Assembly (NCBI RefSeq): GCF_025290835.2
Contig: NZ_JAOCQD020000001.1
Coordinates: forward strand, 744,001-808,000
Source: Aquabacterium sp. OR-4
GTDB lineage: Bacteria; Pseudomonadota; Gammaproteobacteria; Burkholderiales; Burkholderiaceae_C
Reading direction: 5' to 3'
DNA: 64,000 nucleotides
The notes under the pieces are model-generated. The model did no database searches and was not told where the DNA came from. It was given only the letters and a program-made list of their open reading frames with translations. Positions 1 through 64,000 of this stretch are shown here, piece after piece. The translations under genes were made by a program, and so were the position numbers. Each line of letters opens with the position of its first letter. The stretch's first letter is position 1.

Positions 1-149
1 AGCACAGTGTTGTGCTCGTGCGCGGCGGCCGTGTGAAGGACCTGCCGGGCGTGCGCTACCACATCGTGCGCGGCTCGCTCGACCTGCAGGGCGTCAAGGA
101 TCGCAAGCAGTCGCGCTCGAAGTACGGCGCGAAGCGTCCGAAGAAGTAA
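1..149 (+). CDS. rpsL: 30S ribosomal protein S12, C-terminal part
   Basis: Only the last 48 codons are inside the window; the frame enters at base 3 and ends with TAA at 147-149. S12 lies at the decoding centre of the small subunit and affects translational accuracy. The visible segment [14 protein letters not shown] and the basic tail ending KRPKK match the family C-terminus. The lysine of VKDLPG, equivalent to the second streptomycin-resistance position (around Lys88 in E. coli), is wild type. The other key region around Lys43 is outside the window. It is followed by rpsG, fusA and tuf, the normal str operon order. Confidence 0.97.
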
Positions 150-198
150 ATGGCCGCTGCGGGCCCTGGCGCTGACGCCGGGTTCGTCAAGCGGTGGT

Positions 199-234
199 CA
201 TGACCGGCTGCCATGCTGCCGGCTCATGGTTTTT
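199..234 (+). promoter_or_regulatory. Hairpin with T-run in the rpsL-rpsG spacer
   Basis: In the 200-nt spacer, CATGACCGGC at 199-208 can pair with GCCGGCTCATG at 218-228 with one bulged C, and a TTTTT run follows at 230-234. This looks like an intrinsic terminator or attenuator. In E. coli, S7 represses its own operon by binding the S12-S7 spacer, so an autoregulatory structure here is plausible, but the binding itself is inference. Confidence 0.45.
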
Positions 235-349
235 GCGGCGCATTCGCCAACGTGCGGATGGCCGAGTAAGCGAGGGGGTTCGTTGCGTGACCTCCCAGGC
301 GGTGAGCCTTGATGGCCCTGCCAGCTGAAGCTGACAAAGGAAGAGTGAA

Positions 350-820
350 ATGCCACGTCGTCGCGAAGTACCGAAGCGCGAGATCCTCCCTGACCCGAAA
401 TTCGGTTCGGTGGACCTGTCCAAGTTCATGAACGTCATCATGGAGTCCGGCAAGAAGGCCGTGGCTGAGCGCATCATCTATGGCGCCCTCGACCAGGTCG
501 AGAAGAAGGCCGCCAAAGACCCGCTCGAGGTGTTCATGGTTGCGCTGAACAACGTGAAGCCCATGGTCGAGGTGAAGTCCCGCCGTGTGGGTGGTGCGAA
601 CTACCAAGTTCCCGTGGAAGTTCGTCCTGTCCGCCGGATGGCCCTGGCCATGCGCTGGCTCAAGGAATCGGCCCGCAAGCGCGGCGAGAAGTCGATGGCT
701 GCACGCCTTGCCAACGAGCTGCTGGAAGCCAGCGAAGGCCGTGGCGGCGCGATGAAGAAGCGCGACGAAGTTCACCGCATGGCCGAAGCCAACAAGGCGT
801 TCTCGCACTTCCGCTTCTAA
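350..820 (+). CDS. rpsG: 30S ribosomal protein S7
   Basis: The protein has 156 residues, the usual length for betaproteobacteria. S7 starts assembly of the head of the 30S subunit by binding the 3' major domain of 16S rRNA and lies near the mRNA exit channel. The N-terminus [18 protein letters not shown] and the block [14 protein letters not shown] are family hallmarks. The ATG follows an AAGGAAGAG ribosome binding site. It sits between rpsL and fusA, with a 200-nt upstream spacer that holds a hairpin and may serve feedback control by S7. Confidence 0.98.
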
Positions 821-896
821 GCCCCGTACCAGCCCTTCGGCCGCCCCTGCGGGTTATCACTGACCCGAGGGCGGCCCCTGCATTTGGAGATCCATC

Positions 897-2999
897 ATGG
901 CCCGCAAGACCCCCATCGAGCGCTACCGCAACATCGGTATCAGTGCGCACATCGATGCTGGCAAAACCACCACCACCGAACGCATCCTGTACTACACCGG
1001 TGTGAACCACAAGATCGGTGAAGTGCACGACGGTGCGGCCACGATGGACTGGATGGAGCAGGAGCAGGAACGCGGCATCACGATCACCTCGGCTGCCACC
1101 ACCTGTTTCTGGAAGGGCATGGATCTGTCGCTGCCCGAGCACCGCATCAACATCATCGACACCCCCGGGCACGTCGACTTCACCATCGAGGTGGAGCGTT
1201 CGATGCGCGTGCTCGACGGCGCCTGCATGGTCTATTGCGCAGTGGGTGGTGTGCAGCCCCAGTCGGAAACCGTCTGGCGCCAGGCCAACAAGTACCACGT
1301 GCCGCGTCTGGCCTTCGTCAACAAGATGGACCGCACCGGCGCCAACTTCTTCAAGGTCGTTGACCAGATGAAGACGCGCCTGAAGGCCAACCCCGTGCCC
1401 ATCGTGATTCCGATCGGCGCCGAAGAAAACTTCAAGGGCGTGGTCGACCTGCTCAAGATGAAGGCCATCTTCTGGGATGAGGCCTCGCAGGGCATGAAGT
1501 TCACCTACGAAGAGATCCCGGCGGATCTGGTCGAGCTGGCCCAGGAATGGCGCGAGAAGATGGTCGAGGCTGCGGCCGAGGCCAACGAAGAGCTGATGAA
1601 CAAGTACCTCGAGTCGGGCGACCTGACCGAGGACGAGATCAAGACGGCGATCCGCACCCGCACCATCGCGGCCGAGATCCAGCCGATGTTCTGCGGCACC
1701 GCGTTCAAGAACAAGGGCGTGCAGCGCATGCTGGACGGCGTGATCGACTTCATGCCCTCGCCGATCGACATCCCCCCGGTGCCCGGCACCGACGAGGACG
1801 AGCAGCCCGTCACCCGCCGTGCGGCGGACGACGAGAAGTTCGCCGCGCTGGCGTTCAAGCTGATGACCGACCCGTTCGTCGGCCAGCTGACCTTCGTGCG
1901 CGTGTACTCGGGCGTGCTGCAGTCGGGCTCGACCGTCTTCAACCCGATCAAGGGCAAGAAGGAGCGCATCGGCCGGATTCTGCAGATGCACGCCAACCAG
2001 CGTGAAGAAATCAAGGAAATTCTGGCCGGCGACATCGCCGCCTGCGTGGGCCTGAAGGAAGTGACCACGGGCGAAACCCTGTGCGATCCCGACCACGTGA
2101 TCACGCTGGAAAAGATGATCTTCCCCGAGCCGGTGATCTCGCAGGCTGTCGAGCCCAAGACCAAGGCCGACCAGGAGAAGATGGGCATCGCGCTGGGTCG
2201 TCTGGCTGCAGAAGACCCCTCGTTCCGCGTGCGCACCGACGAAGAGTCGGGTCAGACCATCATTTCCGGCATGGGCGAGCTGCACCTGGAAATCATCGTC
2301 GACCGCATGAAGCGCGAGTTCGGTGTCGAGGCCAACGTCGGCAAGCCGCAGGTGGCCTACCGCGAAACCATCCGCAAGGCGGTCACCGACGTCGAAGGCA
2401 AGTTCGTGCGCCAGTCGGGCGGCAAGGGCCAGTACGGCCACGTCGTGCTGACCGTCGAGCCGCAAGAGCCGGGCAAGGGCTTCCTCTTCGTCGACGCCAT
2501 CAAGGGCGGCGTGGTGCCGCGCGAGTTCATCCCCGCGGTCGAGAAGGGCCTGATCGACACGCTGCCGAACGGCGTGCTGGCCGGCTTCCCGGTGGTGGAC
2601 GTGAAGGTCACGCTGACCTTCGGTTCGTACCACGATGTGGACTCGAACGAAAACGCGTTCAAGATGGCCGCGTCGATCGGCTTCAAGGACGGCTGCCGCA
2701 AGGCCAGCCCGGTGATCCTCGAGCCGATGATGGCCGTGGAAGTTGAGACGCCCGAAGACTACGCCGGCACGGTGATGGGCGACCTGTCCAGCCGCCGCGG
2801 CATGGTGCAGGGCATGGACGACATGGTCGGCGGTGGCAAGGTCATCAAGGCCGAAGTGCCGCTGTCGGAAATGTTCGGCTACTCGACCTCGCTGCGTTCG
2901 GCCACGCAAGGTCGTGCCACGTACACGATGGAGTTCAAGCACTACTCCGAAGCGCCCAAGAACGTGGCCGACGCGATCATCACCGCGCGCGCCAAGTAA
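897..2999 (+). CDS. fusA: Elongation factor G
   Basis: This 700-residue translational GTPase drives translocation of tRNA and mRNA and, with RRF, ribosome recycling. The G domain shows the P-loop AHIDAGKT at residues 17-24, DTPGHVDF near 88-95 and NKMD near 142-145. Domains II to V follow, with the domain IV region around [18 protein letters not shown]. The length matches the family (about 700). The ATG at 897 has a GGAG ribosome binding site. It belongs to the str operon between rpsG and tuf. I see no sign of a second, divergent EF-G paralogue here. Confidence 0.99.
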
Positions 3000-3023
3000 A
3001 CACCTCTTCGGTCTTTGGCACCC

Positions 3024-3053
3024 GGGCAGCAGCCCGGGCCGGGGCTGCTGCCC
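3024..3053 (+). promoter_or_regulatory. Perfect 12-bp hairpin between fusA and tuf
   Basis: GGGCAGCAGCCC at 3024-3035 pairs perfectly with GGGCTGCTGCCC at 3042-3053 around a 6-nt loop. No T-run follows, so it is not a classic terminator. It may be an RNA processing or stability element that separates EF-Tu output from the upstream str genes. No function is proven by the sequence. Confidence 0.5.
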
Positions 3054-3119
3054 GTGGCAGCCCCATCGCTGGAGACCTAAAACCTCCACGGGAAACGCTC
3101 TTTCGAGACGGAGATTGAA

Positions 3120-4310
<1,191 letters not shown>

Positions 4311-4319
4311 GGAGCGGAC

Positions 4320-4631
4320 ATGTCCAAGCAAAAGATCCGCATCCGCCTGAAGGCCTTCGATTACAAGCTGATCGACCAGTCGGCCCTCGAGATCGTCGAG
4401 ACCGCCAAGCGCACCGGTGCCATCGTCAAGGGCCCCGTGCCCCTGCCCACGCGCATGCAGCGTTTCGACATCCTGCGTTCGCCGCACGTCAACAAGACCA
4501 GCCGCGACCAGTTCGAGATCCGCACCCATCAGCGCCTGATGGATATCGTCGACCCCACCGACAAGACCGTGGACGCGCTGATGAAGCTCGACCTGCCGGC
4601 CGGCGTGGACGTCGAGATCAAGCTGCAGTAA
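4320..4631 (+). CDS. rpsJ: 30S ribosomal protein S10 (NusE)
   Basis: The protein has 103 residues, the standard length. S10 is a 30S head protein and, as NusE, also joins transcription antitermination complexes and contacts NusG. The family start [15 protein letters not shown] and the block [19 protein letters not shown] are clear. It is the first gene of the S10 block, 9 nt after tuf. It is followed by an unusually long 244-nt spacer with its own promoter-like sequence before rplC. Confidence 0.98.
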
Positions 4632-4657
4632 TCGAGCGCCAGGCCGTGCGAACGGCC

Positions 4658-4693
4658 GCCTGCTTGCGGGTTTCTCCGCAAGCAGGCTAGAAT
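4658..4693 (+). promoter_or_regulatory. Perfect hairpin overlapping a promoter upstream of rplC
   Basis: A perfect 12-bp inverted repeat (4658-4669 with 4676-4687, 6-nt loop) spans the space between a -35-like TTGCGG (4664-4669) and a -10-like TAGAAT (4688-4693), spacer 18. The spacer between rpsJ and rplC is 244 nt, long for an S10 operon. The sequence suggests a start point that expresses rplC and later genes separately from rpsJ, possibly with terminator or attenuator function from the hairpin. Transcription itself is inferred. Confidence 0.55.
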
Positions 4694-4875
4694 CGCAGAC
4701 TTTTCGCGCCAGGCCTTTCGTGGGCTTGGCGCATGCGTGCTTCCTGGGGTGAATGTCGGGCAGAACCTTCTGCCTGGTGTGCGCCTCAAGAAGGCCACGC
4801 AAACACCGCCCCGGCCAATCGATGTCGGGTGTACGTAACAAAGGCCTCCCAATCGTTGGAGGCTGGAGAAGAGCC

Positions 4876-5553
4876 ATGACGACAGCCGCAGCAGGCTATC
4901 GCCTCGGTTTGCTGGGCCGCAAGGTCGGCATGATGCGCATCTTCACGGACGATGGCGACACCATCCCCGTGACGGTGCTCGACGTGTCGAACAACCGCAT
5001 CGCCCAGGTCAAGACCGAAGCCACGGACGGCTACAACGCCGTCCAGGTGACGTTTGGTTCGCGCAAGGCATCGCGCGTGACCAAGCCGCAAGCCGGCCAC
5101 CTCGCCAAGGCGGGTGTGGAAGCCGGTGAGATCCTCCAAGAATTCCGTGTGCCGGCCGACGTGGTCGGCCAGTACGCCGCTGGTGCCACGGTGCCGGTGA
5201 CGCTGTTTGCCGTGGGCCAGAAGGTCGACGTGCAGGGCACGTCGATCGGCAAGGGCTTCACGGGCACCATCAAGCGCCACAACTTCGGCTCGCAGCGCGC
5301 GTCGCACGGCAACAGCCGTTCGCACAACGTGCCGGGTTCGATCTCGATGGCGCAGGATCCGGGCCGCGTGTTCCCGGGCAAGAAGATGTCCGGCCACCGC
5401 GGCGACGTGACTGTCACCACCCAGAACCTCGACATCGTGCGTGTCGATGAGGCCCGCCAGCTGCTGCTGGTGCGTGGCGCTGTTCCGGGTGCGAAGACCG
5501 GTTTCGTCACCGTGCGTCCCGCGATCAAGGCCAAGCAGAAGGGAGCCCAGTGA
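4876..5553 (+). CDS. rplC: 50S ribosomal protein L3
   Basis: The 225-residue protein begins [21 protein letters not shown]3 is an early 50S assembly protein that reaches the peptidyl transferase centre. The family blocks [18 protein letters not shown] and [15 protein letters not shown] are present. The frame is open upstream to 4753, but the ATG at 4876 fits the family N-terminus and has a purine-rich leader. The stop TGA overlaps the rplD start (TGATG), which indicates translational coupling. Confidence 0.97.
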
Positions 5554-6173
5554 TGCAACTCGAGCTCCTGAACGAACAGGGCCAGGCCACCGCCAAGGTG
5601 GACGCTCCCGATACCGTGTTCGCCCGTGACTACAACGAAGCGCTGGTGCACCAGGTGGTCGTGGCCTATCAGGCCAATGCCCGCCAAGGCACGCGCTCGC
5701 AACTCACGCGCGCCGAGGTTCATCACTCGACCAAGAAGCCTTTCCGCCAGAAGGGCACCGGCCGCGCTCGCGCCGGTATGACCTCGTCGCCGCTGTGGCG
5801 CGGGGGCGGTCGCATCTTCCCGAACAAGCCTGACGAGAACTTCTCGCAGAAGCTGAACAAGAAGATGTATCGCGCCGGCATGGCGTCGATCCTGTCGCAG
5901 CTGGCCCGTGACGGTCGCCTGGCGGTGGTGGACTCGATCTCGATCGAGGCGCCCAAGACCAAGCTGCTGGCCGCCAAGTTCAAGGCCATGGGTCTGGACT
6001 CGGTGCTGGTCATTGCCGACACCATCGACGACAACCTCGCGCTGGCCTCGCGCAACCTGGCCAATGTGCTGGTGGTTGAGCCGCGCTACGCCGATCCGCT
6101 GTCGCTGGTCTTCTACAAGAAGGTGCTGGTGACCAAGGCCGCGATCGAGCAGCTCAAGGAGATGTTCGCATGA
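5553..6173 (+). CDS. rplD: 50S ribosomal protein L4
   Basis: The 206-residue protein begins [13 protein letters not shown]4 binds domain I of 23S rRNA, its extended loop lines the exit tunnel, and in E. coli it represses the S10 operon. The tunnel loop shows the typical [19 protein letters not shown] lies just upstream at 5550, but the ATG that overlaps the rplC stop is the better start. It overlaps rplW by 4 nt (ATGA). Confidence 0.97.
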
Positions 6174-6484
6174 CCGCTCCCAAGTACACCGAGGGCCGTC
6201 TGGCCCAGGTGCTGATTGCACCGATCGTGTCCGAGAAGGCCACGAACGTTGCCGAGAAGCACAACCAGGTGCTCTTCAAGGTGATGCGTGACGCCACCAA
6301 GCCCGAGATCAAGGCCGCCGTCGAGCTGCTGTTCAAGGTCGAGGTCGAGGCTGTCCGCGTTGCCAATCAGAAGGGCAAGGTCAAGCGCTTCGGGGGCCGC
6401 ATCGGCCGCCGCGACCACGCCAAGAAGGCGTATGTGTCGCTGAAGCAGGGCCAGGAGCTCAACTTCTCCGGGGAGGCTGCGTAA
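6170..6484 (+). CDS. rplW: 50S ribosomal protein L23
   Basis: The 104-residue protein lies at the polypeptide exit and is the docking site for trigger factor and SRP. The family features [12 protein letters not shown] and the C-terminal [19 protein letters not shown] are visible. The ATG overlaps the rplD stop by 4 nt, and rplB starts 3 nt after its own stop, so expression is tightly coupled within the S10 block. Confidence 0.97.
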
Positions 6485-6487
6485 GTC

Positions 6488-7312
6488 ATGGCCGTCGTCA
6501 AAGTCAAGCCCACTTCGCCCGGCCGCCGTGCCGTGGTCAAGGTGGTGCACAAGCACCTGCACAAGGGCGCGCCCGAGGCTTCGCTGCTCGAGCCGCAGAA
6601 GCAGAACTCTGGCCGCAACAACAACGGTCACATCACGGTGCGTCACAAGGGTGGTGGCCACAAGCACCACTACCGTGTGGTCGACTTCAAGCGCAACAAG
6701 GACGGTATTCCGGCCAAGGTTGAGCGCATCGAGTACGACCCGAACCGCACGGCGCACATCGCGCTGGTGTGCTACGCCGACGGCGAGCGCCGCTACGTGA
6801 TCGCCCCGCGCGGTCTCGAAGTGGGCGCCACGCTGCTGAGCGGTGCCGAGGCCCCGATCAAGGCGGGCAACACGCTGCCGATCCGCAACATCCCGGTGGG
6901 TTCCACGATCCACTGCGTGGAGATGCTGCCTGGCAAGGGTGCGCAGATCGCGCGCTCGGCCGGCACCTCGGTCACGCTGATGGCCCGCGAAGGCATCTAC
7001 GCGCAGGTTCGCCTGCGTTCGGGTGAAGTGCGCAAGATCCACATCGATTGCCGCGCCACGATCGGCGAAGTGTCGAACGAGGAACACAACCTGCGCCAGT
7101 ACGGCAAGGCCGGTGCCATCCGCTGGAAGGGCATTCGCCCGACCGTGCGCGGCGTCGCGATGAACCCGGTGGATCACCCGCACGGTGGTGGCGAAGGCCG
7201 TACCGGCGAGGGTCGTGCCCAGGTGTCGCCGTGGAACACGCTGACCAAGGGCTATCGCACCCGTAACAACAAGCGCACGCAAGGCATGATCGTCTCGCGT
7301 CGCAAGAAGTAA
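6488..7312 (+). CDS. rplB: 50S ribosomal protein L2
   Basis: The 274-residue protein has the family's normal length. L2 is a primary 23S rRNA binder near the peptidyl transferase centre and is needed for subunit association. The C-terminal block around [14 protein letters not shown] contains the conserved histidine-rich loop important for activity. The end VSRRKK is typical. It starts 3 nt after rplW and precedes rpsS by 12 nt. Confidence 0.98.
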
Positions 7313-7324
7313 GGGGCACAGAAC

Positions 7325-7600
7325 ATGACTCGTTCGCTCAAGAAGGGTCCGTTCGTGGACCACCACTTGATGGCCAAGGCCGAAAAGGCCGCCGCCAACA
7401 AGGACAAGAAGCCGATCAAGACCTGGTCGCGCCGCTCGACGATCCTGCCCGATTTCATCGGCCTGACGATCGCCGTCCACAACGGCAAGCAGCACGTGCC
7501 CGTGTATGTGACCGACCAGATGGTTGGCCACAAGCTCGGCGAGTTCGCCCTGACCCGCACGTTCAAGGGTCACCCGGCGGACAAGAAAGCCAAGAAGTAA
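7325..7600 (+). CDS. rpsS: 30S ribosomal protein S19
   Basis: This 91-residue protein of the 30S head forms a complex with S13 near the A-site finger of 23S rRNA. The hallmark [15 protein letters not shown] begins the protein, and the segment [24 protein letters not shown] follows in the middle (quoted here in part). It sits between rplB and rplV with 12-nt spacers on both sides and belongs to the S10 block. Confidence 0.98.
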
Positions 7601-7612
7601 AGGGGCACGACG

Positions 7613-7942
7613 ATGGAAACGAAAGCAATCGTCCGCGGCGTCCGCCTTTCGGTGGACAAGGGCCGCCTCGTGGCTGACCTGATTCGTGGCAAGAAGGTGG
7701 ACCAGGCTCTCAACATCCTGACCTTCACGCAGAAGAAGGCCGCCGGCATCGTGCGCAAGGCGCTCGAGTCGGCCATCGCCAACGCCGAGCACAACGACGG
7801 GGCCGACATCGACGAACTGACCGTCAAGTCGATCTACGTCGAGCAAGGCGCCACGCTCAAGCGTTTTGCGGCCCGGGCCAAAGGCCGCGGCAACCGCATC
7901 AGCAAGCCCACCTGTCACATCTTTGTGACGGTCGGCAACTGA
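7613..7942 (+). CDS. rplV: 50S ribosomal protein L22
   Basis: The 109-residue protein binds several 23S domains and its beta-hairpin lines the exit tunnel. Macrolide resistance mutations map to that hairpin in other bacteria. Conserved pieces are [32 protein letters not shown], and the tunnel loop leading to [12 protein letters not shown]. It lies between rpsS and rpsC in the usual order, with a short ribosome binding site in the 12-nt spacer. Confidence 0.98.
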
Positions 7943-7959
7943 AAGGCTGAGGGAAAAAC

Positions 7960-8802
<843 letters not shown>

Positions 8803-8814
8803 GGAGTTCACAAC

Positions 8815-9231
8815 ATGCTGCAACCAGCACGTCGCAAATTCCGCAAGGAACAGAAGGGCCGCAACACGGGTGTCGCCACCCGCGGCGCCAATGTGTCGTT
8901 CGGCGAGTTCGGCCTGAAGGCCACCGAGCGCGGCCGCTTGACGGCGCGTCAGATCGAGGCGGCTCGCCGCGCGATCTCGCGTCACATCAAGCGCGGCGGT
9001 CGGATCTTCATCCGCATCTTCCCCGACAAGCCGATCTCGCAAAAGCCGGCCGAAGTTCGTATGGGCAACGGCAAGGGCAACCCCGAGTACTACGTGGCCG
9101 AGATCGTTCCGGGCAAGGTGCTCTACGAGCTCAACGGCGTGCCCGAGGCGCTGGCCCGCGAGGCGTTCACGCTGGCCGCTGCCAAGCTGCCGCTGCGCTG
9201 CACCTTCGTCGCGCGCCACGTCGGCACGTGA
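8815..9231 (+). CDS. rplP: 50S ribosomal protein L16
   Basis: The 138-residue protein sits near the A-site tRNA elbow and helps organise the 50S A-site region. The family start [19 protein letters not shown] and the blocks [20 protein letters not shown] and [15 protein letters not shown] are present. The stop at 9229-9231 lies just ahead of the rpmC ribosome binding site (acggag). The gene order rpsC-rplP-rpmC-rpsQ is standard. Confidence 0.98.
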
Positions 9232-9245
9232 TCACGGAGACCAAC

Positions 9246-9449
9246 ATGACCAAAGCATCCGATCTCCGCGCCAAGGACATCGCGGGCCTCGAAAAGGAGG
9301 TCACCGATCTCCTGAGGGCCCACTTCGGCCTGCGCATGCAAAAAGGCACGCAGCAGCTGAACAACACGTCGCAGCTGGGCAAGACCCGCCGTGACATCGC
9401 TCGTGCCAAGACCATCCTGGCCGAGAAGAAGAAGGGAGCCGCCAAGTGA
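9246..9449 (+). CDS. rpmC: 50S ribosomal protein L29
   Basis: The 67-residue protein begins [19 protein letters not shown] and sits beside L23 at the exit-tunnel rim. The coiled-coil hairpin is typical, with the conserved block [16 protein letters not shown]. The ATG at 9246 is preferred over an in-frame upstream codon because it matches the family start and follows acggagacc. Its stop overlaps the GTG start of rpsQ. Confidence 0.96.
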
Positions 9450-9724
9450 GCGAAGCCCAAGTCCAACGCGAGAAGAACACGCGTACGCTGGTGGGTCGCG
9501 TTGTCAGCGACAAGCGCGCCAAGACGGTTACCGTTCTGGTCGAAAGCCGTGTCAAGCACGAGCTGTACGGCAAGATCGTCGGCCAGTCGCGCAAGTACCA
9601 CGCGCACGACGAAAACGGCGAATACAAGATGGGTGACACCGTCGAGATCGCCGAGAGCCGTCCGCTCAGCAAGACCAAGAACTGGACGGTGACCCGTCTG
9701 GTGCAAAAGGCCGGTCTGATCTAA
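9446..9724 (+). CDS. rpsQ: 30S ribosomal protein S17
   Basis: The 92-residue OB-fold protein binds 16S rRNA early in assembly. It starts with GTG inside the rpmC stop (GTGA overlap). The family block [20 protein letters not shown] and the motif KYHAHDE are present. It is the last gene of the S10 block here. A GC-rich hairpin and then a non-ribosomal gene (peroxiredoxin) follow instead of the expected rplN. Confidence 0.97.
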
Positions 9725-9765
9725 ACCGGACGCTGGCAGGGGCCACGGCCGCTGCCACAGGCCAC

Positions 9766-9803
9766 GACGGCCGGGACACTGGGATACTGGTGCCCCGGCC
9801 GTC
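9766..9803 (+). terminator. Possible terminator hairpin after rpsQ
   Basis: A 10-bp perfect inverted repeat, GACGGCCGGG at 9766-9775 with CCCGGCCGTC at 9794-9803, encloses an 18-nt loop just after the S10 block. The following bases are only weakly T-rich (gccattt), so termination is likely partial. It marks the boundary between the S10 block and the peroxiredoxin gene. Confidence 0.4.
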
Positions 9804-9844
9804 GCCATTTCTGCGACGGCCTTTCCACTTCAGGAGACAAAGCC

Positions 9845-10360
9845 ATGATCCAAATCGGCGACCGCCTGCCTGGCGGCACCCTGTACGAATTCATCGAGGT
9901 CGAGGGCGAGGGTTGCGCCATCGGGCCGAATCCGTTCGACATCGAGAAGGCCACGGCGGGCAAGACGATTGCGCTGTTCGCACTGCCGGGTGCCTTCACG
10001 CCCACCTGCTCGGCCAAGCATGTGCCGGGTTATGTGGAACAGGCCGAGGCGCTGCGCGCCGCCGGCGTCGACGAGATCTGGTGCGTCAGCGTCAACGATG
10101 CCTTCGTGATGGGCGCCTGGGGCCGCGCGCAAGGCAGCACCGGCAAGCTGCGAATGATGGCCGACGGCAGTGGCGACTTCGCCCGTGCCACCGGCCTGAC
10201 GCTGGACCTGGCCGCTCGCGGCATGGGCCTGCGCAGCAATCGCTACTCGATGCTGGTGGTCGATGGCGTGGTTGTGGCGCTCAACGTCGAAGGACCGGGC
10301 AAGTTCGAGGTGTCCGACGCAGCCACCCTGCTGGGTCAGGCGCAACAACGCGCCGCCTGA
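9845..10360 (+). CDS. Peroxiredoxin (AhpC/TSA, Prx5-like) inserted in the ribosomal array
   Basis: This 171-residue thiol peroxidase is expected to reduce H2O2 or organic hydroperoxides in the cytosol. The peroxidatic cysteine is Cys55 in PGAFTPTCSAKHVPGY, the signature of the Prx5 subfamily, and WCVSVNDAFVM is also typical. Cys24 and the Cys near 81 could act as resolving residues, but that is inference. The ATG follows aggagacaaagcc. The gene sits between rpsQ and rplN, where no gene is normally found. It has its own hairpin upstream and a spc promoter downstream. Confidence 0.93.
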   Translation: MIQIGDRLPGGTLYEFIEVEGEGCAIGPNPFDIEKATAGKTIALFALPGAFTPTCSAKHVPGYVEQAEALRAAGVDEIWCVSVNDAFVMGAWGRAQGSTGKLRMMADGSGDFARATGLTLDLAARGMGLRSNRYSMLVVDGVVVALNVEGPGKFEVSDAATLLGQAQQRAA

Positions 10361-10379
10361 AAAATATCGGAGGGGCTGC

Positions 10380-10409
10380 TTGACGCGTCGCGTCGAATGC
10401 AGCCATAAT
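10380..10409 (+). promoter_or_regulatory. Promoter of the spc block (rplN)
   Basis: TTGACG at 10380-10385 and CATAAT at 10404-10409 are separated by 18 bp, a good sigma-70 match. This places the start of spc transcription after the peroxiredoxin gene, leaving a leader of about 160 nt before rplN at 10575. The leader could host feedback control, but no S8 target is evident to me here. Confidence 0.7.
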
Positions 10410-10574
10410 CCGCAGCTTCGCCGCTGAAGGCATATGCGCGTTCGCGCAGTGTGGCTTCAGCGGATCCGCCCAAACAAAGCCTGCAGATCCTCTGCAGGCG
10501 ATGACGGGCCCAAGACTGATTTGCTGCCAGGGGCGTTGTTGCCCTTGCGCATGCGGATCAAGTTGGGGACACAC

Positions 10575-10943
10575 ATGATCCAAATGCAATCGCGACTCGA
10601 CGTCGCTGACAACACGGGCGCGAAGTCCGTCATGTGCATCAAGGTGCTCGGTGGTTCCAAGCGCCGTTATGCCGGAATCGGCGACATCATCAAGGTGTCG
10701 ATCAAAGAAGCCGCTCCGCGTGGCCGCGTCAAAAAGGGCGAGGTCTACAGCGCTGTGGTGGTTCGCACTGCCAAGGGCGTGCGCCGCCAGGACGGCTCGC
10801 TGGTGAAGTTCGACGGCAATGCCGCCGTGCTGCTCAACGCCAAGCTCGAGCCGATCGGCACCCGCATCTTCGGCCCGGTCACGCGTGAACTGCGCAGCGA
10901 GCGCTTCATGAAGATCGTGTCGCTGGCGCCTGAAGTGCTGTAA
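10575..10943 (+). CDS. rplN: 50S ribosomal protein L14
   Basis: The 122-residue protein begins [20 protein letters not shown], the family signature. L14 forms part of the intersubunit face of the 50S subunit. The frame is open upstream to 10434, but the ATG at 10575 gives the standard length and N-terminus and follows a GGGGA motif. It is the first gene of the spc block, with a promoter at 10380-10409. Confidence 0.98.
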
Positions 10944-10969
10944 CGAGCGCAGGTCAAAGGACTGTAGCC

Positions 10970-11287
10970 ATGAACAAGATTCGCAAGGGCGACCAGGTCA
11001 TCGTGACCACCGGTCGCGACAAGGGCAAGCGCGGCACGGTGACGCTGCGCGTCGACGAGGAAAAGATCCTCGTTGAGGGCATCAACGTGGTGAAGAAGCA
11101 CGTCAAGCCCAACCCCATGAAGGGCACCACGGGTGGCGTGATCGACAAGACCATGCCGATCCACCAATCCAACGTCGCGATCTTCAATCCGGCCACCGGC
11201 AAGGGTGACCGGGTTGGCGTGAAGTTGCTGGCCGATGGCAAGAAGGTTCGCGTCTTCAAGTCCAGCGGCGAAGAGATCAAGGCGTAA
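10970..11287 (+). CDS. rplX: 50S ribosomal protein L24
   Basis: The 105-residue protein contains the KOW motif [19 protein letters not shown] near its start and initiates 50S assembly by binding 23S domain I. The block [14 protein letters not shown] is typical. It lies between rplN and rplE in the standard spc order, with a spacer of about 26 nt before it and 11 nt after it. Confidence 0.98.
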
Positions 11288-11298
11288 CGAGGTTCCTC

Positions 11299-11838
11299 AT
11301 GGCTCGTCTGCAACAGTTTTACCGCGAGAAGGTCGTTCCCGACCTGATGGCGAAGTTCGGCTACACGTCGGTGATGGAAGTGCCGCGCCTGACCAAGATC
11401 ACGCTCAACATGGGTGTGAGCGAGGCGGTCGCCGACAAGAAGGTCATGGATCACGCTGTGGGTGATCTGACCAAGATCTCCGGCCAGAAGCCGGTGGTGA
11501 CCAAGAGCCGCAAGGCCATCGCAGGCTTCAAGATCCGCGAGAACCTGCCCATCGGCTGCATGGTCACGCTGCGCGGTGTGCGCATGTTCGAATTCCTCGA
11601 CCGCTTCGTCACCATCGCGCTGCCGCGCGTGCGTGACTTCCGCGGCATCTCGGGTCGCTCGTTCGATGGTCGCGGCAACTACAACGTTGGCGTCAAAGAA
11701 CAGATCATCTTTCCCGAGATCGAGTACGACAAGATCGACGCGCTGCGTGGCCTGAACATCAGCTTCACCACCACGGCCAAGACCGACGACGAGTGCAAGG
11801 CGCTGCTGGCTGCCTTCCGCTTCCCGTTCAAGAACTGA
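11299..11838 (+). CDS. rplE: 50S ribosomal protein L5
   Basis: The 179-residue protein binds 5S rRNA and contacts P-site tRNA and the 30S head through bridge B1b. Family blocks are [31 protein letters not shown] and VRDFRGIS followed by [18 protein letters not shown]. Length is normal. The gene is followed by rpsN, which starts with GTG 8 nt after the stop. Confidence 0.98.
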
Positions 11839-11846
11839 GGTGCTTT

Positions 11847-12152
11847 GTGGCCAAACTTTCCCTCAAGCAGCGTGAAGAGAAGCGCGAGAAGCTGGTTGCC
11901 AAGTACGCGAAGAAGTACGCCGAGCTGAAGGCCGTCATTGGCGACAGCAAGCGTTCGGACGAAGAGCGTTACCTGGCGCGTCTGGAGCTGCAGAAGCTGC
12001 CGCGCAACGCCAACCCGACCCGTTTGCGCAACCGCTGCGAACTGACCGGTCGTCCGAATGGCGTGTTCCGCACCTTCGGTCTGGGCCGCATGAAGATCCG
12101 TGAGCTCGCCTTCAAGGGCGACATCCCGGGCGTGACCAAGGCCAGCTGGTAA
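11847..12152 (+). CDS. rpsN: 30S ribosomal protein S14 (zinc-free type)
   Basis: The 101-residue protein belongs to the long S14 form without the four zinc-binding cysteines; only one Cys is present in [13 protein letters not shown]14 completes the 30S head late in assembly. The start is GTG at 11847, because [16 protein letters not shown] matches the family N-terminus and the upstream in-frame extension does not. It lies between rplE and rpsH. Confidence 0.97.
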
Positions 12153-12179
12153 GCGCGGGCACGAGCAGGAGATAACGCA

Positions 12180-12575
12180 ATGAGCATGAGTGATCCGATT
12201 GCCGACATGCTGACGCGCATCCGCAACGCGCAGATGGTGCAAAAGGCTGTGGTCGTGATGCCCTCGTCGAAGCTGAAGGTCGCGATCGCCCAAGTCCTGA
12301 AGGACGAGGGTTACATCGACGGCTTCCAGATCAAGGCCGATGGCGCCAAGAGCGAGCTGGAAGTGGCGCTGAAGTACTATGCCGGCCGCCCGGTCATCGA
12401 GCGCATCGAGCGCGTGAGCCGTCCTGGCCTGCGCATCTACAAGGGCCGTGACGAGATTCCGCAGGTCATGAACGGCCTGGGCGTCGCCATTGTCACCACG
12501 CCCAAGGGTGTGATGACCGACCGCAAGGCGCGCCAGACGGGCGTGGGCGGCGAAGTGCTGTGCTACGTGGCCTGA
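12180..12575 (+). CDS. rpsH: 30S ribosomal protein S8
   Basis: The 131-residue protein binds the central domain of 16S rRNA and, in E. coli, represses the spc operon by binding the mRNA at the rplE start. Family features are [26 protein letters not shown] and the end [11 protein letters not shown]. Start at 12180 follows aggagataacgca; a second in-frame ATG lies 6 nt later. It precedes rplF. Confidence 0.97.
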
Positions 12576-12595
12576 CGGGCGAAGGAGAGGCAACA

Positions 12596-13129
12596 ATGTC
12601 CCGCGTTGGAAAGATGCCGATCGCCGTCCCGCAAGGTGTGGATGTGCAGATCTCGGCCGAACAGATCACGGTCAAGGGCGCCAACGGCACCCTCAGCCGT
12701 GCGGCCAATTCGCTGGTCACCATCGAGAAGGATGGTGCGGTGCTCAAGCTGGCTCCGGCCAATGACAGCACCGAAGCCAATGCCATGAGCGGCACCATGC
12801 GTGCACTGCTCAACAACATGGTCACGGGTGTCAGCAAGGGCTTCGAGAAGAAGCTCAACCTGGTTGGCGTGGGCTTTCGTGCCCAGGCCCAGGGTGCCAA
12901 GCTGAACCTGCAGATCGGTTTCTCGCACCCGGTGGTCAAAGACATGCCCGCCGGCATCAAGGTCGAGACCCCGAGCCAAACTGAAATCCTGATCAAGGGT
13001 GCCGACCGCCAGGTTGTGGGCCAGATCGCCGCCGAAGTGCGCGCCATCCGTCCCCCCGAGCCTTACAAGGGCAAGGGCATCCGCTACGCCGACGAGCGCG
13101 TGGTGATCAAGGAAACCAAGAAGAAGTAA
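12596..13129 (+). CDS. rplF: 50S ribosomal protein L6
   Basis: The 177-residue protein lies near the factor-binding site of the 50S subunit and has two repeated domains. It begins [15 protein letters not shown], and the C-terminal block [17 protein letters not shown] is the family signature. The ATG at 12596 follows gaaggagaggcaaca. The upstream open frame overlaps rpsH and is not used. It lies between rpsH and rplR. Confidence 0.98.
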
Positions 13130-13139
13130 GGGGCTGATC

Positions 13140-13502
13140 ATGCTGAACAAGAAGGAACAGCGCCTTCGTCGCGCACGTCAGACCCGCGTCCGCATCGCCG
13201 ATCAAGGCGCGGTGCGCCTGACCGTCTTCCGCACCAATCTGCACATCTACGCCAGCGTCACCTCCGGCGACGGCGCGACCGTGCTGGCCTCGGCCTCGAC
13301 GGTCGAGAAGGAAGTGCGCGAGCAGATCGGCAAGGACAAGGGCGGCAACACCGCTGCTGCCGTGCTGGTGGGCAAGCGCATCGCCGAGAAGGCCAAGGCA
13401 GCCGGTGTCGAGAAGGTGGCTTTCGACCGTGCTGGTTTCGCTTACCACGGCCGCGTGAAGGCGCTGGCCGAGGCGGCGCGTGAAGCCGGCCTGCAGTTCT
13501 GA
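13140..13502 (+). CDS. rplR: 50S ribosomal protein L18
   Basis: The 120-residue protein binds 5S rRNA together with L5 and attaches it to the 50S subunit. The basic N-terminus [16 protein letters not shown] and the blocks [13 protein letters not shown] and [20 protein letters not shown] are typical. The ATG is 10 nt after rplF and the stop is 22 nt before rpsE. Order and length are standard. Confidence 0.98.
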
Positions 13503-13524
13503 CGCGGCTTAAGGAATCAAGCAA

Positions 13525-14043
13525 ATGGCAAAGTTCACTCCCCGCGCGCAGACCGAAGGCAACGACGACGGTCTGAAGGAAAAGATGATCGCGGTCAACC
13601 GCGTCACCAAGGTCGTCAAGGGCGGTCGCACGCTCAGCTTCGCGGCGCTGACCGTGGTTGGCGATGGCGACGGTCGCATCGGCATGGGCAAGGGCAAGGC
13701 CAAGGAAGTGCCGGTCTCGGTGCAGAAGGCCATGGAATCGGCCCGCCGCAACATGTTCAAGGTGGCGTTGAAGAACGGCACCGTGTTCCATAACGTGCGC
13801 GGCGAGCACGGCGCTGCCAAGGTGCTGCTGGCGCCCGCGCCGGCCGGTACCGGCATCATCGCCGGCGGCCCGATGCGTGCCGTGTTCGAGGTGATGGGCG
13901 TGACCGACATCGTGGCCAAGAGCCTCGGTTCGACCAATCCTTACAACATGGTTCGCGCCACGTTGGACGCCCTGCGTCGCTCTTCCACGCCGTCCGCAGT
14001 GGCCGCCAAGCGTGGCAAGACGGTCGAAGAGCTGTTCAACTGA
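13525..14043 (+). CDS. rpsE: 30S ribosomal protein S5
   Basis: The 172-residue protein acts with S4 and S3 at the mRNA entry side and influences accuracy. Spectinomycin resistance maps to its N-terminal loop in other bacteria. The family blocks [38 protein letters not shown] and [16 protein letters not shown] are present. The loop residues appear unaltered. It lies between rplR and rpmD. Confidence 0.98.
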
Positions 14044-14065
14044 AGCAGCGCTGACGGAGAACACC

Positions 14066-14248
14066 ATGTCCGACAAGAAAACCCTCAAGGTCAAGCTCGT
14101 GAAGAGCCCGATCGGCTGCAAGCAGTCGCATCGTGACACCGTGCGCGGCCTCGGCCTGCGCCGCATGAACAGCGTCAGCGAGCTTGAGGACACGCCCGCG
14201 GTGCGCGGCATGATCAACAAGATCGCCTACCTGGTGCAGGTGCTGTAA
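14066..14248 (+). CDS. rpmD: 50S ribosomal protein L30
   Basis: The 60-residue protein begins [20 protein letters not shown] and contains the conserved [20 protein letters not shown]. The ATG at 14066 follows ctgacggagaacacc and gives the standard length. An in-frame upstream codon inside rpsE is not the likely start. L30 is a small 50S protein near L5; its gene lies between rpsE and rplO as usual. Confidence 0.97.
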
Positions 14249-14275
14249 GGCACCCGCCGCATCACGAGGACAATC

Positions 14276-14707
14276 ATGGAACTGAACACCATCAAGCCCA
14301 GCGCCGGCTCCAAGAAGCCGCGCCGTCGCGTGGGTCGCGGCATCGGCTCGGGTCTGGGCAAGACCGCAGGTCGTGGCCACAAGGGCCAGAAGTCGCGCGC
14401 CGGTGGCTACCACAAGGTGGGCTTCGAAGGCGGCCAGATGCCGCTGCAGCGTCGCCTGCCCAAGCGTGGCTTCAAGTCGCAGACGCTCAAGTACAACGGC
14501 GAGATCAGCCTCACGGCGCTTGAGCTGCTGGGCCAGGACGAAGTCGATCTGCTGATGCTCAAGGCCGCCGGCCTGGTGGGCGAGCTGATCAAGCACGTCA
14601 AGGTCATCAAGAGCGGCGAGATCAGCCGCAAGGTCGTGCTCAAGGGCATCGGCGCCACCGCTGGCGCCAAGGCTGCCATCGAGGCGGCTGGCGGCTCGCT
14701 GAGCTGA
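14276..14707 (+). CDS. rplO: 50S ribosomal protein L15
   Basis: The 143-residue protein is a late 50S assembly protein with a long basic extension. It begins [20 protein letters not shown], followed by the glycine-rich [20 protein letters not shown], and contains the family block [18 protein letters not shown]. It is followed after 26 nt by secY, which starts with TTG. Confidence 0.98.
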
Positions 14708-14733
14708 TCTGATCGGCTGTAAGGACTCGCGCT

Positions 14734-16044
14734 TTGGCAACCTCGGCAAACCAGCTGGCCAAGAGCGGCAAGTTCGGCGACCTTCGTCGCCGACTTGTCT
14801 TTCTCTTGTTGGCGCTGGTGGTCTATCGCATCGGGGCGCACATCCCGGTGCCCGGCATCGATCCCGCACAGCTGCAGCAGCTCTTCAAGAGCCAGCAGGG
14901 CGGCATCCTGGGACTGTTCAACATGTTCTCGGGTGGCGCGATGGCGCGCTTCGCCGTGTTCGCACTGGGGATCACGCCGTACATCTCGGCGTCGATCATC
15001 ATGCAGTTGATGACCTACGTGGTGCCCTCGCTCGAGGCGCTGAAGAAGGAAGGCGAAGCCGGTCGCCGCAGGATCACGCAGTACACGCGCTACGGCACGC
15101 TGGGACTGGCGATCTTCCAGTCGCTGGGCATCGCGCTGGCGCTCGAGGGCTCGGCGGGCCTGGTGCTCGATCCGGGTTTCGGCTTCCGTCTGTCGACCGT
15201 GGTCAGCCTGACGGCCGGCACGATGTTCCTGATGTGGCTGGGTGAGCAGATCACCGAGCGTGGTCTGGGCAACGGCATCTCGATCCTGATCTTCGGCGGC
15301 ATTGCGGCAGGTCTGCCAAGCGCCATCGGCGGCTTGTTCGAGCTGGTGCGCACCGGCGCCATGAGCCCCTTCGCATCGATCTTCATCGTTGCGCTGGTGG
15401 TGGGTGTGACGTTTGCCGTGGTGTTCGTCGAGCGCGGTCAGCGCAAGATCCTGGTGAACTATGCCAAGCGCCAGGTGGGCAACAAGGTGTACGGCGGCCA
15501 GTCGTCGCACCTGCCGCTCAAGCTGAACATGTCGGGGGTGATCCCGCCGATCTTTGCGTCGTCGATCATCCTGCTGCCGGCCACGGTGGTGGGCTGGTTC
15601 GCCACCGGAGACGGCCTGCGCTGGCTGAAAGACATCTCGTCGGCCTTGTCGCCGGGGCAACCGATCTACGTGATGCTCTATGCCGCGATGATCGTGTTTT
15701 TCTGCTTCTTCTACACGGCGCTGGTGTTCAACAGCCGAGAGACGGCAGACAACCTCAAGAAGAGCGGTGCGTTCATCCCGGGCATTCGCCCAGGTGAGCA
15801 GACGGCCCGCCACATTGACAAGATCCTGGGCCGCTTGACGCTGGCCGGCGCGGTGTACATCACGCTGGTCTGTCTGCTGCCCGAGTTCCTGGTGCTGAAG
15901 TACAACGTCCCGTTCTACTTTGGTGGCACCTCGCTGCTGATCATCGTGGTGGTCACGATGGATTTCTGGGCTCAGGTCCAGAGCTACGTGATGAGCCAGC
16001 AGTACGAATCCTTGCTGAAGAAGGCCAACTTCAAGGCAAGTTGA
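14734..16044 (+). CDS. secY: Protein translocase subunit SecY
   Basis: The 436-residue protein is the channel of the SecYEG translocon in the inner membrane and is expected to have ten membrane spans. The first span is near residues 22-40 ([21 protein letters not shown]), and the plug and pore region follows with GGIL. The family blocks [14 protein letters not shown] and [21 protein letters not shown] are present. The start is TTG at 14734, matching the family N-terminus. It ends the spc block. Normally infA or rpmJ follows; here only rpmJ does. Confidence 0.98.
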
Positions 16045-16137
16045 GCGGCCCGCCGGGGTTTGACCGCCCGGGCGAAGCCAGCGATTGAATCCGCGCCTGC
16101 GATGCCGAATGCGGTACAGGCGCTACAGGAGAAGACG

Positions 16138-16251
16138 ATGAAAGTCTCTGCATCGGTCAAGAAGATGTGCCGCAATTGCAAGATCATTCGCCGCAAGGGT
16201 GTGGTCCGCGTGATCTGCACCGATCCGCGTCACAAGCAGCGCCAGGGCTGA
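16138..16251 (+). CDS. rpmJ: 50S ribosomal protein L36
   Basis: The 37-residue zinc-ribbon protein begins [20 protein letters not shown]. The metal ligands are the three cysteines (two in MCRNC and one in VICTDPRH) and the histidine, so this is the zinc-binding type. The ATG at 16138 follows acaggagaagacg. Upstream, 93 nt after secY hold no infA gene. It precedes rpsM by 53 nt. Confidence 0.97.
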
Positions 16252-16304
16252 TGCCCCGCGCCGCTGAACGCATCGCGACGAACTGATACCAAGGACCTAG
16301 AACC

Positions 16305-16670
16305 ATGGCTCGTATTGCCGGCATCAACATCCCGCCGCACAAGCACGCCGAAATCGGCCTGACTTCCATTTTCGGCATTGGCCGTCCGACCGCGCAGAAG
16401 ATCTGCGACGCCGTCGGCGTGCCGTACTCGAAGAAGATCAAGGATCTCAACGACGCGGAACTCGAGAAGATCCGTGACGAGATCAACAAGATGACCATCG
16501 AGGGCGACCTGCGTCGCGAAACCACGATGAACATCAAGCGGCTGATGGACCTGGGCTGCTATCGCGGCTTCCGTCATCGCCGTGGCCTGCCGATGCGCGG
16601 CCAGCGCACCCGCACCAACGCCCGCACCCGCAAGGGTCCGCGCAAGGGTGCGGCCGCGCTCAAGAAGTAA
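16305..16670 (+). CDS. rpsM: 30S ribosomal protein S13
   Basis: The 121-residue protein sits at the top of the 30S head and forms intersubunit bridges with L5. It begins [20 protein letters not shown] and its basic C-terminal tail contains [20 protein letters not shown], which reaches toward the P-site tRNA. It is the first gene of the alpha block, with order rpsM-rpsK-rpsD-rpoA-rplQ as in E. coli. Confidence 0.98.
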
Positions 16671-16706
16671 GCCGCCGCACAGAACAGCCCCTGACCGAGA
16701 TTCGAC

Positions 16707-17111
16707 ATGGCCAAAGCACCTGCCAATAACGCGGCTCGCCGCGTGAGCAAGAAGGTCCGCAAGAACGTCGCGGACGGCATCGCTCACGTGCATGCCTCGT
16801 TCAATAACACCATCATCACGATCACCGACCGTCAAGGCGGTGCACTGTCCTGGGCCTCGTCGGGTGGCCAGGGCTTCAAGGGTTCGCGCAAGTCGACGCC
16901 CTTCGCTGCCCAGGTGGCTGCCGAAGTGGCCGGCCGCGCCGCGCAAGAACAAGGCATCAAGAACCTCGACGTGCGCATTAAGGGCCCCGGCCCGGGTCGC
17001 GAGTCGTCGGTGCGTGCCCTGGCTGCGCTGGGCATCCGCATCAACTCGATCAGCGACGTGACGCCCGTGCCGCACAACGGCTGCCGTCCGCAGAAGCGTC
17101 GCCGCATCTGA
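16707..17111 (+). CDS. rpsK: 30S ribosomal protein S11
   Basis: The 134-residue protein lies on the 30S platform near the E site and the Shine-Dalgarno helix. The hallmarks are [35 protein letters not shown] and the end [13 protein letters not shown]. It is followed by a 202-nt spacer with a TATAAT box and a terminator-like hairpin before rpsD, which is unusual for this operon. Confidence 0.98.
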
Positions 17112-17150
17112 GCGCCGGCCAGCGGGTCGGCTGCCTTCGGGCAGTGCCGC

Positions 17151-17156
17151 TATAAT
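17151..17156 (+). promoter_or_regulatory. -10 box upstream of rpsD
   Basis: A perfect TATAAT stands at 17151-17156 in the rpsK-rpsD spacer. The -35 region (around 17127-17134, tcggctgc) is a poor match. Together with the hairpin just downstream it suggests a separate, attenuated promoter for rpsD, rpoA and rplQ. Promoter activity is inferred from the sequence alone. Confidence 0.5.
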
Positions 17157-17172
17157 GTAGAGTTTTCCGACA

Positions 17173-17205
17173 GCCGGCGGGTGCTTAGCACCGGCCGGCA
17201 ATTTT
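17173..17205 (+). terminator. Terminator or attenuator in the rpsD leader
   Basis: The arms 17173-17184 (GCCGGCGGGTGC) and 17188-17199 (GCACCGGCCGGC) pair in 11 of 12 positions with a 3-nt loop and are followed by AATTTT. This has the form of an intrinsic terminator and lies about 20 bp after the TATAAT box, so it would sit in the 5' leader of rpsD. S4 represses the alpha operon in E. coli by binding mRNA; control here through attenuation is a guess. Confidence 0.6.
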
Positions 17206-17313
17206 GTTGGGCGCCGTCGGCGCCCACACAAGCCCACCGTCTGAGCGCCAGAACAACACTCGCCAGACTCGCGCGACCCAGCCTCGCGTCAGATCCATCC
17301 AGAAGGAACATCC

Positions 17314-17934
17314 GTGGCACGTTACCTCGGCCCCAAGGCCAAACTGTCTCGCCGTGAAGGCACCGATCTTTTCCTGAAGAGCGCCCGCCGCGCCATCAGC
17401 GACAAGTCGAAGGAAAGCAAGCCTGGCCAGCATGGCCGCACCTCGGGTCAGCGCACCTCTGACTTCGGCATCCAGCTGCGCGAGAAGCAGAAGGTCAAGC
17501 GCATGTATGGCGTGCTGGAGCGTCAGTTCCGCCGTTACTTCGCCGAGGCCGAGCGCCGCAAGGGCAACACCGGTGCCAACCTGCTGTTCCTGCTGGAATC
17601 GCGCCTGGACAACGTGGTGTATCGCATGGGCTTCGGCTCGACCCGCGCCGAGGCTCGCCAGCTGGTGTCGCACCAGGCCATCCTGGTCAACGGCAAGAGC
17701 GTGAACATCCCGTCCTACCTGGTGAAGGTGGGTGACGTGGTGTCGGTGCGCGAGAAGGCCAAGAAGCAGCTGCGCATCACCGACGCGGTGAAGCTGGCCG
17801 ATTCGATCGGCATGCCTGCCTGGGTGCAGGTCGACGGCGCCAAGCTCGAAGGCGTGTTCAAGAAGGTTCCCGACCGCGACGAGTTCGGTGCCGAGATCAA
17901 TGAATCGCTGATCGTCGAGTTGTACTCGCGGTAA
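17314..17934 (+). CDS. rpsD: 30S ribosomal protein S4
   Basis: The 206-residue protein nucleates 30S assembly by binding the 16S 5' domain, and it is a translational repressor in E. coli. It begins with [23 protein letters not shown]. The S4 RNA-binding domain is seen at [20 protein letters not shown], followed by [19 protein letters not shown]. It lacks the zinc cysteines of some S4 proteins. A 202-nt leader carries a -10 box and a hairpin. Confidence 0.98.
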
Positions 17935-17940
17935 TCGTTT

Positions 17941-17977
17941 GGGGCTGAGCTGCTGCGCGTTTGCGCAGCCTCGGCCC
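17941..17977 (+). promoter_or_regulatory. Hairpin between rpsD and rpoA
   Basis: An inner perfect stem, CTGCGC at 17953-17958 with GCGCAG at 17963-17968 around a GTTT loop, is extended by the imperfect arms GGGGCTGAG and CTCGGCCC. No T-run follows. It may modulate the relative output of rpsD and rpoA or act in mRNA processing; the function is not known from the sequence. Confidence 0.4.
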
Positions 17978-18086
17978 TGGCTGCCGCTTCGCGTGTCGGG
18001 CACGGAGCGGCCACAAATCCAGCCCGGCATGGTCCGCCAGCCTTATCGGTGTAACGAGCCGAGGGTATTGAGAGGAACAGGACTCG

Positions 18087-19088
18087 ATGCAAACCAATCT
18101 GCTGAAACCCAAAGCCATCCACGTCGAGCCGCTCGGCAACCACCGCGCCAAGGTCACCTTGGAACCGTTCGAGCGCGGCTATGGTCACACGCTGGGCAAC
18201 GCCCTGCGCCGCGTGCTGCTGTCGTCGATGGTGGGTTACGCACCCACAGAAGTCACCATCGCGGGCGTGCTGCACGAGTACTCCACGGTGGATGGCGTCG
18301 CTGAAGACGTCGTGCACATTCTGCTGAACCTGAAGGGCGTGGTCTTCCGCCTGCACAACCGCGACGAAGTGACGCTGGTGGTGCGCAAGGAAGGCGAGGG
18401 TCCGGTCACGGCCGCCGACATCCAGGTGCCGCATGACGTCGAGGTGATCAACCCCGAGCATGTCATCGCCCATCTGGCGCAAGGCGGCAAGCTCGACATG
18501 CAGATCAAGGTCGAGAAGGGCCGTGGTTACGTGCCGGGCAACGTGCGCCGTTACGGTGACGAGCCCACCAAGAGCATCGGCCGCATCGTGCTGGATGCGT
18601 CGTTCTCGCCGGTCAAGCGTGTGAGCTACGCGGTCGAGAATGCGCGCGTCGAGCAGCGCACCGATCTCGACAAGCTGGTCATGGAGATCGAGACCAACGG
18701 TGCCGTGACGCCTGAAGAGGCCATCCGTGCATCGGCCAAGATCCTGGTGGATCAGCTGGTTATCTTCACCGGCCTGGTCGGTGTCGAACCGGGTGGTGAG
18801 GGTCTGGGCTCGGTGGCAGGTCTGGGCGCTTCGACGCCCACGCACGATCCTATCCTGCTGCGTCCGGTGGACGAGCTCGAGCTCACCGTGCGTTCGGCCA
18901 ACTGCCTGAAGGCCGAAAACATCTACTACATCGGCGATCTGATCCAGCGCACCGAGACCGAGCTGCTCAAGACGCCCAACCTGGGCCGCAAGTCGCTCAA
19001 CGAAATCAAGGAAGTGCTGGCCTCCCGCGGCCTCACCCTGGGCGCCCGTCTCGAGAACTGGCCCCCGCAGAACCTGGACAAGCGCTGA
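18087..19088 (+). CDS. rpoA: RNA polymerase alpha subunit
   Basis: The 333-residue protein dimerises to start RNA polymerase assembly. The N-terminal domain includes [20 protein letters not shown] near residues 27-46. A linker leads to the C-terminal domain with [21 protein letters not shown] and [14 protein letters not shown], which contacts UP-element DNA and activators. Length matches the betaproteobacterial family. It lies between rpsD and rplQ in the alpha block. Confidence 0.99.
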
Positions 19089-19186
19089 TCACCAGCGCGT
19101 CCAACCACCGGTCAGGCTTCGGCCTGGCCTGAGTGCACGCCCCGGTACCTGGAACGGCCGGGGTTCGATAACGAAAGGAAAGCACC

Positions 19187-19585
19187 ATGCGCCATCGTCA
19201 CGGCCTTCGCAAACTCAACCGCACCAGCGAGCATCGCCAAGCCATGCTTCGCAACATGTGCGTCTCGCTGATCACGCACGAAGCGATCAAGACCACGGTC
19301 CCCAAGGCCAAGGAACTGCGCCGTGTGGTCGAGCCGCTGATCACCCTGGGCAAGGAGCCCACCCTGGCCAACAAGCGCCTGGCGTTCTCGCGCCTGCGCG
19401 ACCGTGACGCCGTGGTCAAGCTGTTCGCTGATCTGGGCCCGCGTTTCGCAACCCGTCCGGGCGGCTACACCCGCATCCTCAAGATGGGGTTCCGTGTGGG
19501 TGACAACGCGCCGATGGCGTTCGTTGAGCTGGTCGATCGCGCCGAGCCCGCCGCTGCCGAAGGTGCCGACGCCGCAGCCGAGTAA
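19187..19585 (+). CDS. rplQ: 50S ribosomal protein L17
   Basis: The 132-residue protein sits near the exit tunnel on the 50S solvent side. Family features are [40 protein letters not shown] and the block [20 protein letters not shown]. The tail is Ala- and Glu-rich. It is the last gene of the ribosomal array and is followed by a strong intrinsic terminator at 19650-19674. Confidence 0.98.
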
Positions 19586-19649
19586 GACTGCAGACACAGC
19601 CGCGGCGTCTGCACACCCGCAGGACGGTGCCTGTTGAATGCCCCAGAAG

Positions 19650-19674
19650 AAGCCAGCCGAGTGCTGGCTTTTTT
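19650..19674 (+). terminator. Terminator of the ribosomal superoperon
   Basis: AAGCCAGC (19650-19657) pairs with GCTGGCTT (19663-19670) around a CGAGT loop, and the T-run continues to 19674. This is a textbook intrinsic terminator 65 nt after rplQ and it separates the array from dsbD. Confidence 0.9.
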
Positions 19675-19752
19675 CATGCCCCGTTCGTGCGCGTGGATGG
19701 TGATGTGCACCGCCATTGGAACCCGGTGCCGCAGCGAGAATCTGTCTTCATC

Positions 19753-21630
19753 ATGAGGGCCTTGATGTATCTCCCGCTTTGCCGTCCGTGGCCGCGACCC
19801 CGACCTGGCACCGCGCCGCGGCTGTGGGCCTTGCTGGGGGTGTTTCTGGTCTGGCTGCTGGGTTTGGGCGGGGTTGCTCCTGCCAAGGCCGCAGAGCAGT
19901 TTCTCGCGCCGGAGCAGGCGTTCCAGGTTTCGGCTGCCCTGGTGTCGGCGCAGCGTGCCGAGGTGCTGGTGCGCATCGCCGAGGGCTACTACCTCTACCG
20001 TGAGCCACTGAAGATCACGGCGGAGGGTGCAGCCTTGGGCCCACTCGAGGTGCCTGCCGGCAAAGTCAAGTTCGACGAGAACTTCGGCAAGGAGGTCGAG
20101 ACCTACCGTGGCGAGCTGCAGGTGGGCGTGCCGCTGCAGCCGGCGGGCAGCGCCCCGGTCACGCTGGAGGTCGTGGTGCAGGGCTGTGCGGATGCCGGCC
20201 TGTGCTATCCACCGCAGGCCCTGAAGATCGCGCTGGATGCCAGCCGTCCGACGGCCGGCAGTGCGACCACCAGCCCAGCGCCGATCGTGCCGAACAGCGC
20301 CACCGCAAGCCAGGGCAATGCGCGCGGCTGGCTGGACGATGCCGCGGTAGGCGAGGTGCTGCGCAGCGGCCGGCTCTGGCCTGCGCTGCTGGTGTTCTTC
20401 GGCCTCGGCCTGATGCTCAGCCTGACGCCCTGCGTGCTGCCCATGCTGCCCATCCTGTCGTCGCTGATCGTCGGGCAGCAGCCCTGCGCGTCACGCGGGC
20501 GCGGTCTGGCGCTGGCCACGGCCTACTCGCTGGGCATGGCGCTGGTGTACACCGCGCTCGGCATCGCGGCTGGCCTGGCTGGGGAGGGTTTTGCTGCTGC
20601 GCTGCAAACGCCCTGGGCCCTCGGGGTCTTCTCGGCGCTGCTGGTCGTGCTGGCCTTGTCGATGTTCGATGTCTACGAGTTGCGTCTGCCTGCCGCGATG
20701 ACCACGCAGTTGACGGTGCATTGCAACCGGCTGCGCGCGGGCCAGCTGATGGGTGTGTTTGCGATGGGTGGCGTGTCGGCGCTGATCGTCAGCCCCTGTG
20801 TCAGCGCCCCGCTGGCCGGCGCGCTGATGTTCATCAGCCAGAGTCGCGATGTGGTGCTGGGCGGCGGGGCCTTGTTTGCGCTGGCCATGGGCATGAGCGT
20901 GCCCTTGCTGTTGCTGGGCGCGTCGGCGGGACGCTGGTTGCCCAAGGCGGGCCCTTGGATGCAGATGATCAAGCGCCTGTTCGGCGTGCTGATGCTGGCG
21001 GTGGCCTTGTGGGTGGCCCAGCCGCTGCTGCAGGTCTCTGTGGCGTTGGCGATTTGGGGCCTGCTGCTGATGTTGCTCGGCTTCTTGCTCAAACCTTTTG
21101 CGCCGCATGCGGCGCACCAGCACCCGGTGCGCGACAGCCTCGGGCGTGCCATGGGTCTGGCGGCACTGGCCTGGGGCCTGGCGCAATTGGTCGGCGCGGC
21201 ATCCGGAGGCCGCGATCCTCTGCAACCGCTGGCGCATCTGGTGGCCGGGGCCCGTGCGGCCGAGCCCGCCGCGCCGGCCTTTCGTGTCATCCATACGCAG
21301 GCCGAGTTCGATGCCGCGCTGCGCGATGCCGGTGGTCAGCGCCTGATCCTTGATTTCTATGCCGACTGGTGTGTCTCGTGCAAGGAGATGGAGCGCTTCA
21401 CGTTCCGCGACGCCAACGTTGCGCAGCGCATGCAGGCCGCCGTGCTGATCAAGGCCGACGTCACGGCCAATACAGAGGATCAACGCGCGATGCTCAAGCG
21501 CTTCGGTCTGTTCGGTCCGCCGGGCACCTTGTTCTTTGATGGACAAGGGCGTGAGCTGCTGGCCAGCCGGGTGATCGGCTACCAGGACGCAGCCCGCTTC
21601 AAGCGCACGCTCGACGCCGTTGGCCTGTGA
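19753..21630 (+). CDS. dsbD: Thiol:disulfide interchange protein DsbD
   Basis: DsbD carries reducing power from cytosolic thioredoxin across the inner membrane to DsbC, DsbG and CcmG in the periplasm. The 625-residue protein has a signal sequence ending near residue 46, and an N-terminal domain with the cysteine pair GCADAGLCYPP near 145-151. An eight-span membrane domain follows, with TPCVLPMLP near 226 and SPCVSAP near 346, then a C-terminal thioredoxin domain with WCVSCKE near 538-543. All three cysteine pairs are intact. The ATG at 19753 is chosen because the signal peptide begins there; the frame is open further upstream. Confidence 0.96.
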   Translation: MRALMYLPLCRPWPRPRPGTAPRLWALLGVFLVWLLGLGGVAPAKAAEQFLAPEQAFQVSAALVSAQRAEVLVRIAEGYYLYREPLKITAEGAALGPLEVPAGKVKFDENFGKEVETYRGELQVGVPLQPAGSAPVTLEVVVQGCADAGLCYPPQALKIALDASRPTAGSATTSPAPIVPNSATASQGNARGWLDDAAVGEVLRSGRLWPALLVFFGLGLMLSLTPCVLPMLPILSSLIVGQQPCASRGRGLALATAYSLGMALVYTALGIAAGLAGEGFAAALQTPWALGVFSALLVVLALSMFDVYELRLPAAMTTQLTVHCNRLRAGQLMGVFAMGGVSALIVSPCVSAPLAGALMFISQSRDVVLGGGALFALAMGMSVPLLLLGASAGRWLPKAGPWMQMIKRLFGVLMLAVALWVAQPLLQVSVALAIWGLLLMLLGFLLKPFAPHAAHQHPVRDSLGRAMGLAALAWGLAQLVGAASGGRDPLQPLAHLVAGARAAEPAAPAFRVIHTQAEFDAALRDAGGQRLILDFYADWCVSCKEMERFTFRDANVAQRMQAAVLIKADVTANTEDQRAMLKRFGLFGPPGTLFFDGQGRELLASRVIGYQDAARFKRTLDAVGL

Positions 21631-21644
21631 CTCAACGAAAGTTC

Positions 21645-21672
21645 TTGCAGACGCTTGAAAGCATGCTATAGT
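21645..21672 (+). promoter_or_regulatory. Promoter of the initiator tRNA gene
   Basis: TTGCAG at 21645-21650 and TATAGT at 21667-21672 with a 16-bp spacer lie 12 bp before the tRNA gene. The fit and position support a sigma-70 promoter for this monocistronic tRNA unit. Confidence 0.7.
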
Positions 21673-21684
21673 GCTAGCTTCAGT

Positions 21685-21761
<77 letters not shown>

Positions 21762-21800
21762 AGAAATCAGCAGTTGAATCAACGAGTCAGCTGCGAAGCG

Positions 21801-21826
21801 AAAGCCACCCAAGCGGGTGGCTTTTT
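21801..21826 (+). terminator. Terminator after tRNA-fMet
   Basis: AAAGCCACCC (21801-21810) pairs perfectly with GGGTGGCTTT (21815-21824) around the loop AAGC, followed by TT and a T-rich stretch. It is 40 nt after the tRNA and is the natural end of that transcript. Confidence 0.9.
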
Positions 21827-21844
21827 GCTTTGTGCCGCGCCCAT

Positions 21845-21958
21845 GCATTGGCATTGGCATTGGCATTGGCATTGGCATTGGCATTGGCATTGGCATTGGC
21901 ATTGGCATTGGCATTGGCATTGGCATTGGCATTGGCATTGGCATTGGCATTGGCATTG
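21845..21958 (+). repeat. Hexanucleotide tandem repeat (GCATTG)19
   Basis: Nineteen uninterrupted copies of GCATTG span 114 bp, about 20 bp after the tRNA terminator and 42 bp before the IS66 end. Because the unit is 6 nt, every frame is open and encodes dipeptide repeats (Leu-Ala, His-Trp, Gly-Ile, Met-Pro), but none belongs to a recognisable gene. Perfect identity suggests recent expansion by slippage, so copy number is likely variable between strains. Confidence 0.95.
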
Positions 21959-22000
21959 GTTCAGCTTGGGTCTGTGCAGCGCGCGGCAAGCGCGTCAGGC

Positions 22001-22027
22001 GTGAGCGTCTGGCCGTCCCATCTTGAC
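22001..22027 (+). repeat. IS66 terminal inverted repeat, end distal to tnpA
   Basis: The end reads inward GTGAGCGTCTGGCCGTCCCA and continues TCTTGA. It matches the other end at 25024-25050 except at positions 8, 11 and 15 within the first 26. It lies directly after the 8-bp direct repeat CGTCAGGC at 21993-22000. Confidence 0.93.
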
Positions 22028-22046
22028 GAGTGGACTGGCCCCGTTG

Positions 22047-22559
22047 CTATGGCCTGGGCTTGACCGCCCCGACGAAGGCAACACACTCCACCAGGTTGAG
22101 CGCGCCCAGCATGAGGTACTTCTCCGCCTCGGTGCGAACGCCCATCAGGTCGTGTTCGTCGAGCCAGCCGTATACGAAGGCCAGCAGGTAGCGCTCGGCA
22201 TGTTCAGTGTGGAACTGTTCGACGACCTTGGTCGCCAGTTCCTGCGGCAAGCCTTCGTTGAAGCGCGCACGGGCCGTCAGGCGCTGCAGGCAGCCGTCCT
22301 GGATGTCCTCGGTGATCAGCGGCCACTGGTGCCCGCTGAGCTTCATCGCCTGGAAGGTGACCAACAGGACGTGCAGCGCCACCTCCAGCTGCGACATGTC
22401 CGCCCCCATGCCCGGCAGCGCCAGGATCGAGGCGAGCATGTTGGGCTGCTGGGCGTAGATCTCGTCGGCCAGGCGCACCTTCTGGTCGTGGCTCATGCGG
22501 CGCACGGCGACGTCGGCCTCGATCACCACCCACTGCGCGAGCCGTCCCATCAACTTCAA
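22047..22559 (-). CDS. Accessory protein of the IS66 element, function unknown
   Basis: The 170-residue protein starts 6 nt after the tnpC stop and ends about 20 bp inside the inverted repeat, so it is carried by the element and probably cotranscribed with tnp genes. It looks soluble and acidic to neutral, with helical segments such as MSHDQKVRLADEIYAQQPNM and EQFHTEHAERYLLAFVYGWL. I see no HTH, zinc motif, signal peptide or catalytic motif that I recognise. IS66 elements normally carry only three genes, so this is a passenger of unknown role. Confidence 0.8.
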   Translation of the reverse strand: MKLMGRLAQWVVIEADVAVRRMSHDQKVRLADEIYAQQPNMLASILALPGMGADMSQLEVALHVLLVTFQAMKLSGHQWPLITEDIQDGCLQRLTARARFNEGLPQELATKVVEQFHTEHAERYLLAFVYGWLDEHDLMGVRTEAEKYLMLGALNLVECVAFVGAVKPRP

Positions 22560-22565
22560 CTTCAG

Positions 22566-24199
22566 TCAGGCCGGCCGCCAGCGATGCGGCAGCAGTTCGT
22601 CCAGCCGGTGGCTGGGGTGCAGGTGGATGCGCGCCAGCACGTCGCGCAGGTAGGCCCACGGATCCAGGCCATTGAGCTTGGCCGACTGAACCAGGCTCAT
22701 CACCACCGCCGCGCGCTGCCCGGCCAGCGCGCTGCCGGCGAACAGCCAGTTCTTGGCGCCCAGCTTCCACGGCTTGATCTGCCGCTCGATGAGGTTGTTG
22801 TCGATGGCCACCGCCCCGTCGTCCAGGTGCAGCGTGAGCGCCTTCCAGGCGTTCAGGCTGTAGTCGATGGCCTCGGCGATCTTGGTGCCGTCCGGCACCT
22901 GCGTGCGCTGCAGCTTCAGCCACACCTCGAACTCCTCCCACAGCGGCCGGCTGAAGCCCTGACGTGCGTGCCGACGCTCCTCGCAGCCCATCTCGGCGAA
23001 GGCGGCCTCGGCCCGGTAGATTCGGCTCCAGCGCAGCATCGCCTCGGTGGCCACCACGCTGGCACTGTGGCCGCCGCGGCTGAGTTCCTCGAAGCGGCGC
23101 CGGGCATGCGCGGCGCAGGCCGCTGCCTTGCGCTGCGGGTAGACCTTGGCATCGAGTACGCCGTTGTAGCCGGCGTACTGATCGGTGATCAGGGTGCCGT
23201 TCCACACTGGCTCAGGCGATGGCGGCCCCTTGCCGCCCAGGAAGGCCACCGGGTATTGCGCCCCGCGTCCCAGGCAGAACTCGTAGATCACGCCCGGGTG
23301 CGGATCGTGGTGGCTGCGCGCCCAGGCCCAGACGTAGACCTTCTTCGTCTTGCCTGCGCCCGGGTCAGCAGCGGCAGCGGCGTCTCGTCGGCGTGCAGCA
23401 CCGTGCAGCTGAGGATGAAGCGCCGCTGCAACTCGAACAGCGGCTCCAGCGATACGCCACCGGCGCCGCCCCAGGATGCCAGCGTCGAGCGCGGCGTGTG
23501 CACGCCCGAACGTGCGTTGATCGGCGCCTGCCGGTAGTACGGCAGGTGGTCGACGAAGCGGCTGATCAGCGTGTGCGCCACCAAGCCCGCAGCCGGGATG
23601 CCACCGTCGACCACGTCCGGCTCGGCCGGCTCCTGGTGCAGTTGCTGGCAGCACTTGCAGGCCCACTTGCCGTAGATGTGCCGGTGCACGAAGAACTTCG
23701 CCGGGATGATGTCCAGCTTCTCGCTGACGTCCTCGCCGATGCGCTGCATCGGCCGGCCGCAGTCGGTGTTTGGGCAGGTGGTGTCCTCGGGCTCGTGGCG
23801 GTGCTCGACGCGCTCCAGGTGCTCGGGCAGTGCCCGGCGACGGGGCTTGCGGGGTGGCGCCTTCGGGGCCTTGGGTGTCTCGGGCAAGCCGCGCTGCAAC
23901 TCGGCCAGCTTCGCCCTCAGGCTGGCCTCGTCCTCGGCCATGACTTCAGCGAACAGCAGCCGCTGTGCGGCCGTCATCGACTCGGTCTTGGCGTCGAACT
24001 TCCAGCGCTTGAGCCGCGCGAGCTCGAAGTTGAGCTTGTCGATCTTGACTCGGGCCAGCGCAATCTCGCGCTCGCGCCGGGCCAGCTCATGCGCATCGGC
24101 CTGGGCCTGCTGCTTCAATCGCTCAATCAGTGCGGCCACCTCGGCCGGCAGGCTCGTCACATCGATGGCGTCGGCAGATTCACCCGGCATGCGCAGCAT
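22566..24199 (-). pseudogene. tnpC: IS66 transposase TnpC, broken by a 1-base frameshift
   Basis: This is the DDE transposase of IS66. The N-terminal part has a coiled coil (near ALIERLKQQAQADAHELA), a zinc-finger region with CPNTDCGRPM and KCCQQL, and the first Asp in VLHADETPLPLL. The C-terminal part continues in another frame with ITDQYAGYNG (second Asp) and DNNLIERQIKPWKLGAKNW (Glu). Reading is broken near 23366: one C on the + strand (a G in the coding strand) is missing, and restoring it would give LLDPGAGKTKKVY and a protein of 544 residues. Sequencing error or programmed shifting are less likely alternatives. Confidence 0.9.
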
Positions 24200-24271
24200 G
24201 GTGCCGCGCCTGCCGCCACGGCACCATTGGCACTTGTGCTGTCAACGGCCCCCGGCCGTCGTATTGCTCGA

Positions 24272-24616
24272 TCAGCAGCGGCGTATGGTGGCCAGTTCGC
24301 CCAGGCGCTGCCAGGGCAGGCCCAGCGTCAGCGCCTCGAACTGCTGCGTGCTGAGCTGCAACGCGCAAGCTGCCGAGCCCGCCTCGGCCGTGTGCCTGAC
24401 GAAGCGGCCAGCATGCAGCCGGCGCGTGGCGCACCACACGCCGAAGCCGTCGTGCACGAGCAGCTTGAGCCGGCTTGCGCGCGCATTGGCGAAGAGGTAG
24501 CCGTGGTGCGCGCGCGCCTCGCCCAGCGTGTTGACCACCACTGTCAGCAGCCGGTCGGCACCGGCACGCATGTCCTGCGGCTGGGTGCACAACCACAGCG
24601 TGTCGATACGGATCAA
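24272..24616 (-). CDS. tnpB: IS66 accessory protein TnpB (Orf2)
   Basis: The 114-residue protein reads MIRIDTLWLCTQPQDMRAGA at its start and contains HHGYLFANARASRLKLLVHD, both hallmarks of IS66 Orf2. The end FEALTLGLPWQRLG is also typical. The start is a TTG that overlaps the tnpA stop (TTGA), a common coupling in this family. It is needed for transposition of IS66 elements together with TnpA and TnpC, but its biochemical role is not known. Confidence 0.93.
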   Translation of the reverse strand: MIRIDTLWLCTQPQDMRAGADRLLTVVVNTLGEARAHHGYLFANARASRLKLLVHDGFGVWCATRRLHAGRFVRHTAEAGSAACALQLSTQQFEALTLGLPWQRLGELATIRRC

Positions 24617-24978
24617 CGCAGCCACTCCCGCAGCCAAGCCCCGCACTCGCTGGCGGCCTGGCCGGGCCAGATGATGCTCACGGTGGTCGCGCCACGGCGC
24701 AGCTCGATGCGGATGTCCGGCAGCGCGCCGGCCGTGCTCGGCGGCAGCGGCAGCGCGATGAACTGCGGGGCTGGAGTCGCAGCATTCGCGTCCTGTGCGG
24801 CCGCTGCAACCCGTTCCTGCCGGCGCCAGGCATGCACCATGTTCGCGTTCAGACCGTGCGACTGCGCCACACTGGCCACCGATGCGCCGGGCTGCTCGCA
24901 TTCCGCCAGCACCTGTTGCCTCAGCGCGGGGGGATGCTGGCGCACCTTCTTGCGTGTCGAGTGTTCCATCGTGTCCAT
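24613..24978 (-). CDS. tnpA: IS66 accessory protein TnpA (Orf1)
   Basis: The 121-residue protein carries a helix-turn-helix near residues 17-50 with QQVLAECEQPGASVASVAQS followed by HGLNANMVHAWRR, typical of IS66 Orf1 and IS3-like OrfA proteins. It probably binds DNA at the element ends. The first ATG is at 24978, with a second ATG three codons later. It overlaps tnpB by 4 nt. The tail DIRIELRRGATTVSIIWPGQ resembles the conserved IS66 Orf1 C-terminus. Confidence 0.92.
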   Translation of the reverse strand: MDTMEHSTRKKVRQHPPALRQQVLAECEQPGASVASVAQSHGLNANMVHAWRRQERVAAAAQDANAATPAPQFIALPLPPSTAGALPDIRIELRRGATTVSIIWPGQAASECGAWLREWLR

Positions 24979-25023
24979 GACAGAGTTGTCGTGGACACGA
25001 GACTGGCGCGACGATCGCTGTCG

Positions 25024-25050
25024 TTCAAGATGGGATGGCTAGCCGCTCAC
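25024..25050 (-). repeat. IS66 terminal inverted repeat, tnpA end
   Basis: Read inward on the minus strand, the end is GTGAGCGGCTAGCCATCCCA and continues TCTTGAA. It is followed outside by the direct repeat CGTCAGGC at 25051-25058. The spacing to tnpA (about 45 bp) leaves room for the element's own promoter. Confidence 0.93.
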
Positions 25051-25058
25051 CGTCAGGC

Positions 25059-25316
25059 GGGGCTGCGGCTTCTTGGCGTTTCGCCTGCGCGGCACTTTGG
25101 CCGTTGTTTGACGCTTCTGCCTAGAAATAGTCCGAACGGATCGGGCTGCAACGGTGTACCATCGGGAAAGTCAGGCTTGCTATAGACCGTCTCTCGAGGT
25201 CTCCTCTGTTCCCCGCTGGTGTCGCCACCGGGTCCCGGTCGAATCCCCCCGTTGAACTTCTGTGCTACTGGCACTGCGTGGCAGTGTGCTGCGCAGCATT
25301 TTCAAAGGAAATCGAC
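25059..25316. other. Gene-free leader upstream of the cold-shock gene
   Basis: No gene is visible in this 258-bp stretch after the IS66 target repeat. It holds TTGACG at 25108-25113 without a clear -10 partner, a CTATAG near 25175, and a ribosome binding site AAAGGAA at 25304-25310. Cold-shock genes often have long structured leaders, so much of this may be the 5' UTR of csp. The IS66 insertion lies upstream of all these sites. Confidence 0.4.
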
Positions 25317-25526
25317 ATGACGACTCAAACCGGCACCGTGAAGTGGTTCAACGAGGGCAAGGGCTTCGGCTTCATCGCCCCTGATGACGGCAGCAAGGAT
25401 CTCTTCGCTCACTTCAGCGAGATCAAGGGCACGGGCTTCAAGACCCTGGCCGAGAACCAGCGCGTCGAGTTCGAAGTGACCGACGGCAAGAAGGGCCCCC
25501 AAGCCTCGAACATCCGCCCGGTCTGA
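25317..25526 (+). CDS. csp: Cold-shock protein, CspA family
   Basis: The 69-residue protein is one OB-fold cold-shock domain that binds single-stranded RNA and DNA and acts as an RNA chaperone. The RNA-binding motifs are [15 protein letters not shown] (RNP1, KGFGFI) and DLFAHFSEI (RNP2-like). The ATG at 25317 follows AAAGGAA by 6 nt and gives the family start [11 protein letters not shown]. It is monocistronic or cotranscribed with the protease-like gene 60 bp downstream. Confidence 0.97.
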
Positions 25527-25585
25527 TCGCCGGACGGGCAGGCGGACGGCTCCGGTTCTAGGCACCGGACCAGCCGCCAGCCGCC

Positions 25586-26566
25586 GTGAGAAACCTCCAG
25601 GAAGCCACCGAGCGCATCTGCGAACTCAAGGGCAGCCTGGTGGCCCTGGAAACGCTGGCTGCGGCCATGCTGCATGTCATCTCTGACGAGCAGCGGCAGC
25701 GGCTGCGCCAGGTACTCGAACGGCATGCGGAAGTGGCGCGATCAGTCTTGATCCATGCGCCCATTTCCGAGCTCACCATCGGTGCTTTCGAGCACAGCGT
25801 TGCACGCAGCCTCGGGCTGATTGGCGACGCCGCCGCTCCGCGGCGATCGGTTGAGCCGATGATGCGCACCACGGTGCGCATCCACACATTCGAAGGCCCG
25901 CGCGTGCTCACTGCCGCGACGGGCTTTTTCTTTGAGCGCGATGCGCGGCTGTTTCTCGTGACCAGCCGGCATGTGCTGCTTGATGAAGCCAGCGGGCACC
26001 GGCCCGACCACATCGCGCTGCGACTGCACTGTGACGAGAGCGACCTGACCCGCTGCAGCGACTGCGCCGTGCCGCTCTACCGGCAAGGCCAGGCTGGCTG
26101 GCGCGAAAGCCGCGACGGCAGCGGCGTGATCGATGTGGCCGCGCTGGAAATCGATCGCGCGGCGCTGCCGCCGTCGGCGCTGCTGCGTGCCTTCACGCCG
26201 GCCCATCTGCCCGGCCCGCAAGCCACGGTGGAGGCGGCGTGTCCGGTGGCCATCGTGGGCTTTGCGCCGGGGCTTCAGGATGCCGTGCATCACCTGCCGC
26301 TGGTGCGGCAGGCCAGCATCGCCTCGTCGTACGGTGTGCCCTACCAGGGCCGCGGCTGCTTTCTGCTGGATACCCGCGGGCAAGCCGGTTTGAGCGGGTC
26401 GCCGGTGCTGGGCAGTGCCCCGCATGCCGGCCAGCGGGCCGACGGCCTACCGTGGCTGCTGCTGGGCGTGCTCTCGGCGCGTCTGGGCGCTGGTGATGGC
26501 GGCGATGACGCCGGCCTGGGCCGCGCCTGGTATGCCGAAGTGCTGATGGCCCTCACGGCCGCCTGA
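25586..26566 (+). CDS. Trypsin-fold serine protease-like protein
   Basis: The 326-residue protein has a helical N-terminus (residues 1-55, probably coiled coil) and then a trypsin-like core. The candidate triad is His in FLVTSRHVLLD (about 128), Asp in GVIDVAALEI (about 183) and Ser in GLSGSPV (about 270); the usual GDSGGP is changed to GLSGSP. No signal peptide or membrane span is seen, so it may act in the cytoplasm. The start is GTG at 25586 with no clear ribosome binding site, so a later start such as the Met near residue 28 is possible. Its role is unknown. Confidence 0.75.
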   Translation: MRNLQEATERICELKGSLVALETLAAAMLHVISDEQRQRLRQVLERHAEVARSVLIHAPISELTIGAFEHSVARSLGLIGDAAAPRRSVEPMMRTTVRIHTFEGPRVLTAATGFFFERDARLFLVTSRHVLLDEASGHRPDHIALRLHCDESDLTRCSDCAVPLYRQGQAGWRESRDGSGVIDVAALEIDRAALPPSALLRAFTPAHLPGPQATVEAACPVAIVGFAPGLQDAVHHLPLVRQASIASSYGVPYQGRGCFLLDTRGQAGLSGSPVLGSAPHAGQRADGLPWLLLGVLSARLGAGDGGDDAGLGRAWYAEVLMALTAA

Positions 26567-26643
26567 AGCCTGCGCCGGGGAGCCGGTTTGCGGCTGCAGG
26601 CGGCCGCCAGGCCATGGCATGCTGCCGGCCAGGAGGTCTCGAC

Positions 26644-27363
26644 GTGAACGATTCCCTGGCCGATGTGAAGGCGCTGGTGTTCGACGTGTTCGGCACCCTG
26701 GTGGATTGGCGCGGCGGCGTTGCGCGTGAGGCCGAGCTGGCGCTGGCGCCGCTGGGCCTGCAGGCCGACTGGGCCGAGCTGGCCGACGACTGGCGCGCGC
26801 AGTATCAGCCGGCGATGGAAGAGGTGCGCAGCGGCCGCCTGCCGTACGCCCGGCTGGACGCCCTGCACCGCCGCAACCTTGACCTGGTACTGCAGCAGCG
26901 TGGGTGGGCCGCGCAGGTGGACGACGCCACCCGGCAGTCGCTCAACCGCGCCTGGCATCGGCTGGATGCCTGGCCCGATGTGGTGCCGGCCCTGGCCCGC
27001 CTGCGTCGTCGTTTCCTGCTGGCCCCCTGCTCCAACGGGCACATCGCGTTGATGGTGGCGCTGGCGCGCCGCAATGGCATGGTGTGGGATGCCGTCTGCG
27101 GCGCCGAACTGGCGCGTGACTACAAGCCCCAGGCCGTGGTCTACCAGGCAGCGGCCGCGGCCTTTGATCTGCCGCCGGCGCAGCTGCTGATGGTGGCGGC
27201 GCATTCGTCGGATCTGGCGGCGGCCCGTGCGGCGGGCCTGCGCACGGCCTTCATCCCGCGGCCCGACGAGAGCGGCCCGGGCCGTGGCGAGCAACGCGCC
27301 AGTTGCGCGGTGGACGCCAGCGCCGACAGCCTGCTGGCGCTGGCGGCCCAACTGGGTTGCTGA
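26644..27363 (+). CDS. Haloacid dehalogenase, type II (HAD superfamily)
   Basis: The 239-residue protein has the HAD motifs: the nucleophile Asp14 in FDVFGTLVDW, the Ser/Asn motif in APCSNGHIALM, the lysine in ARDYKPQAVVY, and VAAHSSDLAAARAAGL near the end. The set resembles L-2-haloacid dehalogenases, but many such proteins hydrolyse phosphate esters, so the substrate is uncertain. The start is GTG at 26644, 7 nt after a perfect AGGAGG; the upstream ATG frame at 26614 has no such site. It converges with the glk-hexR gene with 64 bp between stops. Confidence 0.88.
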   Translation: MNDSLADVKALVFDVFGTLVDWRGGVAREAELALAPLGLQADWAELADDWRAQYQPAMEEVRSGRLPYARLDALHRRNLDLVLQQRGWAAQVDDATRQSLNRAWHRLDAWPDVVPALARLRRRFLLAPCSNGHIALMVALARRNGMVWDAVCGAELARDYKPQAVVYQAAAAAFDLPPAQLLMVAAHSSDLAAARAAGLRTAFIPRPDESGPGRGEQRASCAVDASADSLLALAAQLGC

Positions 27364-27427
27364 TGCGGCGGTGAGGCGCTTGGCCTGCGTTGTGCCGTGT
27401 TGCGGGTGCGGCCTCGGGCGACCTGGC

Positions 27428-29338
27428 TCAGCGGCTGTGCATGGTCATGTGCGACAGCGTGGGCGTGCCCGAGGCGCTGGCGCTTTCGGCGCTCAGGCTG
27501 CGGCTGCTGGCGGCATGGCCGGTGGCGGCGGGTGGCAGCTCGATCGGCGCGGCGCCGTCCGGGGCGCGGCGCATCGCCACCCCCACGGTCAGGATGTCGA
27601 TGACCAGCAACTGCAGGATGCGGCTGACCATGGGCACCTGGGTGGCTGAATCCTCGACGTGGTCAACCGCCAGCACGGTGTCGGCCTTGCGGGCCAGCGG
27701 GCTCTGGCTGGCGGTGATGGCCACCACGGCGGCGCCGCGCTCATGGGCGCGGTCGGCCACCTCCAGCAGCTCGGGCAGGCGGCCGTTGGCGCTGATGATC
27801 ACCGCCACATCGCCGCGCTTGAGCACGCCCACCGCCAGCAGCTGCATGCGCGGATCGGTGTAGGCGCCAGCGGGGATGCCGAAGCGCAGGAACTTGAACT
27901 GCGCATCGTGCGCCACCGCGCCGTACTGGCCCACGGTGCAGAACTCCACCCGGTTGGCGGCCACCAGCAGATCGATGGTGCGGTCGATCATTTCGCGGTT
28001 GAGCTGGCTGCGCACCTGCAGGATGGCGCTGGCCGTGTTGCCCAGCACCTTGGCGCCCAGCTCGACCGTCGAGTCGTCGTTGGTGACCTGCACATGGGTG
28101 ATGGGCAGTGTGCCGGTCAGGCCCGAGGCCAGGCGCAGCTTGAAATCGGACAGGCCCTCGCAGCCCAGCGAGCGGCAAAAGCGGATCACCGTGGGCTGGC
28201 TCACCTGTGCGGCCTTGGCGATGTCGGCGATCGGCTGGTTGAGCACGGTGCGTGGCTGGGCCAGCACATGCTCGGCCACGCGCAGCTCGGCCGGCGAGAG
28301 CTCGCTGCAGGCGCGCCGGATCTGCGCCAGGATGGTGGCGCCGGGCGCCATCTGCATCACCTTGAGCTGTGATTCCAGAATGGCCGAGACGCCGATGAAG
28401 GTGGCCTCGGCGGCCGTGATCACGTAGGTGGGGATGGCCGCCACGTAGCGGCTGAAGCGGCCCTTGTCCTCGAAGCGCTGGCGAAAGCTCGAGCGGTCGA
28501 AGTACTCGGCCAGCCGCGGCACGATGCTGCCGCCGATGTAGATGCCGCCGGTGGCGCCCAGGGTCACGGCCAGGTTGGCGGCCGTGGTGCCCAGCATGCT
28601 GCAGAAGACGTCCAGCGTCTGCTCGGCCAGCGGGTCGCCGCCGTCGAGCGCGCGGCGGGTGATCTCGGGTGCGGCCGGGGTGGCGGTGGCGGGGTCGATC
28701 GGCGCGCCGGCATGCTCGGCCAGCGCGCGGTACATCAGCTCGAGGCCCGGGCCCGACAGCAGGCGCTCGAACGAGACATGCTCGAACTGCCGCCAGGCGT
28801 GGCGCAGCACCGCGATCTCGCGCTCGTCGCGCGGCGAGAAGCTGGTGTGGCCGCCTTCGGAGCCCAGCGACACCCAGCCGTCGCCGGCCGGAATCAGCGC
28901 CGACACGCCCAGGCCGCTGCCCGAGCCCAGCAGGCCGATCACGCTGCGCGGCCGTGCCTGGCCGCCGCCCACCTGGCGCACGCCGCCGGCGGGCAGGCGC
29001 GGCAGCGACATGGCCAGCGCGGTGAAGTCGTTGACCACCAGCAGCGTGTCGAAGCCCAGGCGCTGGCGCATGGCCTCGATCGAGAACTCCCAGTGGTAGT
29101 TGGTCATGCGCACCTGGTCGCCCTCGACCGGGTTGGCCAGGGCCACGGCCGCATGGCCCACGTGCAGATCGGGCGGCAGGGTGTCGAGGTAGGCGCGCAC
29201 CGCGGCATGGAAATCGGCATGCTCGGCGCAGCGCAGTGACGCCGGGCGCGTGAACTCGCCCGGCGCGGTCTCGAGCGCAAAGCGGGCAAAGGTGCCGCCG
29301 ATGTCGGCGATGAGCCGTGGGCTGTCGAAAGTCGCCAT
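27428..29338 (-). CDS. glk: Glucokinase fused to an RpiR/HexR-type transcription regulator
   Basis: The 636-residue protein has two functions. Residues about 8-330 are glucokinase, which phosphorylates glucose with ATP; the phosphate-binding motif is DIGGTFARF from residue 12, and LGSGSGLGVSAL and GGIYIGGSIVPR are conserved. Residues about 350-420 are an RpiR helix-turn-helix (NQPIADIAKAAQVSQPTVIR), and about 460-590 an SIS sugar-phosphate binding domain. The ATG at 29338 fits the glucokinase N-terminus. The fusion is known in Burkholderiales. It lies in an alpha-glucan locus and a TGTAG-N5-CTACA operator stands about 155 bp upstream, so autoregulation is likely. Confidence 0.95.
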   Translation of the reverse strand: MATFDSPRLIADIGGTFARFALETAPGEFTRPASLRCAEHADFHAAVRAYLDTLPPDLHVGHAAVALANPVEGDQVRMTNYHWEFSIEAMRQRLGFDTLLVVNDFTALAMSLPRLPAGGVRQVGGGQARPRSVIGLLGSGSGLGVSALIPAGDGWVSLGSEGGHTSFSPRDEREIAVLRHAWRQFEHVSFERLLSGPGLELMYRALAEHAGAPIDPATATPAAPEITRRALDGGDPLAEQTLDVFCSMLGTTAANLAVTLGATGGIYIGGSIVPRLAEYFDRSSFRQRFEDKGRFSRYVAAIPTYVITAAEATFIGVSAILESQLKVMQMAPGATILAQIRRACSELSPAELRVAEHVLAQPRTVLNQPIADIAKAAQVSQPTVIRFCRSLGCEGLSDFKLRLASGLTGTLPITHVQVTNDDSTVELGAKVLGNTASAILQVRSQLNREMIDRTIDLLVAANRVEFCTVGQYGAVAHDAQFKFLRFGIPAGAYTDPRMQLLAVGVLKRGDVAVIISANGRLPELLEVADRAHERGAAVVAITASQSPLARKADTVLAVDHVEDSATQVPMVSRILQLLVIDILTVGVAMRRAPDGAAPIELPPAATGHAASSRSLSAESASASGTPTLSHMTMHSR

Positions 29339-29492
29339 GGTGCGGATGGCGGGGGAGCCGCCCGCCGCGGTGGTTTTGCCGATAATCGCTGCGGTCGGAT
29401 CGGGCACGCCGCCGGTGCGCACCGGCCGGGACGCTGCGTCAGGCAGCGTTGCAGGTGCCCGAAACGCCTGGTGCGAAGAGTATGTCATAGCC

Positions 29493-29507
29493 TGTAGCCT
29501 GACTACA
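29493..29507. promoter_or_regulatory. HexR-like operator upstream of glk-hexR
   Basis: TGTAGCCTGACTACA has perfect 5-bp arms (TGTAG/CTACA) and a 5-bp centre. It lies about 155 bp before the glk-hexR start. HexR of Proteobacteria is known to bind a palindrome of the form TGTA..TACA, so the fused regulator may repress its own gene here. Binding is inferred. Confidence 0.65.
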
Positions 29508-29611
29508 TCTGACGCCGCGTTCGGCGTGCTAGTGGTTTACCAAGGCATTTCCCTCTAAGAGAGCGGCCAAATTCTGAGTTGCCTTGGGGATGTTGCCGCT
29601 TGCTGTGGTGC

Positions 29612-29626
29612 TGTAGTTTTGCTACC
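29612..29626. promoter_or_regulatory. HexR-like operator upstream of the second glk
   Basis: TGTAGTTTTGCTACC has arms with one mismatch (last base C instead of A). It lies 173 bp before the second glucokinase start and overlaps a weak -10 (TAGTTT at 29614-29619), a position fit for repression. Confidence 0.55.
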
Positions 29627-29798
29627 TTCGGCCCGCGGCGTGCAGTGTTTGCGCGGCCTGGCCCGGTGATTGCTCGGGTTGGGTGGCCGGGTTGAACGCA
29701 GCGCAGCAAGGGCCTGTTCGATCACGGTGCCCGTCCCCGACAACCCGAGCCTCCGCACTGTGGCCTTGACGCCGACGACCGAGACCCCAGCAGTTCTC

Positions 29799-30857
29799 AT
29801 GCCTGCCACCACTGCCGCCTCGCGCGACGAGGCAGCGGCGCAGGCGCGCGATTTCCCCCGACTGGTGGCCGACATTGGCGGCACCAACGCCCGTTTTGGC
29901 TGGATCGAGGCGCCCGGTGCACCGGTGTCGCTGGTGCGCACGCTTTCGGTGCCGGCCTTTGCCGGGCCGGGCGAGGCAGCGCGCAGCTACCTGGATGACC
30001 TGGCCACCCAGCAGGGTGGCGCGTGGCGCGCACCACGCCACGCGGCCTTTGCCGTGGCCACCGCGGTGGCCGGTGACCGGGTGGCGTTCACCAACAGCCA
30101 CTGGGATTTTTCGCGCGAGGCGGTGCGCCAGGCGCTGGGCGTCGAGCAACTGCTGATGCTCAACGACTTCGAGGCGCTGGCGCTGTCGCTGCCCTGTCTG
30201 GGCGCAGCGCAACTGCGCTGCCCGGATGGGCGGCTGCCGCGGGCGCCGGGCCACGCCGCGCCCGGCACACCGGCGCCTCTGGCCGTGGTGGGGCCGGGCA
30301 CCGGCCTGGGCGTGGGGGCGGTGGTGCACACCCGCCAGGGCTGGGTGGCCCTGCCTGGCGAAGGGGGGCATGCCACGCTGGCTGCCGGCCATGCCCTCGA
30401 GGCCGAGGTGATCGGTGTGGTGCGGCGGCAGTTTGCGCATGTGTCGGCCGAGCGCCTGCTGTCGGGCATTGGCCTGCCGCTGCTGCACCAGGCCTTGGGC
30501 GAGGTGCACGGCCAGCCCGTGGCCGCACCCTGGAGCGCCGAGGCCATCGTCAACGGCGCGCTGGCCGGCGATCAGGCGCTGTGCGGCGACACCGTCGACC
30601 TGTTCTGTGCCTTGCTGGGCAGCTTTGCCGGCAATGTGGCGCTCACGCTGGGTGCACGCGGTGGCGTGTACATCGGCGGCGGCATCGTGCCGCGGTTTGC
30701 CGACCGTTTCTTTGCGTCGGCCTTCCGCGAGCGCTTCGAGGCCAAGGGCCGCTTCCAGGCCTATCTGGCGGCCATTCCCACCGCGCTGATCACCGACACG
30801 CTGGCGGCGCTGACCGGCGGCGCGCTGGCCATCGAGCAGCAGGTGGCGCTGGGTTGA
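29799..30857 (+). CDS. glk: Glucokinase (second copy)
   Basis: The 352-residue protein phosphorylates glucose to glucose 6-phosphate in the cytosol. It has the motifs LVADIGGTNARFGW from residue 22, FTNSHWDFS, LNDFEALALSLP, VVGPGTGLGVGAV, LPGEGGHA and GGVYIGGGIVPRF. Unlike its divergent neighbour it has no regulator domain. The ATG at 29799 is chosen as the start. Having two glucokinases next to an alpha-glucan pathway fits a high flux of free glucose from MalQ and amylases. The two share the core motifs but differ in many loops, so they are not a recent duplication. Confidence 0.94.
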   Translation: MPATTAASRDEAAAQARDFPRLVADIGGTNARFGWIEAPGAPVSLVRTLSVPAFAGPGEAARSYLDDLATQQGGAWRAPRHAAFAVATAVAGDRVAFTNSHWDFSREAVRQALGVEQLLMLNDFEALALSLPCLGAAQLRCPDGRLPRAPGHAAPGTPAPLAVVGPGTGLGVGAVVHTRQGWVALPGEGGHATLAAGHALEAEVIGVVRRQFAHVSAERLLSGIGLPLLHQALGEVHGQPVAAPWSAEAIVNGALAGDQALCGDTVDLFCALLGSFAGNVALTLGARGGVYIGGGIVPRFADRFFASAFRERFEAKGRFQAYLAAIPTALITDTLAALTGGALAIEQQVALG

Positions 30858-31164
30858 TCCGCAACGGTTGAGCGGCGCCCGCCACCGTGCGGGTCGCGCG
30901 CGGCCGTTGGGTGCCGTGCCGCGCCGTGCAGTGAAAGGGGCGGTGCGCCGCCCCAGCTTTCCTCCATTTGCCTTGGGCTCATCGCCCCGCCTGCGCTCAC
31001 CCGCGGGGTGGGTGGCGCCGCGCTCGCGGCGGCCGGCTGTACCCGCGTGGCGCCGCACAGGTGCAGGCTCGGCCTCGGGCAGCGTGGCGGCGTGGCGGTG
31101 CCGCAGCCCGTTGGCCACCCGCGCTCCGTCCGCATTGGTGCCTACAAACCTGGCCGGCGAGATT

Positions 31165-31179
31165 TGTAGTTCAGCTACA
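31165..31179. promoter_or_regulatory. HexR-like operator upstream of the TonB receptor
   Basis: TGTAGTTCAGCTACA has perfect arms and extends by one pair on each side to TTGTAG..CTACAA (31164-31180). It stands 250 bp before the receptor start and about 130 bp before the best promoter candidate, so it may act from an upstream promoter not identified here. Confidence 0.65.
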
Positions 31180-31345
31180 AGTCACACCACGATGGGCTGT
31201 GGTTGATTGGCCACATTGCCCCCGGATTTTCCCGTATTTCCAAGGGATTACACCGATCAAATGGGGCCATTCAGGCCTCGATCCGAGAGGTTGGCACCGC
31301 GCCTGCGCTTGCCCGTCAATCTAGTTTTAGTACAAACTTGTGTCG

Positions 31346-31360
31346 TTGCAGATTTTGCAA
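31346..31360. promoter_or_regulatory. Palindrome TTGCA-N5-TGCAA before the TonB receptor
   Basis: TTGCAGATTTTGCAA has perfect 5-bp arms and lies 70 bp upstream of the receptor start, just after the TACAAA box. Its half-site differs from the TGTAG operator, so it may bind a second regulator, for example one of the LacI type that often controls maltodextrin genes. No such regulator gene is in the window. Confidence 0.4.
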
Positions 31361-31429
31361 TCCCTGTCGGAATGCCCTGGCCGCACGGCCGCCAGGGGGC
31401 GGGGCGATCAAGGGCACGAGGAGATCAAC

Positions 31430-34168
31430 ATGACGACATCCATCCGGCGCGCGCGCAGCGGTCGCGGCCAAGCGGGGTTCCAGGTGCGGCCGGTGGCCGT
31501 GGGCTGCGCCATGCTGTTGCTGGGCGCCAGCGAGCTGGCCATGGCGCAGCAGGCCAGCCAGGAAGTGGTGGTGACCGGCATCCGCCGCGGCATCGAGAGC
31601 GCGATCTCGGTGAAGAAAAACGCCGACGGCATCGTCGAGGCGGTGTCGGCCGAAGACATCGGCAAGCTGCCCGACAGCAGCATCGCCGAAGCGCTGGCAC
31701 GCCTGCCGGGCCTGACGGCGCAACGCGTGAACGGCCGTGCCCAGGAGATCCAGGTGCGCGGTCTGGCCGGGCAGTTTGCGAGCACGCTGCTCAACGGGCG
31801 CGAGCAGGTCAGCACCGGCGACAACCGGGCGGCCGAGTTCGACCAGTACCCGTCCGAGCTGCTGGGCGGCGTGTCGATCTACAAGACGCCCTACGCCAAC
31901 CTGGTGGGTCAGGGCCTGTCGGGCACCATCGACCTGCAGACGGTGCGGCCGCTCAACTTTGCCAGCCGCTCGATCGCGGTGAACCTGCGCGGCGAGCGCA
32001 ACTCGATGGGCAGCCTCAATGACGGCGGTTCCGGGGCCAATGGCAGCCGCTTCAGCGCCTCGTACATCGACCAGTTCGCCAACCGCACCATCGGCGTGGC
32101 GCTGGGCTATGCGCGCCTGGATTCGCCCAACCAGAACCAGTACTACCGCAGCTGGGGCTACCCCAGCGGCAGCGGCACGATCGGCGCCACCACCTACAAC
32201 GATGTGCGCCTGCCGGGCGGCATCCAGGTGCGGGCCGAGTCGGCCGAGCAGGTGCGCGACGGCCTGATGGCGGTGCTGCAGTACAAGCCGAACAAGGACT
32301 TCGAGAGCCTGGTCGACCTGTACTACTCGAAGTTCGAGAAAACCGCGCTGCAGCGCGGCTTCGAGAGCGGCCTGGCCTGGTCGGGTGCCACGCTCACCAA
32401 CCCCAAGGTGAGCGGCGCCACGCAGACCGCGCCCAACACCTACAGCGGCGGCGTGCTCACCTCGGCAGACTACGTGGGCGTCAAGCCGGTGTTCCGGCAT
32501 GACCTGAACACCCGCGAGGACGAGATCAAGGCCATTGGCTGGAACAACAAGCTCAAGCTCGCCGGCTGGACCGCCACCACCGACCTGAGCTGGTCGAAGG
32601 CCACGCGCTCGGAGTCGATCCTCGAGCTGTACTCGGGCACCGTGCCCGGCAGCACCGGCGCCACCGACACCTTCACCGTCAACCTGCCCGATGGCGGCGG
32701 CGTGCCCAGCATCCGCGCCGGGCTGAACTACGCCGATCCGTCGATCATCCGCCTGGTCGATTCGGGCGGCTGGGGCCAGGCCGGCTACCTGAAGCAGCCC
32801 AAGGTGAGCGACGAGCTCAAGTCGGTGCGCATGGGGCTGCAACGCGATGTCTCGGCGGGCTTCGTCAGCCGCATCGACCTGGGCGCCAACTACACCGAGC
32901 GCGAGAAGTCGCGCGACGTGCCCGAGTTCTTCACCGACCTGAAGGCCGCGCCCACCACGGTGCCGGCCAGCATGCTGCGCGGCAGCACCTCGCTGGCCTT
33001 CGTCGGCATTCCGTCGATGCTCAGCTACGACCCGGCCCAGGCCCTGGCCCAGCTGTACACGCTGCGCGCCAACGTCAACAACGCCGACATCATCAACAAG
33101 CAGTGGACGGTGCGCGAGAAGATCAGCACCGGCTACCTGAAGGCCGACATCGACACCGAGGTGATGGGCAAGGGCCTGCGCGGCAATGCCGGCGTGCAGG
33201 TGGTGCACACCAACCAGAGCTCGACCGCCTACGACGTGGATCTGTCCGACCGCTCCAAGCAGCGCCAGCAGACCGCCGGCACCACCTACACCGATGTGCT
33301 GCCCAGCCTGAACCTGGCGCTGTCGCTGAACGAGTCGCAGGTGGTGCGCCTGGGCATGGCCAAGCAGATGGCCCGGCCACGCATGGACGACATGCGCGCC
33401 ACGCGCAAGTTCGACGTGGACACCAGCCGCGTGCCGACGGTGTGGACCGGCGACGGCGGCAACCCCGAGCTCAAGCCCTGGCGCGCCGACGCGCTGGACC
33501 TGTCGTTCGAGCAGTACTTCGGCAACAAGGGCTACGTGGCCCTGGCCGGCTACTACAAGGACCTGAAGAGCTACATCTACAAGCAGAAGGTGCCGCGCAG
33601 CTTTGCCGGCGTCACGGTGCCCACCGGCAAGACCGCGCCCACCTCCGACATCGGCCTGTTCGAGCAGCCGGCCAATGGCAGCGGCGGGTCGATCAGCGGT
33701 GCCGAGTTCTCGCTGTCGGTGCCGCTGTCGATGCTGAGCAAGTCGCTCGACGGCTTTGGCGTGGTCTACACCGCGTCGGTCACCGAGAGCCAGATCCAGC
33801 CCTTCGGGCCGGGTGACACGCGGCCGCTGCCGGGCCTGTCGAAGAAGGTCTGGAACCTGACCGGCTACTACGAGAAGTACGGCTTCTCGGCACGTGCCAG
33901 CTACCGCTACCGCGGCCCGTACGTGGCCGAGGTCACCGGCTTCGGCGCCGACCGCGCGTTCGAGTACGCCAAGGCCGAGAGCATCGTCGACCTGCAGCTG
34001 GGCTACGAGTTCAGCAGCGGGCCGGCCAAGGGCCTGTCGCTGCTGGTGCAGGTGAACAACGCCACCAACGAGCCCTACGAGGAGTACTACAACAACGACC
34101 CGACCCAGGTGCGCCAGAACACCAAGTACGGCCGCACCATGCTCTTCGGCATCAACTACAAGATGTGA
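31430..34168 (+). CDS. TonB-dependent receptor, probably for maltodextrins
   Basis: The 912-residue outer membrane protein has a signal peptide cleaved after about residue 39 (AMA), a plug domain (about 45-180, with EVVVTGIRRGIESAI, SIAEALARLPGLTAQRVNGR and GGVSIYKTP) and a 22-strand barrel ending GRTMLFGINYKM. The plug style resembles the Caulobacter and Xanthomonas receptors for maltodextrin and other sugars. The ATG at 31430 follows gaggagatcaac. It likely replaces LamB in this organism by energised uptake through TonB-ExbBD. The substrate is inferred from the neighbours: glucokinases, amylases and a maltose ABC transporter. Confidence 0.9.
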   Translation: MTTSIRRARSGRGQAGFQVRPVAVGCAMLLLGASELAMAQQASQEVVVTGIRRGIESAISVKKNADGIVEAVSAEDIGKLPDSSIAEALARLPGLTAQRVNGRAQEIQVRGLAGQFASTLLNGREQVSTGDNRAAEFDQYPSELLGGVSIYKTPYANLVGQGLSGTIDLQTVRPLNFASRSIAVNLRGERNSMGSLNDGGSGANGSRFSASYIDQFANRTIGVALGYARLDSPNQNQYYRSWGYPSGSGTIGATTYNDVRLPGGIQVRAESAEQVRDGLMAVLQYKPNKDFESLVDLYYSKFEKTALQRGFESGLAWSGATLTNPKVSGATQTAPNTYSGGVLTSADYVGVKPVFRHDLNTREDEIKAIGWNNKLKLAGWTATTDLSWSKATRSESILELYSGTVPGSTGATDTFTVNLPDGGGVPSIRAGLNYADPSIIRLVDSGGWGQAGYLKQPKVSDELKSVRMGLQRDVSAGFVSRIDLGANYTEREKSRDVPEFFTDLKAAPTTVPASMLRGSTSLAFVGIPSMLSYDPAQALAQLYTLRANVNNADIINKQWTVREKISTGYLKADIDTEVMGKGLRGNAGVQVVHTNQSSTAYDVDLSDRSKQRQQTAGTTYTDVLPSLNLALSLNESQVVRLGMAKQMARPRMDDMRATRKFDVDTSRVPTVWTGDGGNPELKPWRADALDLSFEQYFGNKGYVALAGYYKDLKSYIYKQKVPRSFAGVTVPTGKTAPTSDIGLFEQPANGSGGSISGAEFSLSVPLSMLSKSLDGFGVVYTASVTESQIQPFGPGDTRPLPGLSKKVWNLTGYYEKYGFSARASYRYRGPYVAEVTGFGADRAFEYAKAESIVDLQLGYEFSSGPAKGLSLLVQVNNATNEPYEEYYNNDPTQVRQNTKYGRTMLFGINYKM

Positions 34169-34274
34169 TGCCGCCGGCGCCGCGGCCTGCCGCCACGGCG
34201 CCGCGTCGGGTACCCCGGGCCCTGCGCTGCCGCTGCAGCCAGGGCCTTGTGCATTGAACGCAGGCGAGGCTGGC

Positions 34275-35780
34275 ATGCAGGACGAACGTGCAGTGCGCGA
34301 GGTGGTGGTCGTGGGCGGCGGCAGCGCCGGCTGGATGGTGGCCGCCGCGCTGGCCCAGGTGCTGGAGGGGCGCGTGCGCATCCAGCTGGTGGAGTCCGAC
34401 GAGATCGGCACCGTGGGCGTGGGCGAGGCCACCATTCCGCAGATGCGCCTGTTCAACGGCGCGCTGGGCATCGACGAGCACGAGTTCCTGCGCGCCACCC
34501 AGGGCACCTACAAGCTGGGCATCGAGTTCGTCGACTGGGGCCAGCGCGGCGAGCGCTACCTGCACAGCTTTGGCAGCGTGGGGCAGGACCTGGGCCTGGT
34601 GCCCTTTCACCACTACTGGCTGAAGATGCAGCGCCAGGGCGGCGCGCGGCCGCTGGGCCACTACTGCCTGAACACCGTGGCGGCGCTGGCCGCGCGCTTT
34701 GCGCCGCAGGCCCGGGCGCCCGGCCTGCCGACGCTGGACACCGCCTACGCCTACCACTTCGACGCCGGGCTGTACGCGCGCTATCTGCGCCACTACAGCG
34801 AGGCCCGGGGCGTGCTGCGCACCGAAGGCCGCATTGCCGATGTGCAGCTGCGTGCGGGCGACGGCCATGTGCAGGCACTGCAGCTGGCCGACGGCCGGCG
34901 CATCGAGGGCGAGCTGTTCATCGATTGCTCGGGCTTTGCCGGCCTGCTGATCGAGCGCGCGCTGCACACCGGCTACGACGACTGGAGCCACTGGCTGCCG
35001 TGCGACCGCGCCGTGGCCGTGCCCTGCGAGCACCGCGCGGCGCCCCAGCCCTACACCCGCGCCAGTGCGCGCGGCGCGGGCTGGCAGTGGCGCATTCCGC
35101 TGCAGCACCGCATCGGCAACGGCCAGGTGTTCAGCAGCCGCCACCTCAGCGAGGACGAGGCCACCGCGCAACTGCTGGCCACGCTGGACGGCCCGGCGCT
35201 GGCCGAGCCGCGGGCGCTGCGCTTCGTCACCGGCAAGCGGCGCAAGCTGTGGCACCGCAACGTGGTGGCGGTGGGCCTGGCCAGCGGCTTTCTCGAGCCG
35301 CTGGAATCCACCAGCCTGTACCTGGTGCAGGCCAGCATCTCGCGGCTGCTGCAGTTTTTTCCCACGCGCGACTTCGAGCCGCTCAACACCGCCGAGCACA
35401 ACCGCCAGGCCGATGCCGAGTTCGAACGCGTGCGCGACTTCATCATCCTGCACTACCACCTCACCCGGCGCGACGACACGCCGTTCTGGAACCATGTGCG
35501 CACGATGGAGGTGCCCGACAGCCTGCGCGAGAAGCTGGCGCTGTTTGGCGCCACCGGGCGGCTGTTTCGCGCGCCGCAGGACATCTTCAGCGAGCCCAGC
35601 TGGCTGCAGGTGGCGGTGGGCCAGGGCCTGGTGCCGCAGGCGCACCAGCCGCTGGCCGACGTGCTGAGCCACGACGAGGTGGCCTTCTTCCTGGGCAACA
35701 TCGAGCAGGGCGTGGCGCGGCATGCGGCCGCCATGCCGCTGCATGCCGACTACCTGGCCGCGCACTGCCGCGCCGCCTGA
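34275..35780 (+). CDS. Flavin-dependent tryptophan-halogenase-like protein
   Basis: The 501-residue protein has the FAD motif VVVGGGSAGWM near residues 11-21 and the halogenase signature WQWRIP (270-275). A lysine at 80 (TYKLGIEF) and LEPLEST near 341-347 match the catalytic Lys and Glu region of PrnA. So the chemistry of a flavin halogenase looks intact, but the substrate is unknown. Such genes often follow TonB receptors in Caulobacter and Xanthomonas sugar loci, where their role is unclear. The ATG at 34275 follows gcgagg; a TTG at 34254 is an alternative. It lies 106 bp after the receptor gene. Confidence 0.9.
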   Translation: MQDERAVREVVVVGGGSAGWMVAAALAQVLEGRVRIQLVESDEIGTVGVGEATIPQMRLFNGALGIDEHEFLRATQGTYKLGIEFVDWGQRGERYLHSFGSVGQDLGLVPFHHYWLKMQRQGGARPLGHYCLNTVAALAARFAPQARAPGLPTLDTAYAYHFDAGLYARYLRHYSEARGVLRTEGRIADVQLRAGDGHVQALQLADGRRIEGELFIDCSGFAGLLIERALHTGYDDWSHWLPCDRAVAVPCEHRAAPQPYTRASARGAGWQWRIPLQHRIGNGQVFSSRHLSEDEATAQLLATLDGPALAEPRALRFVTGKRRKLWHRNVVAVGLASGFLEPLESTSLYLVQASISRLLQFFPTRDFEPLNTAEHNRQADAEFERVRDFIILHYHLTRRDDTPFWNHVRTMEVPDSLREKLALFGATGRLFRAPQDIFSEPSWLQVAVGQGLVPQAHQPLADVLSHDEVAFFLGNIEQGVARHAAAMPLHADYLAAHCRAA

Positions 35781-35835
35781 CGCCACACGGTCACCGCTGC
35801 GTCATCGCCCGGTCATGCTCGGCTAGGATGGCCAC

Positions 35836-36702
35836 ATGCCCCTGCCCGCCGCCAACCCGACCTCCGGCGCCGATGTGTCCACCGTCCGTGCCGGCGCGGA
35901 TGTGCCCACCGGCCGTGCCGGCGCGGCCGGGCGCCGCGCGCTGCTGCAGGCCCTGGCCGGGCTGTGCGCCGGCACGCTGCCGCTGCCGCTGCGCGCCTGG
36001 GGGGCCGACCCGGTGCCGCAGTGCGGCAAGGGCGCACCGCCGGCCTATCCGCCGGTGGACAAGCCGCCGCTGCTGCAGTGCTGGGTGGACGGCCTGCGCC
36101 AGGACGGCCCGCTGCCCGACTGCAGCCCGCTGCGCCAGCAAGACCATGTGCTGCTGATCCGCCTGAGCGCCAGCTATGTGGCCGCCGGTGGCATCGAGGA
36201 GCAGCTGGGCCGCATCGGCGCGGTGTCCAACCTGAAGGGCATGCCCTACTGGTCGTTCACCGACCGCCAGCGCCAGCCGCTGATCCGCGAGGCCTATGCC
36301 ATCGAGTCGCCCGGCAGCACGAAGCCGCGGCCCGACTTTGCGCCGGCCGAGCTGCGCCGCGGGCAGGACGTGTTCTTCGTGCACAGCGACAACCGCTCGT
36401 CGGCCCTGGTGCCCTTTGCCATGCGCCTGACCCAGCAGGGCCCGGGCAGCTTTGCGCTGCGTGTGGAGAACCTGGGCGATGTGCGCTTCATGGGCTTCAC
36501 GGTGCTGGCGCCCGGCGAGATCCAGTGGGGCGTGAGCCTCGAGCACCTGGGCGGCAACCGCTTCGGCTACCGCAGCATGCTGGGCCTGCGCAAGCTGCGC
36601 ATGGGCTCGGCCGACAAGCACCGGCTGTCGAACCTGGCGCGCGTGGTGGCGATGTTCGATCTGCTCAGCGGCCGGTTGACCGAGATCGAGTCGTACCGCT
36701 GA
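35836..36702 (+). CDS. Exported protein of unknown function
   Basis: The 288-residue protein is not recognised. The N-terminus holds a 27-nt tandem repeat (two copies of GADVxTxRA) and then GRRALLQALAGLCAGTLPLP with two arginines, which looks like a Tat or Sec signal with cleavage near AWGA. The mature part contains several cysteines (QCGKG, LQCWVDG, PDCSPL) and the block PGEIQWGVSLEHLGGNRFGY. The ATG follows AGGA by 7 nt. It is next to the halogenase (55 bp) and probably in the same unit as the TonB receptor. A periplasmic partner of the sugar-uptake system is a guess. Confidence 0.7.
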   Translation: MPLPAANPTSGADVSTVRAGADVPTGRAGAAGRRALLQALAGLCAGTLPLPLRAWGADPVPQCGKGAPPAYPPVDKPPLLQCWVDGLRQDGPLPDCSPLRQQDHVLLIRLSASYVAAGGIEEQLGRIGAVSNLKGMPYWSFTDRQRQPLIREAYAIESPGSTKPRPDFAPAELRRGQDVFFVHSDNRSSALVPFAMRLTQQGPGSFALRVENLGDVRFMGFTVLAPGEIQWGVSLEHLGGNRFGYRSMLGLRKLRMGSADKHRLSNLARVVAMFDLLSGRLTEIESYR

Positions 36703-36724
36703 GCGGCCGGGCTCCGGCCGCGGC

Positions 36725-39430
36725 CTACTGGCGCGGCGCCCTCGGCGTCGGCGCCGGCACCAGCAGCACGCCGTGGCGTGCCGGCAGCTGCAGCTGCAGC
36801 CAGCCCTGGCGCGCCTGCAGCGCCGGGCCGCCCAGCAGATCGGCAAAGCGCGTGTCGGCCGGCAGGCCGGCCGGCAGGGCCACGCGCAGGCTGCGCGGCC
36901 CATCGGCATTGCTGTAGCCGGTGATGGCCCAGCGGGCCGGCGCGGCGGCCTGGCCGGTGCCGCCACCCGTGCCCGGGCCGGGCGCCAGGCGGCGCGCCAG
37001 CACCAGCGCCTGCTCGTCCACATGCAGCGGCGCCAGCAGCGTGCCGCGGCTGAGCACCGGGTGGGCCTTGCGCAGCGCGATCAGGCGGCGCACCTCGTCT
37101 TCGAGCACGGTGTCGGGCTGGCCGCCTTCGTCGGCCCAGGGGTAGGGCGCGCGGTTGTACGGGTCTTCGCCGCCGCCCAGGCCGACCTCGTCGCCGTAGT
37201 AGATGGCCGGCGCGCCGGGGTAGCTCAGCTGCAGCAGCATGGCCAGGCGCAGGCGCTGGCGTGCCAGGGCGCGCTGCGGCGCGGGCGTGGTGGCGCCCTT
37301 GTCGCCCAGCACCCAGCTGGCCCGGGGCTGGTCGTGGCTGGAGAGCAGGTTCATCAGCGCATGAAAGGCCGGTGGCGGCACCTGCTCGCGCAGGTGCTCC
37401 AGCTGGGCCGCCATGGCCTGGGCACTGCCGCCCGCGGCCCAGTCGAGCACCGCGTTGCGGAAGATGTAGTTCATCGTCGAGTCGAACATGTCGCCCAGCA
37501 GGTGCTTGGCGGGGTCGAACCAGGTCTCGGCGATGGTCAGCGCGTCGGGCCGGGTGGCCTTGACCACGCCGCGCCATTCGCGCCAGAAGTCGTCGGGCAC
37601 CCAGGGCGCCACATCCATGCGCCAGCCGGCGGCGCCGCGCTGCAGCCAGTGGCGCGTGACCGAGTCGGGCGCGCGGTAGGCAAAGTGGCGCCACGCGGGG
37701 GCGTTCTTGTCGAGCTCGGGCAGGTCGGTCACGCCAACCCAGCCCTGGTACTGCTTGTCGGGCTCGCTCTGGCTGGTGTCGAAGCGGTACCAGCTGGCAT
37801 AGGGCGAGGCCGGGTTGGGCCGGCCGCCGGCAAAAGCACCGACAGGAGCGCCGGCCGACGGCCCGCTGCCCGCGTGGTTGCCAAAGCGGTCGAAGTACAC
37901 CGAGTCGCTGCCGGTGTGGTTGAGCGAGGCATCGGGGATGAAGCGCAGGCCCAGGCGCGCGGCGCTGGCGGTGAGGCGCTCGAAATCGGCATTGCTGCCA
38001 AAGCCGGGATCGATGCGGTGGTAGTCGGCCGTGTCGTACTTGTGGTTGCTGGCGGCCAGGAACAGCGGCGTGCTGTAGATCGCGGTGATGCCCAGGCGCT
38101 GCAGGTGCGGCAGCTTGTCGATCAGGCCGGCGATGTCGCCGCCGAAGAAGTCGTTGTTATAGAACGAGTCCGAGCCATCGCCGCTGCCGGGCCGGTAGGG
38201 CGTGCCGATCCAGCGCGCCTGGGCCTCGATCTGGTGGTGCTGGTGGTAGCGGCGCGTGCCGGGCTGCGGGTCGTTGCGCCGGTCGCCGTTGCGAAAGCGC
38301 TCGGGAAAGACGTAGTAGTACACCGCCTGCTGTGCCCAGGCCGGCACCCGGAAGCCCGGCTGGTAGACGCTGAGCCGGTAGCGCCGGATGGCGGTGGGCG
38401 AGGCCGGGCCGGCGGCCGGCATGGCCGCCACCGTGGCCAGGCCGCCCACACCCTTCTCGCGCGTCCAGGCCAGGGGTTCGGCGTTGTTGTGCAGCACCCA
38501 GGTCTGGCCGCCGATGCGGGCCTCGAACCAGTAGCCCTGCACGCCCACGGCGTTGAACTGCCAGGTCGCGCTGAACTGCTCGCGGCCCGCGCCCAGGCGT
38601 GTGCGCTGCATCGGCACCCGTGCCAGCGCGGTGTAGCGCAGCACGCTCTGGTCGCCTTCGAGTGTGCGCTGCTCGAGCACCAGCGTGAGGCTGTCCACGC
38701 CCGCGGCCGCCGCCACCGCGAAGCGCACGCGCTGCCCGGCCGGCACGGCGCCAAAGGGCTGCTTGTGCGCCAGCGCGCGCGAGTCGTAGCGCAGGCTGCG
38801 GGCCACCGGGTCGCTGACCTCGGCTGCGCGCAGCTCGGTGAGCTGGCAGCGCGGCTGGCCGGGCATCAGCGCCTGGCAGTCGTCGATCTGCAGTTGCGGC
38901 GGGCCGCCGGCCACCGGCCAGCGCAGCACCAGGCGGTGCAGGCCGCCGGCAAAGTGGCGCTGCAGCTCGCGGCCGCGGGCGGCCAGCGTGAGCGGGCCGC
39001 TGGCGGGCGGCATGGCCGCGCCGCCGGGCCCGGCGGGCTGGCCGAAATCGGCATCGGCGCTCCAGGCCTCGTCGCCGAGCTTGAAGCGCTGCTCGCCCTC
39101 CAGCGGCAGCACCAGCTCGTGGCGATCGCAGGCCCAGGGCAGGCGCTGGCGCTCGTCGGCCGTCCAGCCGTTGAGGCTGCCGCGCAGGTACAGCGTGCGG
39201 CCGGCCAGCGGGTCGGGCTGGCAGCCGGCCGGCGGGCTGCCGGGGGCGGCGGGCGTGGTGGCTGCGTTGGGTGCGTTGGCTGCGTTCGCTGCGGTGCTGG
39301 CGATATTGGCGGTCGAGGGCGCGGGTGCGGGCTCGGCCGCCGTGGCGCTGCCCGCGGCGGCCAGCAGCAGCGGCAACAGCAGGGGACGCCAGCTTGCCGG
39401 CGTCAGCGCGCGGCGCAGCGCGGCGCTCAT
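36725..39430 (-). CDS. Exported GH13 alpha-amylase family enzyme
   Basis: The 901-residue protein has a signal peptide ([20 protein letters not shown] onward, cleavage near ATAA), an Ala/Asn/Pro-rich linker, a starch-binding-like domain (LYLRGSLNGWTADERQ) and a GH13 barrel. The catalytic residues are Asp near 606 (GWRMDVAPW), Glu near 635 (LTIAETWFD) and Asp near 700 (LLSSHDQPR). It resembles cyclomaltodextrinase or neopullulanase enzymes but is larger, so the exact product is uncertain. The ATG overlaps the stop of the upstream amylase (ATGA). It is the last gene of the mal operon. Confidence 0.9.
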   Translation of the reverse strand: MSAALRRALTPASWRPLLLPLLLAAAGSATAAEPAPAPSTANIASTAANAANAPNAATTPAAPGSPPAGCQPDPLAGRTLYLRGSLNGWTADERQRLPWACDRHELVLPLEGEQRFKLGDEAWSADADFGQPAGPGGAAMPPASGPLTLAARGRELQRHFAGGLHRLVLRWPVAGGPPQLQIDDCQALMPGQPRCQLTELRAAEVSDPVARSLRYDSRALAHKQPFGAVPAGQRVRFAVAAAAGVDSLTLVLEQRTLEGDQSVLRYTALARVPMQRTRLGAGREQFSATWQFNAVGVQGYWFEARIGGQTWVLHNNAEPLAWTREKGVGGLATVAAMPAAGPASPTAIRRYRLSVYQPGFRVPAWAQQAVYYYVFPERFRNGDRRNDPQPGTRRYHQHHQIEAQARWIGTPYRPGSGDGSDSFYNNDFFGGDIAGLIDKLPHLQRLGITAIYSTPLFLAASNHKYDTADYHRIDPGFGSNADFERLTASAARLGLRFIPDASLNHTGSDSVYFDRFGNHAGSGPSAGAPVGAFAGGRPNPASPYASWYRFDTSQSEPDKQYQGWVGVTDLPELDKNAPAWRHFAYRAPDSVTRHWLQRGAAGWRMDVAPWVPDDFWREWRGVVKATRPDALTIAETWFDPAKHLLGDMFDSTMNYIFRNAVLDWAAGGSAQAMAAQLEHLREQVPPPAFHALMNLLSSHDQPRASWVLGDKGATTPAPQRALARQRLRLAMLLQLSYPGAPAIYYGDEVGLGGGEDPYNRAPYPWADEGGQPDTVLEDEVRRLIALRKAHPVLSRGTLLAPLHVDEQALVLARRLAPGPGTGGGTGQAAAPARWAITGYSNADGPRSLRVALPAGLPADTRFADLLGGPALQARQGWLQLQLPARHGVLLVPAPTPRAPRQ

Positions 39431-41061
39431 TGCACGCGCTTGTAGTTGCTGTAGCCGCCGGCCGTGCTGGGTTGCGGCTTGAGCACCCACACGGTCTGCG
39501 GCGGCAGGCTGGCCATCACCATGCCGGCCTGCAGATTGACCACCTGGCCGCTGAGCTGGTCGACCAGGTTGTCGCCGTCCATCAGCTTGGAGTTGGCCAC
39601 CATCACCGTGGTGTCGATGGCGGTCTTGCCCGGGTTGGCGATCACCAGCACGGTGTCGGTGGCGCGGTCGGTGTGGCGCTCGAAGGCCAGCACGTTGCCG
39701 CTGGCCTCGGCGCTGCGGAAGTCGCCCACGCGCAGCGCGCGGTGGGCCTTGCGCAGCGCGGTGAGCTGGCGTGTCCAGGCCAGGTCGGGGTGCTGGGCGG
39801 CCACGCGGTCCCAGCGCATCGGGCCGCGCATCTCGGGGTCGTCGCCACCTTCCATGCCCACCTCGCTGCCGTAGTACAGGTTCACCGCGCCGGGCAGCGT
39901 GAACATCAGCACCTGGGCCAGACGGCGGGCCTTGGCGTCGGGGATGGTGGTGGCCACGCGGAAGGTGTCGTGGTTGTCGAGGTAGAGCCAGCTCTTGAGC
40001 AGGTGCTCGTAGTCGGCGTCGCGCAGCATGCGGGCCGTCATGCGCTGGAAGGCGGGCGCGTCCAGCGTGCCGTTGGCCAGCGCGATCAGCAGCTTGCGCA
40101 GGCCGAAGTGCATCACGCCGTCGACCGACGGGAACCACTCGCGCGGGTAGTTCGGAATCTCGCCCAGCACCAGCGAGCCGGGCTTCTCGGCATGCGCGGC
40201 GCGGGTCAGCTCGTCGAGGTAGCGAAAGCCGATGTCGAAGGCCACGTCCAGGCGCCAGCCGTCGGCGCCGTCGCGCAGGTAGCTGCGCACCACCGAATCG
40301 GGTGCGCCCCACAGGTGCTGGCGCACGGCCGGCAGCTCGAGGTTCAGCTCGGGCAGGTTCTGTGCGTTCCACCAGGTGCGGGTGCCGCCCTGGTACTGCG
40401 GGCCGAACACGAACCAGTCCTTGCTGCCGGCCTCGCCGGCGGCGGGCACGCGGCCTTCGCGCTCGGCCTCGGCGGCGCGGTAGCGTGGCGCGTTGCGGCC
40501 CATGTGGTTGAACACGCCGTCGAGCACCAGCTTCAGGCCGCGGGCGCGGGCCTCGGCGGCCAGGCGGCGCAGGTCGTCGCGCGTGCCGTACTCGGGCGAG
40601 ATCTGCTGGTAGTCGAGCGCGTCGTACTTGTGGTTGGTGTAGGCCAGCACGATCGGGTTGAGGTACAGCACCTCGGCGCCGAGCTGCTGCACATGGTCGA
40701 GGCGCGCGGTGGTGCTGGCCAGGTCGCCGCCCCAGAAGTCGATCTCGTGGCTCCAGAGCTTTTCGGCCTCGAGGTAGCGGCCGCGGCGCGGCTCCTCGGT
40801 CCAGCCGCGCAGGGTCTTGGGCGCCGGGTACAGCGCGCGCTTGGCCGCCAGGTTGGCGCTGGGCGCAAAGCGGTCGACCAGCACCTGGTAGACGATGGCG
40901 CCGTTGCGCCAGTCGGCCTCGCGCTGGGTGTAGCGGCCGGCCAGCGGCGCGTCAAAACTGTTGGCGTAGGTCATCGGGGTGGGGGTCTGGGCCAGCGCGC
41001 CGGCTCCGAGCTGGGCCGCCAGCGTGGCGGCAACAAGAAGGGGCTTCATGAGGCGGGTCAT
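39427..41061 (-). CDS. Exported GH13 alpha-amylase or cyclomaltodextrinase
   Basis: The 544-residue protein starts with a signal peptide (about 1-25, GALA-Q). The GH13 barrel shows DFWGGDLA, then LDGVFNH, the nucleophile Asp near 272 (GWRLDVAFD), Glu near 301 (LVLGEIPNY) and Asp near 365 (YLDNHDTFR). It probably hydrolyses maltodextrins in the periplasm before or after uptake. Its start overlaps the malG stop and its stop overlaps the next amylase start, both as ATGA, so both enzymes are translationally coupled to the ABC transporter genes. Confidence 0.92.
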
Positions 41062-41948
41062 CCTTTCACGCCACCGGCGGTGAGGCCCGAGACGATCCAG
41101 CGCTGCGCCGCCAGGAACACCAGCGTGATCGGCAGGCCGCTCAGCACCGCGGCGGCGGCGAAGTCGCCCCACAGGTACTTCTGCTCGTACAGGTAGAACT
41201 TGCTGCCCACGGCCAGCGTGAGGTTGGGCTCTTCGCGCAGCAGCACGCTGGCCACCGGGTACTCGATGATGGTGCCGATGAAGGCCAGCACGAACACCAC
41301 CATCAGGATCGGCACGGCCATCGGCAGCAGCACGCGGCGAAAGGCCTGCCAGTGCGTGGCGCCGTCGATCTTGGCGTTTTCCTCGATCTCGACCGGGATG
41401 GTCTCGAAGTAGCCCTTGATCGTCCAGATGTGCGTGGCCACGCCGCCGCAATAGGCCACCACCAGGCCGGCATGCGTTTCAACGCCCAGCCAGGGCAGGC
41501 TCTGGCCGATGCCTTCGAAGATGGCGTAGATGGCCACCAGCGCCACCGCCACCGGAAACATCTGCAGCAGCAGCATGCTGTTGAGGATGAGCGTCTTGTG
41601 CGCAAAGCGCAGCCGCGCAAAGGCATAGGCCGCGGTGGTGGAGATGGCCACGATCAGCAGCGCCGAGACGGTGGCGATCTTGATGCTGTTCCACAGCCAC
41701 AGCAGCACTGGAAAGGGCGGCTGCACCAGCGTGCCGTCGGGCCGCGTCACGGCCATGCCCAGCGCCAGCTGCCAGTGCTCCCAGCTGATGGTGCTGGGGA
41801 TCAGCGAGCCGGTGGCAAAGTTGCCCGGCCGCAGGCTGATCGACACCACCGCCAGCAGCGGAAACAGCGTCAGCGCGATCAGCACCCACAGCCCGACATG
41901 CAGCGCGCGCACGCGCCAGCGGTGGCTCTTGCCGGTGACCAGGGCCAT
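41058..41948 (-). CDS. malG: Maltose/maltodextrin ABC permease MalG
   Basis: The 296-residue inner membrane protein has six predicted spans and the ABC permease EAA loop [20 protein letters not shown], which contacts MalK. The end [45 protein letters not shown] (quoted for its last part [11 protein letters not shown]) matches MalG. The ATG at 41948 is 5 nt after the malF stop. The stop overlaps the next amylase gene. Confidence 0.96.
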
Positions 41949-41953
41949 GGTGC

Positions 41954-43504
41954 TTACCTCTTGGCGGGTGGCGCATCGGCGCTGCGCATGAAGCGCAGCT
42001 GCAGCAGCGCCATCAGCGCCACCATGCCGAAGATCAGGGTGGAGATGGCCGCGGCCAGGCCGAAGTTCTGGCCGGCGTCGGTGAAGGCGATGCGGTAGGT
42101 GTAGCTGACCAGGATGTCGGTGGTGCCGGCCGGCAGCTTGGTGTTCAGGACGTCGGGCCGGCCGTCGGTGAGCAGGCTGATCAGCACGAAGTTGTTGAAG
42201 TTGAACGCGAAGGCGCTGATCAGCAGCGGCATCAGCGGCCGCACGATCAGCGGCGCGGTGATGCGGCGGAAGTTGGTCCAGGGGCCGGCGCCGGCAATCG
42301 CCGAGGCCTCGTACAGATCGGCCGGAATGGCCTTCAGCAGCCCGGTGGCCAGCACCATGATGTACGGGTAGCCCAGCCAGGTGTTGACGATCAGCAGCAT
42401 GGCCTTGGCCAGCAGCGGATCGGCAAACCAGGCCGGGCGGATGCCGAACAGGCCATCGAGGATGGCGTTGATCTCGCCGAAGTTCTGGTTGAACAGGCCC
42501 TTGAACACCAGGATCGAGATGAAGCCCGGCACGGCATAGGGCAGGAACAGCAGCGTGCGGTACAGCGTGCGGTGCTTCAGCCCCTCCCAGTTCAGCGCCA
42601 CGGCCAGGCCCAGGCCCAGCGCGGTTGAGAAGATCACGGTGAGCGCCGAGAAGGTGACCGTCCAGCCGAAGATGGCGACGAAGGGGCCGCGGAAATCGGC
42701 ATCGGCGAGCATGCGCTGGTAGTGCGCGAAGCCGATGCCCACCTTGAAGCCGGGCGTCAGCACCTGGCCCGGCGCGGTCTCGAAATAGCCGGTGTCGAGG
42801 TTGGGCCTGGCCAGCGTGCCATCGGCCGTGCTCCTGAGGCTGCCATCGGCCTGCCCCAGCCACAGCGGCTTGACCGGGGCGAACTCGCGCAGGCCGGCAT
42901 AGCCCAGCACCGCGCCGCCGGGGACCTGGATGCGCAGGGCCTGCAGCGCCGGGCGCAGCGCGATGCGCTGGCGCAGGTCGGCGGGCGTGCCGGTGGCCGT
43001 GCCGGCATTGAGTGTGGCGGTGATGGGCGCGGCATCGGCAGCGGGCGGGCGGTCGAGGTCGAGCACCGCCGTGCTCAGCACCGGGCCGTCGCGGCCATCG
43101 GCCGGGGTCAGCGTCAGGCGGTGGCCCGAGGCCTCGCGCAGCAGCGCGAAGTCGTAGGCGCCGGCCTCGTCGAACTCGCGCTGGTCCAGCAGGTAGGCGC
43201 GGGCACGCTCCTGGCTGAGCAGGTGCGCCGAGGCGTAGTTGGTGAAGCCGATCTGCACCGTGTACAGCAGCGGAAACGCGGCAAACAGCAGCATGCCGGC
43301 CACGCCCGGGAACAGGTACTTCCAGGCGACGTTCTTGCCGGCGCTGGCGTAGAGGGTGAGTGCGGTGGCGCCGGCGGCGAGCAGGCCCAGCGCCCACATC
43401 GGCTGGCCGGCGGCGTAGGTGCGGAAAACGGCCCACAGCAGGATGAGTGCCGTGGCCGCTGCGACGGCATGTCGCGTCAGCGAGGAGGCTCTTGGTGCGC
43501 TCAC
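41954..43504 (-). CDS. malF: Maltose/maltodextrin ABC permease MalF
   Basis: The protein has 516 residues with the GTG start at 43504, close to the 514 of E. coli MalF. The N-terminal spans precede a large periplasmic loop (about 80-240, including the segment with [20 protein letters not shown]), followed by the permease core with [20 protein letters not shown]. The EAA loop [20 protein letters not shown] contacts MalK. A TTG at 43543 is an alternative start without a good ribosome binding site. It lies between malE and malG in the operon. Confidence 0.93.
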
Positions 43505-43577
43505 GTTGCTTGTTTCTTGTGCTTGTCGTCGCGGTTGCCGCAAGCCGCGGCCCGCAAGGGCCAGGCGCCTGTGACGC

Positions 43578-44825
43578 TCATTTCACAAGCATCCGCGCCG
43601 CCGCGCCATCCAGCGCCTCTTTGGGCGGCTGTCGGCCCTGGGTGATGGCCTCCAGCGCCGCGTCCATCGCCGGCCAGAAGCGGCCGACCTCGGGGATGTT
43701 TGGAATCGGCGCGCCGGCGCGGACATTGGCCATGGTGGCGCGGATCAGCGGATCGGCCGACAGCTCGGCGTAATAGGCCTTGTTGGCCGGCGTGCCCAGC
43801 GGCACGTCGGCCGAGATGGTCTTCAGGCCGCTCAGCGACAGCACATGGTGCTCGAGGAACTCGCGCGCGATGTCCTTGTGCGGGCTGGGCGCGGTGATCA
43901 TGCAGCCCAGCACGCCCACGAAGGGCTTGGCCGCCTGCCCGGCCACCGAGGGGATCGCCGCCACGCCGAAATCGATGCCGGCCTTGCGCGCGTTGTCCCA
44001 GGCCCAGGGGCCGCTGATCATCATGGCCACCTTGCCGGCGGCGAACTGCGACTCCATGTCGCTGTAGCGCGCGCCACGCGGCAGCGTGCCGCCCTCGATC
44101 AGGCGCGACAGCATCTGCGCGCCGGCCAGCGCGCCGGGGTTGTTGATGCCCACCTGCCGCGTGTCGGGCTCGCCGCGGGCATCGGCGCCGAAGATCTGGC
44201 CACCAGCCGCGGCCAGCATCGGCCAGGTGAAGAAGGCCTTGTTGTAGTCCCACAGCAGTGCGCGGGCGCCGCCGGCCTTGAGCTGGGCATCGAGTGCCGG
44301 CACGTCCTCGAAGCGCGTGGGCGCCACCGGCACCAGGGCCTTGTTGTGGATCAGGCCGATGGCCTCGAAGCTCACGGGATAGCCCCAGACCTTGCCGCGC
44401 CAGGTCCAGGCACGCCAGGCGGCGGGATCGATGGCGTCGCGCACCGCGCGGCCGGTGTGCACCGGCACGATCAGGCCGGCGCGGGCCCACTCGCCGGTGC
44501 GGTCATGCGGCCAGCAGAAGATGTCGGGGCCCTTGCCGGCGGCGGCCGCGGCCTGGAACTTGTCGGGCGCGGCCTCGGGGTGCTGCACCACCACCGTCAC
44601 GCCCGAGGCGCGGGTGAAGGCGTCGCCCACCTGCTGCAGGCCGTTGTAGCCCTTGTCGCCGTTGATCCACACCAGCAGGCGCGGCGGCGCGGCCGCGGCC
44701 TGCAGTGCAGCGCCCAGCAGCGCCAGCATGCAGGCCCCGCGCCTGGCGAGCCGGCCGGCCGATCGCCCGCGGGCCGCATGGGCGCGATCGGCCGGCTGGG
44801 GTGCGGCCCGGTGCGCGGCCCGCAC
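43578..44825 (-). CDS. malE: Maltose/maltodextrin-binding protein MalE
   Basis: The periplasmic protein binds maltodextrins and delivers them to MalFG. The mature part begins near [20 protein letters not shown], the MalE hallmark, and continues with [21 protein letters not shown] and [20 protein letters not shown]. Start choice is uncertain: the GTG at 44825 gives 415 residues and a long Arg-rich signal region, while the ATG at 44729 gives 383 residues with a very short signal. It is 32 nt after malK. Confidence 0.92.
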
Positions 44826-44857
44826 GGTCAGCGGCGGCCGTGGGCCTGTGCGACCGC

Positions 44858-46003
<1,146 letters not shown>

Positions 46004-46101
46004 GGGTTTGTCACCTCGGGCTGCACCGCGCTGGGGCGGGCTGCCTTGTTGTTGCTGTGGCCAGGCCGGCACGGCCCATGCATGGGGTGTGGGTGGCCTG
46101 T

Positions 46102-46116
46102 TGTAGAGAATATACA
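46102..46116. promoter_or_regulatory. HexR-like operator over the malK -10 box
   Basis: On the + strand TGTAGAGAATATACA has arms TGTAG and ATACA (outer four pairs perfect, fifth mismatched). It covers the -10 box of the malK promoter (46109-46114), an ideal site for repression of the whole mal operon. Confidence 0.6.
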
Positions 46117-46137
46117 GATCGTTTGGTGCGGTGACAA
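46109..46137 (-). promoter_or_regulatory. malK: Promoter of the malK operon
   Basis: On the minus strand TTGTCA (46137-46132) and TATATT (46114-46109) are separated by 17 bp, close to the sigma-70 consensus. It stands 106 bp before the malK start. The -10 box lies inside a TGTAG-type palindrome. Confidence 0.8.
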
Positions 46138-46222
46138 CGGTGCTTGCCCGCATCGCCAAATGCCGAACACTTGAAAAAACAAGCACTTAGCGATTTTCAA
46201 GACCAACCTCGGGGAATCCCGA

Positions 46223-46237
46223 TGTAGGATAACTACA
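46223..46237. promoter_or_regulatory. HexR-like operator upstream of glgP
   Basis: TGTAGGATAACTACA has perfect TGTAG/CTACA arms and lies 50 bp before the glgP start at 46287. It contains TAGGAT, a possible -10, although no good -35 is seen 17 bp upstream. Together with the site at 46102 it brackets the divergent malK/glgP control region. Confidence 0.7.
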
Positions 46238-46286
46238 CAAACAGGCCGCCAGTGGCGATACTTTCCGTCCCCAAGGAGTGGTGCCC

Positions 46287-48752
<2,466 letters not shown>

Positions 48753-48772
48753 GTCCCCCCCGAAGCGCCTGC

Positions 48773-48835
48773 GGCGCCTCCCCCCGGGGGGCGCCGCCAG
48801 CGGCCCGGCAAAGCCGGTTCCGCGGCGGCCGCTGG
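48773..48835. repeat. GC-rich palindromic intergenic repeat between glgP and glgB
   Basis: Two hairpins lie in the 127-bp spacer: GGCGCC arms around a C/G run (48773-48795), and CCAGCGGCC (48797-48805) with GGCCGCTGG (48827-48835) enclosing an inner CCGGC-AAA-GCCGG stem. Similar GC palindromes are common between genes in this bacterial group. They may tune mRNA stability or partial termination between the two genes. Confidence 0.6.
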
Positions 48836-48879
48836 GTTAGATCGCCGCATGTCATCCGGCTGGCGCACACTCAACCCCC

Positions 48880-51137
48880 ATGCTGAGCGACGACGATCTG
48901 GCCGCGCTGCGCGAGGCGCGGCACCCCGACCCCTTTGCCGTGCTGGGCCTGCACGCGGTGGGCAAGGCGCTGTGGGCGCGCGCCTTCCTGCCCGGTGCGC
49001 GGGCCGTGACCCTGCGCGACACGGCCACCGGCCGCGCCGTGGTGGATCTGCCGCCGCGGCTGGATGCCCAAGGCCAGGCCAGCGGCCTGTTCGAGGCCCC
49101 GGTGCCGCGCCGCGTCAATGCCTTCGACTACCGGCTCGACATCACCTGGGCCGATGGCAGCAGCAGCCTGCTGGGCGATGCCTACCGCTGCGGCCCGCTG
49201 ATCGGCGAGCAGGATCTGCACTACCTGGGCGAGGGCTCGCACCTGCGGCCGTTCGAGGTGCTGGGCGCGCATCCGCAAACCCTGGGCGAGGGCGTGCAGG
49301 CCATCGCCGGCACGCAGTTCGCGGTGTGGGCGCCCAATGCGGCGCGGGTCAGCGTGGTGGGCAGCTTCAATGGCTGGGACGGCCGCCGCCACCCGATGCG
49401 CGGGCGCGGCCCGTCGGGCGTGTGGGAGCTGTTCATTCCCGGCGTGGCGCCGGGCGACCTGTACAAGTTCGAGATCCGCACGCGCGACATGGGCGATGGT
49501 GGCGCCGTGCTGCCGCTCAAGGCCGACCCCTACGCCCGCGCCAGCCAGCTGCGCCCGGCCACCGCCAGCGTGGTGGCCGCGCCGCTGCCGCCGCGCCGCG
49601 CGCTGCCGGCCGGCCGCGCCGAGGCCAACCGGCGCGATGCGCCGATGGCGGTGTACGAGGTGCACCTGGGCTCGTGGCGGCGCCATCCCGATGGCCGCTT
49701 TCACAGCTGGGACGACCTGGCCGCCGCGCTGCCGGCCTATGCCGCCGGCCTGGGCTTCACCCACATCGAGCTGCTGCCGATCAGCGAGCACCCGTTCGAC
49801 GGCAGCTGGGGTTACCAGACCCTGGGCCTGTATGCCACCAGCGCCCGCTTTACCGCGCCCACCGATGACGGCGCCCGCAGCGGCGACCCCGAGGGCTTCA
49901 TGCGCTTTGTCGCCGCCTGCCATGCGCAGGGCGTGGGCGTGCTGCTGGACTGGGTGCCGGCGCACTTTCCGTCCGATGCCCATGGCCTGGCCCAGTTCGA
50001 CGGCAGCGCGCTGTACGAGTACGCCGACCCGCGCGAAGGTTTCCACCGCGACTGGAACACGCTGATCTACAACTTCGGCCGCCACGAGGTGCGCAACTTC
50101 CTGGTCGGCTCGGCGCTGTACTGGATCGAGCGCTGCGGCGTGGATGGCCTGCGCGTCGACGCCGTGGCCTCGATGCTCTACCGCGACTACTCGCGCCCCG
50201 CAGGGCAGTGGATTCCCAATGCCCAGGGCGGGCGCGAGAACCTCGAGGCCATCGCCTTCCTGAAGCGCACCAACGAGGTCATCGGCGCCGAATGCCCCGG
50301 CGCCATCACCGTGGCCGAGGAGAGCACGGCCTTTGCGGGCGTCAGCGCGCCCACCTTTGCCGGCGGCCTGGGTTTTCACTTCAAGTGGAACATGGGCTGG
50401 ATGAACGACACCCTGGCCTACATGGCCGAAGACCCGGTCAACCGCCGCTGGCACCACGGCCGCATGACCTTCGGCATGGTCTACGCGTTCAGCGAGAACT
50501 TCGTGCTGCCGCTCTCGCACGACGAGGTGGTGCACGGCAAGCGCAGCATCCTGGGCCGCATGCCCGGTGATGACTGGCAGCGCTTTGCCAACCTGCGCGC
50601 CTACTACGGCTTCATGTGGGGCCACCCCGGCAAGAAGCTGCTGTTCATGGGCCAGGAGTTTGCGCAGCCCACCGAGTGGAACCACGACACCGAGCTGCCC
50701 TGGCAGCTGCTGGGCGATGCCCGCCACGCCGGCGTGCAGCGCCTGGTGGGCGACCTGAACCGCCTGATGCGTGCCCAGCCCGCGCTGCACCGGCTGGATG
50801 CCGAGGCCAGCGGCTTCGAATGGGTCAGCGCCGACGCGGCCGACGAATCGGTGCTGGCCTGGGTGCGGCGCGACGGCCAGGGGGGTCAGGTGATCGTGCT
50901 CAGCAACCTCACGCCGGTGCCGCGCGAGGGCTTTCGCCTGGGGGTTCCGGAGGGTGTCGCCGCCTGGCAGGAGGTGCTCAACACCGACTCGGCCCACTAC
51001 GGCGGCAGCAACCTGGGCAATGGCGGCGCGCCGCTGCGGGTGCGGCCGCAGCCGGCGCACGGGCGCATGCAGTCGATCACGCTGACCTTGCCGCCGCTGG
51101 CCACGCTGTTTCTGGTTCCTGCCCCTGTTGAATCGAC

Positions 51138-51141
<4 letters not shown>
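48880..51141 (+). CDS. glgB: 1,4-alpha-glucan branching enzyme
   Basis: The 753-residue GH13 enzyme makes alpha-1,6 branches. An N-terminal part (about 1-110) and a CBM48-like domain (about 120-230, [20 protein letters not shown]) precede the barrel with [13 protein letters not shown]. The catalytic residues are Asp near 427 ([16 protein letters not shown]), Glu near 480 (TVAEESTAF) and Asp near 548 ([12 protein letters not shown]). The gene overlaps glgX by 4 nt. No glgA or glgC for glycogen synthesis is in the window, so it stands in a mainly degradative operon. Confidence 0.96.
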
Positions 51142-53258
<2,117 letters not shown>

Positions 53259-53309
53259 TCGCCGCCCGGCCACGGCACCACGAACCGCGAACACGAGAGA
53301 CAACGCGCC

Positions 53310-54881
53310 ATGAACCTCCACCAACGCGCCTCGGGCGTGCTGCTGCACATCACCTCGCTGCCCGGCCCGCATGGCATTGGCGACTTCGGCCCGGCGGCGC
53401 GGCATTTCGTCGACTGGCTGGCCGGCTGCGGCCAGCGCATCTGGCAATGGCTGCCCACCACGCCGATCGGCCCCGGCAACTCGCCCTACCAAAGCGTCTC
53501 GGCCTTTGCCGGCAGCCCGCTGATGGTGGCGCTGGAGCCGCTGATCGCGGCCGGCTGGCTGGCCGCACCGGCCACCGTGCCGCCACCGCACCGCGACGCG
53601 CTGGGCATTGCGCGCGTCGACTTCGGCGCCGTGATTCCCTGGCGCATGGCCCAGCTGCGCGAGGCCTTTGCCGGCTACAGCGCGCGCAGCACGCCGGCCG
53701 AGCGCGTGGCGCTGGCGGCCTGGGCCCAGGCCCAGGCTGAAACCGGCGACTGGCTGGACGACTACTGCCTGTTCATGGCACTGGAGACCGCCCACGGCGG
53801 CCAGCCCTGGTGGCTGTGGCCGGCGCCGCTGCGCGCCCGCGACGCCGCAGCGCTGAGCGCCGCGCGCGCCGAGCACGCCACCGAGATCGCCTTCTGGCAA
53901 TGGCTGCAATGGTGTTTTGACACCCAGTGCGTGGCGCTCAAGGCCTATGCCAACAGCAAGGGCGTGAGCATCCTGGGCGACCTGCCCATCTTCATCGCCC
54001 ACCACAGCGCCGACTGCTGGGCACGCCCTGACCTGTACGAGCTGGACGCGCACTTCCAGCCCACCGTGGTGGCCGGCGTGCCGCCCGACGACCTGGGCCC
54101 CGAAGGCCAGCGCTGGGGCAACCCCATGTACCGCTGGGAGCGCATGGCCGCCGAGGGCTGGGCCTGGTGGACGGCGCGCGTGAAACGCATGCTGCACCAG
54201 GCCGATGCCTTCCGCATCGACCACTTCCGCGGCTTTGCGGGCTACTACGAGATCCCGTCCAGCAGCCCCGATGCGCGCACCGGCCAGTGGAAGAAGGGCC
54301 CGGGCAAGGCGCTGTTCGATGCCATTTCCAAGGCCTTGGGTGATGTGCCCATCGTGGCCGAAGACCTGGGCTTCATCACGCCCGACGTGCACGAACTGCG
54401 CGATGCGCTGGGCTACCCCGGCATGAAGATCCTGCAGTTCGGCTTTGGCGGCGACGGCGAGCACGAGTTTCTGCCGCACAACTGGCGCCGCGACGTGGTG
54501 GTGTACACCGGCACGCACGACAACGACACCGCCCACGGCTGGTGGCATGCCGCGCCCGAGCGCGAGCGGCGTTATGCCGGCACCTACCTGGCCTGCGGCG
54601 CGCACGATGTGCACTGGGCCATGATCCGCGCCGCGCTCAACTCGGTGGCCAACCTGGCCATCTTTCCGCTGCAGGACGTGCTGGGCCTGCCCAGCGCCCA
54701 CCGCATGAACGTGCCCGGCACCCTGGGCGACCCGAACTGGACCTGGCGCTTCGACTGGCCCATGGTGGGCGACGAGCCCGGCCGCGTGCTGGGCCTGCTG
54801 ACCGCCGCCAGCGGCCGTGGCGCGTTCGAGCTGCTGGGCGTGGGCGTGCCGGAGAAGCGGCCGCCGCCGGCTTCTTACTGA
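53310..54881 (+). CDS. malQ: 4-alpha-glucanotransferase (amylomaltase)
   Basis: The 523-residue GH77 enzyme rearranges maltodextrins and frees glucose. Hallmarks are MNLHQRASGVLLHITSLPGP, LGDLPIFIAHHSADCWA, and the catalytic Asp near 304 (FRIDHFRGF), Glu near 351 (PIVAEDLGFI) and Asp near 403 (YTGTHDNDT). It lies 51 bp after glgX in the same direction. The glucose it releases would feed the two glucokinases at the other end of the locus. It ends 3 bp from the convergent fic stop. Confidence 0.96.
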   Translation: MNLHQRASGVLLHITSLPGPHGIGDFGPAARHFVDWLAGCGQRIWQWLPTTPIGPGNSPYQSVSAFAGSPLMVALEPLIAAGWLAAPATVPPPHRDALGIARVDFGAVIPWRMAQLREAFAGYSARSTPAERVALAAWAQAQAETGDWLDDYCLFMALETAHGGQPWWLWPAPLRARDAAALSAARAEHATEIAFWQWLQWCFDTQCVALKAYANSKGVSILGDLPIFIAHHSADCWARPDLYELDAHFQPTVVAGVPPDDLGPEGQRWGNPMYRWERMAAEGWAWWTARVKRMLHQADAFRIDHFRGFAGYYEIPSSSPDARTGQWKKGPGKALFDAISKALGDVPIVAEDLGFITPDVHELRDALGYPGMKILQFGFGGDGEHEFLPHNWRRDVVVYTGTHDNDTAHGWWHAAPERERRYAGTYLACGAHDVHWAMIRAALNSVANLAIFPLQDVLGLPSAHRMNVPGTLGDPNWTWRFDWPMVGDEPGRVLGLLTAASGRGAFELLGVGVPEKRPPPASY

Positions 54882-54884
54882 GCT

Positions 54885-56120
54885 TCAGCCGGCCCGCATC
54901 GGCAAGGCGCTGTCGGCCTCCGCCTCCGGCCACAGCGCCGGAAAGTAAAAGCGCAGCGCGTGCAGCGGCAGGCCGAACCTGACCTTGCCCTGCACGCTGT
55001 CGCTGACCAGCAGCCCGCGCTTGACAAGGGCCGTGAGCAGGTTCACCGCCGTGCGGTCACCCAGGCCGGTCATGCGCTTGAACTCGCCCCGCTCGATTTC
55101 CAGGCCGGTGACGAACAGGTAGTGCAGCGGCCGCAAGGCTTCCAGGCGCACGCCGTTTTTCAGCACCTCCTGCTCGAAGCTCAGGCAGGCGGCGATTCGT
55201 TGATCGATGGCGCCCAGGTTCAGCATGCCGCGCATGAAGGCCACCTGATCCAGGCAGACATCGAGCACATAGTCGATCCAGCTCACCAGCGCCGCTTCGC
55301 TGAGGTTGCCGCGGCCATCCAGGTCGCCGCGGCGTGGCTCGTCGGCAGCCGCCAGCAGCGCGTAGTACCGGTCCACGCTGCGTGCAAAGCCGCGCAGCGG
55401 CGACCACAGGCCACCGGTGTAGCCCAGCGCATTGAGGGCCGCATGCGTGTGCAGGCGCATCACCCGTCCGTTGCCATCAACGAAAGGGTGAATCCAGCCC
55501 AGGCGCTGGTGCGCCGCGGCCACCGCCACCAGCGTGGCGTCACCCCGCCGCACGCCACCGTAGAACGACGCCCAGCGCGCCAGAAACTCGCCCAGGCTGG
55601 CGGCGGTGGGCGCCACATGCTGGCCCACACTCACCTCGCGTGTGCGCCATTGGCCGGGCTCGATGGGCGTGCCTTCATCGGTGTTTAGATCGGCGGCGGG
55701 CAGCCTGGCAAACAGCGCGCGGTGGATGTGCTGCACGGCGCCGGGCGTGTACAGCGCCGCCATGCCGTCCGGGCCGGCAAAGCGCGCCTCCAGATCGGCC
55801 TCCGTGTCGATGTGCGCGATGGCCAGGCGCTGGCGCGCGGCCAGCTGGGCGTCTTGCGAAAAATCCTTGTGCAGCGCCTGCTCCAGCTCGTAGGGGCGCG
55901 TGTGCTGGCCCTCGATGCGGTTGGAGTAGTACGAATTCATGGCCCGCAGCAGCGTGCGCAATTCGGTGCCCAGCGGCTGGCTGGCCAGCGAGGTGGCCGC
56001 CAGCGCCAGGTCATGCGCCTTAGCCAGCAGCGGCTCTTGCCGCGCGGCAGAAGGCAGCAGGGGTTCAAACTGGTGGGGGGCGTTGTACATGTACGCTCTT
56101 GCGAACTCAGATGCTGCCAT
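54885..56120 (-). CDS. Fic-family protein with inhibitory motif and winged helix
   Basis: The 411-residue protein has the Fic active site HPFVDGNGRVMR (about 211-222), which transfers AMP from ATP to protein hydroxyls. The N-terminal motif SNRIEG (about 66-71) fits the (S/T)xxxE(G/N) inhibitory helix, so it is self-inhibited until activated. The C-terminus (about 330-400, EFKRMTGLGDRTAVNLLTAL) looks like a winged helix. No antitoxin gene is adjacent. The ATG at 56118-56120 lies 85 bp from the mop stop. Targets are unknown. Confidence 0.92.
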   Translation of the reverse strand: MAASEFARAYMYNAPHQFEPLLPSAARQEPLLAKAHDLALAATSLASQPLGTELRTLLRAMNSYYSNRIEGQHTRPYELEQALHKDFSQDAQLAARQRLAIAHIDTEADLEARFAGPDGMAALYTPGAVQHIHRALFARLPAADLNTDEGTPIEPGQWRTREVSVGQHVAPTAASLGEFLARWASFYGGVRRGDATLVAVAAAHQRLGWIHPFVDGNGRVMRLHTHAALNALGYTGGLWSPLRGFARSVDRYYALLAAADEPRRGDLDGRGNLSEAALVSWIDYVLDVCLDQVAFMRGMLNLGAIDQRIAACLSFEQEVLKNGVRLEALRPLHYLFVTGLEIERGEFKRMTGLGDRTAVNLLTALVKRGLLVSDSVQGKVRFGLPLHALRFYFPALWPEAEADSALPMRAG

Positions 56121-56123
56121 AAC

Positions 56124-56139
56124 CCATTGTCATCAATGG
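56124..56139. promoter_or_regulatory. Palindrome upstream of the fic gene
   Basis: CCATTG-TCAT-CAATGG (56124-56139) is a perfect 6-bp inverted repeat, 4 to 19 bp upstream of the fic start. A second imperfect repeat (AGTAGTC..GACTGCT) follows at about 56144-56157. The position suits an autoregulatory site for the winged-helix part of the Fic protein, but this is inference. Confidence 0.4.
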
Positions 56140-56205
56140 ATTAAGTAGTCAGACTGCTTTGTCGCTTGCGTACTTTACTGCGAACCTGATTGCGGCAAGT
56201 TGCTT

Positions 56206-56673
56206 TCACGCCGCCAGCACGATGTGGCTTGCCTTGATGATGGCCCGTGCCGCCTGGCCCACGGCCAGGCCCAGATCGGCCACCGCTTCTTGCGTGATCA
56301 CCGCATGCACCACGCTGCCGCCCGGCAAGGTGATCGCCACCTCGGCATTCACCGGGCCGAGGGTCAGGGCGCTGACGGTGCCGCTGAGCTGGTTGCGGGC
56401 CGAGTCGCGCAGGCCGGCGTCGGCCCCGCTGTCTGCCCCAGCCGTGGCCACGATCACCCACGGCGCCTTGACGATGGCCACGGCGCGGCCGCCCACGGCC
56501 AGGCCCAACTCGCGGGCGGCGGCCTGGGTGATCACGGCGGTGAGCGCATCGCCGCCGGGCAGCTGCAGCCGCACCTCGCAGTTCACCGGGCCGGCGGTGA
56601 GGGCGCCGACGAGGCCGTCGAACTGGTTGCGGGCACTGGTTTGCAGGCCTGTGCGGGGCAGGAGATTGGGCAT
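56206..56673 (-). CDS. mop: Molybdate-binding protein with two Mop domains (molbindin)
   Basis: The 155-residue protein has two Mop/TOBE domains, each starting with a SARNQ motif (TSARNQFDGLV and DSARNQLSGTV), and binds molybdate or tungstate for storage in the cytosol. The ATG at 56673 follows AGGAAG; the next ATG upstream at 56688 is less likely. It is read away from modE, and a ModE-type box lies 48 bp before its start. Length fits the di-domain molbindin family. Confidence 0.9.
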   Translation of the reverse strand: MPNLLPRTGLQTSARNQFDGLVGALTAGPVNCEVRLQLPGGDALTAVITQAAARELGLAVGGRAVAIVKAPWVIVATAGADSGADAGLRDSARNQLSGTVSALTLGPVNAEVAITLPGGSVVHAVITQEAVADLGLAVGQAARAIIKASHIVLAA

Positions 56674-56720
56674 GGCGCTTCCTGACATCGGGAGAGTGGG
56701 GAGGCTTGGCACGCCGATTG

Positions 56721-56744
56721 CGTTGTATCGTTCAAGATACGACG
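56721..56744. promoter_or_regulatory. ModE-type box upstream of mop
   Basis: The 24-bp site starts CGTTGTATC and ends GATACGACG, with 8 of 9 pairs matching around a 6-bp centre. ModE boxes in E. coli have the same CGTTAT..TA-type palindrome. It stands 48 bp upstream of mop, so molybdate-loaded ModE could control mop. Confidence 0.65.
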
Positions 56745-56866
56745 CTTGTCGGCTTTCTGACAGAGCCAGCCTATGCCCAGCCCCGTGCACGCCGCAACCA
56801 TAACGCCTGCCCTCCAACGGTGCGCAACCAGCCTCGGCGCAGGCTTGAGCGCTTGGCCCAGCCGTT

Positions 56867-56890
56867 CGTTATGTTGTGAACCATACAACC
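56867..56890. promoter_or_regulatory. modE: ModE-type box upstream of modE
   Basis: The site CGTTATGTT..ATACAACC at 56867-56890 resembles the first half of the E. coli ModE box (CGTTATATT) closely and the second half more loosely. It lies 15 bp before the modE start, fit for autorepression of modEABC. Confidence 0.55.
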
Positions 56891-56905
56891 CTGACGGAGC
56901 CTGGC

Positions 56906-57760
56906 ATGGCTGAGCCCGCGCTTCCGTCGGCGCCGCCCAAGCCGCGCCAGGGGGTGCCGCGGCTCACCGGCCGGCTGGAGGTGGACACCGACCTGGGCAG
57001 CTTTCTCGGCGACACCCGCGTGCGCCTGCTCGAAGCCATCGATGTGCACGGCTCCATCTCGCAGGCGGCCAAGCATGTGCCGCTGTCGTACAAGGCCGCC
57101 TGGGACGCGGTGGACGCGATGAACAACCTGGCCGACCAGCCGCTGGTGGCGCGCAGCACCGGCGGCAAGGCCGGCGGCGGCACGCGGCTCACCGAGCATG
57201 GCCGGCGTGTCATCGCGCTGTACCGCGCGATGCAGGCCGAGTACCAGGCCGCGCTCGACCGGCTGGCTGCGCAGTTCAGCGCGCTGCCCGGTGGCGATGC
57301 GCGCAGCTTCCAGCGCCTGCTGCGGCGCATGGCGGTGCGCACCAGCGCGCGCAACCAGTTCGTCGGCACGGTGTGCGCGCTGCGCGAGGGGCCGGTGGAT
57401 TTCGAGGTGCGCCTGCGGCTCGATGAATCGCTGGAGCTGGCCGCGGTGGTCACGCGTGAATCGGCCGAGACGCTGGGGCTGGCCATCGGCAGCGAGGTGA
57501 TCGCGCTGGTCAAGGCCTCGTCGCTGCTGGTGTTCACCGACGCGGCGCTGCGTGTCAGTGCCCGCAACCAGCTGTGGGGCACGGTGGCGCGCGTGGTCGA
57601 TGGGCCGGTGAACGCCGAGGTGGTGATCGATCTGGGCAGCGCCCGCAGCGCGGTGGCGGTGCTCACGCGCGATTCGGTGGCCGCGCTGGGCCTGGCCGAG
57701 GGCGTGCGCGCCTGCGCGGCGTTCAAGGTGTCGAGCGTGATCCTGGCCGTGATCGATTGA
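56906..57760 (+). CDS. modE: Molybdate-responsive regulator ModE
   Basis: The 284-residue protein has a LysR-like winged helix (VRLLEAIDVHGSISQAAKHV near residues 41-60) and two C-terminal Mop/TOBE domains (TSARNQFVGTV and VSARNQLWGTV) that bind molybdate. Loaded ModE represses modABC in E. coli. The ATG at 56906 follows a ggag; a GTG at 56876 inside the operator-like box is less likely. The next gene, modA, begins 26 nt after its stop. Confidence 0.94.
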   Translation: MAEPALPSAPPKPRQGVPRLTGRLEVDTDLGSFLGDTRVRLLEAIDVHGSISQAAKHVPLSYKAAWDAVDAMNNLADQPLVARSTGGKAGGGTRLTEHGRRVIALYRAMQAEYQAALDRLAAQFSALPGGDARSFQRLLRRMAVRTSARNQFVGTVCALREGPVDFEVRLRLDESLELAAVVTRESAETLGLAIGSEVIALVKASSLLVFTDAALRVSARNQLWGTVARVVDGPVNAEVVIDLGSARSAVAVLTRDSVAALGLAEGVRACAAFKVSSVILAVID

Positions 57761-57786
57761 AGTTCAAGCATCGAGAGGAACCCGAC

Positions 57787-58566
57787 ATGCAACCTGCCCA
57801 CATGGCTCCGCGCCGCATCTGGCTGACTGCGCTGGCCACCGTCACCAGCCTGGCCGCGCTGCCGGCGCATGCTGACGAAGTGCTGGTGGCCGTGGCCGCC
57901 AACTTCGCCGCGCCGCTGCAGAAGATTGCCGAAGGCTTTGCCGCTGCCACCGGCCATGTGATCAAGCCCTCGGCCGGCGCCACCGGCAAGTTCTATACGC
58001 AGATCGTGGCCGGCGGCGCGCCCTTCCAGGTGCTGATCGCCGCCGACGACGAGACGCCCAAGAAGCTGGTCGCCGAAGGCCACGCGGTGGCCGGCAGCAA
58101 CTTCACCTATGCCATCGGCCAGCTGGTGCTGTGGAGCGCCACGCCGGACCTGGTGGATGAGCAGGGCGCGGTGCTGGCGGCCGCGGCCAGGTTCAGCAAG
58201 TTGGCGATCGCCAACCCCAGGATCGCGCCCTATGGCGTCGCGGGCTTGGAGGTGGTCAAGGCCAGGGGCCACACCGAGGCCATCACGCCCAAGCTGGTGA
58301 CGGCCGAGTCCATTTCCCAGGCCTACCAGTTCGCGGTGACGGGCAATGCCGAGCTGGCCTTCGTGGCGCTGTCCCAGGTGCAGGTGCCGGGCAAGCCCGC
58401 CACGGGCTCGATGTGGAAGGTGCCGCAGTCGCTGTACGGTGAGATCCGCCAGGACGCCGTGCTGCTCAAGCCCGGCGAAAGGAGTGCCGGCGCGAAGGCG
58501 CTGCTGGCCTATCTGAAGACGGCGCCGGCCCAGGCCGTGATCCAGGCCTATGGCTACCGCCACTGA
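57787..58566 (+). CDS. modA: Molybdate-binding periplasmic protein ModA
   Basis: The 259-residue protein has a signal peptide (cleavage near AHA-DEV, residue 29). The mature protein has EVLVAVAANFAAPLQKIAEG and PSAGATGKFYTQIVAGGAPF, both typical of ModA, and ends QAVIQAYGYRH. It captures molybdate and passes it to ModB. The ATG at 57787 follows gagagg. It is followed by modB after 21 nt. Confidence 0.95.
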   Translation: MQPAHMAPRRIWLTALATVTSLAALPAHADEVLVAVAANFAAPLQKIAEGFAAATGHVIKPSAGATGKFYTQIVAGGAPFQVLIAADDETPKKLVAEGHAVAGSNFTYAIGQLVLWSATPDLVDEQGAVLAAAARFSKLAIANPRIAPYGVAGLEVVKARGHTEAITPKLVTAESISQAYQFAVTGNAELAFVALSQVQVPGKPATGSMWKVPQSLYGEIRQDAVLLKPGERSAGAKALLAYLKTAPAQAVIQAYGYRH

Positions 58567-58587
58567 GCTGCCGGGGGTCGCCACGTG

Positions 58588-59271
58588 ATGACGCCTGACG
58601 ACTGGACGGCCATCGGCCTGACCGCCCGGCTGGCCGCGCTGACCACCGTGCTGCTGCTGCTGGTGGGCACGCCGGTGGCCTGGTGGCTGGCGCGCACGCG
58701 CTCGCCGGCCAAGCTGCTGGTGGCCTCGCTGGTGGCCATGCCCATCGTGTTGCCGCCATCGGTGCTGGGCTTCTACCTGCTGCTGCTGATGGGGCCGCAG
58801 GGGCCGCTGGGCCAGCTCACCACGGCGCTGGGCCTGGGGCGGTTGCCGTTCACCTTCACCGGCCTGGTGGTGGCCTCGGTGCTGTACTCCATGCCCTTCG
58901 TGGTGCAGCCGCTGCAGCAGGCCTTCGAGGCCATTCCCGAGCGCGCGCTGGAAGCCGCGGCCACGCTGCGCGCAGGTCCCTGGGACCGCTTCGTCACCGT
59001 GGCCCTGCCGCTGGCGCGGCCGGGCTTTCTCACCGCCAGCGTGGTGGGCTTTGCGCACACCGTGGGCGAGTTCGGTGTGGTGCTGATGGTGGGCGGCAAC
59101 ATCAGCGGCCAGACCCGCGTGCTCTCGGTGTCCATCTACGACCATGTGGAAGCCGGCGAATTCGGCGCTGCGCACCGCCTGTCGCTGATGATGGTGCTGT
59201 TCTCGCTGGTCGTGCTGCTGGGCCTGCAGTGGGCGCAGCGGCGCAAGGCCGTGACGCCGGAGGCGCCATGA
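58588..59271 (+). CDS. modB: Molybdate ABC permease ModB
   Basis: The 227-residue inner membrane protein has five predicted spans and the EAA loop LEAAATLRAGPWDRFVTVAL that contacts ModC. The block VGEFGVVLMVGGNISGQTR is typical of ModB. A GTG one codon upstream (58585) is a possible start. A 79-bp spacer with GC palindromes separates it from modC. Confidence 0.94.
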   Translation: MTPDDWTAIGLTARLAALTTVLLLLVGTPVAWWLARTRSPAKLLVASLVAMPIVLPPSVLGFYLLLLMGPQGPLGQLTTALGLGRLPFTFTGLVVASVLYSMPFVVQPLQQAFEAIPERALEAAATLRAGPWDRFVTVALPLARPGFLTASVVGFAHTVGEFGVVLMVGGNISGQTRVLSVSIYDHVEAGEFGAAHRLSLMMVLFSLVVLLGLQWAQRRKAVTPEAP

Positions 59272-59286
59272 GCGCTCCCGCCCGGC

Positions 59287-59340
59287 CGCTCCGAGGAGCG
59301 CGCGTTCCTCCCGCGGGGAGGTGGTCGCGCAGCGACCGGA
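59287..59340. repeat. GC-rich palindromic repeat between modB and modC
   Basis: Three short hairpins stand in a row: CGCTCC-GA-GGAGCG (59287-59300), CCTCCCGCGGGGAGG near 59307-59321, and GGTCGC..GCGACC near 59323-59338. They are the second such GC cluster in the window, of the same type as the one before glgB. Confidence 0.5.
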
Positions 59341-59350
59341 GGGGCGTCCA

Positions 59351-60451
59351 ATGAGCAACATCGTTGCCACGCTGCGCCTGCCGCGGCGTGATTTCACGCT
59401 GGCGGTCGATCTGGCGTTGCCGGGCCAGGGCGTCAGCGCCCTGTTCGGCCCCTCGGGCTGCGGCAAGACCACGGTGCTGCGCGCGCTGGCCGGGCTGGAG
59501 CGCGCGGCCGGTCGCATCGTGGTCGATGGCCAGGTCTGGCAGGACGATGCCGCGGGCGTGTTCGTGCCCACGCACCAGCGGCCGCTGGGCTATGTGATCC
59601 AGGAGGCGGCGCTGTTCCCGCACCTGGACGTGGCCGCCAACCTGGCCTATGGCCGCCAGCGCAGCCGCGCCGATGCGCAGCGCATCGCGCTGGATGCGGT
59701 GGTCGATCTGCTGGGCATCGGTGCGCTGATGGCGCGGCGGCCGGCCACGCTGTCGGGCGGCGAGCGCCAGCGCGTGGCCATTGCCCGCGCGCTGGCCACC
59801 GGCCCGCGCCTGCTGCTGATGGACGAGCCGCTGGCCGCGCTGGACGCCGCGCGCAAGGCCGAGATCCTGCCCTACCTCGAGCGCCTGCACCGCGAGCTGG
59901 CACTGCCGGTGGTGCTGGTCACCCATGCCATCGACGAGGCCGCACGCCTGGCCGATCACCTGGTGCTGATGGCGCGCGGCCAGGTGCTGGCCGCCGGCCC
60001 GCTGGCCGAGCTGCTGGCCCGGCCCGAGTTGCCGCTGGCCCGGCACGACGAGGCCGGCGTGGTGATCGACGCTGCGGTGGCCGAGCACGATGCGCGTTAC
60101 GGCCTCACCCGCATCGGCTTTGCCGGTGGCGGCCTGTGGCTGGGCCAGGCCGCCGTGCCGCTGGGCCAGCGTGTGCGCGCCCGCGTGCTGGCCCGCGACG
60201 TGAGCGTGACGCGCCAGCCGCCGCAGGAAACCAGCGTGCTCAACGTGCTGCCGGTGGTGCTGCAAAGCCTGCACACCGACCGCAGCACCGCGCTGCTGCG
60301 CCTGGCGGTGTGCGCCGATGCGGCCCAGGGCGCGCCGGTGGCCGGGCCGGTGCACCTGCTGGCCCGCATCACCCGCCGCAGCCTGGAGACGCTGGCGCTG
60401 CAGCCCGGTGAGGTGCTGTATGCCCAGATCAAGGGCGTGGCGCTGATGTAG
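59351..60451 (+). CDS. modC: Molybdate ABC transporter ATPase ModC
   Basis: The 366-residue protein has Walker A GPSGCGKTT (33-41), the Q-loop VIQEAALFPHLD, the signature LSGGERQR, Walker B LLLMDEPLAALDAARK and the H-loop VTHAIDEAARLADH. The C-terminal TOBE domain (about 290-366, TSVLNVLPVVLQSLHTD) binds molybdate. The ATG at 59351 gives the family start. It closes the modEABC unit, and the convergent amylase gene ends 20 bp later. Confidence 0.95.
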   Translation: MSNIVATLRLPRRDFTLAVDLALPGQGVSALFGPSGCGKTTVLRALAGLERAAGRIVVDGQVWQDDAAGVFVPTHQRPLGYVIQEAALFPHLDVAANLAYGRQRSRADAQRIALDAVVDLLGIGALMARRPATLSGGERQRVAIARALATGPRLLLMDEPLAALDAARKAEILPYLERLHRELALPVVLVTHAIDEAARLADHLVLMARGQVLAAGPLAELLARPELPLARHDEAGVVIDAAVAEHDARYGLTRIGFAGGGLWLGQAAVPLGQRVRARVLARDVSVTRQPPQETSVLNVLPVVLQSLHTDRSTALLRLAVCADAAQGAPVAGPVHLLARITRRSLETLALQPGEVLYAQIKGVALM

Positions 60452-60471
60452 CCGGGCGCGGCCCGCGGGGC

Positions 60472-62241
60472 TCAGCGCCCGATCACGCGGTACACGCGCA
60501 GGCTTTGCGCCGGCAGCGCCACCTGGGCCTGGCCGCTGCCATCGGCCGCGGCGGGCGGCGCATCGGCCGGCCACAGCGCCTGCAGGCGTGCGCCGCGCGG
60601 CAACCCGGGCACACGGGCCTGGCCGGGCGTGGTGGCGTAGTTCATCAGTACCAGCGTGCGCTCGCGGCCCAGCGCGCGCTGCCAGCCCAGCAGCAGGCCG
60701 TCGGCAAAACTGTGCTCGAAGCGGCCGCGGGCGATGCTGGGCAGCGTGTTGCGCAGGCCGATCATGGCGCGGTAGAAGTGCCACAGCGAGTCGGCCTGCT
60801 GCCGCTGCGATTGCAGGTTGTGCGTGGCGCGGTTGGGTGCCAGCGGGCGGAAGGGCGTGCCGGTGCTGAAGCCGGTGTTGCGGCCGTCGGCGGTGTCGGC
60901 CGTCCAGCTCATGGGGGCGCGCAGCGGCAGATCGCCGGGCAGCTCGGCCACGCCGGCCTGGCCCACTTCTTCGCCGTAGTAGATGAAGGGTGTGCCGGGC
61001 TGCAGCAGGTAGCCGGCGGCGGCCAGCTGGTAGCGGGCCTGCCAGCCGGGCGTGCCGCCGCCCACCTGGTCCCACAGGCGCTGGCCGGCAAAGATGTCGT
61101 GGTTGGAGACAAAGCTGGCCATGCCGGGCCGCGCGCTGCGGTAGTAGCGCGCCAGCTCGGCCACCGATTCGGGCCGGCCCATGGCCGCGCCCACGAAGTG
61201 CTGGGTGTAGCCGAACGCAAACGCGCCGCCGCACACGGCCGGGTCGCCCCAGGCCTGCGGCTGTGCGGTGGCCTCGCACACCACATGGCGGCGCGGGTAG
61301 GCGCGGATCAGGTCTTGCAGGCCTTTGGTGATGCGCCGGCTTTCGGGCTGGTCGTTCCAGTCCTTGGCGCTGTTCTCGATCAGGTGCGGCACGGCGTCCA
61401 GCCGAAAGCCGGCCAGCCCGCGGTTGAGCCAGAAGCGCAGGCTGTCGCGGTGGTAGCGCAGCACGGCCGGGTGGCGCAGGTTGAAGTCGGGCATGTGCGG
61501 CCCGAAGGTGGCGAAGTAGAAGCCGCGTGCCGTGTCGTCGGGGCGCGGCAGGGCTTTCGGATCGCCGTTGAAATCCCAGGGCGCGCTGGCCAGGTGGTAC
61601 CAGGGGTCCTGGCCCCAGATGTCCCAGCCGCGCGGGCGCTCGCCGTCGGCCCACACGAACCAGTCGCGCCAGCGGCTGGCCGGATTGGCGCGCGCCGCCA
61701 CGAAAAACGCATGCGCCGCCGCGGCATGGTTGACCACGTAATCCATGATGATGCCGATGCCGCGCTGGCGGGCCTGGCGCACCAGCTCGTCCAGATCGGC
61801 CAGCGTGCCGTAGGCCGGCTCGATGGCGCGGTGGTCGGTGGTGGCGTAGCCGTGGTCGTGGTCGCCGCTGGCGGTGATCGGCATCAGCCAGATGCCGCGG
61901 ATGCCCAGCGCCTGCAGCTCGTCAAGCTTGCCGATGAGGCCGCGCAGGTCGCCGATGCCGTCGCCGTTGCTGTCGGCATAGGCGCGCACGAAGATCTCCA
62001 TGAACGCGCCGTGCTGCCAGTGCGGCGGCAGCGGCTTCAGCCCGCGCTCGGCGCTGCGTGCCGGCACCGGGCGGGTGTCGGGCCAGGGCGGCGTGGCCGT
62101 GCTGGTGGCCGTGCTGGTGGTCGTGCTGGTGGTCGTGCTGGTGGCGGCGCTGGTGCCGGCGTTGGCGTTGGCGGCACCAGCCACCCACAGCAGGGCCAGG
62201 GCCCCGGCGGCGGCCCGGCACAGGCGACTTGGTGTTCGCAT
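60472..62241 (-). CDS. Exported GH13 alpha-amylase
   Basis: The 589-residue protein has a signal peptide (about 1-27, ANANA) and a Thr/Ser-rich linker (about 30-50) encoded by a 12-bp tandem repeat. The GH13 barrel has FMEIFVRAYADSNGDGIGDL, MDYVVNHAAA, and the catalytic Asp near 282 (GFRLDAVPHLIE), Glu near 323 (VVCEATAQ) and Asp near 382 (SNHDIFAG). It is divergent from a pullulanase, and a HexR-like operator stands in the 73-bp gap. A maltose-forming or trehalose-synthase-like activity is possible, but the sequence supports only GH13. Confidence 0.92.
   Translation of the reverse strand: MRTPSRLCRAAAGALALLWVAGAANANAGTSAATSTTTSTTTSTATSTATPPWPDTRPVPARSAERGLKPLPPHWQHGAFMEIFVRAYADSNGDGIGDLRGLIGKLDELQALGIRGIWLMPITASGDHDHGYATTDHRAIEPAYGTLADLDELVRQARQRGIGIIMDYVVNHAAAAHAFFVAARANPASRWRDWFVWADGERPRGWDIWGQDPWYHLASAPWDFNGDPKALPRPDDTARGFYFATFGPHMPDFNLRHPAVLRYHRDSLRFWLNRGLAGFRLDAVPHLIENSAKDWNDQPESRRITKGLQDLIRAYPRRHVVCEATAQPQAWGDPAVCGGAFAFGYTQHFVGAAMGRPESVAELARYYRSARPGMASFVSNHDIFAGQRLWDQVGGGTPGWQARYQLAAAGYLLQPGTPFIYYGEEVGQAGVAELPGDLPLRAPMSWTADTADGRNTGFSTGTPFRPLAPNRATHNLQSQRQQADSLWHFYRAMIGLRNTLPSIARGRFEHSFADGLLLGWQRALGRERTLVLMNYATTPGQARVPGLPRGARLQALWPADAPPAAADGSGQAQVALPAQSLRVYRVIGR
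62099..62146 (-). repeat. 12-bp tandem repeat inside the amylase linker
   Basis: Four copies of GTGCTGGTGGYC (last copy ending CG) on the + strand encode the Thr/Ser-rich linker of the amylase on the minus strand. Copy number could vary by slippage without breaking the frame, because the unit is a multiple of 3. Confidence 0.8.
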
Positions 62242-62256
62242 GGAGAGACTCTGGTT

Positions 62257-62271
62257 TGTAGTGAAACTACA
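62257..62271. promoter_or_regulatory. HexR-like operator between the amylase and pullulanase genes
   Basis: TGTAGTGAAACTACA has perfect TGTAG/CTACA arms with an AT-rich centre. It is in the 73-bp gap between the divergent amylase (start 62241) and pullulanase (start 62315), so one bound protein could block both promoters. Confidence 0.7.
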
Positions 62272-62314
62272 CTTTATCGGTCGCGGCCTTCCACGGCTCT
62301 CCGAGAAAGTCTCT

Positions 62315-64000
<1,686 letters not shown>

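Follow-up and report, generated by a model that had tools for sequence, protein, structure and literature searches.

Several described regulators resemble, in different ways, the system examined here. Pseudomonas RccR, a member of the RpiR family, binds a 15-bp TGTAGT/ACTACA palindrome in vitro, as reported from SPR and footprinting (PMC5489143), and controls aceEF, the glyoxylate shunt and gluconeogenesis (PDB 8K3B; PMC5489143, PMC10810197). HexR of Proteobacteria is an RpiR-family regulator of sugar metabolism (PMC5343134). Its classic targets are zwf, edd, eda, glk and pyk. HexR of Proteobacteria is reportedly the subject of Leyn 2011. A bifunctional glucokinase/RpiR regulator of Burkholderia is named in PMC12568896 (NCBIfam NF010701), and the LacI-type maltose repressors MalR, MdxR and MalI exert local control of maltodextrin genes (PMC4052901). 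For the starch-degrading Burkholderiales (Rubrivivax, Roseateles and kin), we found no described regulator of alpha-glucan use in the open-licence literature. The SIS domain of RpiR proteins usually binds phosphosugars, and in the ROK-family repressors Mlc and NagC a kinase-type sugar-binding fold is joined to a DNA-binding domain.

The window (the whole 64,000-nucleotide stretch of the Aquabacterium sp. OR-4 genome that was analysed) contains a fused glucokinase–RpiR–SIS gene, alpha-glucan genes and a recurring palindrome (operators are given without strand):

27428..29338, minus strand: fused glucokinase–RpiR–SIS regulator (Pfam, NCBIfam, alignment); start ATG 29338, close to the starts of relatives, with the open frame extending to 29488
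29493..29507: operator TGTAGCCTGACTACA, perfect; divergent glk/fused promoter region, fused-gene side
29612..29626: operator TGTAGTTTTGCTACC, one mismatch; glk side, 119 bp from the 29493 site
29799..30857, plus strand: glk2, separate glucokinase (PF02685; TIGR00749 above cut-off; usual DIGGTNAR loop)
31165..31179: operator TGTAGTTCAGCTACA, perfect; upstream of the TonB receptor
31320..31334: weaker conserved site TCTAGTTTTAGTACA, 155 bp from 31165; profile score 13.5; absent from the first-pass annotation
31340..34168, plus strand: TonB-dependent receptor, TIGR01782 type; likely start ATG 31430
34254..35780, plus strand: flavoprotein, tryptophan-halogenase family (PF04820)
36725..40372, minus strand: frame with a GH13 alpha-amylase-family enzyme in its C-terminal half (PF00128); upstream gene end not fixed
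39427..41451, minus strand: second GH13 enzyme with maltogenic-amylase C-terminal domain (frame; PF00128; PF16657 slightly below cut-off)
41058..41936, minus strand: malG, ABC permease (PF00528)
41954..43543, minus strand: malF, ABC permease with MalF P2 domain (PF14785, PF00528)
43578..44966, minus strand: malE, maltodextrin-binding protein (frame; PF01547)
44858..46186, minus strand: malK, ABC ATPase (frame; PF00005, PF17912); true start probably ~46002
46102..46116: operator TGTAGAGAATATACA, one mismatch; on malK promoter-like sequence
46223..46237: operator TGTAGGATAACTACA, perfect; glgP side, 121 bp from 46102
46278..48752, plus strand: glgP, glucan phosphorylase (PF00343)
48880..51141, plus strand: glgB, branching enzyme (PF22019, PF02922)
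51138..53258, plus strand: glgX-like debranching enzyme (PF02922, PF00128)
53310..54881, plus strand: malQ, 4-alpha-glucanotransferase (PF02446)
60472..62241, minus strand: GH13 amylase-family enzyme (PF00128)
62257..62271: operator TGTAGTGAAACTACA, perfect; between the divergent amylase and pullulanase genes
62315..64000, plus strand: pullulanase, cut by the window end (PF17967, PF02922; best NCBIfam match TIGR02103, below cut-off for the cut protein)

All six TGTAG-N5-CTACA sites reported by the first-pass annotation are present, with perfect arms at 29493, 31165, 46223 and 62257 and one mismatch at 29612 and 46102; likewise, the window scan finds no site with 0 or 1 mismatch in the ribosomal, molybdate and IS regions. 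The perfect form occurs four times in the whole genome (6,634,285 bp), 4/4 inside the alpha-glucan locus, and the motif is thus not equally frequent elsewhere in the genome. In the 120 fusion-free family genomes, 29 perfect sites were counted in total (0.24 per genome). One-mismatch sites are not rare: 122 places genome-wide have at most one mismatch, so the count alone gives 29612 and 46102 no significance. Ten of ten one-mismatch places inspected (out of 116 others) fall inside predicted coding sequence; 29612 and 46102 matter because they are intergenic and recurrent in relatives, and because 46102 covers the −10 hexamer of a promoter-like sequence of malK. With up to two mismatches, the window scan gives 31 matches, whereas shuffled sequences lead one to expect 6.7 and reach 14 at most; 25 of the 31 are two-mismatch matches dispersed across the window. 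A degenerate match near 62345 was discarded because no profile score exceeded 6. TGTA-N7-TACA and similar places elsewhere in the genome yielded no convincing new target (7/10 inspected lie in predicted coding sequence).

The sites recur in the same gaps of relatives. Recurrence was counted over distinct loci after removal of repeated rows (five glk2/fused, three glk2/receptor and one zwf/tal), and all these counts come from relatives that are not mutually independent. The malK/glgP divergent gaps have a perfect site in 16/18 loci (window included) and one mismatch in the remaining two, i.e. 18/18 with 0–1 mismatch; the first set gave 14/14 perfect before four later loci were added, and a site of form TGTATATTNTCTACA is seen again in 7/13 relatives' gaps (hand count). 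In the glk2/fused divergent region, a site with 0–1 mismatch is present in 34/34 loci (20/34 perfect), and the 29612 sequence is identical letter for letter in 22/34 (window included; hand count). The glk2/receptor gaps have perfect sites in 15/21 loci and 0–1 mismatch in 20/21; in the receptor promoter region a weak site lies near the strong one in 24/24 rows, 146–164 bp apart (132 bp in one). The pulA/amylase gaps have 4/7 perfect and 6/7 with 0–1 mismatch. Shuffled gaps reach 0–1 mismatch in 0–1.3%. The profile built from 64 distinct 21-mers, TGTAGTTNAACTACA, matches the RccR operator TGTAGT/ACTACA. Genome count and conservation in relatives indicate that the alpha-glucan locus carries the palindrome as a genuine operator-like element, as first proposed. 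Looping of paired operators in one helical phase was dropped because the spacing varies (66–221 bp at glk2/fused; mostly 87–121 bp at malK/glgP).

The site also follows the fusion in relatives: a perfect site is found in 23/30 fused genomes versus 17/120 others (p 9e-11), so 17 genomes hold one without the fusion. TGTAA-N5-TTACA shows no co-occurrence with the fusion in the same 30 and 120 genomes (p 0.58). Adding two distant fusions outside the 30 (G058 and G074), neither with a TGTAG site and the former with a TGTAA site before its fusion, gives 23/32 versus 17/118 (p 9e-10). Among the listed sites in fused genomes, 43/54 are no more than 40 kb from the fused gene, and MalF accompanies the fusion in 26/30 fused genomes versus 2/120 others. 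The seven fused genomes without a perfect site belong to clade A (G144, G027 and G087) and clade B (G083, G096, G066 and G091) of the fused proteins. G027 and G144 have one-mismatch sites, and Limnohabitans (G087, L188) has an identical recognition helix, yet its fused contig carries perfect TGTAA sites in their place. In clade B, 21/53 loci have no perfect site within the stretch examined. In Burkholderia-type loci with the order zwf...fusion, a site precedes the zwf operon ending in the fusion in 29/29, at a distance of up to 400 bp in 27/29; five of these sites (L198, L200, L201, L216 and L217) are called coding by the gene caller, which we think is due to over-long starts.

The fused protein comprises a glucokinase domain (aa 9–322), an RpiR-type helix-turn-helix (336–406; recognition helix VSQPTVIRFCRS) and a SIS domain (458–585), with PF01418 followed by PF01380, both above cut-off, as in the RpiR family. 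Its structure model (mean pLDDT 76.7, pTM 0.52) has two folded halves, and its loop at 140–165 is poorly modelled. RccR shares the RpiR HTH, the SIS domain and the palindrome, and is the closest solved structure to the regulator half, but it has no glucokinase fusion and its KDPG pocket is intact. HexR has a homologous regulator half and, in its gammaproteobacterial form, a palindrome of equal size, whereas the locus operator has G·C rather than A·T at positions 5 and 11. The Burkholderia bifunctional regulator shares the domain order and recognition helix, and TGTAGTTAAACTACA precedes its zwf operon; in contrast to the window protein, which is associated with alpha-glucan genes, it has intact glucokinase motifs, SIS Ser139 and a central-metabolism target. 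For the window protein, NF010701 gives 791.3 (cut-off 920). The LacI-type MalR, MdxR and MalI belong to an unrelated family. ROK repressors are not PF02685 glucokinases and carry another HTH, so likeness to them would be convergent.

The fused protein had been taken as the genome's HexR for central metabolism, but this identity is not supported. The genome has only two RpiR-type HTH proteins, and the second is a stand-alone HexR elsewhere, in a zwf–hexR pair with its own TGTAA-N5-TTACA site; the fused gene does not adjoin zwf, which lies at another place. We therefore narrowed the HexR label for the fused protein. Both proteins score below the NCBIfam HexR cut-off (NF008451, 296; fused 240.9, stand-alone 237.7), and despite its score the stand-alone one agrees with classic HexR in place, operator type and KDPG residues. 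Across genomes, the zwf/tal gaps beside stand-alone HexR have perfect TGTAG sites in 0/29, and TGTAA sites in 6/29 (perfect) or 18/29 (0–1 mismatch). At the KDPG-contact residues tested, numbered as in RccR (S139, H148, R152, H164, S183, S185, S188, K270 and R277), the stand-alone HexR retains 9/9 and the fused protein 2/9 (R152 and S183 equivalents), its residues being Y, F, R, R, S, N, L, S and S, with the last two columns poorly aligned. Among the 169 clade A proteins, one has Ser at position 139, two have His at 148, three have His at 164 and none has Ser at 188; the K270...R277 tail pattern is absent from all 169, and the same crude pattern picks up 25/38 stand-alone proteins. Because most contact residues are replaced, the earlier idea of sugar-phosphate sensing by the fused protein in the manner of HexR and RccR is unsupported, and sensing through the KDPG pocket is unlikely for clade A.

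The glucokinase half shows a mixed picture. It scores as glucokinase (PF02685 349 bits; TIGR00749 305.8, cut-off 225) and has N103, D104, E161, H164 and E191, which we take to correspond in glucose-ligand and catalytic roles to N99, D100, E157, H160 and E187 of E. coli Glk. The glucose-pocket residues N103, E161, H164 and E191 are retained in 230/230 fused proteins. The catalytic Asp is kept in 169/169 clade A proteins, so this half may still be an enzyme. The nucleotide loop reads DIGGTF in the window protein versus the expected DIGGTN, and its Asn is found in 0/169 clade A proteins versus 36/38 neighbouring glucokinases. The genome has two further PF02685 glucokinases, one adjoining the fused gene, and at least one additional PF02685 match occurs in 30/30 fused family genomes. 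The fusion is the sole PF02685 protein, with DIGGTN and NDF intact, in 6/12 genomes examined, all six of them Burkholderia-type. We read the glucokinase half as possibly drifting from enzyme towards glucose sensor.

From these comparisons we infer a well-supported link between the fused regulator and the operators, and put forward its repressor action and its ligand as hypotheses. Of the earlier regulator claim, the part that stands is that the RpiR half is the most likely reader, because the site follows the fusion, even where the target is a zwf operon, and because RccR provides a precedent; HexR identity and sugar-phosphate sensing are unsupported. The RpiR half would bind TGTAGTTNAACTACA-like operators and act locally on transcription, most likely repressing the TonB receptor, MalEFGK, GlgP–GlgB–GlgX–MalQ, the GH13 enzymes, pullulanase, the separate glucokinase and the fused gene itself. 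It is a paralogue of the stand-alone HexR, their TGTAG and TGTAA operators differing by one symmetric base pair. Intracellular free glucose from maltodextrins may bind to the glucokinase half and thereby free the operators of the repressor, with the neighbouring glucokinase carrying out phosphorylation. We consider it probable that the fused protein is a dedicated, glucose-responsive alpha-glucan repressor. More tentatively, and with somewhat less than even confidence, a glucokinase may have been recruited as the repressor's sensor: in this clade the RpiR half would have lost its phosphosugar pocket, and the glucokinase half, with its glucose pocket retained and its nucleotide loop altered, would report the free glucose that maltodextrin breakdown yields. 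A promoter-like TTGTCA-17-TATATT precedes malK, with its −10 TATATT (46114-46109, minus strand) inside the 46102 operator. No promoter-like match emerged from scans of the regions at glk2, the receptor and pulA, so promoter occlusion is supported at malK only, and the hypothesis of a repressor draws on this one match.

The closest competitor accepts that the fused protein reads the operators but makes it truly bifunctional, phosphorylating glucose and answering sugar phosphate through SIS. The conserved catalytic Asp, the intact motifs of the sole-glucokinase Burkholderia-type fusions, the NF010701 family name (bifunctional regulator/glucokinase), the retained R152 and S183 equivalents and the phosphosugar binding usual for RpiR SIS domains agree with it; the largely replaced KDPG contacts and missing tail of clade A, the lost loop Asn and the additional PF02685 proteins do not, and we judge it rather unlikely. 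It is improbable that the sites are read by an unrelated regulator (e.g. LacI or LysR type), with the fused gene as a mere neighbour and target. Many maltose regulators are indeed LacI-type (PMC4052901), and one genome (G116) has MalEFGK with an adjoining LacI-type gene and no fusion. Yet the site accompanies the fusion even at the zwf operon of the 29 Burkholderia-type loci, G100 and G116, the two MalF genomes that lack the fusion, show neither a perfect TGTAG site nor, in the examined stretch, a profile match >14, and RccR demonstrates that an RpiR fold can read this palindrome (PMC5489143).

Reading of the TGTAG operators by the stand-alone HexR is less probable still: it is of the same family, both proteins are in the genome and their operators are one symmetric base pair apart, but the zwf/tal gaps adjoining stand-alone HexR are TGTAA-type, with no perfect TGTAG site in any of the 29, and HexR-kind RpiR matches occur in 110/150 family genomes, yet TGTAG tracks the fusion. 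Chance or a compositional artefact can point to the abundance of one-mismatch places, but not to why all four perfect sites lie in the locus and the same gaps carry sites in other genera; conservation has already refuted this explanation, to which we give practically no weight.

For alpha-glucan use in starch-degrading Burkholderiales, these results would provide a ready operator set, targets and a named regulator. If a glucokinase was indeed recruited as sensor, the fusion would be an invention parallel to the ROK repressors that started from another kinase family, and the TGTAA/TGTAG pair would be a natural one-base-pair specificity switch within one cell. Two paralogues per cell with such similar operators would offer a clean system for studying repressor divergence after duplication. 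As to the base preferred in the operator (G or A), the fused protein and RccR have Cys after the recognition helix and the stand-alone HexR has Tyr; we make no claim that this causes the G/A preference, because some other RpiR proteins break the pattern. The change from enzyme to sensor could be tested along a graded series, from fusions that are the sole glucokinase of their genome to those of another branch (Caldimonas, Aquabacterium, Piscinibacter and Rhizobacter), in which the catalytic Asp is replaced by Asn.

The gene for the fused protein, a glucokinase joined to an RpiR-type helix-turn-helix (HTH) and SIS regulator, lies back to back with a separate glucokinase gene (glk2). The locus next holds a TonB receptor, a tryptophan-halogenase-family flavoprotein and GH13 enzymes; malGFEK is on the minus strand and glgP-glgB-glgX-malQ on the plus strand, and beyond malQ an amylase-family gene is divergent from a pullulanase gene (pulA). 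The following features are referred to here:

27428–29338, minus strand: fused glucokinase–RpiR HTH–SIS gene
34254–35780: tryptophan-halogenase-family flavoprotein, near the TonB receptor
54885–56120: opposite-strand gene of the Fic/DOC family, flanked by malQ and the molybdate genes
56876–60451: ModE-like regulator (HTH_1 + TOBE) and molybdate-type ABC transporter
G000:C1:1403047 (same genome, outside the window): the genome's third full PF02685 glucokinase

A tryptophan-halogenase-family flavoprotein near the TonB receptor is also found in many relatives' loci.

The operator TGTAG-N5-CTACA is real, conserved and locus-specific. All six copies claimed by the first-pass annotation are in place in the window, and we found an additional one at 31320, before the TonB receptor. 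The sites are distributed over the glk2/fused gene gap (two), the region before the receptor (two), the malK/glgP gap (two) and the amylase/pulA gap (one); none occurs at the ModE-like regulator and molybdate transporter genes (56876–60451). With both arms perfect, the pattern is found at four places in the 6,634,285-bp assembly (window, C1:744001–808000), all four in the window's alpha-glucan locus. At one mismatch or fewer it matches 122 places in the genome, so the two imperfect window sites carry no weight by count; all 10 of the other one-mismatch places inspected lie inside predicted coding sequence. We derived the profile TGTAGTTNAACTACA from perfect sites (64 distinct 21-mers), which is why only its matches at imperfect sites are informative. 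The malK site overlays the −10 hexamer of the sole promoter-like sequence found in that region, and promoter scans gave no such match at the other operator regions of the locus.

We then compared the gaps across related loci, counting only distinct ones: the window is among them, and named duplicates were dropped. The site is perfect in 14/14 malK/glgP gaps (16/18 with four added loci, the remaining two having one mismatch), in 20 of 34 divergent glk2/fused gene gaps (34/34 within one mismatch), in 15 of 21 glk2/receptor gaps (20/21) and in four of seven pulA/amylase gaps (6/7), while at most 1.3 percent of shuffled gaps reach a site within one mismatch. Where glk2 and the fused gene share direction, none of six loci has a site within one mismatch. 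In genome G062 the same genes keep their sites though spread over different contigs. Perfect sites also precede another tryptophan-halogenase-family gene in G140 (L106) and, in two genera, an operon of a TonB-like gene with ExbB and ExbD (G007, L084:7382-10072; G077, L103:7870-10707). The leading proteins of these two operons have no Pfam match and are presumed to be TonB-like from gene position and general likeness; the regulon may thus take in the energy supply of the receptor.

Our results suggest that the fused protein is very probably the reader of this operator, and the whole account, repression included, appears likely. Among 150 family genomes, the 30 with a fusion (regulator half at least 53 percent identical) carry a perfect site in 23 cases, versus 17 of the 120 others (p 9e-11). 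The distant fusions of G058 and G074, outside the 30, have no TGTAG site, and counting both as fused gives 23/32 versus 17/118 (p 9e-10). The TGTAA-N5-TTACA pattern is not associated with the fusion (10/30 versus 40/120 genomes). MalF (E 1e-60) occurs in 28 family genomes, 26 of which carry the fusion; G100 and G116, with MalF and no fusion, have no perfect site, and in G116 a LacI-type gene adjoins malG. In Burkholderia, Paraburkholderia, Caballeronia, Pandoraea and their kin, the fusion is the last gene of the zwf operon, and a perfect site lies upstream of zwf in all 29 such loci (in 27 within 400 bp, 26 of these being TGTAGTTAAACTACA). In Caldimonas, Aquabacterium and Derxia, sites lie before or near a separate glucokinase gene ∼9–12 kb from the fusion. 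The recognition helix VSQPTVIRFCR is identical in 169/169 fusions of the window type (clade A) and 59/61 others, including the Burkholderia type (clade B). The nearest solved structure to the regulator half is RccR of Pseudomonas, which binds TGTAGTAAAACTACA and a TGTAGT/ACTACA palindrome (PMC5489143).

Besides the fused gene, this genome has a single other RpiR-type HTH gene. It encodes a stand-alone HexR (C2:1870602), follows zwf and is divergent from tal and pgi, and TGTAACTGAGTTACA precedes zwf. Among 29 distinct family zwf/tal gaps, the TGTAA site is perfect in six and within one mismatch in 18; a TGTAG site is never perfect and has one mismatch in a single gap. In a tree of 49 regulator halves, stand-alone HexR proteins form one group (100/99), and a second group takes in nearly all fusions (89/75, a fork that is not firm). 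Clade A together with L195 and L070 is well supported (100/99). The G058 fusion (L151:3933-5981; helix VSTPTVMRFCRS) falls outside the fusion group; it adjoins maltose-transport-like genes and has a TGTAA-N5-TTACA site 94 bp upstream, that is, the same architecture as the window fusion with a different operator. A Limnohabitans genome (G087) counts against the link between site and fusion: the helix is the same, and the fusion contig has perfect TGTAA rather than TGTAG sites. Nor is the TGTAG operator type exclusive to the fusion, because in two Burkholderiales genomes (L309/L325 and L302/L328) a further RpiR gene, probably an RccR-like autoregulated regulator, has its own upstream TGTAG-N5-CTACA site (TGTAGAAAATCTACA, TGTAGCTTTTCTACA).

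The ligand pocket also separates the two proteins. RccR contacts KDPG through S139, H148, R152, H164, S183, S185, S188, K270 and R277, as described in PMC10810197. All nine are kept in the own stand-alone HexR, and S139, R152, H164, S183, S185, K270 and R277 in 38/38 stand-alone proteins; the window fusion keeps only R152 and S183. In the 169 clade A sequences (130 once those 95 percent alike are removed), S139 is replaced by Tyr in 149, H148 by Phe in 132, H164 by Arg in 158 and S188 by Leu in 133, with S185 remaining Ser in 81; in clade B, 54 of 61 proteins keep S139. This sequence set is skewed to close relatives because 120 members are the best matches of one search. RccR lost its DNA binding when S139, H148 or H164 was mutated to alanine (PMC10810197), and the replacements at these positions in the fusion are a caution that its allostery must differ from that of RccR.

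HexR regulons have been described as varying between lineages, with zwf, edd, eda, glk and pyk at their core (PMC5343134), and the name of a bifunctional glucokinase and regulator has already been published for Paraburkholderia (PMC12568896). Of the open-licence literature searched with five operator sequences, only the RccR paper (PMC5489143) matched, and searches there for HexR/RpiR with glucokinase, maltose or maltodextrin found no account of this regulon. The protein family and the palindrome type are already known; what sets this system apart is its alpha-glucan regulon, its separation from a second HexR and its lost KDPG pocket. RegPrecise may well already list the zwf site of Burkholderia.

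The first-pass annotation suggested that one protein senses sugar phosphate, makes it and controls the maltodextrin genes. Residues that we matched to the glucose-pocket residues N99, E157, H160 and E187 of the E. coli enzyme are kept in 230/230 fusions. All 169 clade A and 49/61 clade B proteins retain the catalytic Asp; clade B has Asn instead in 11 (Caldimonas, Aquabacterium, Piscinibacter, Rhizobacter and related taxa) and Gly in one. Asn stands in the DIGGTN loop of 36 of 38 neighbouring glucokinases but of 0/169 clade A proteins (Tyr in 123, Phe in 37). Each of the 30 fused family genomes has at least two PF02685 matches, while in six of 12 named genomes examined the fusion is the only PF02685 protein, with loop and Asp intact. 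This fits, but does not prove, a possible change of the glucokinase half from an enzyme into a sensor in genomes that have another glucokinase. The nucleotide loop is broken in three fusions, L059 (G144; AIDGSE), L070 (G083; EIDGE) and L195 (DIDGAR), which are candidates for lacking kinase activity.
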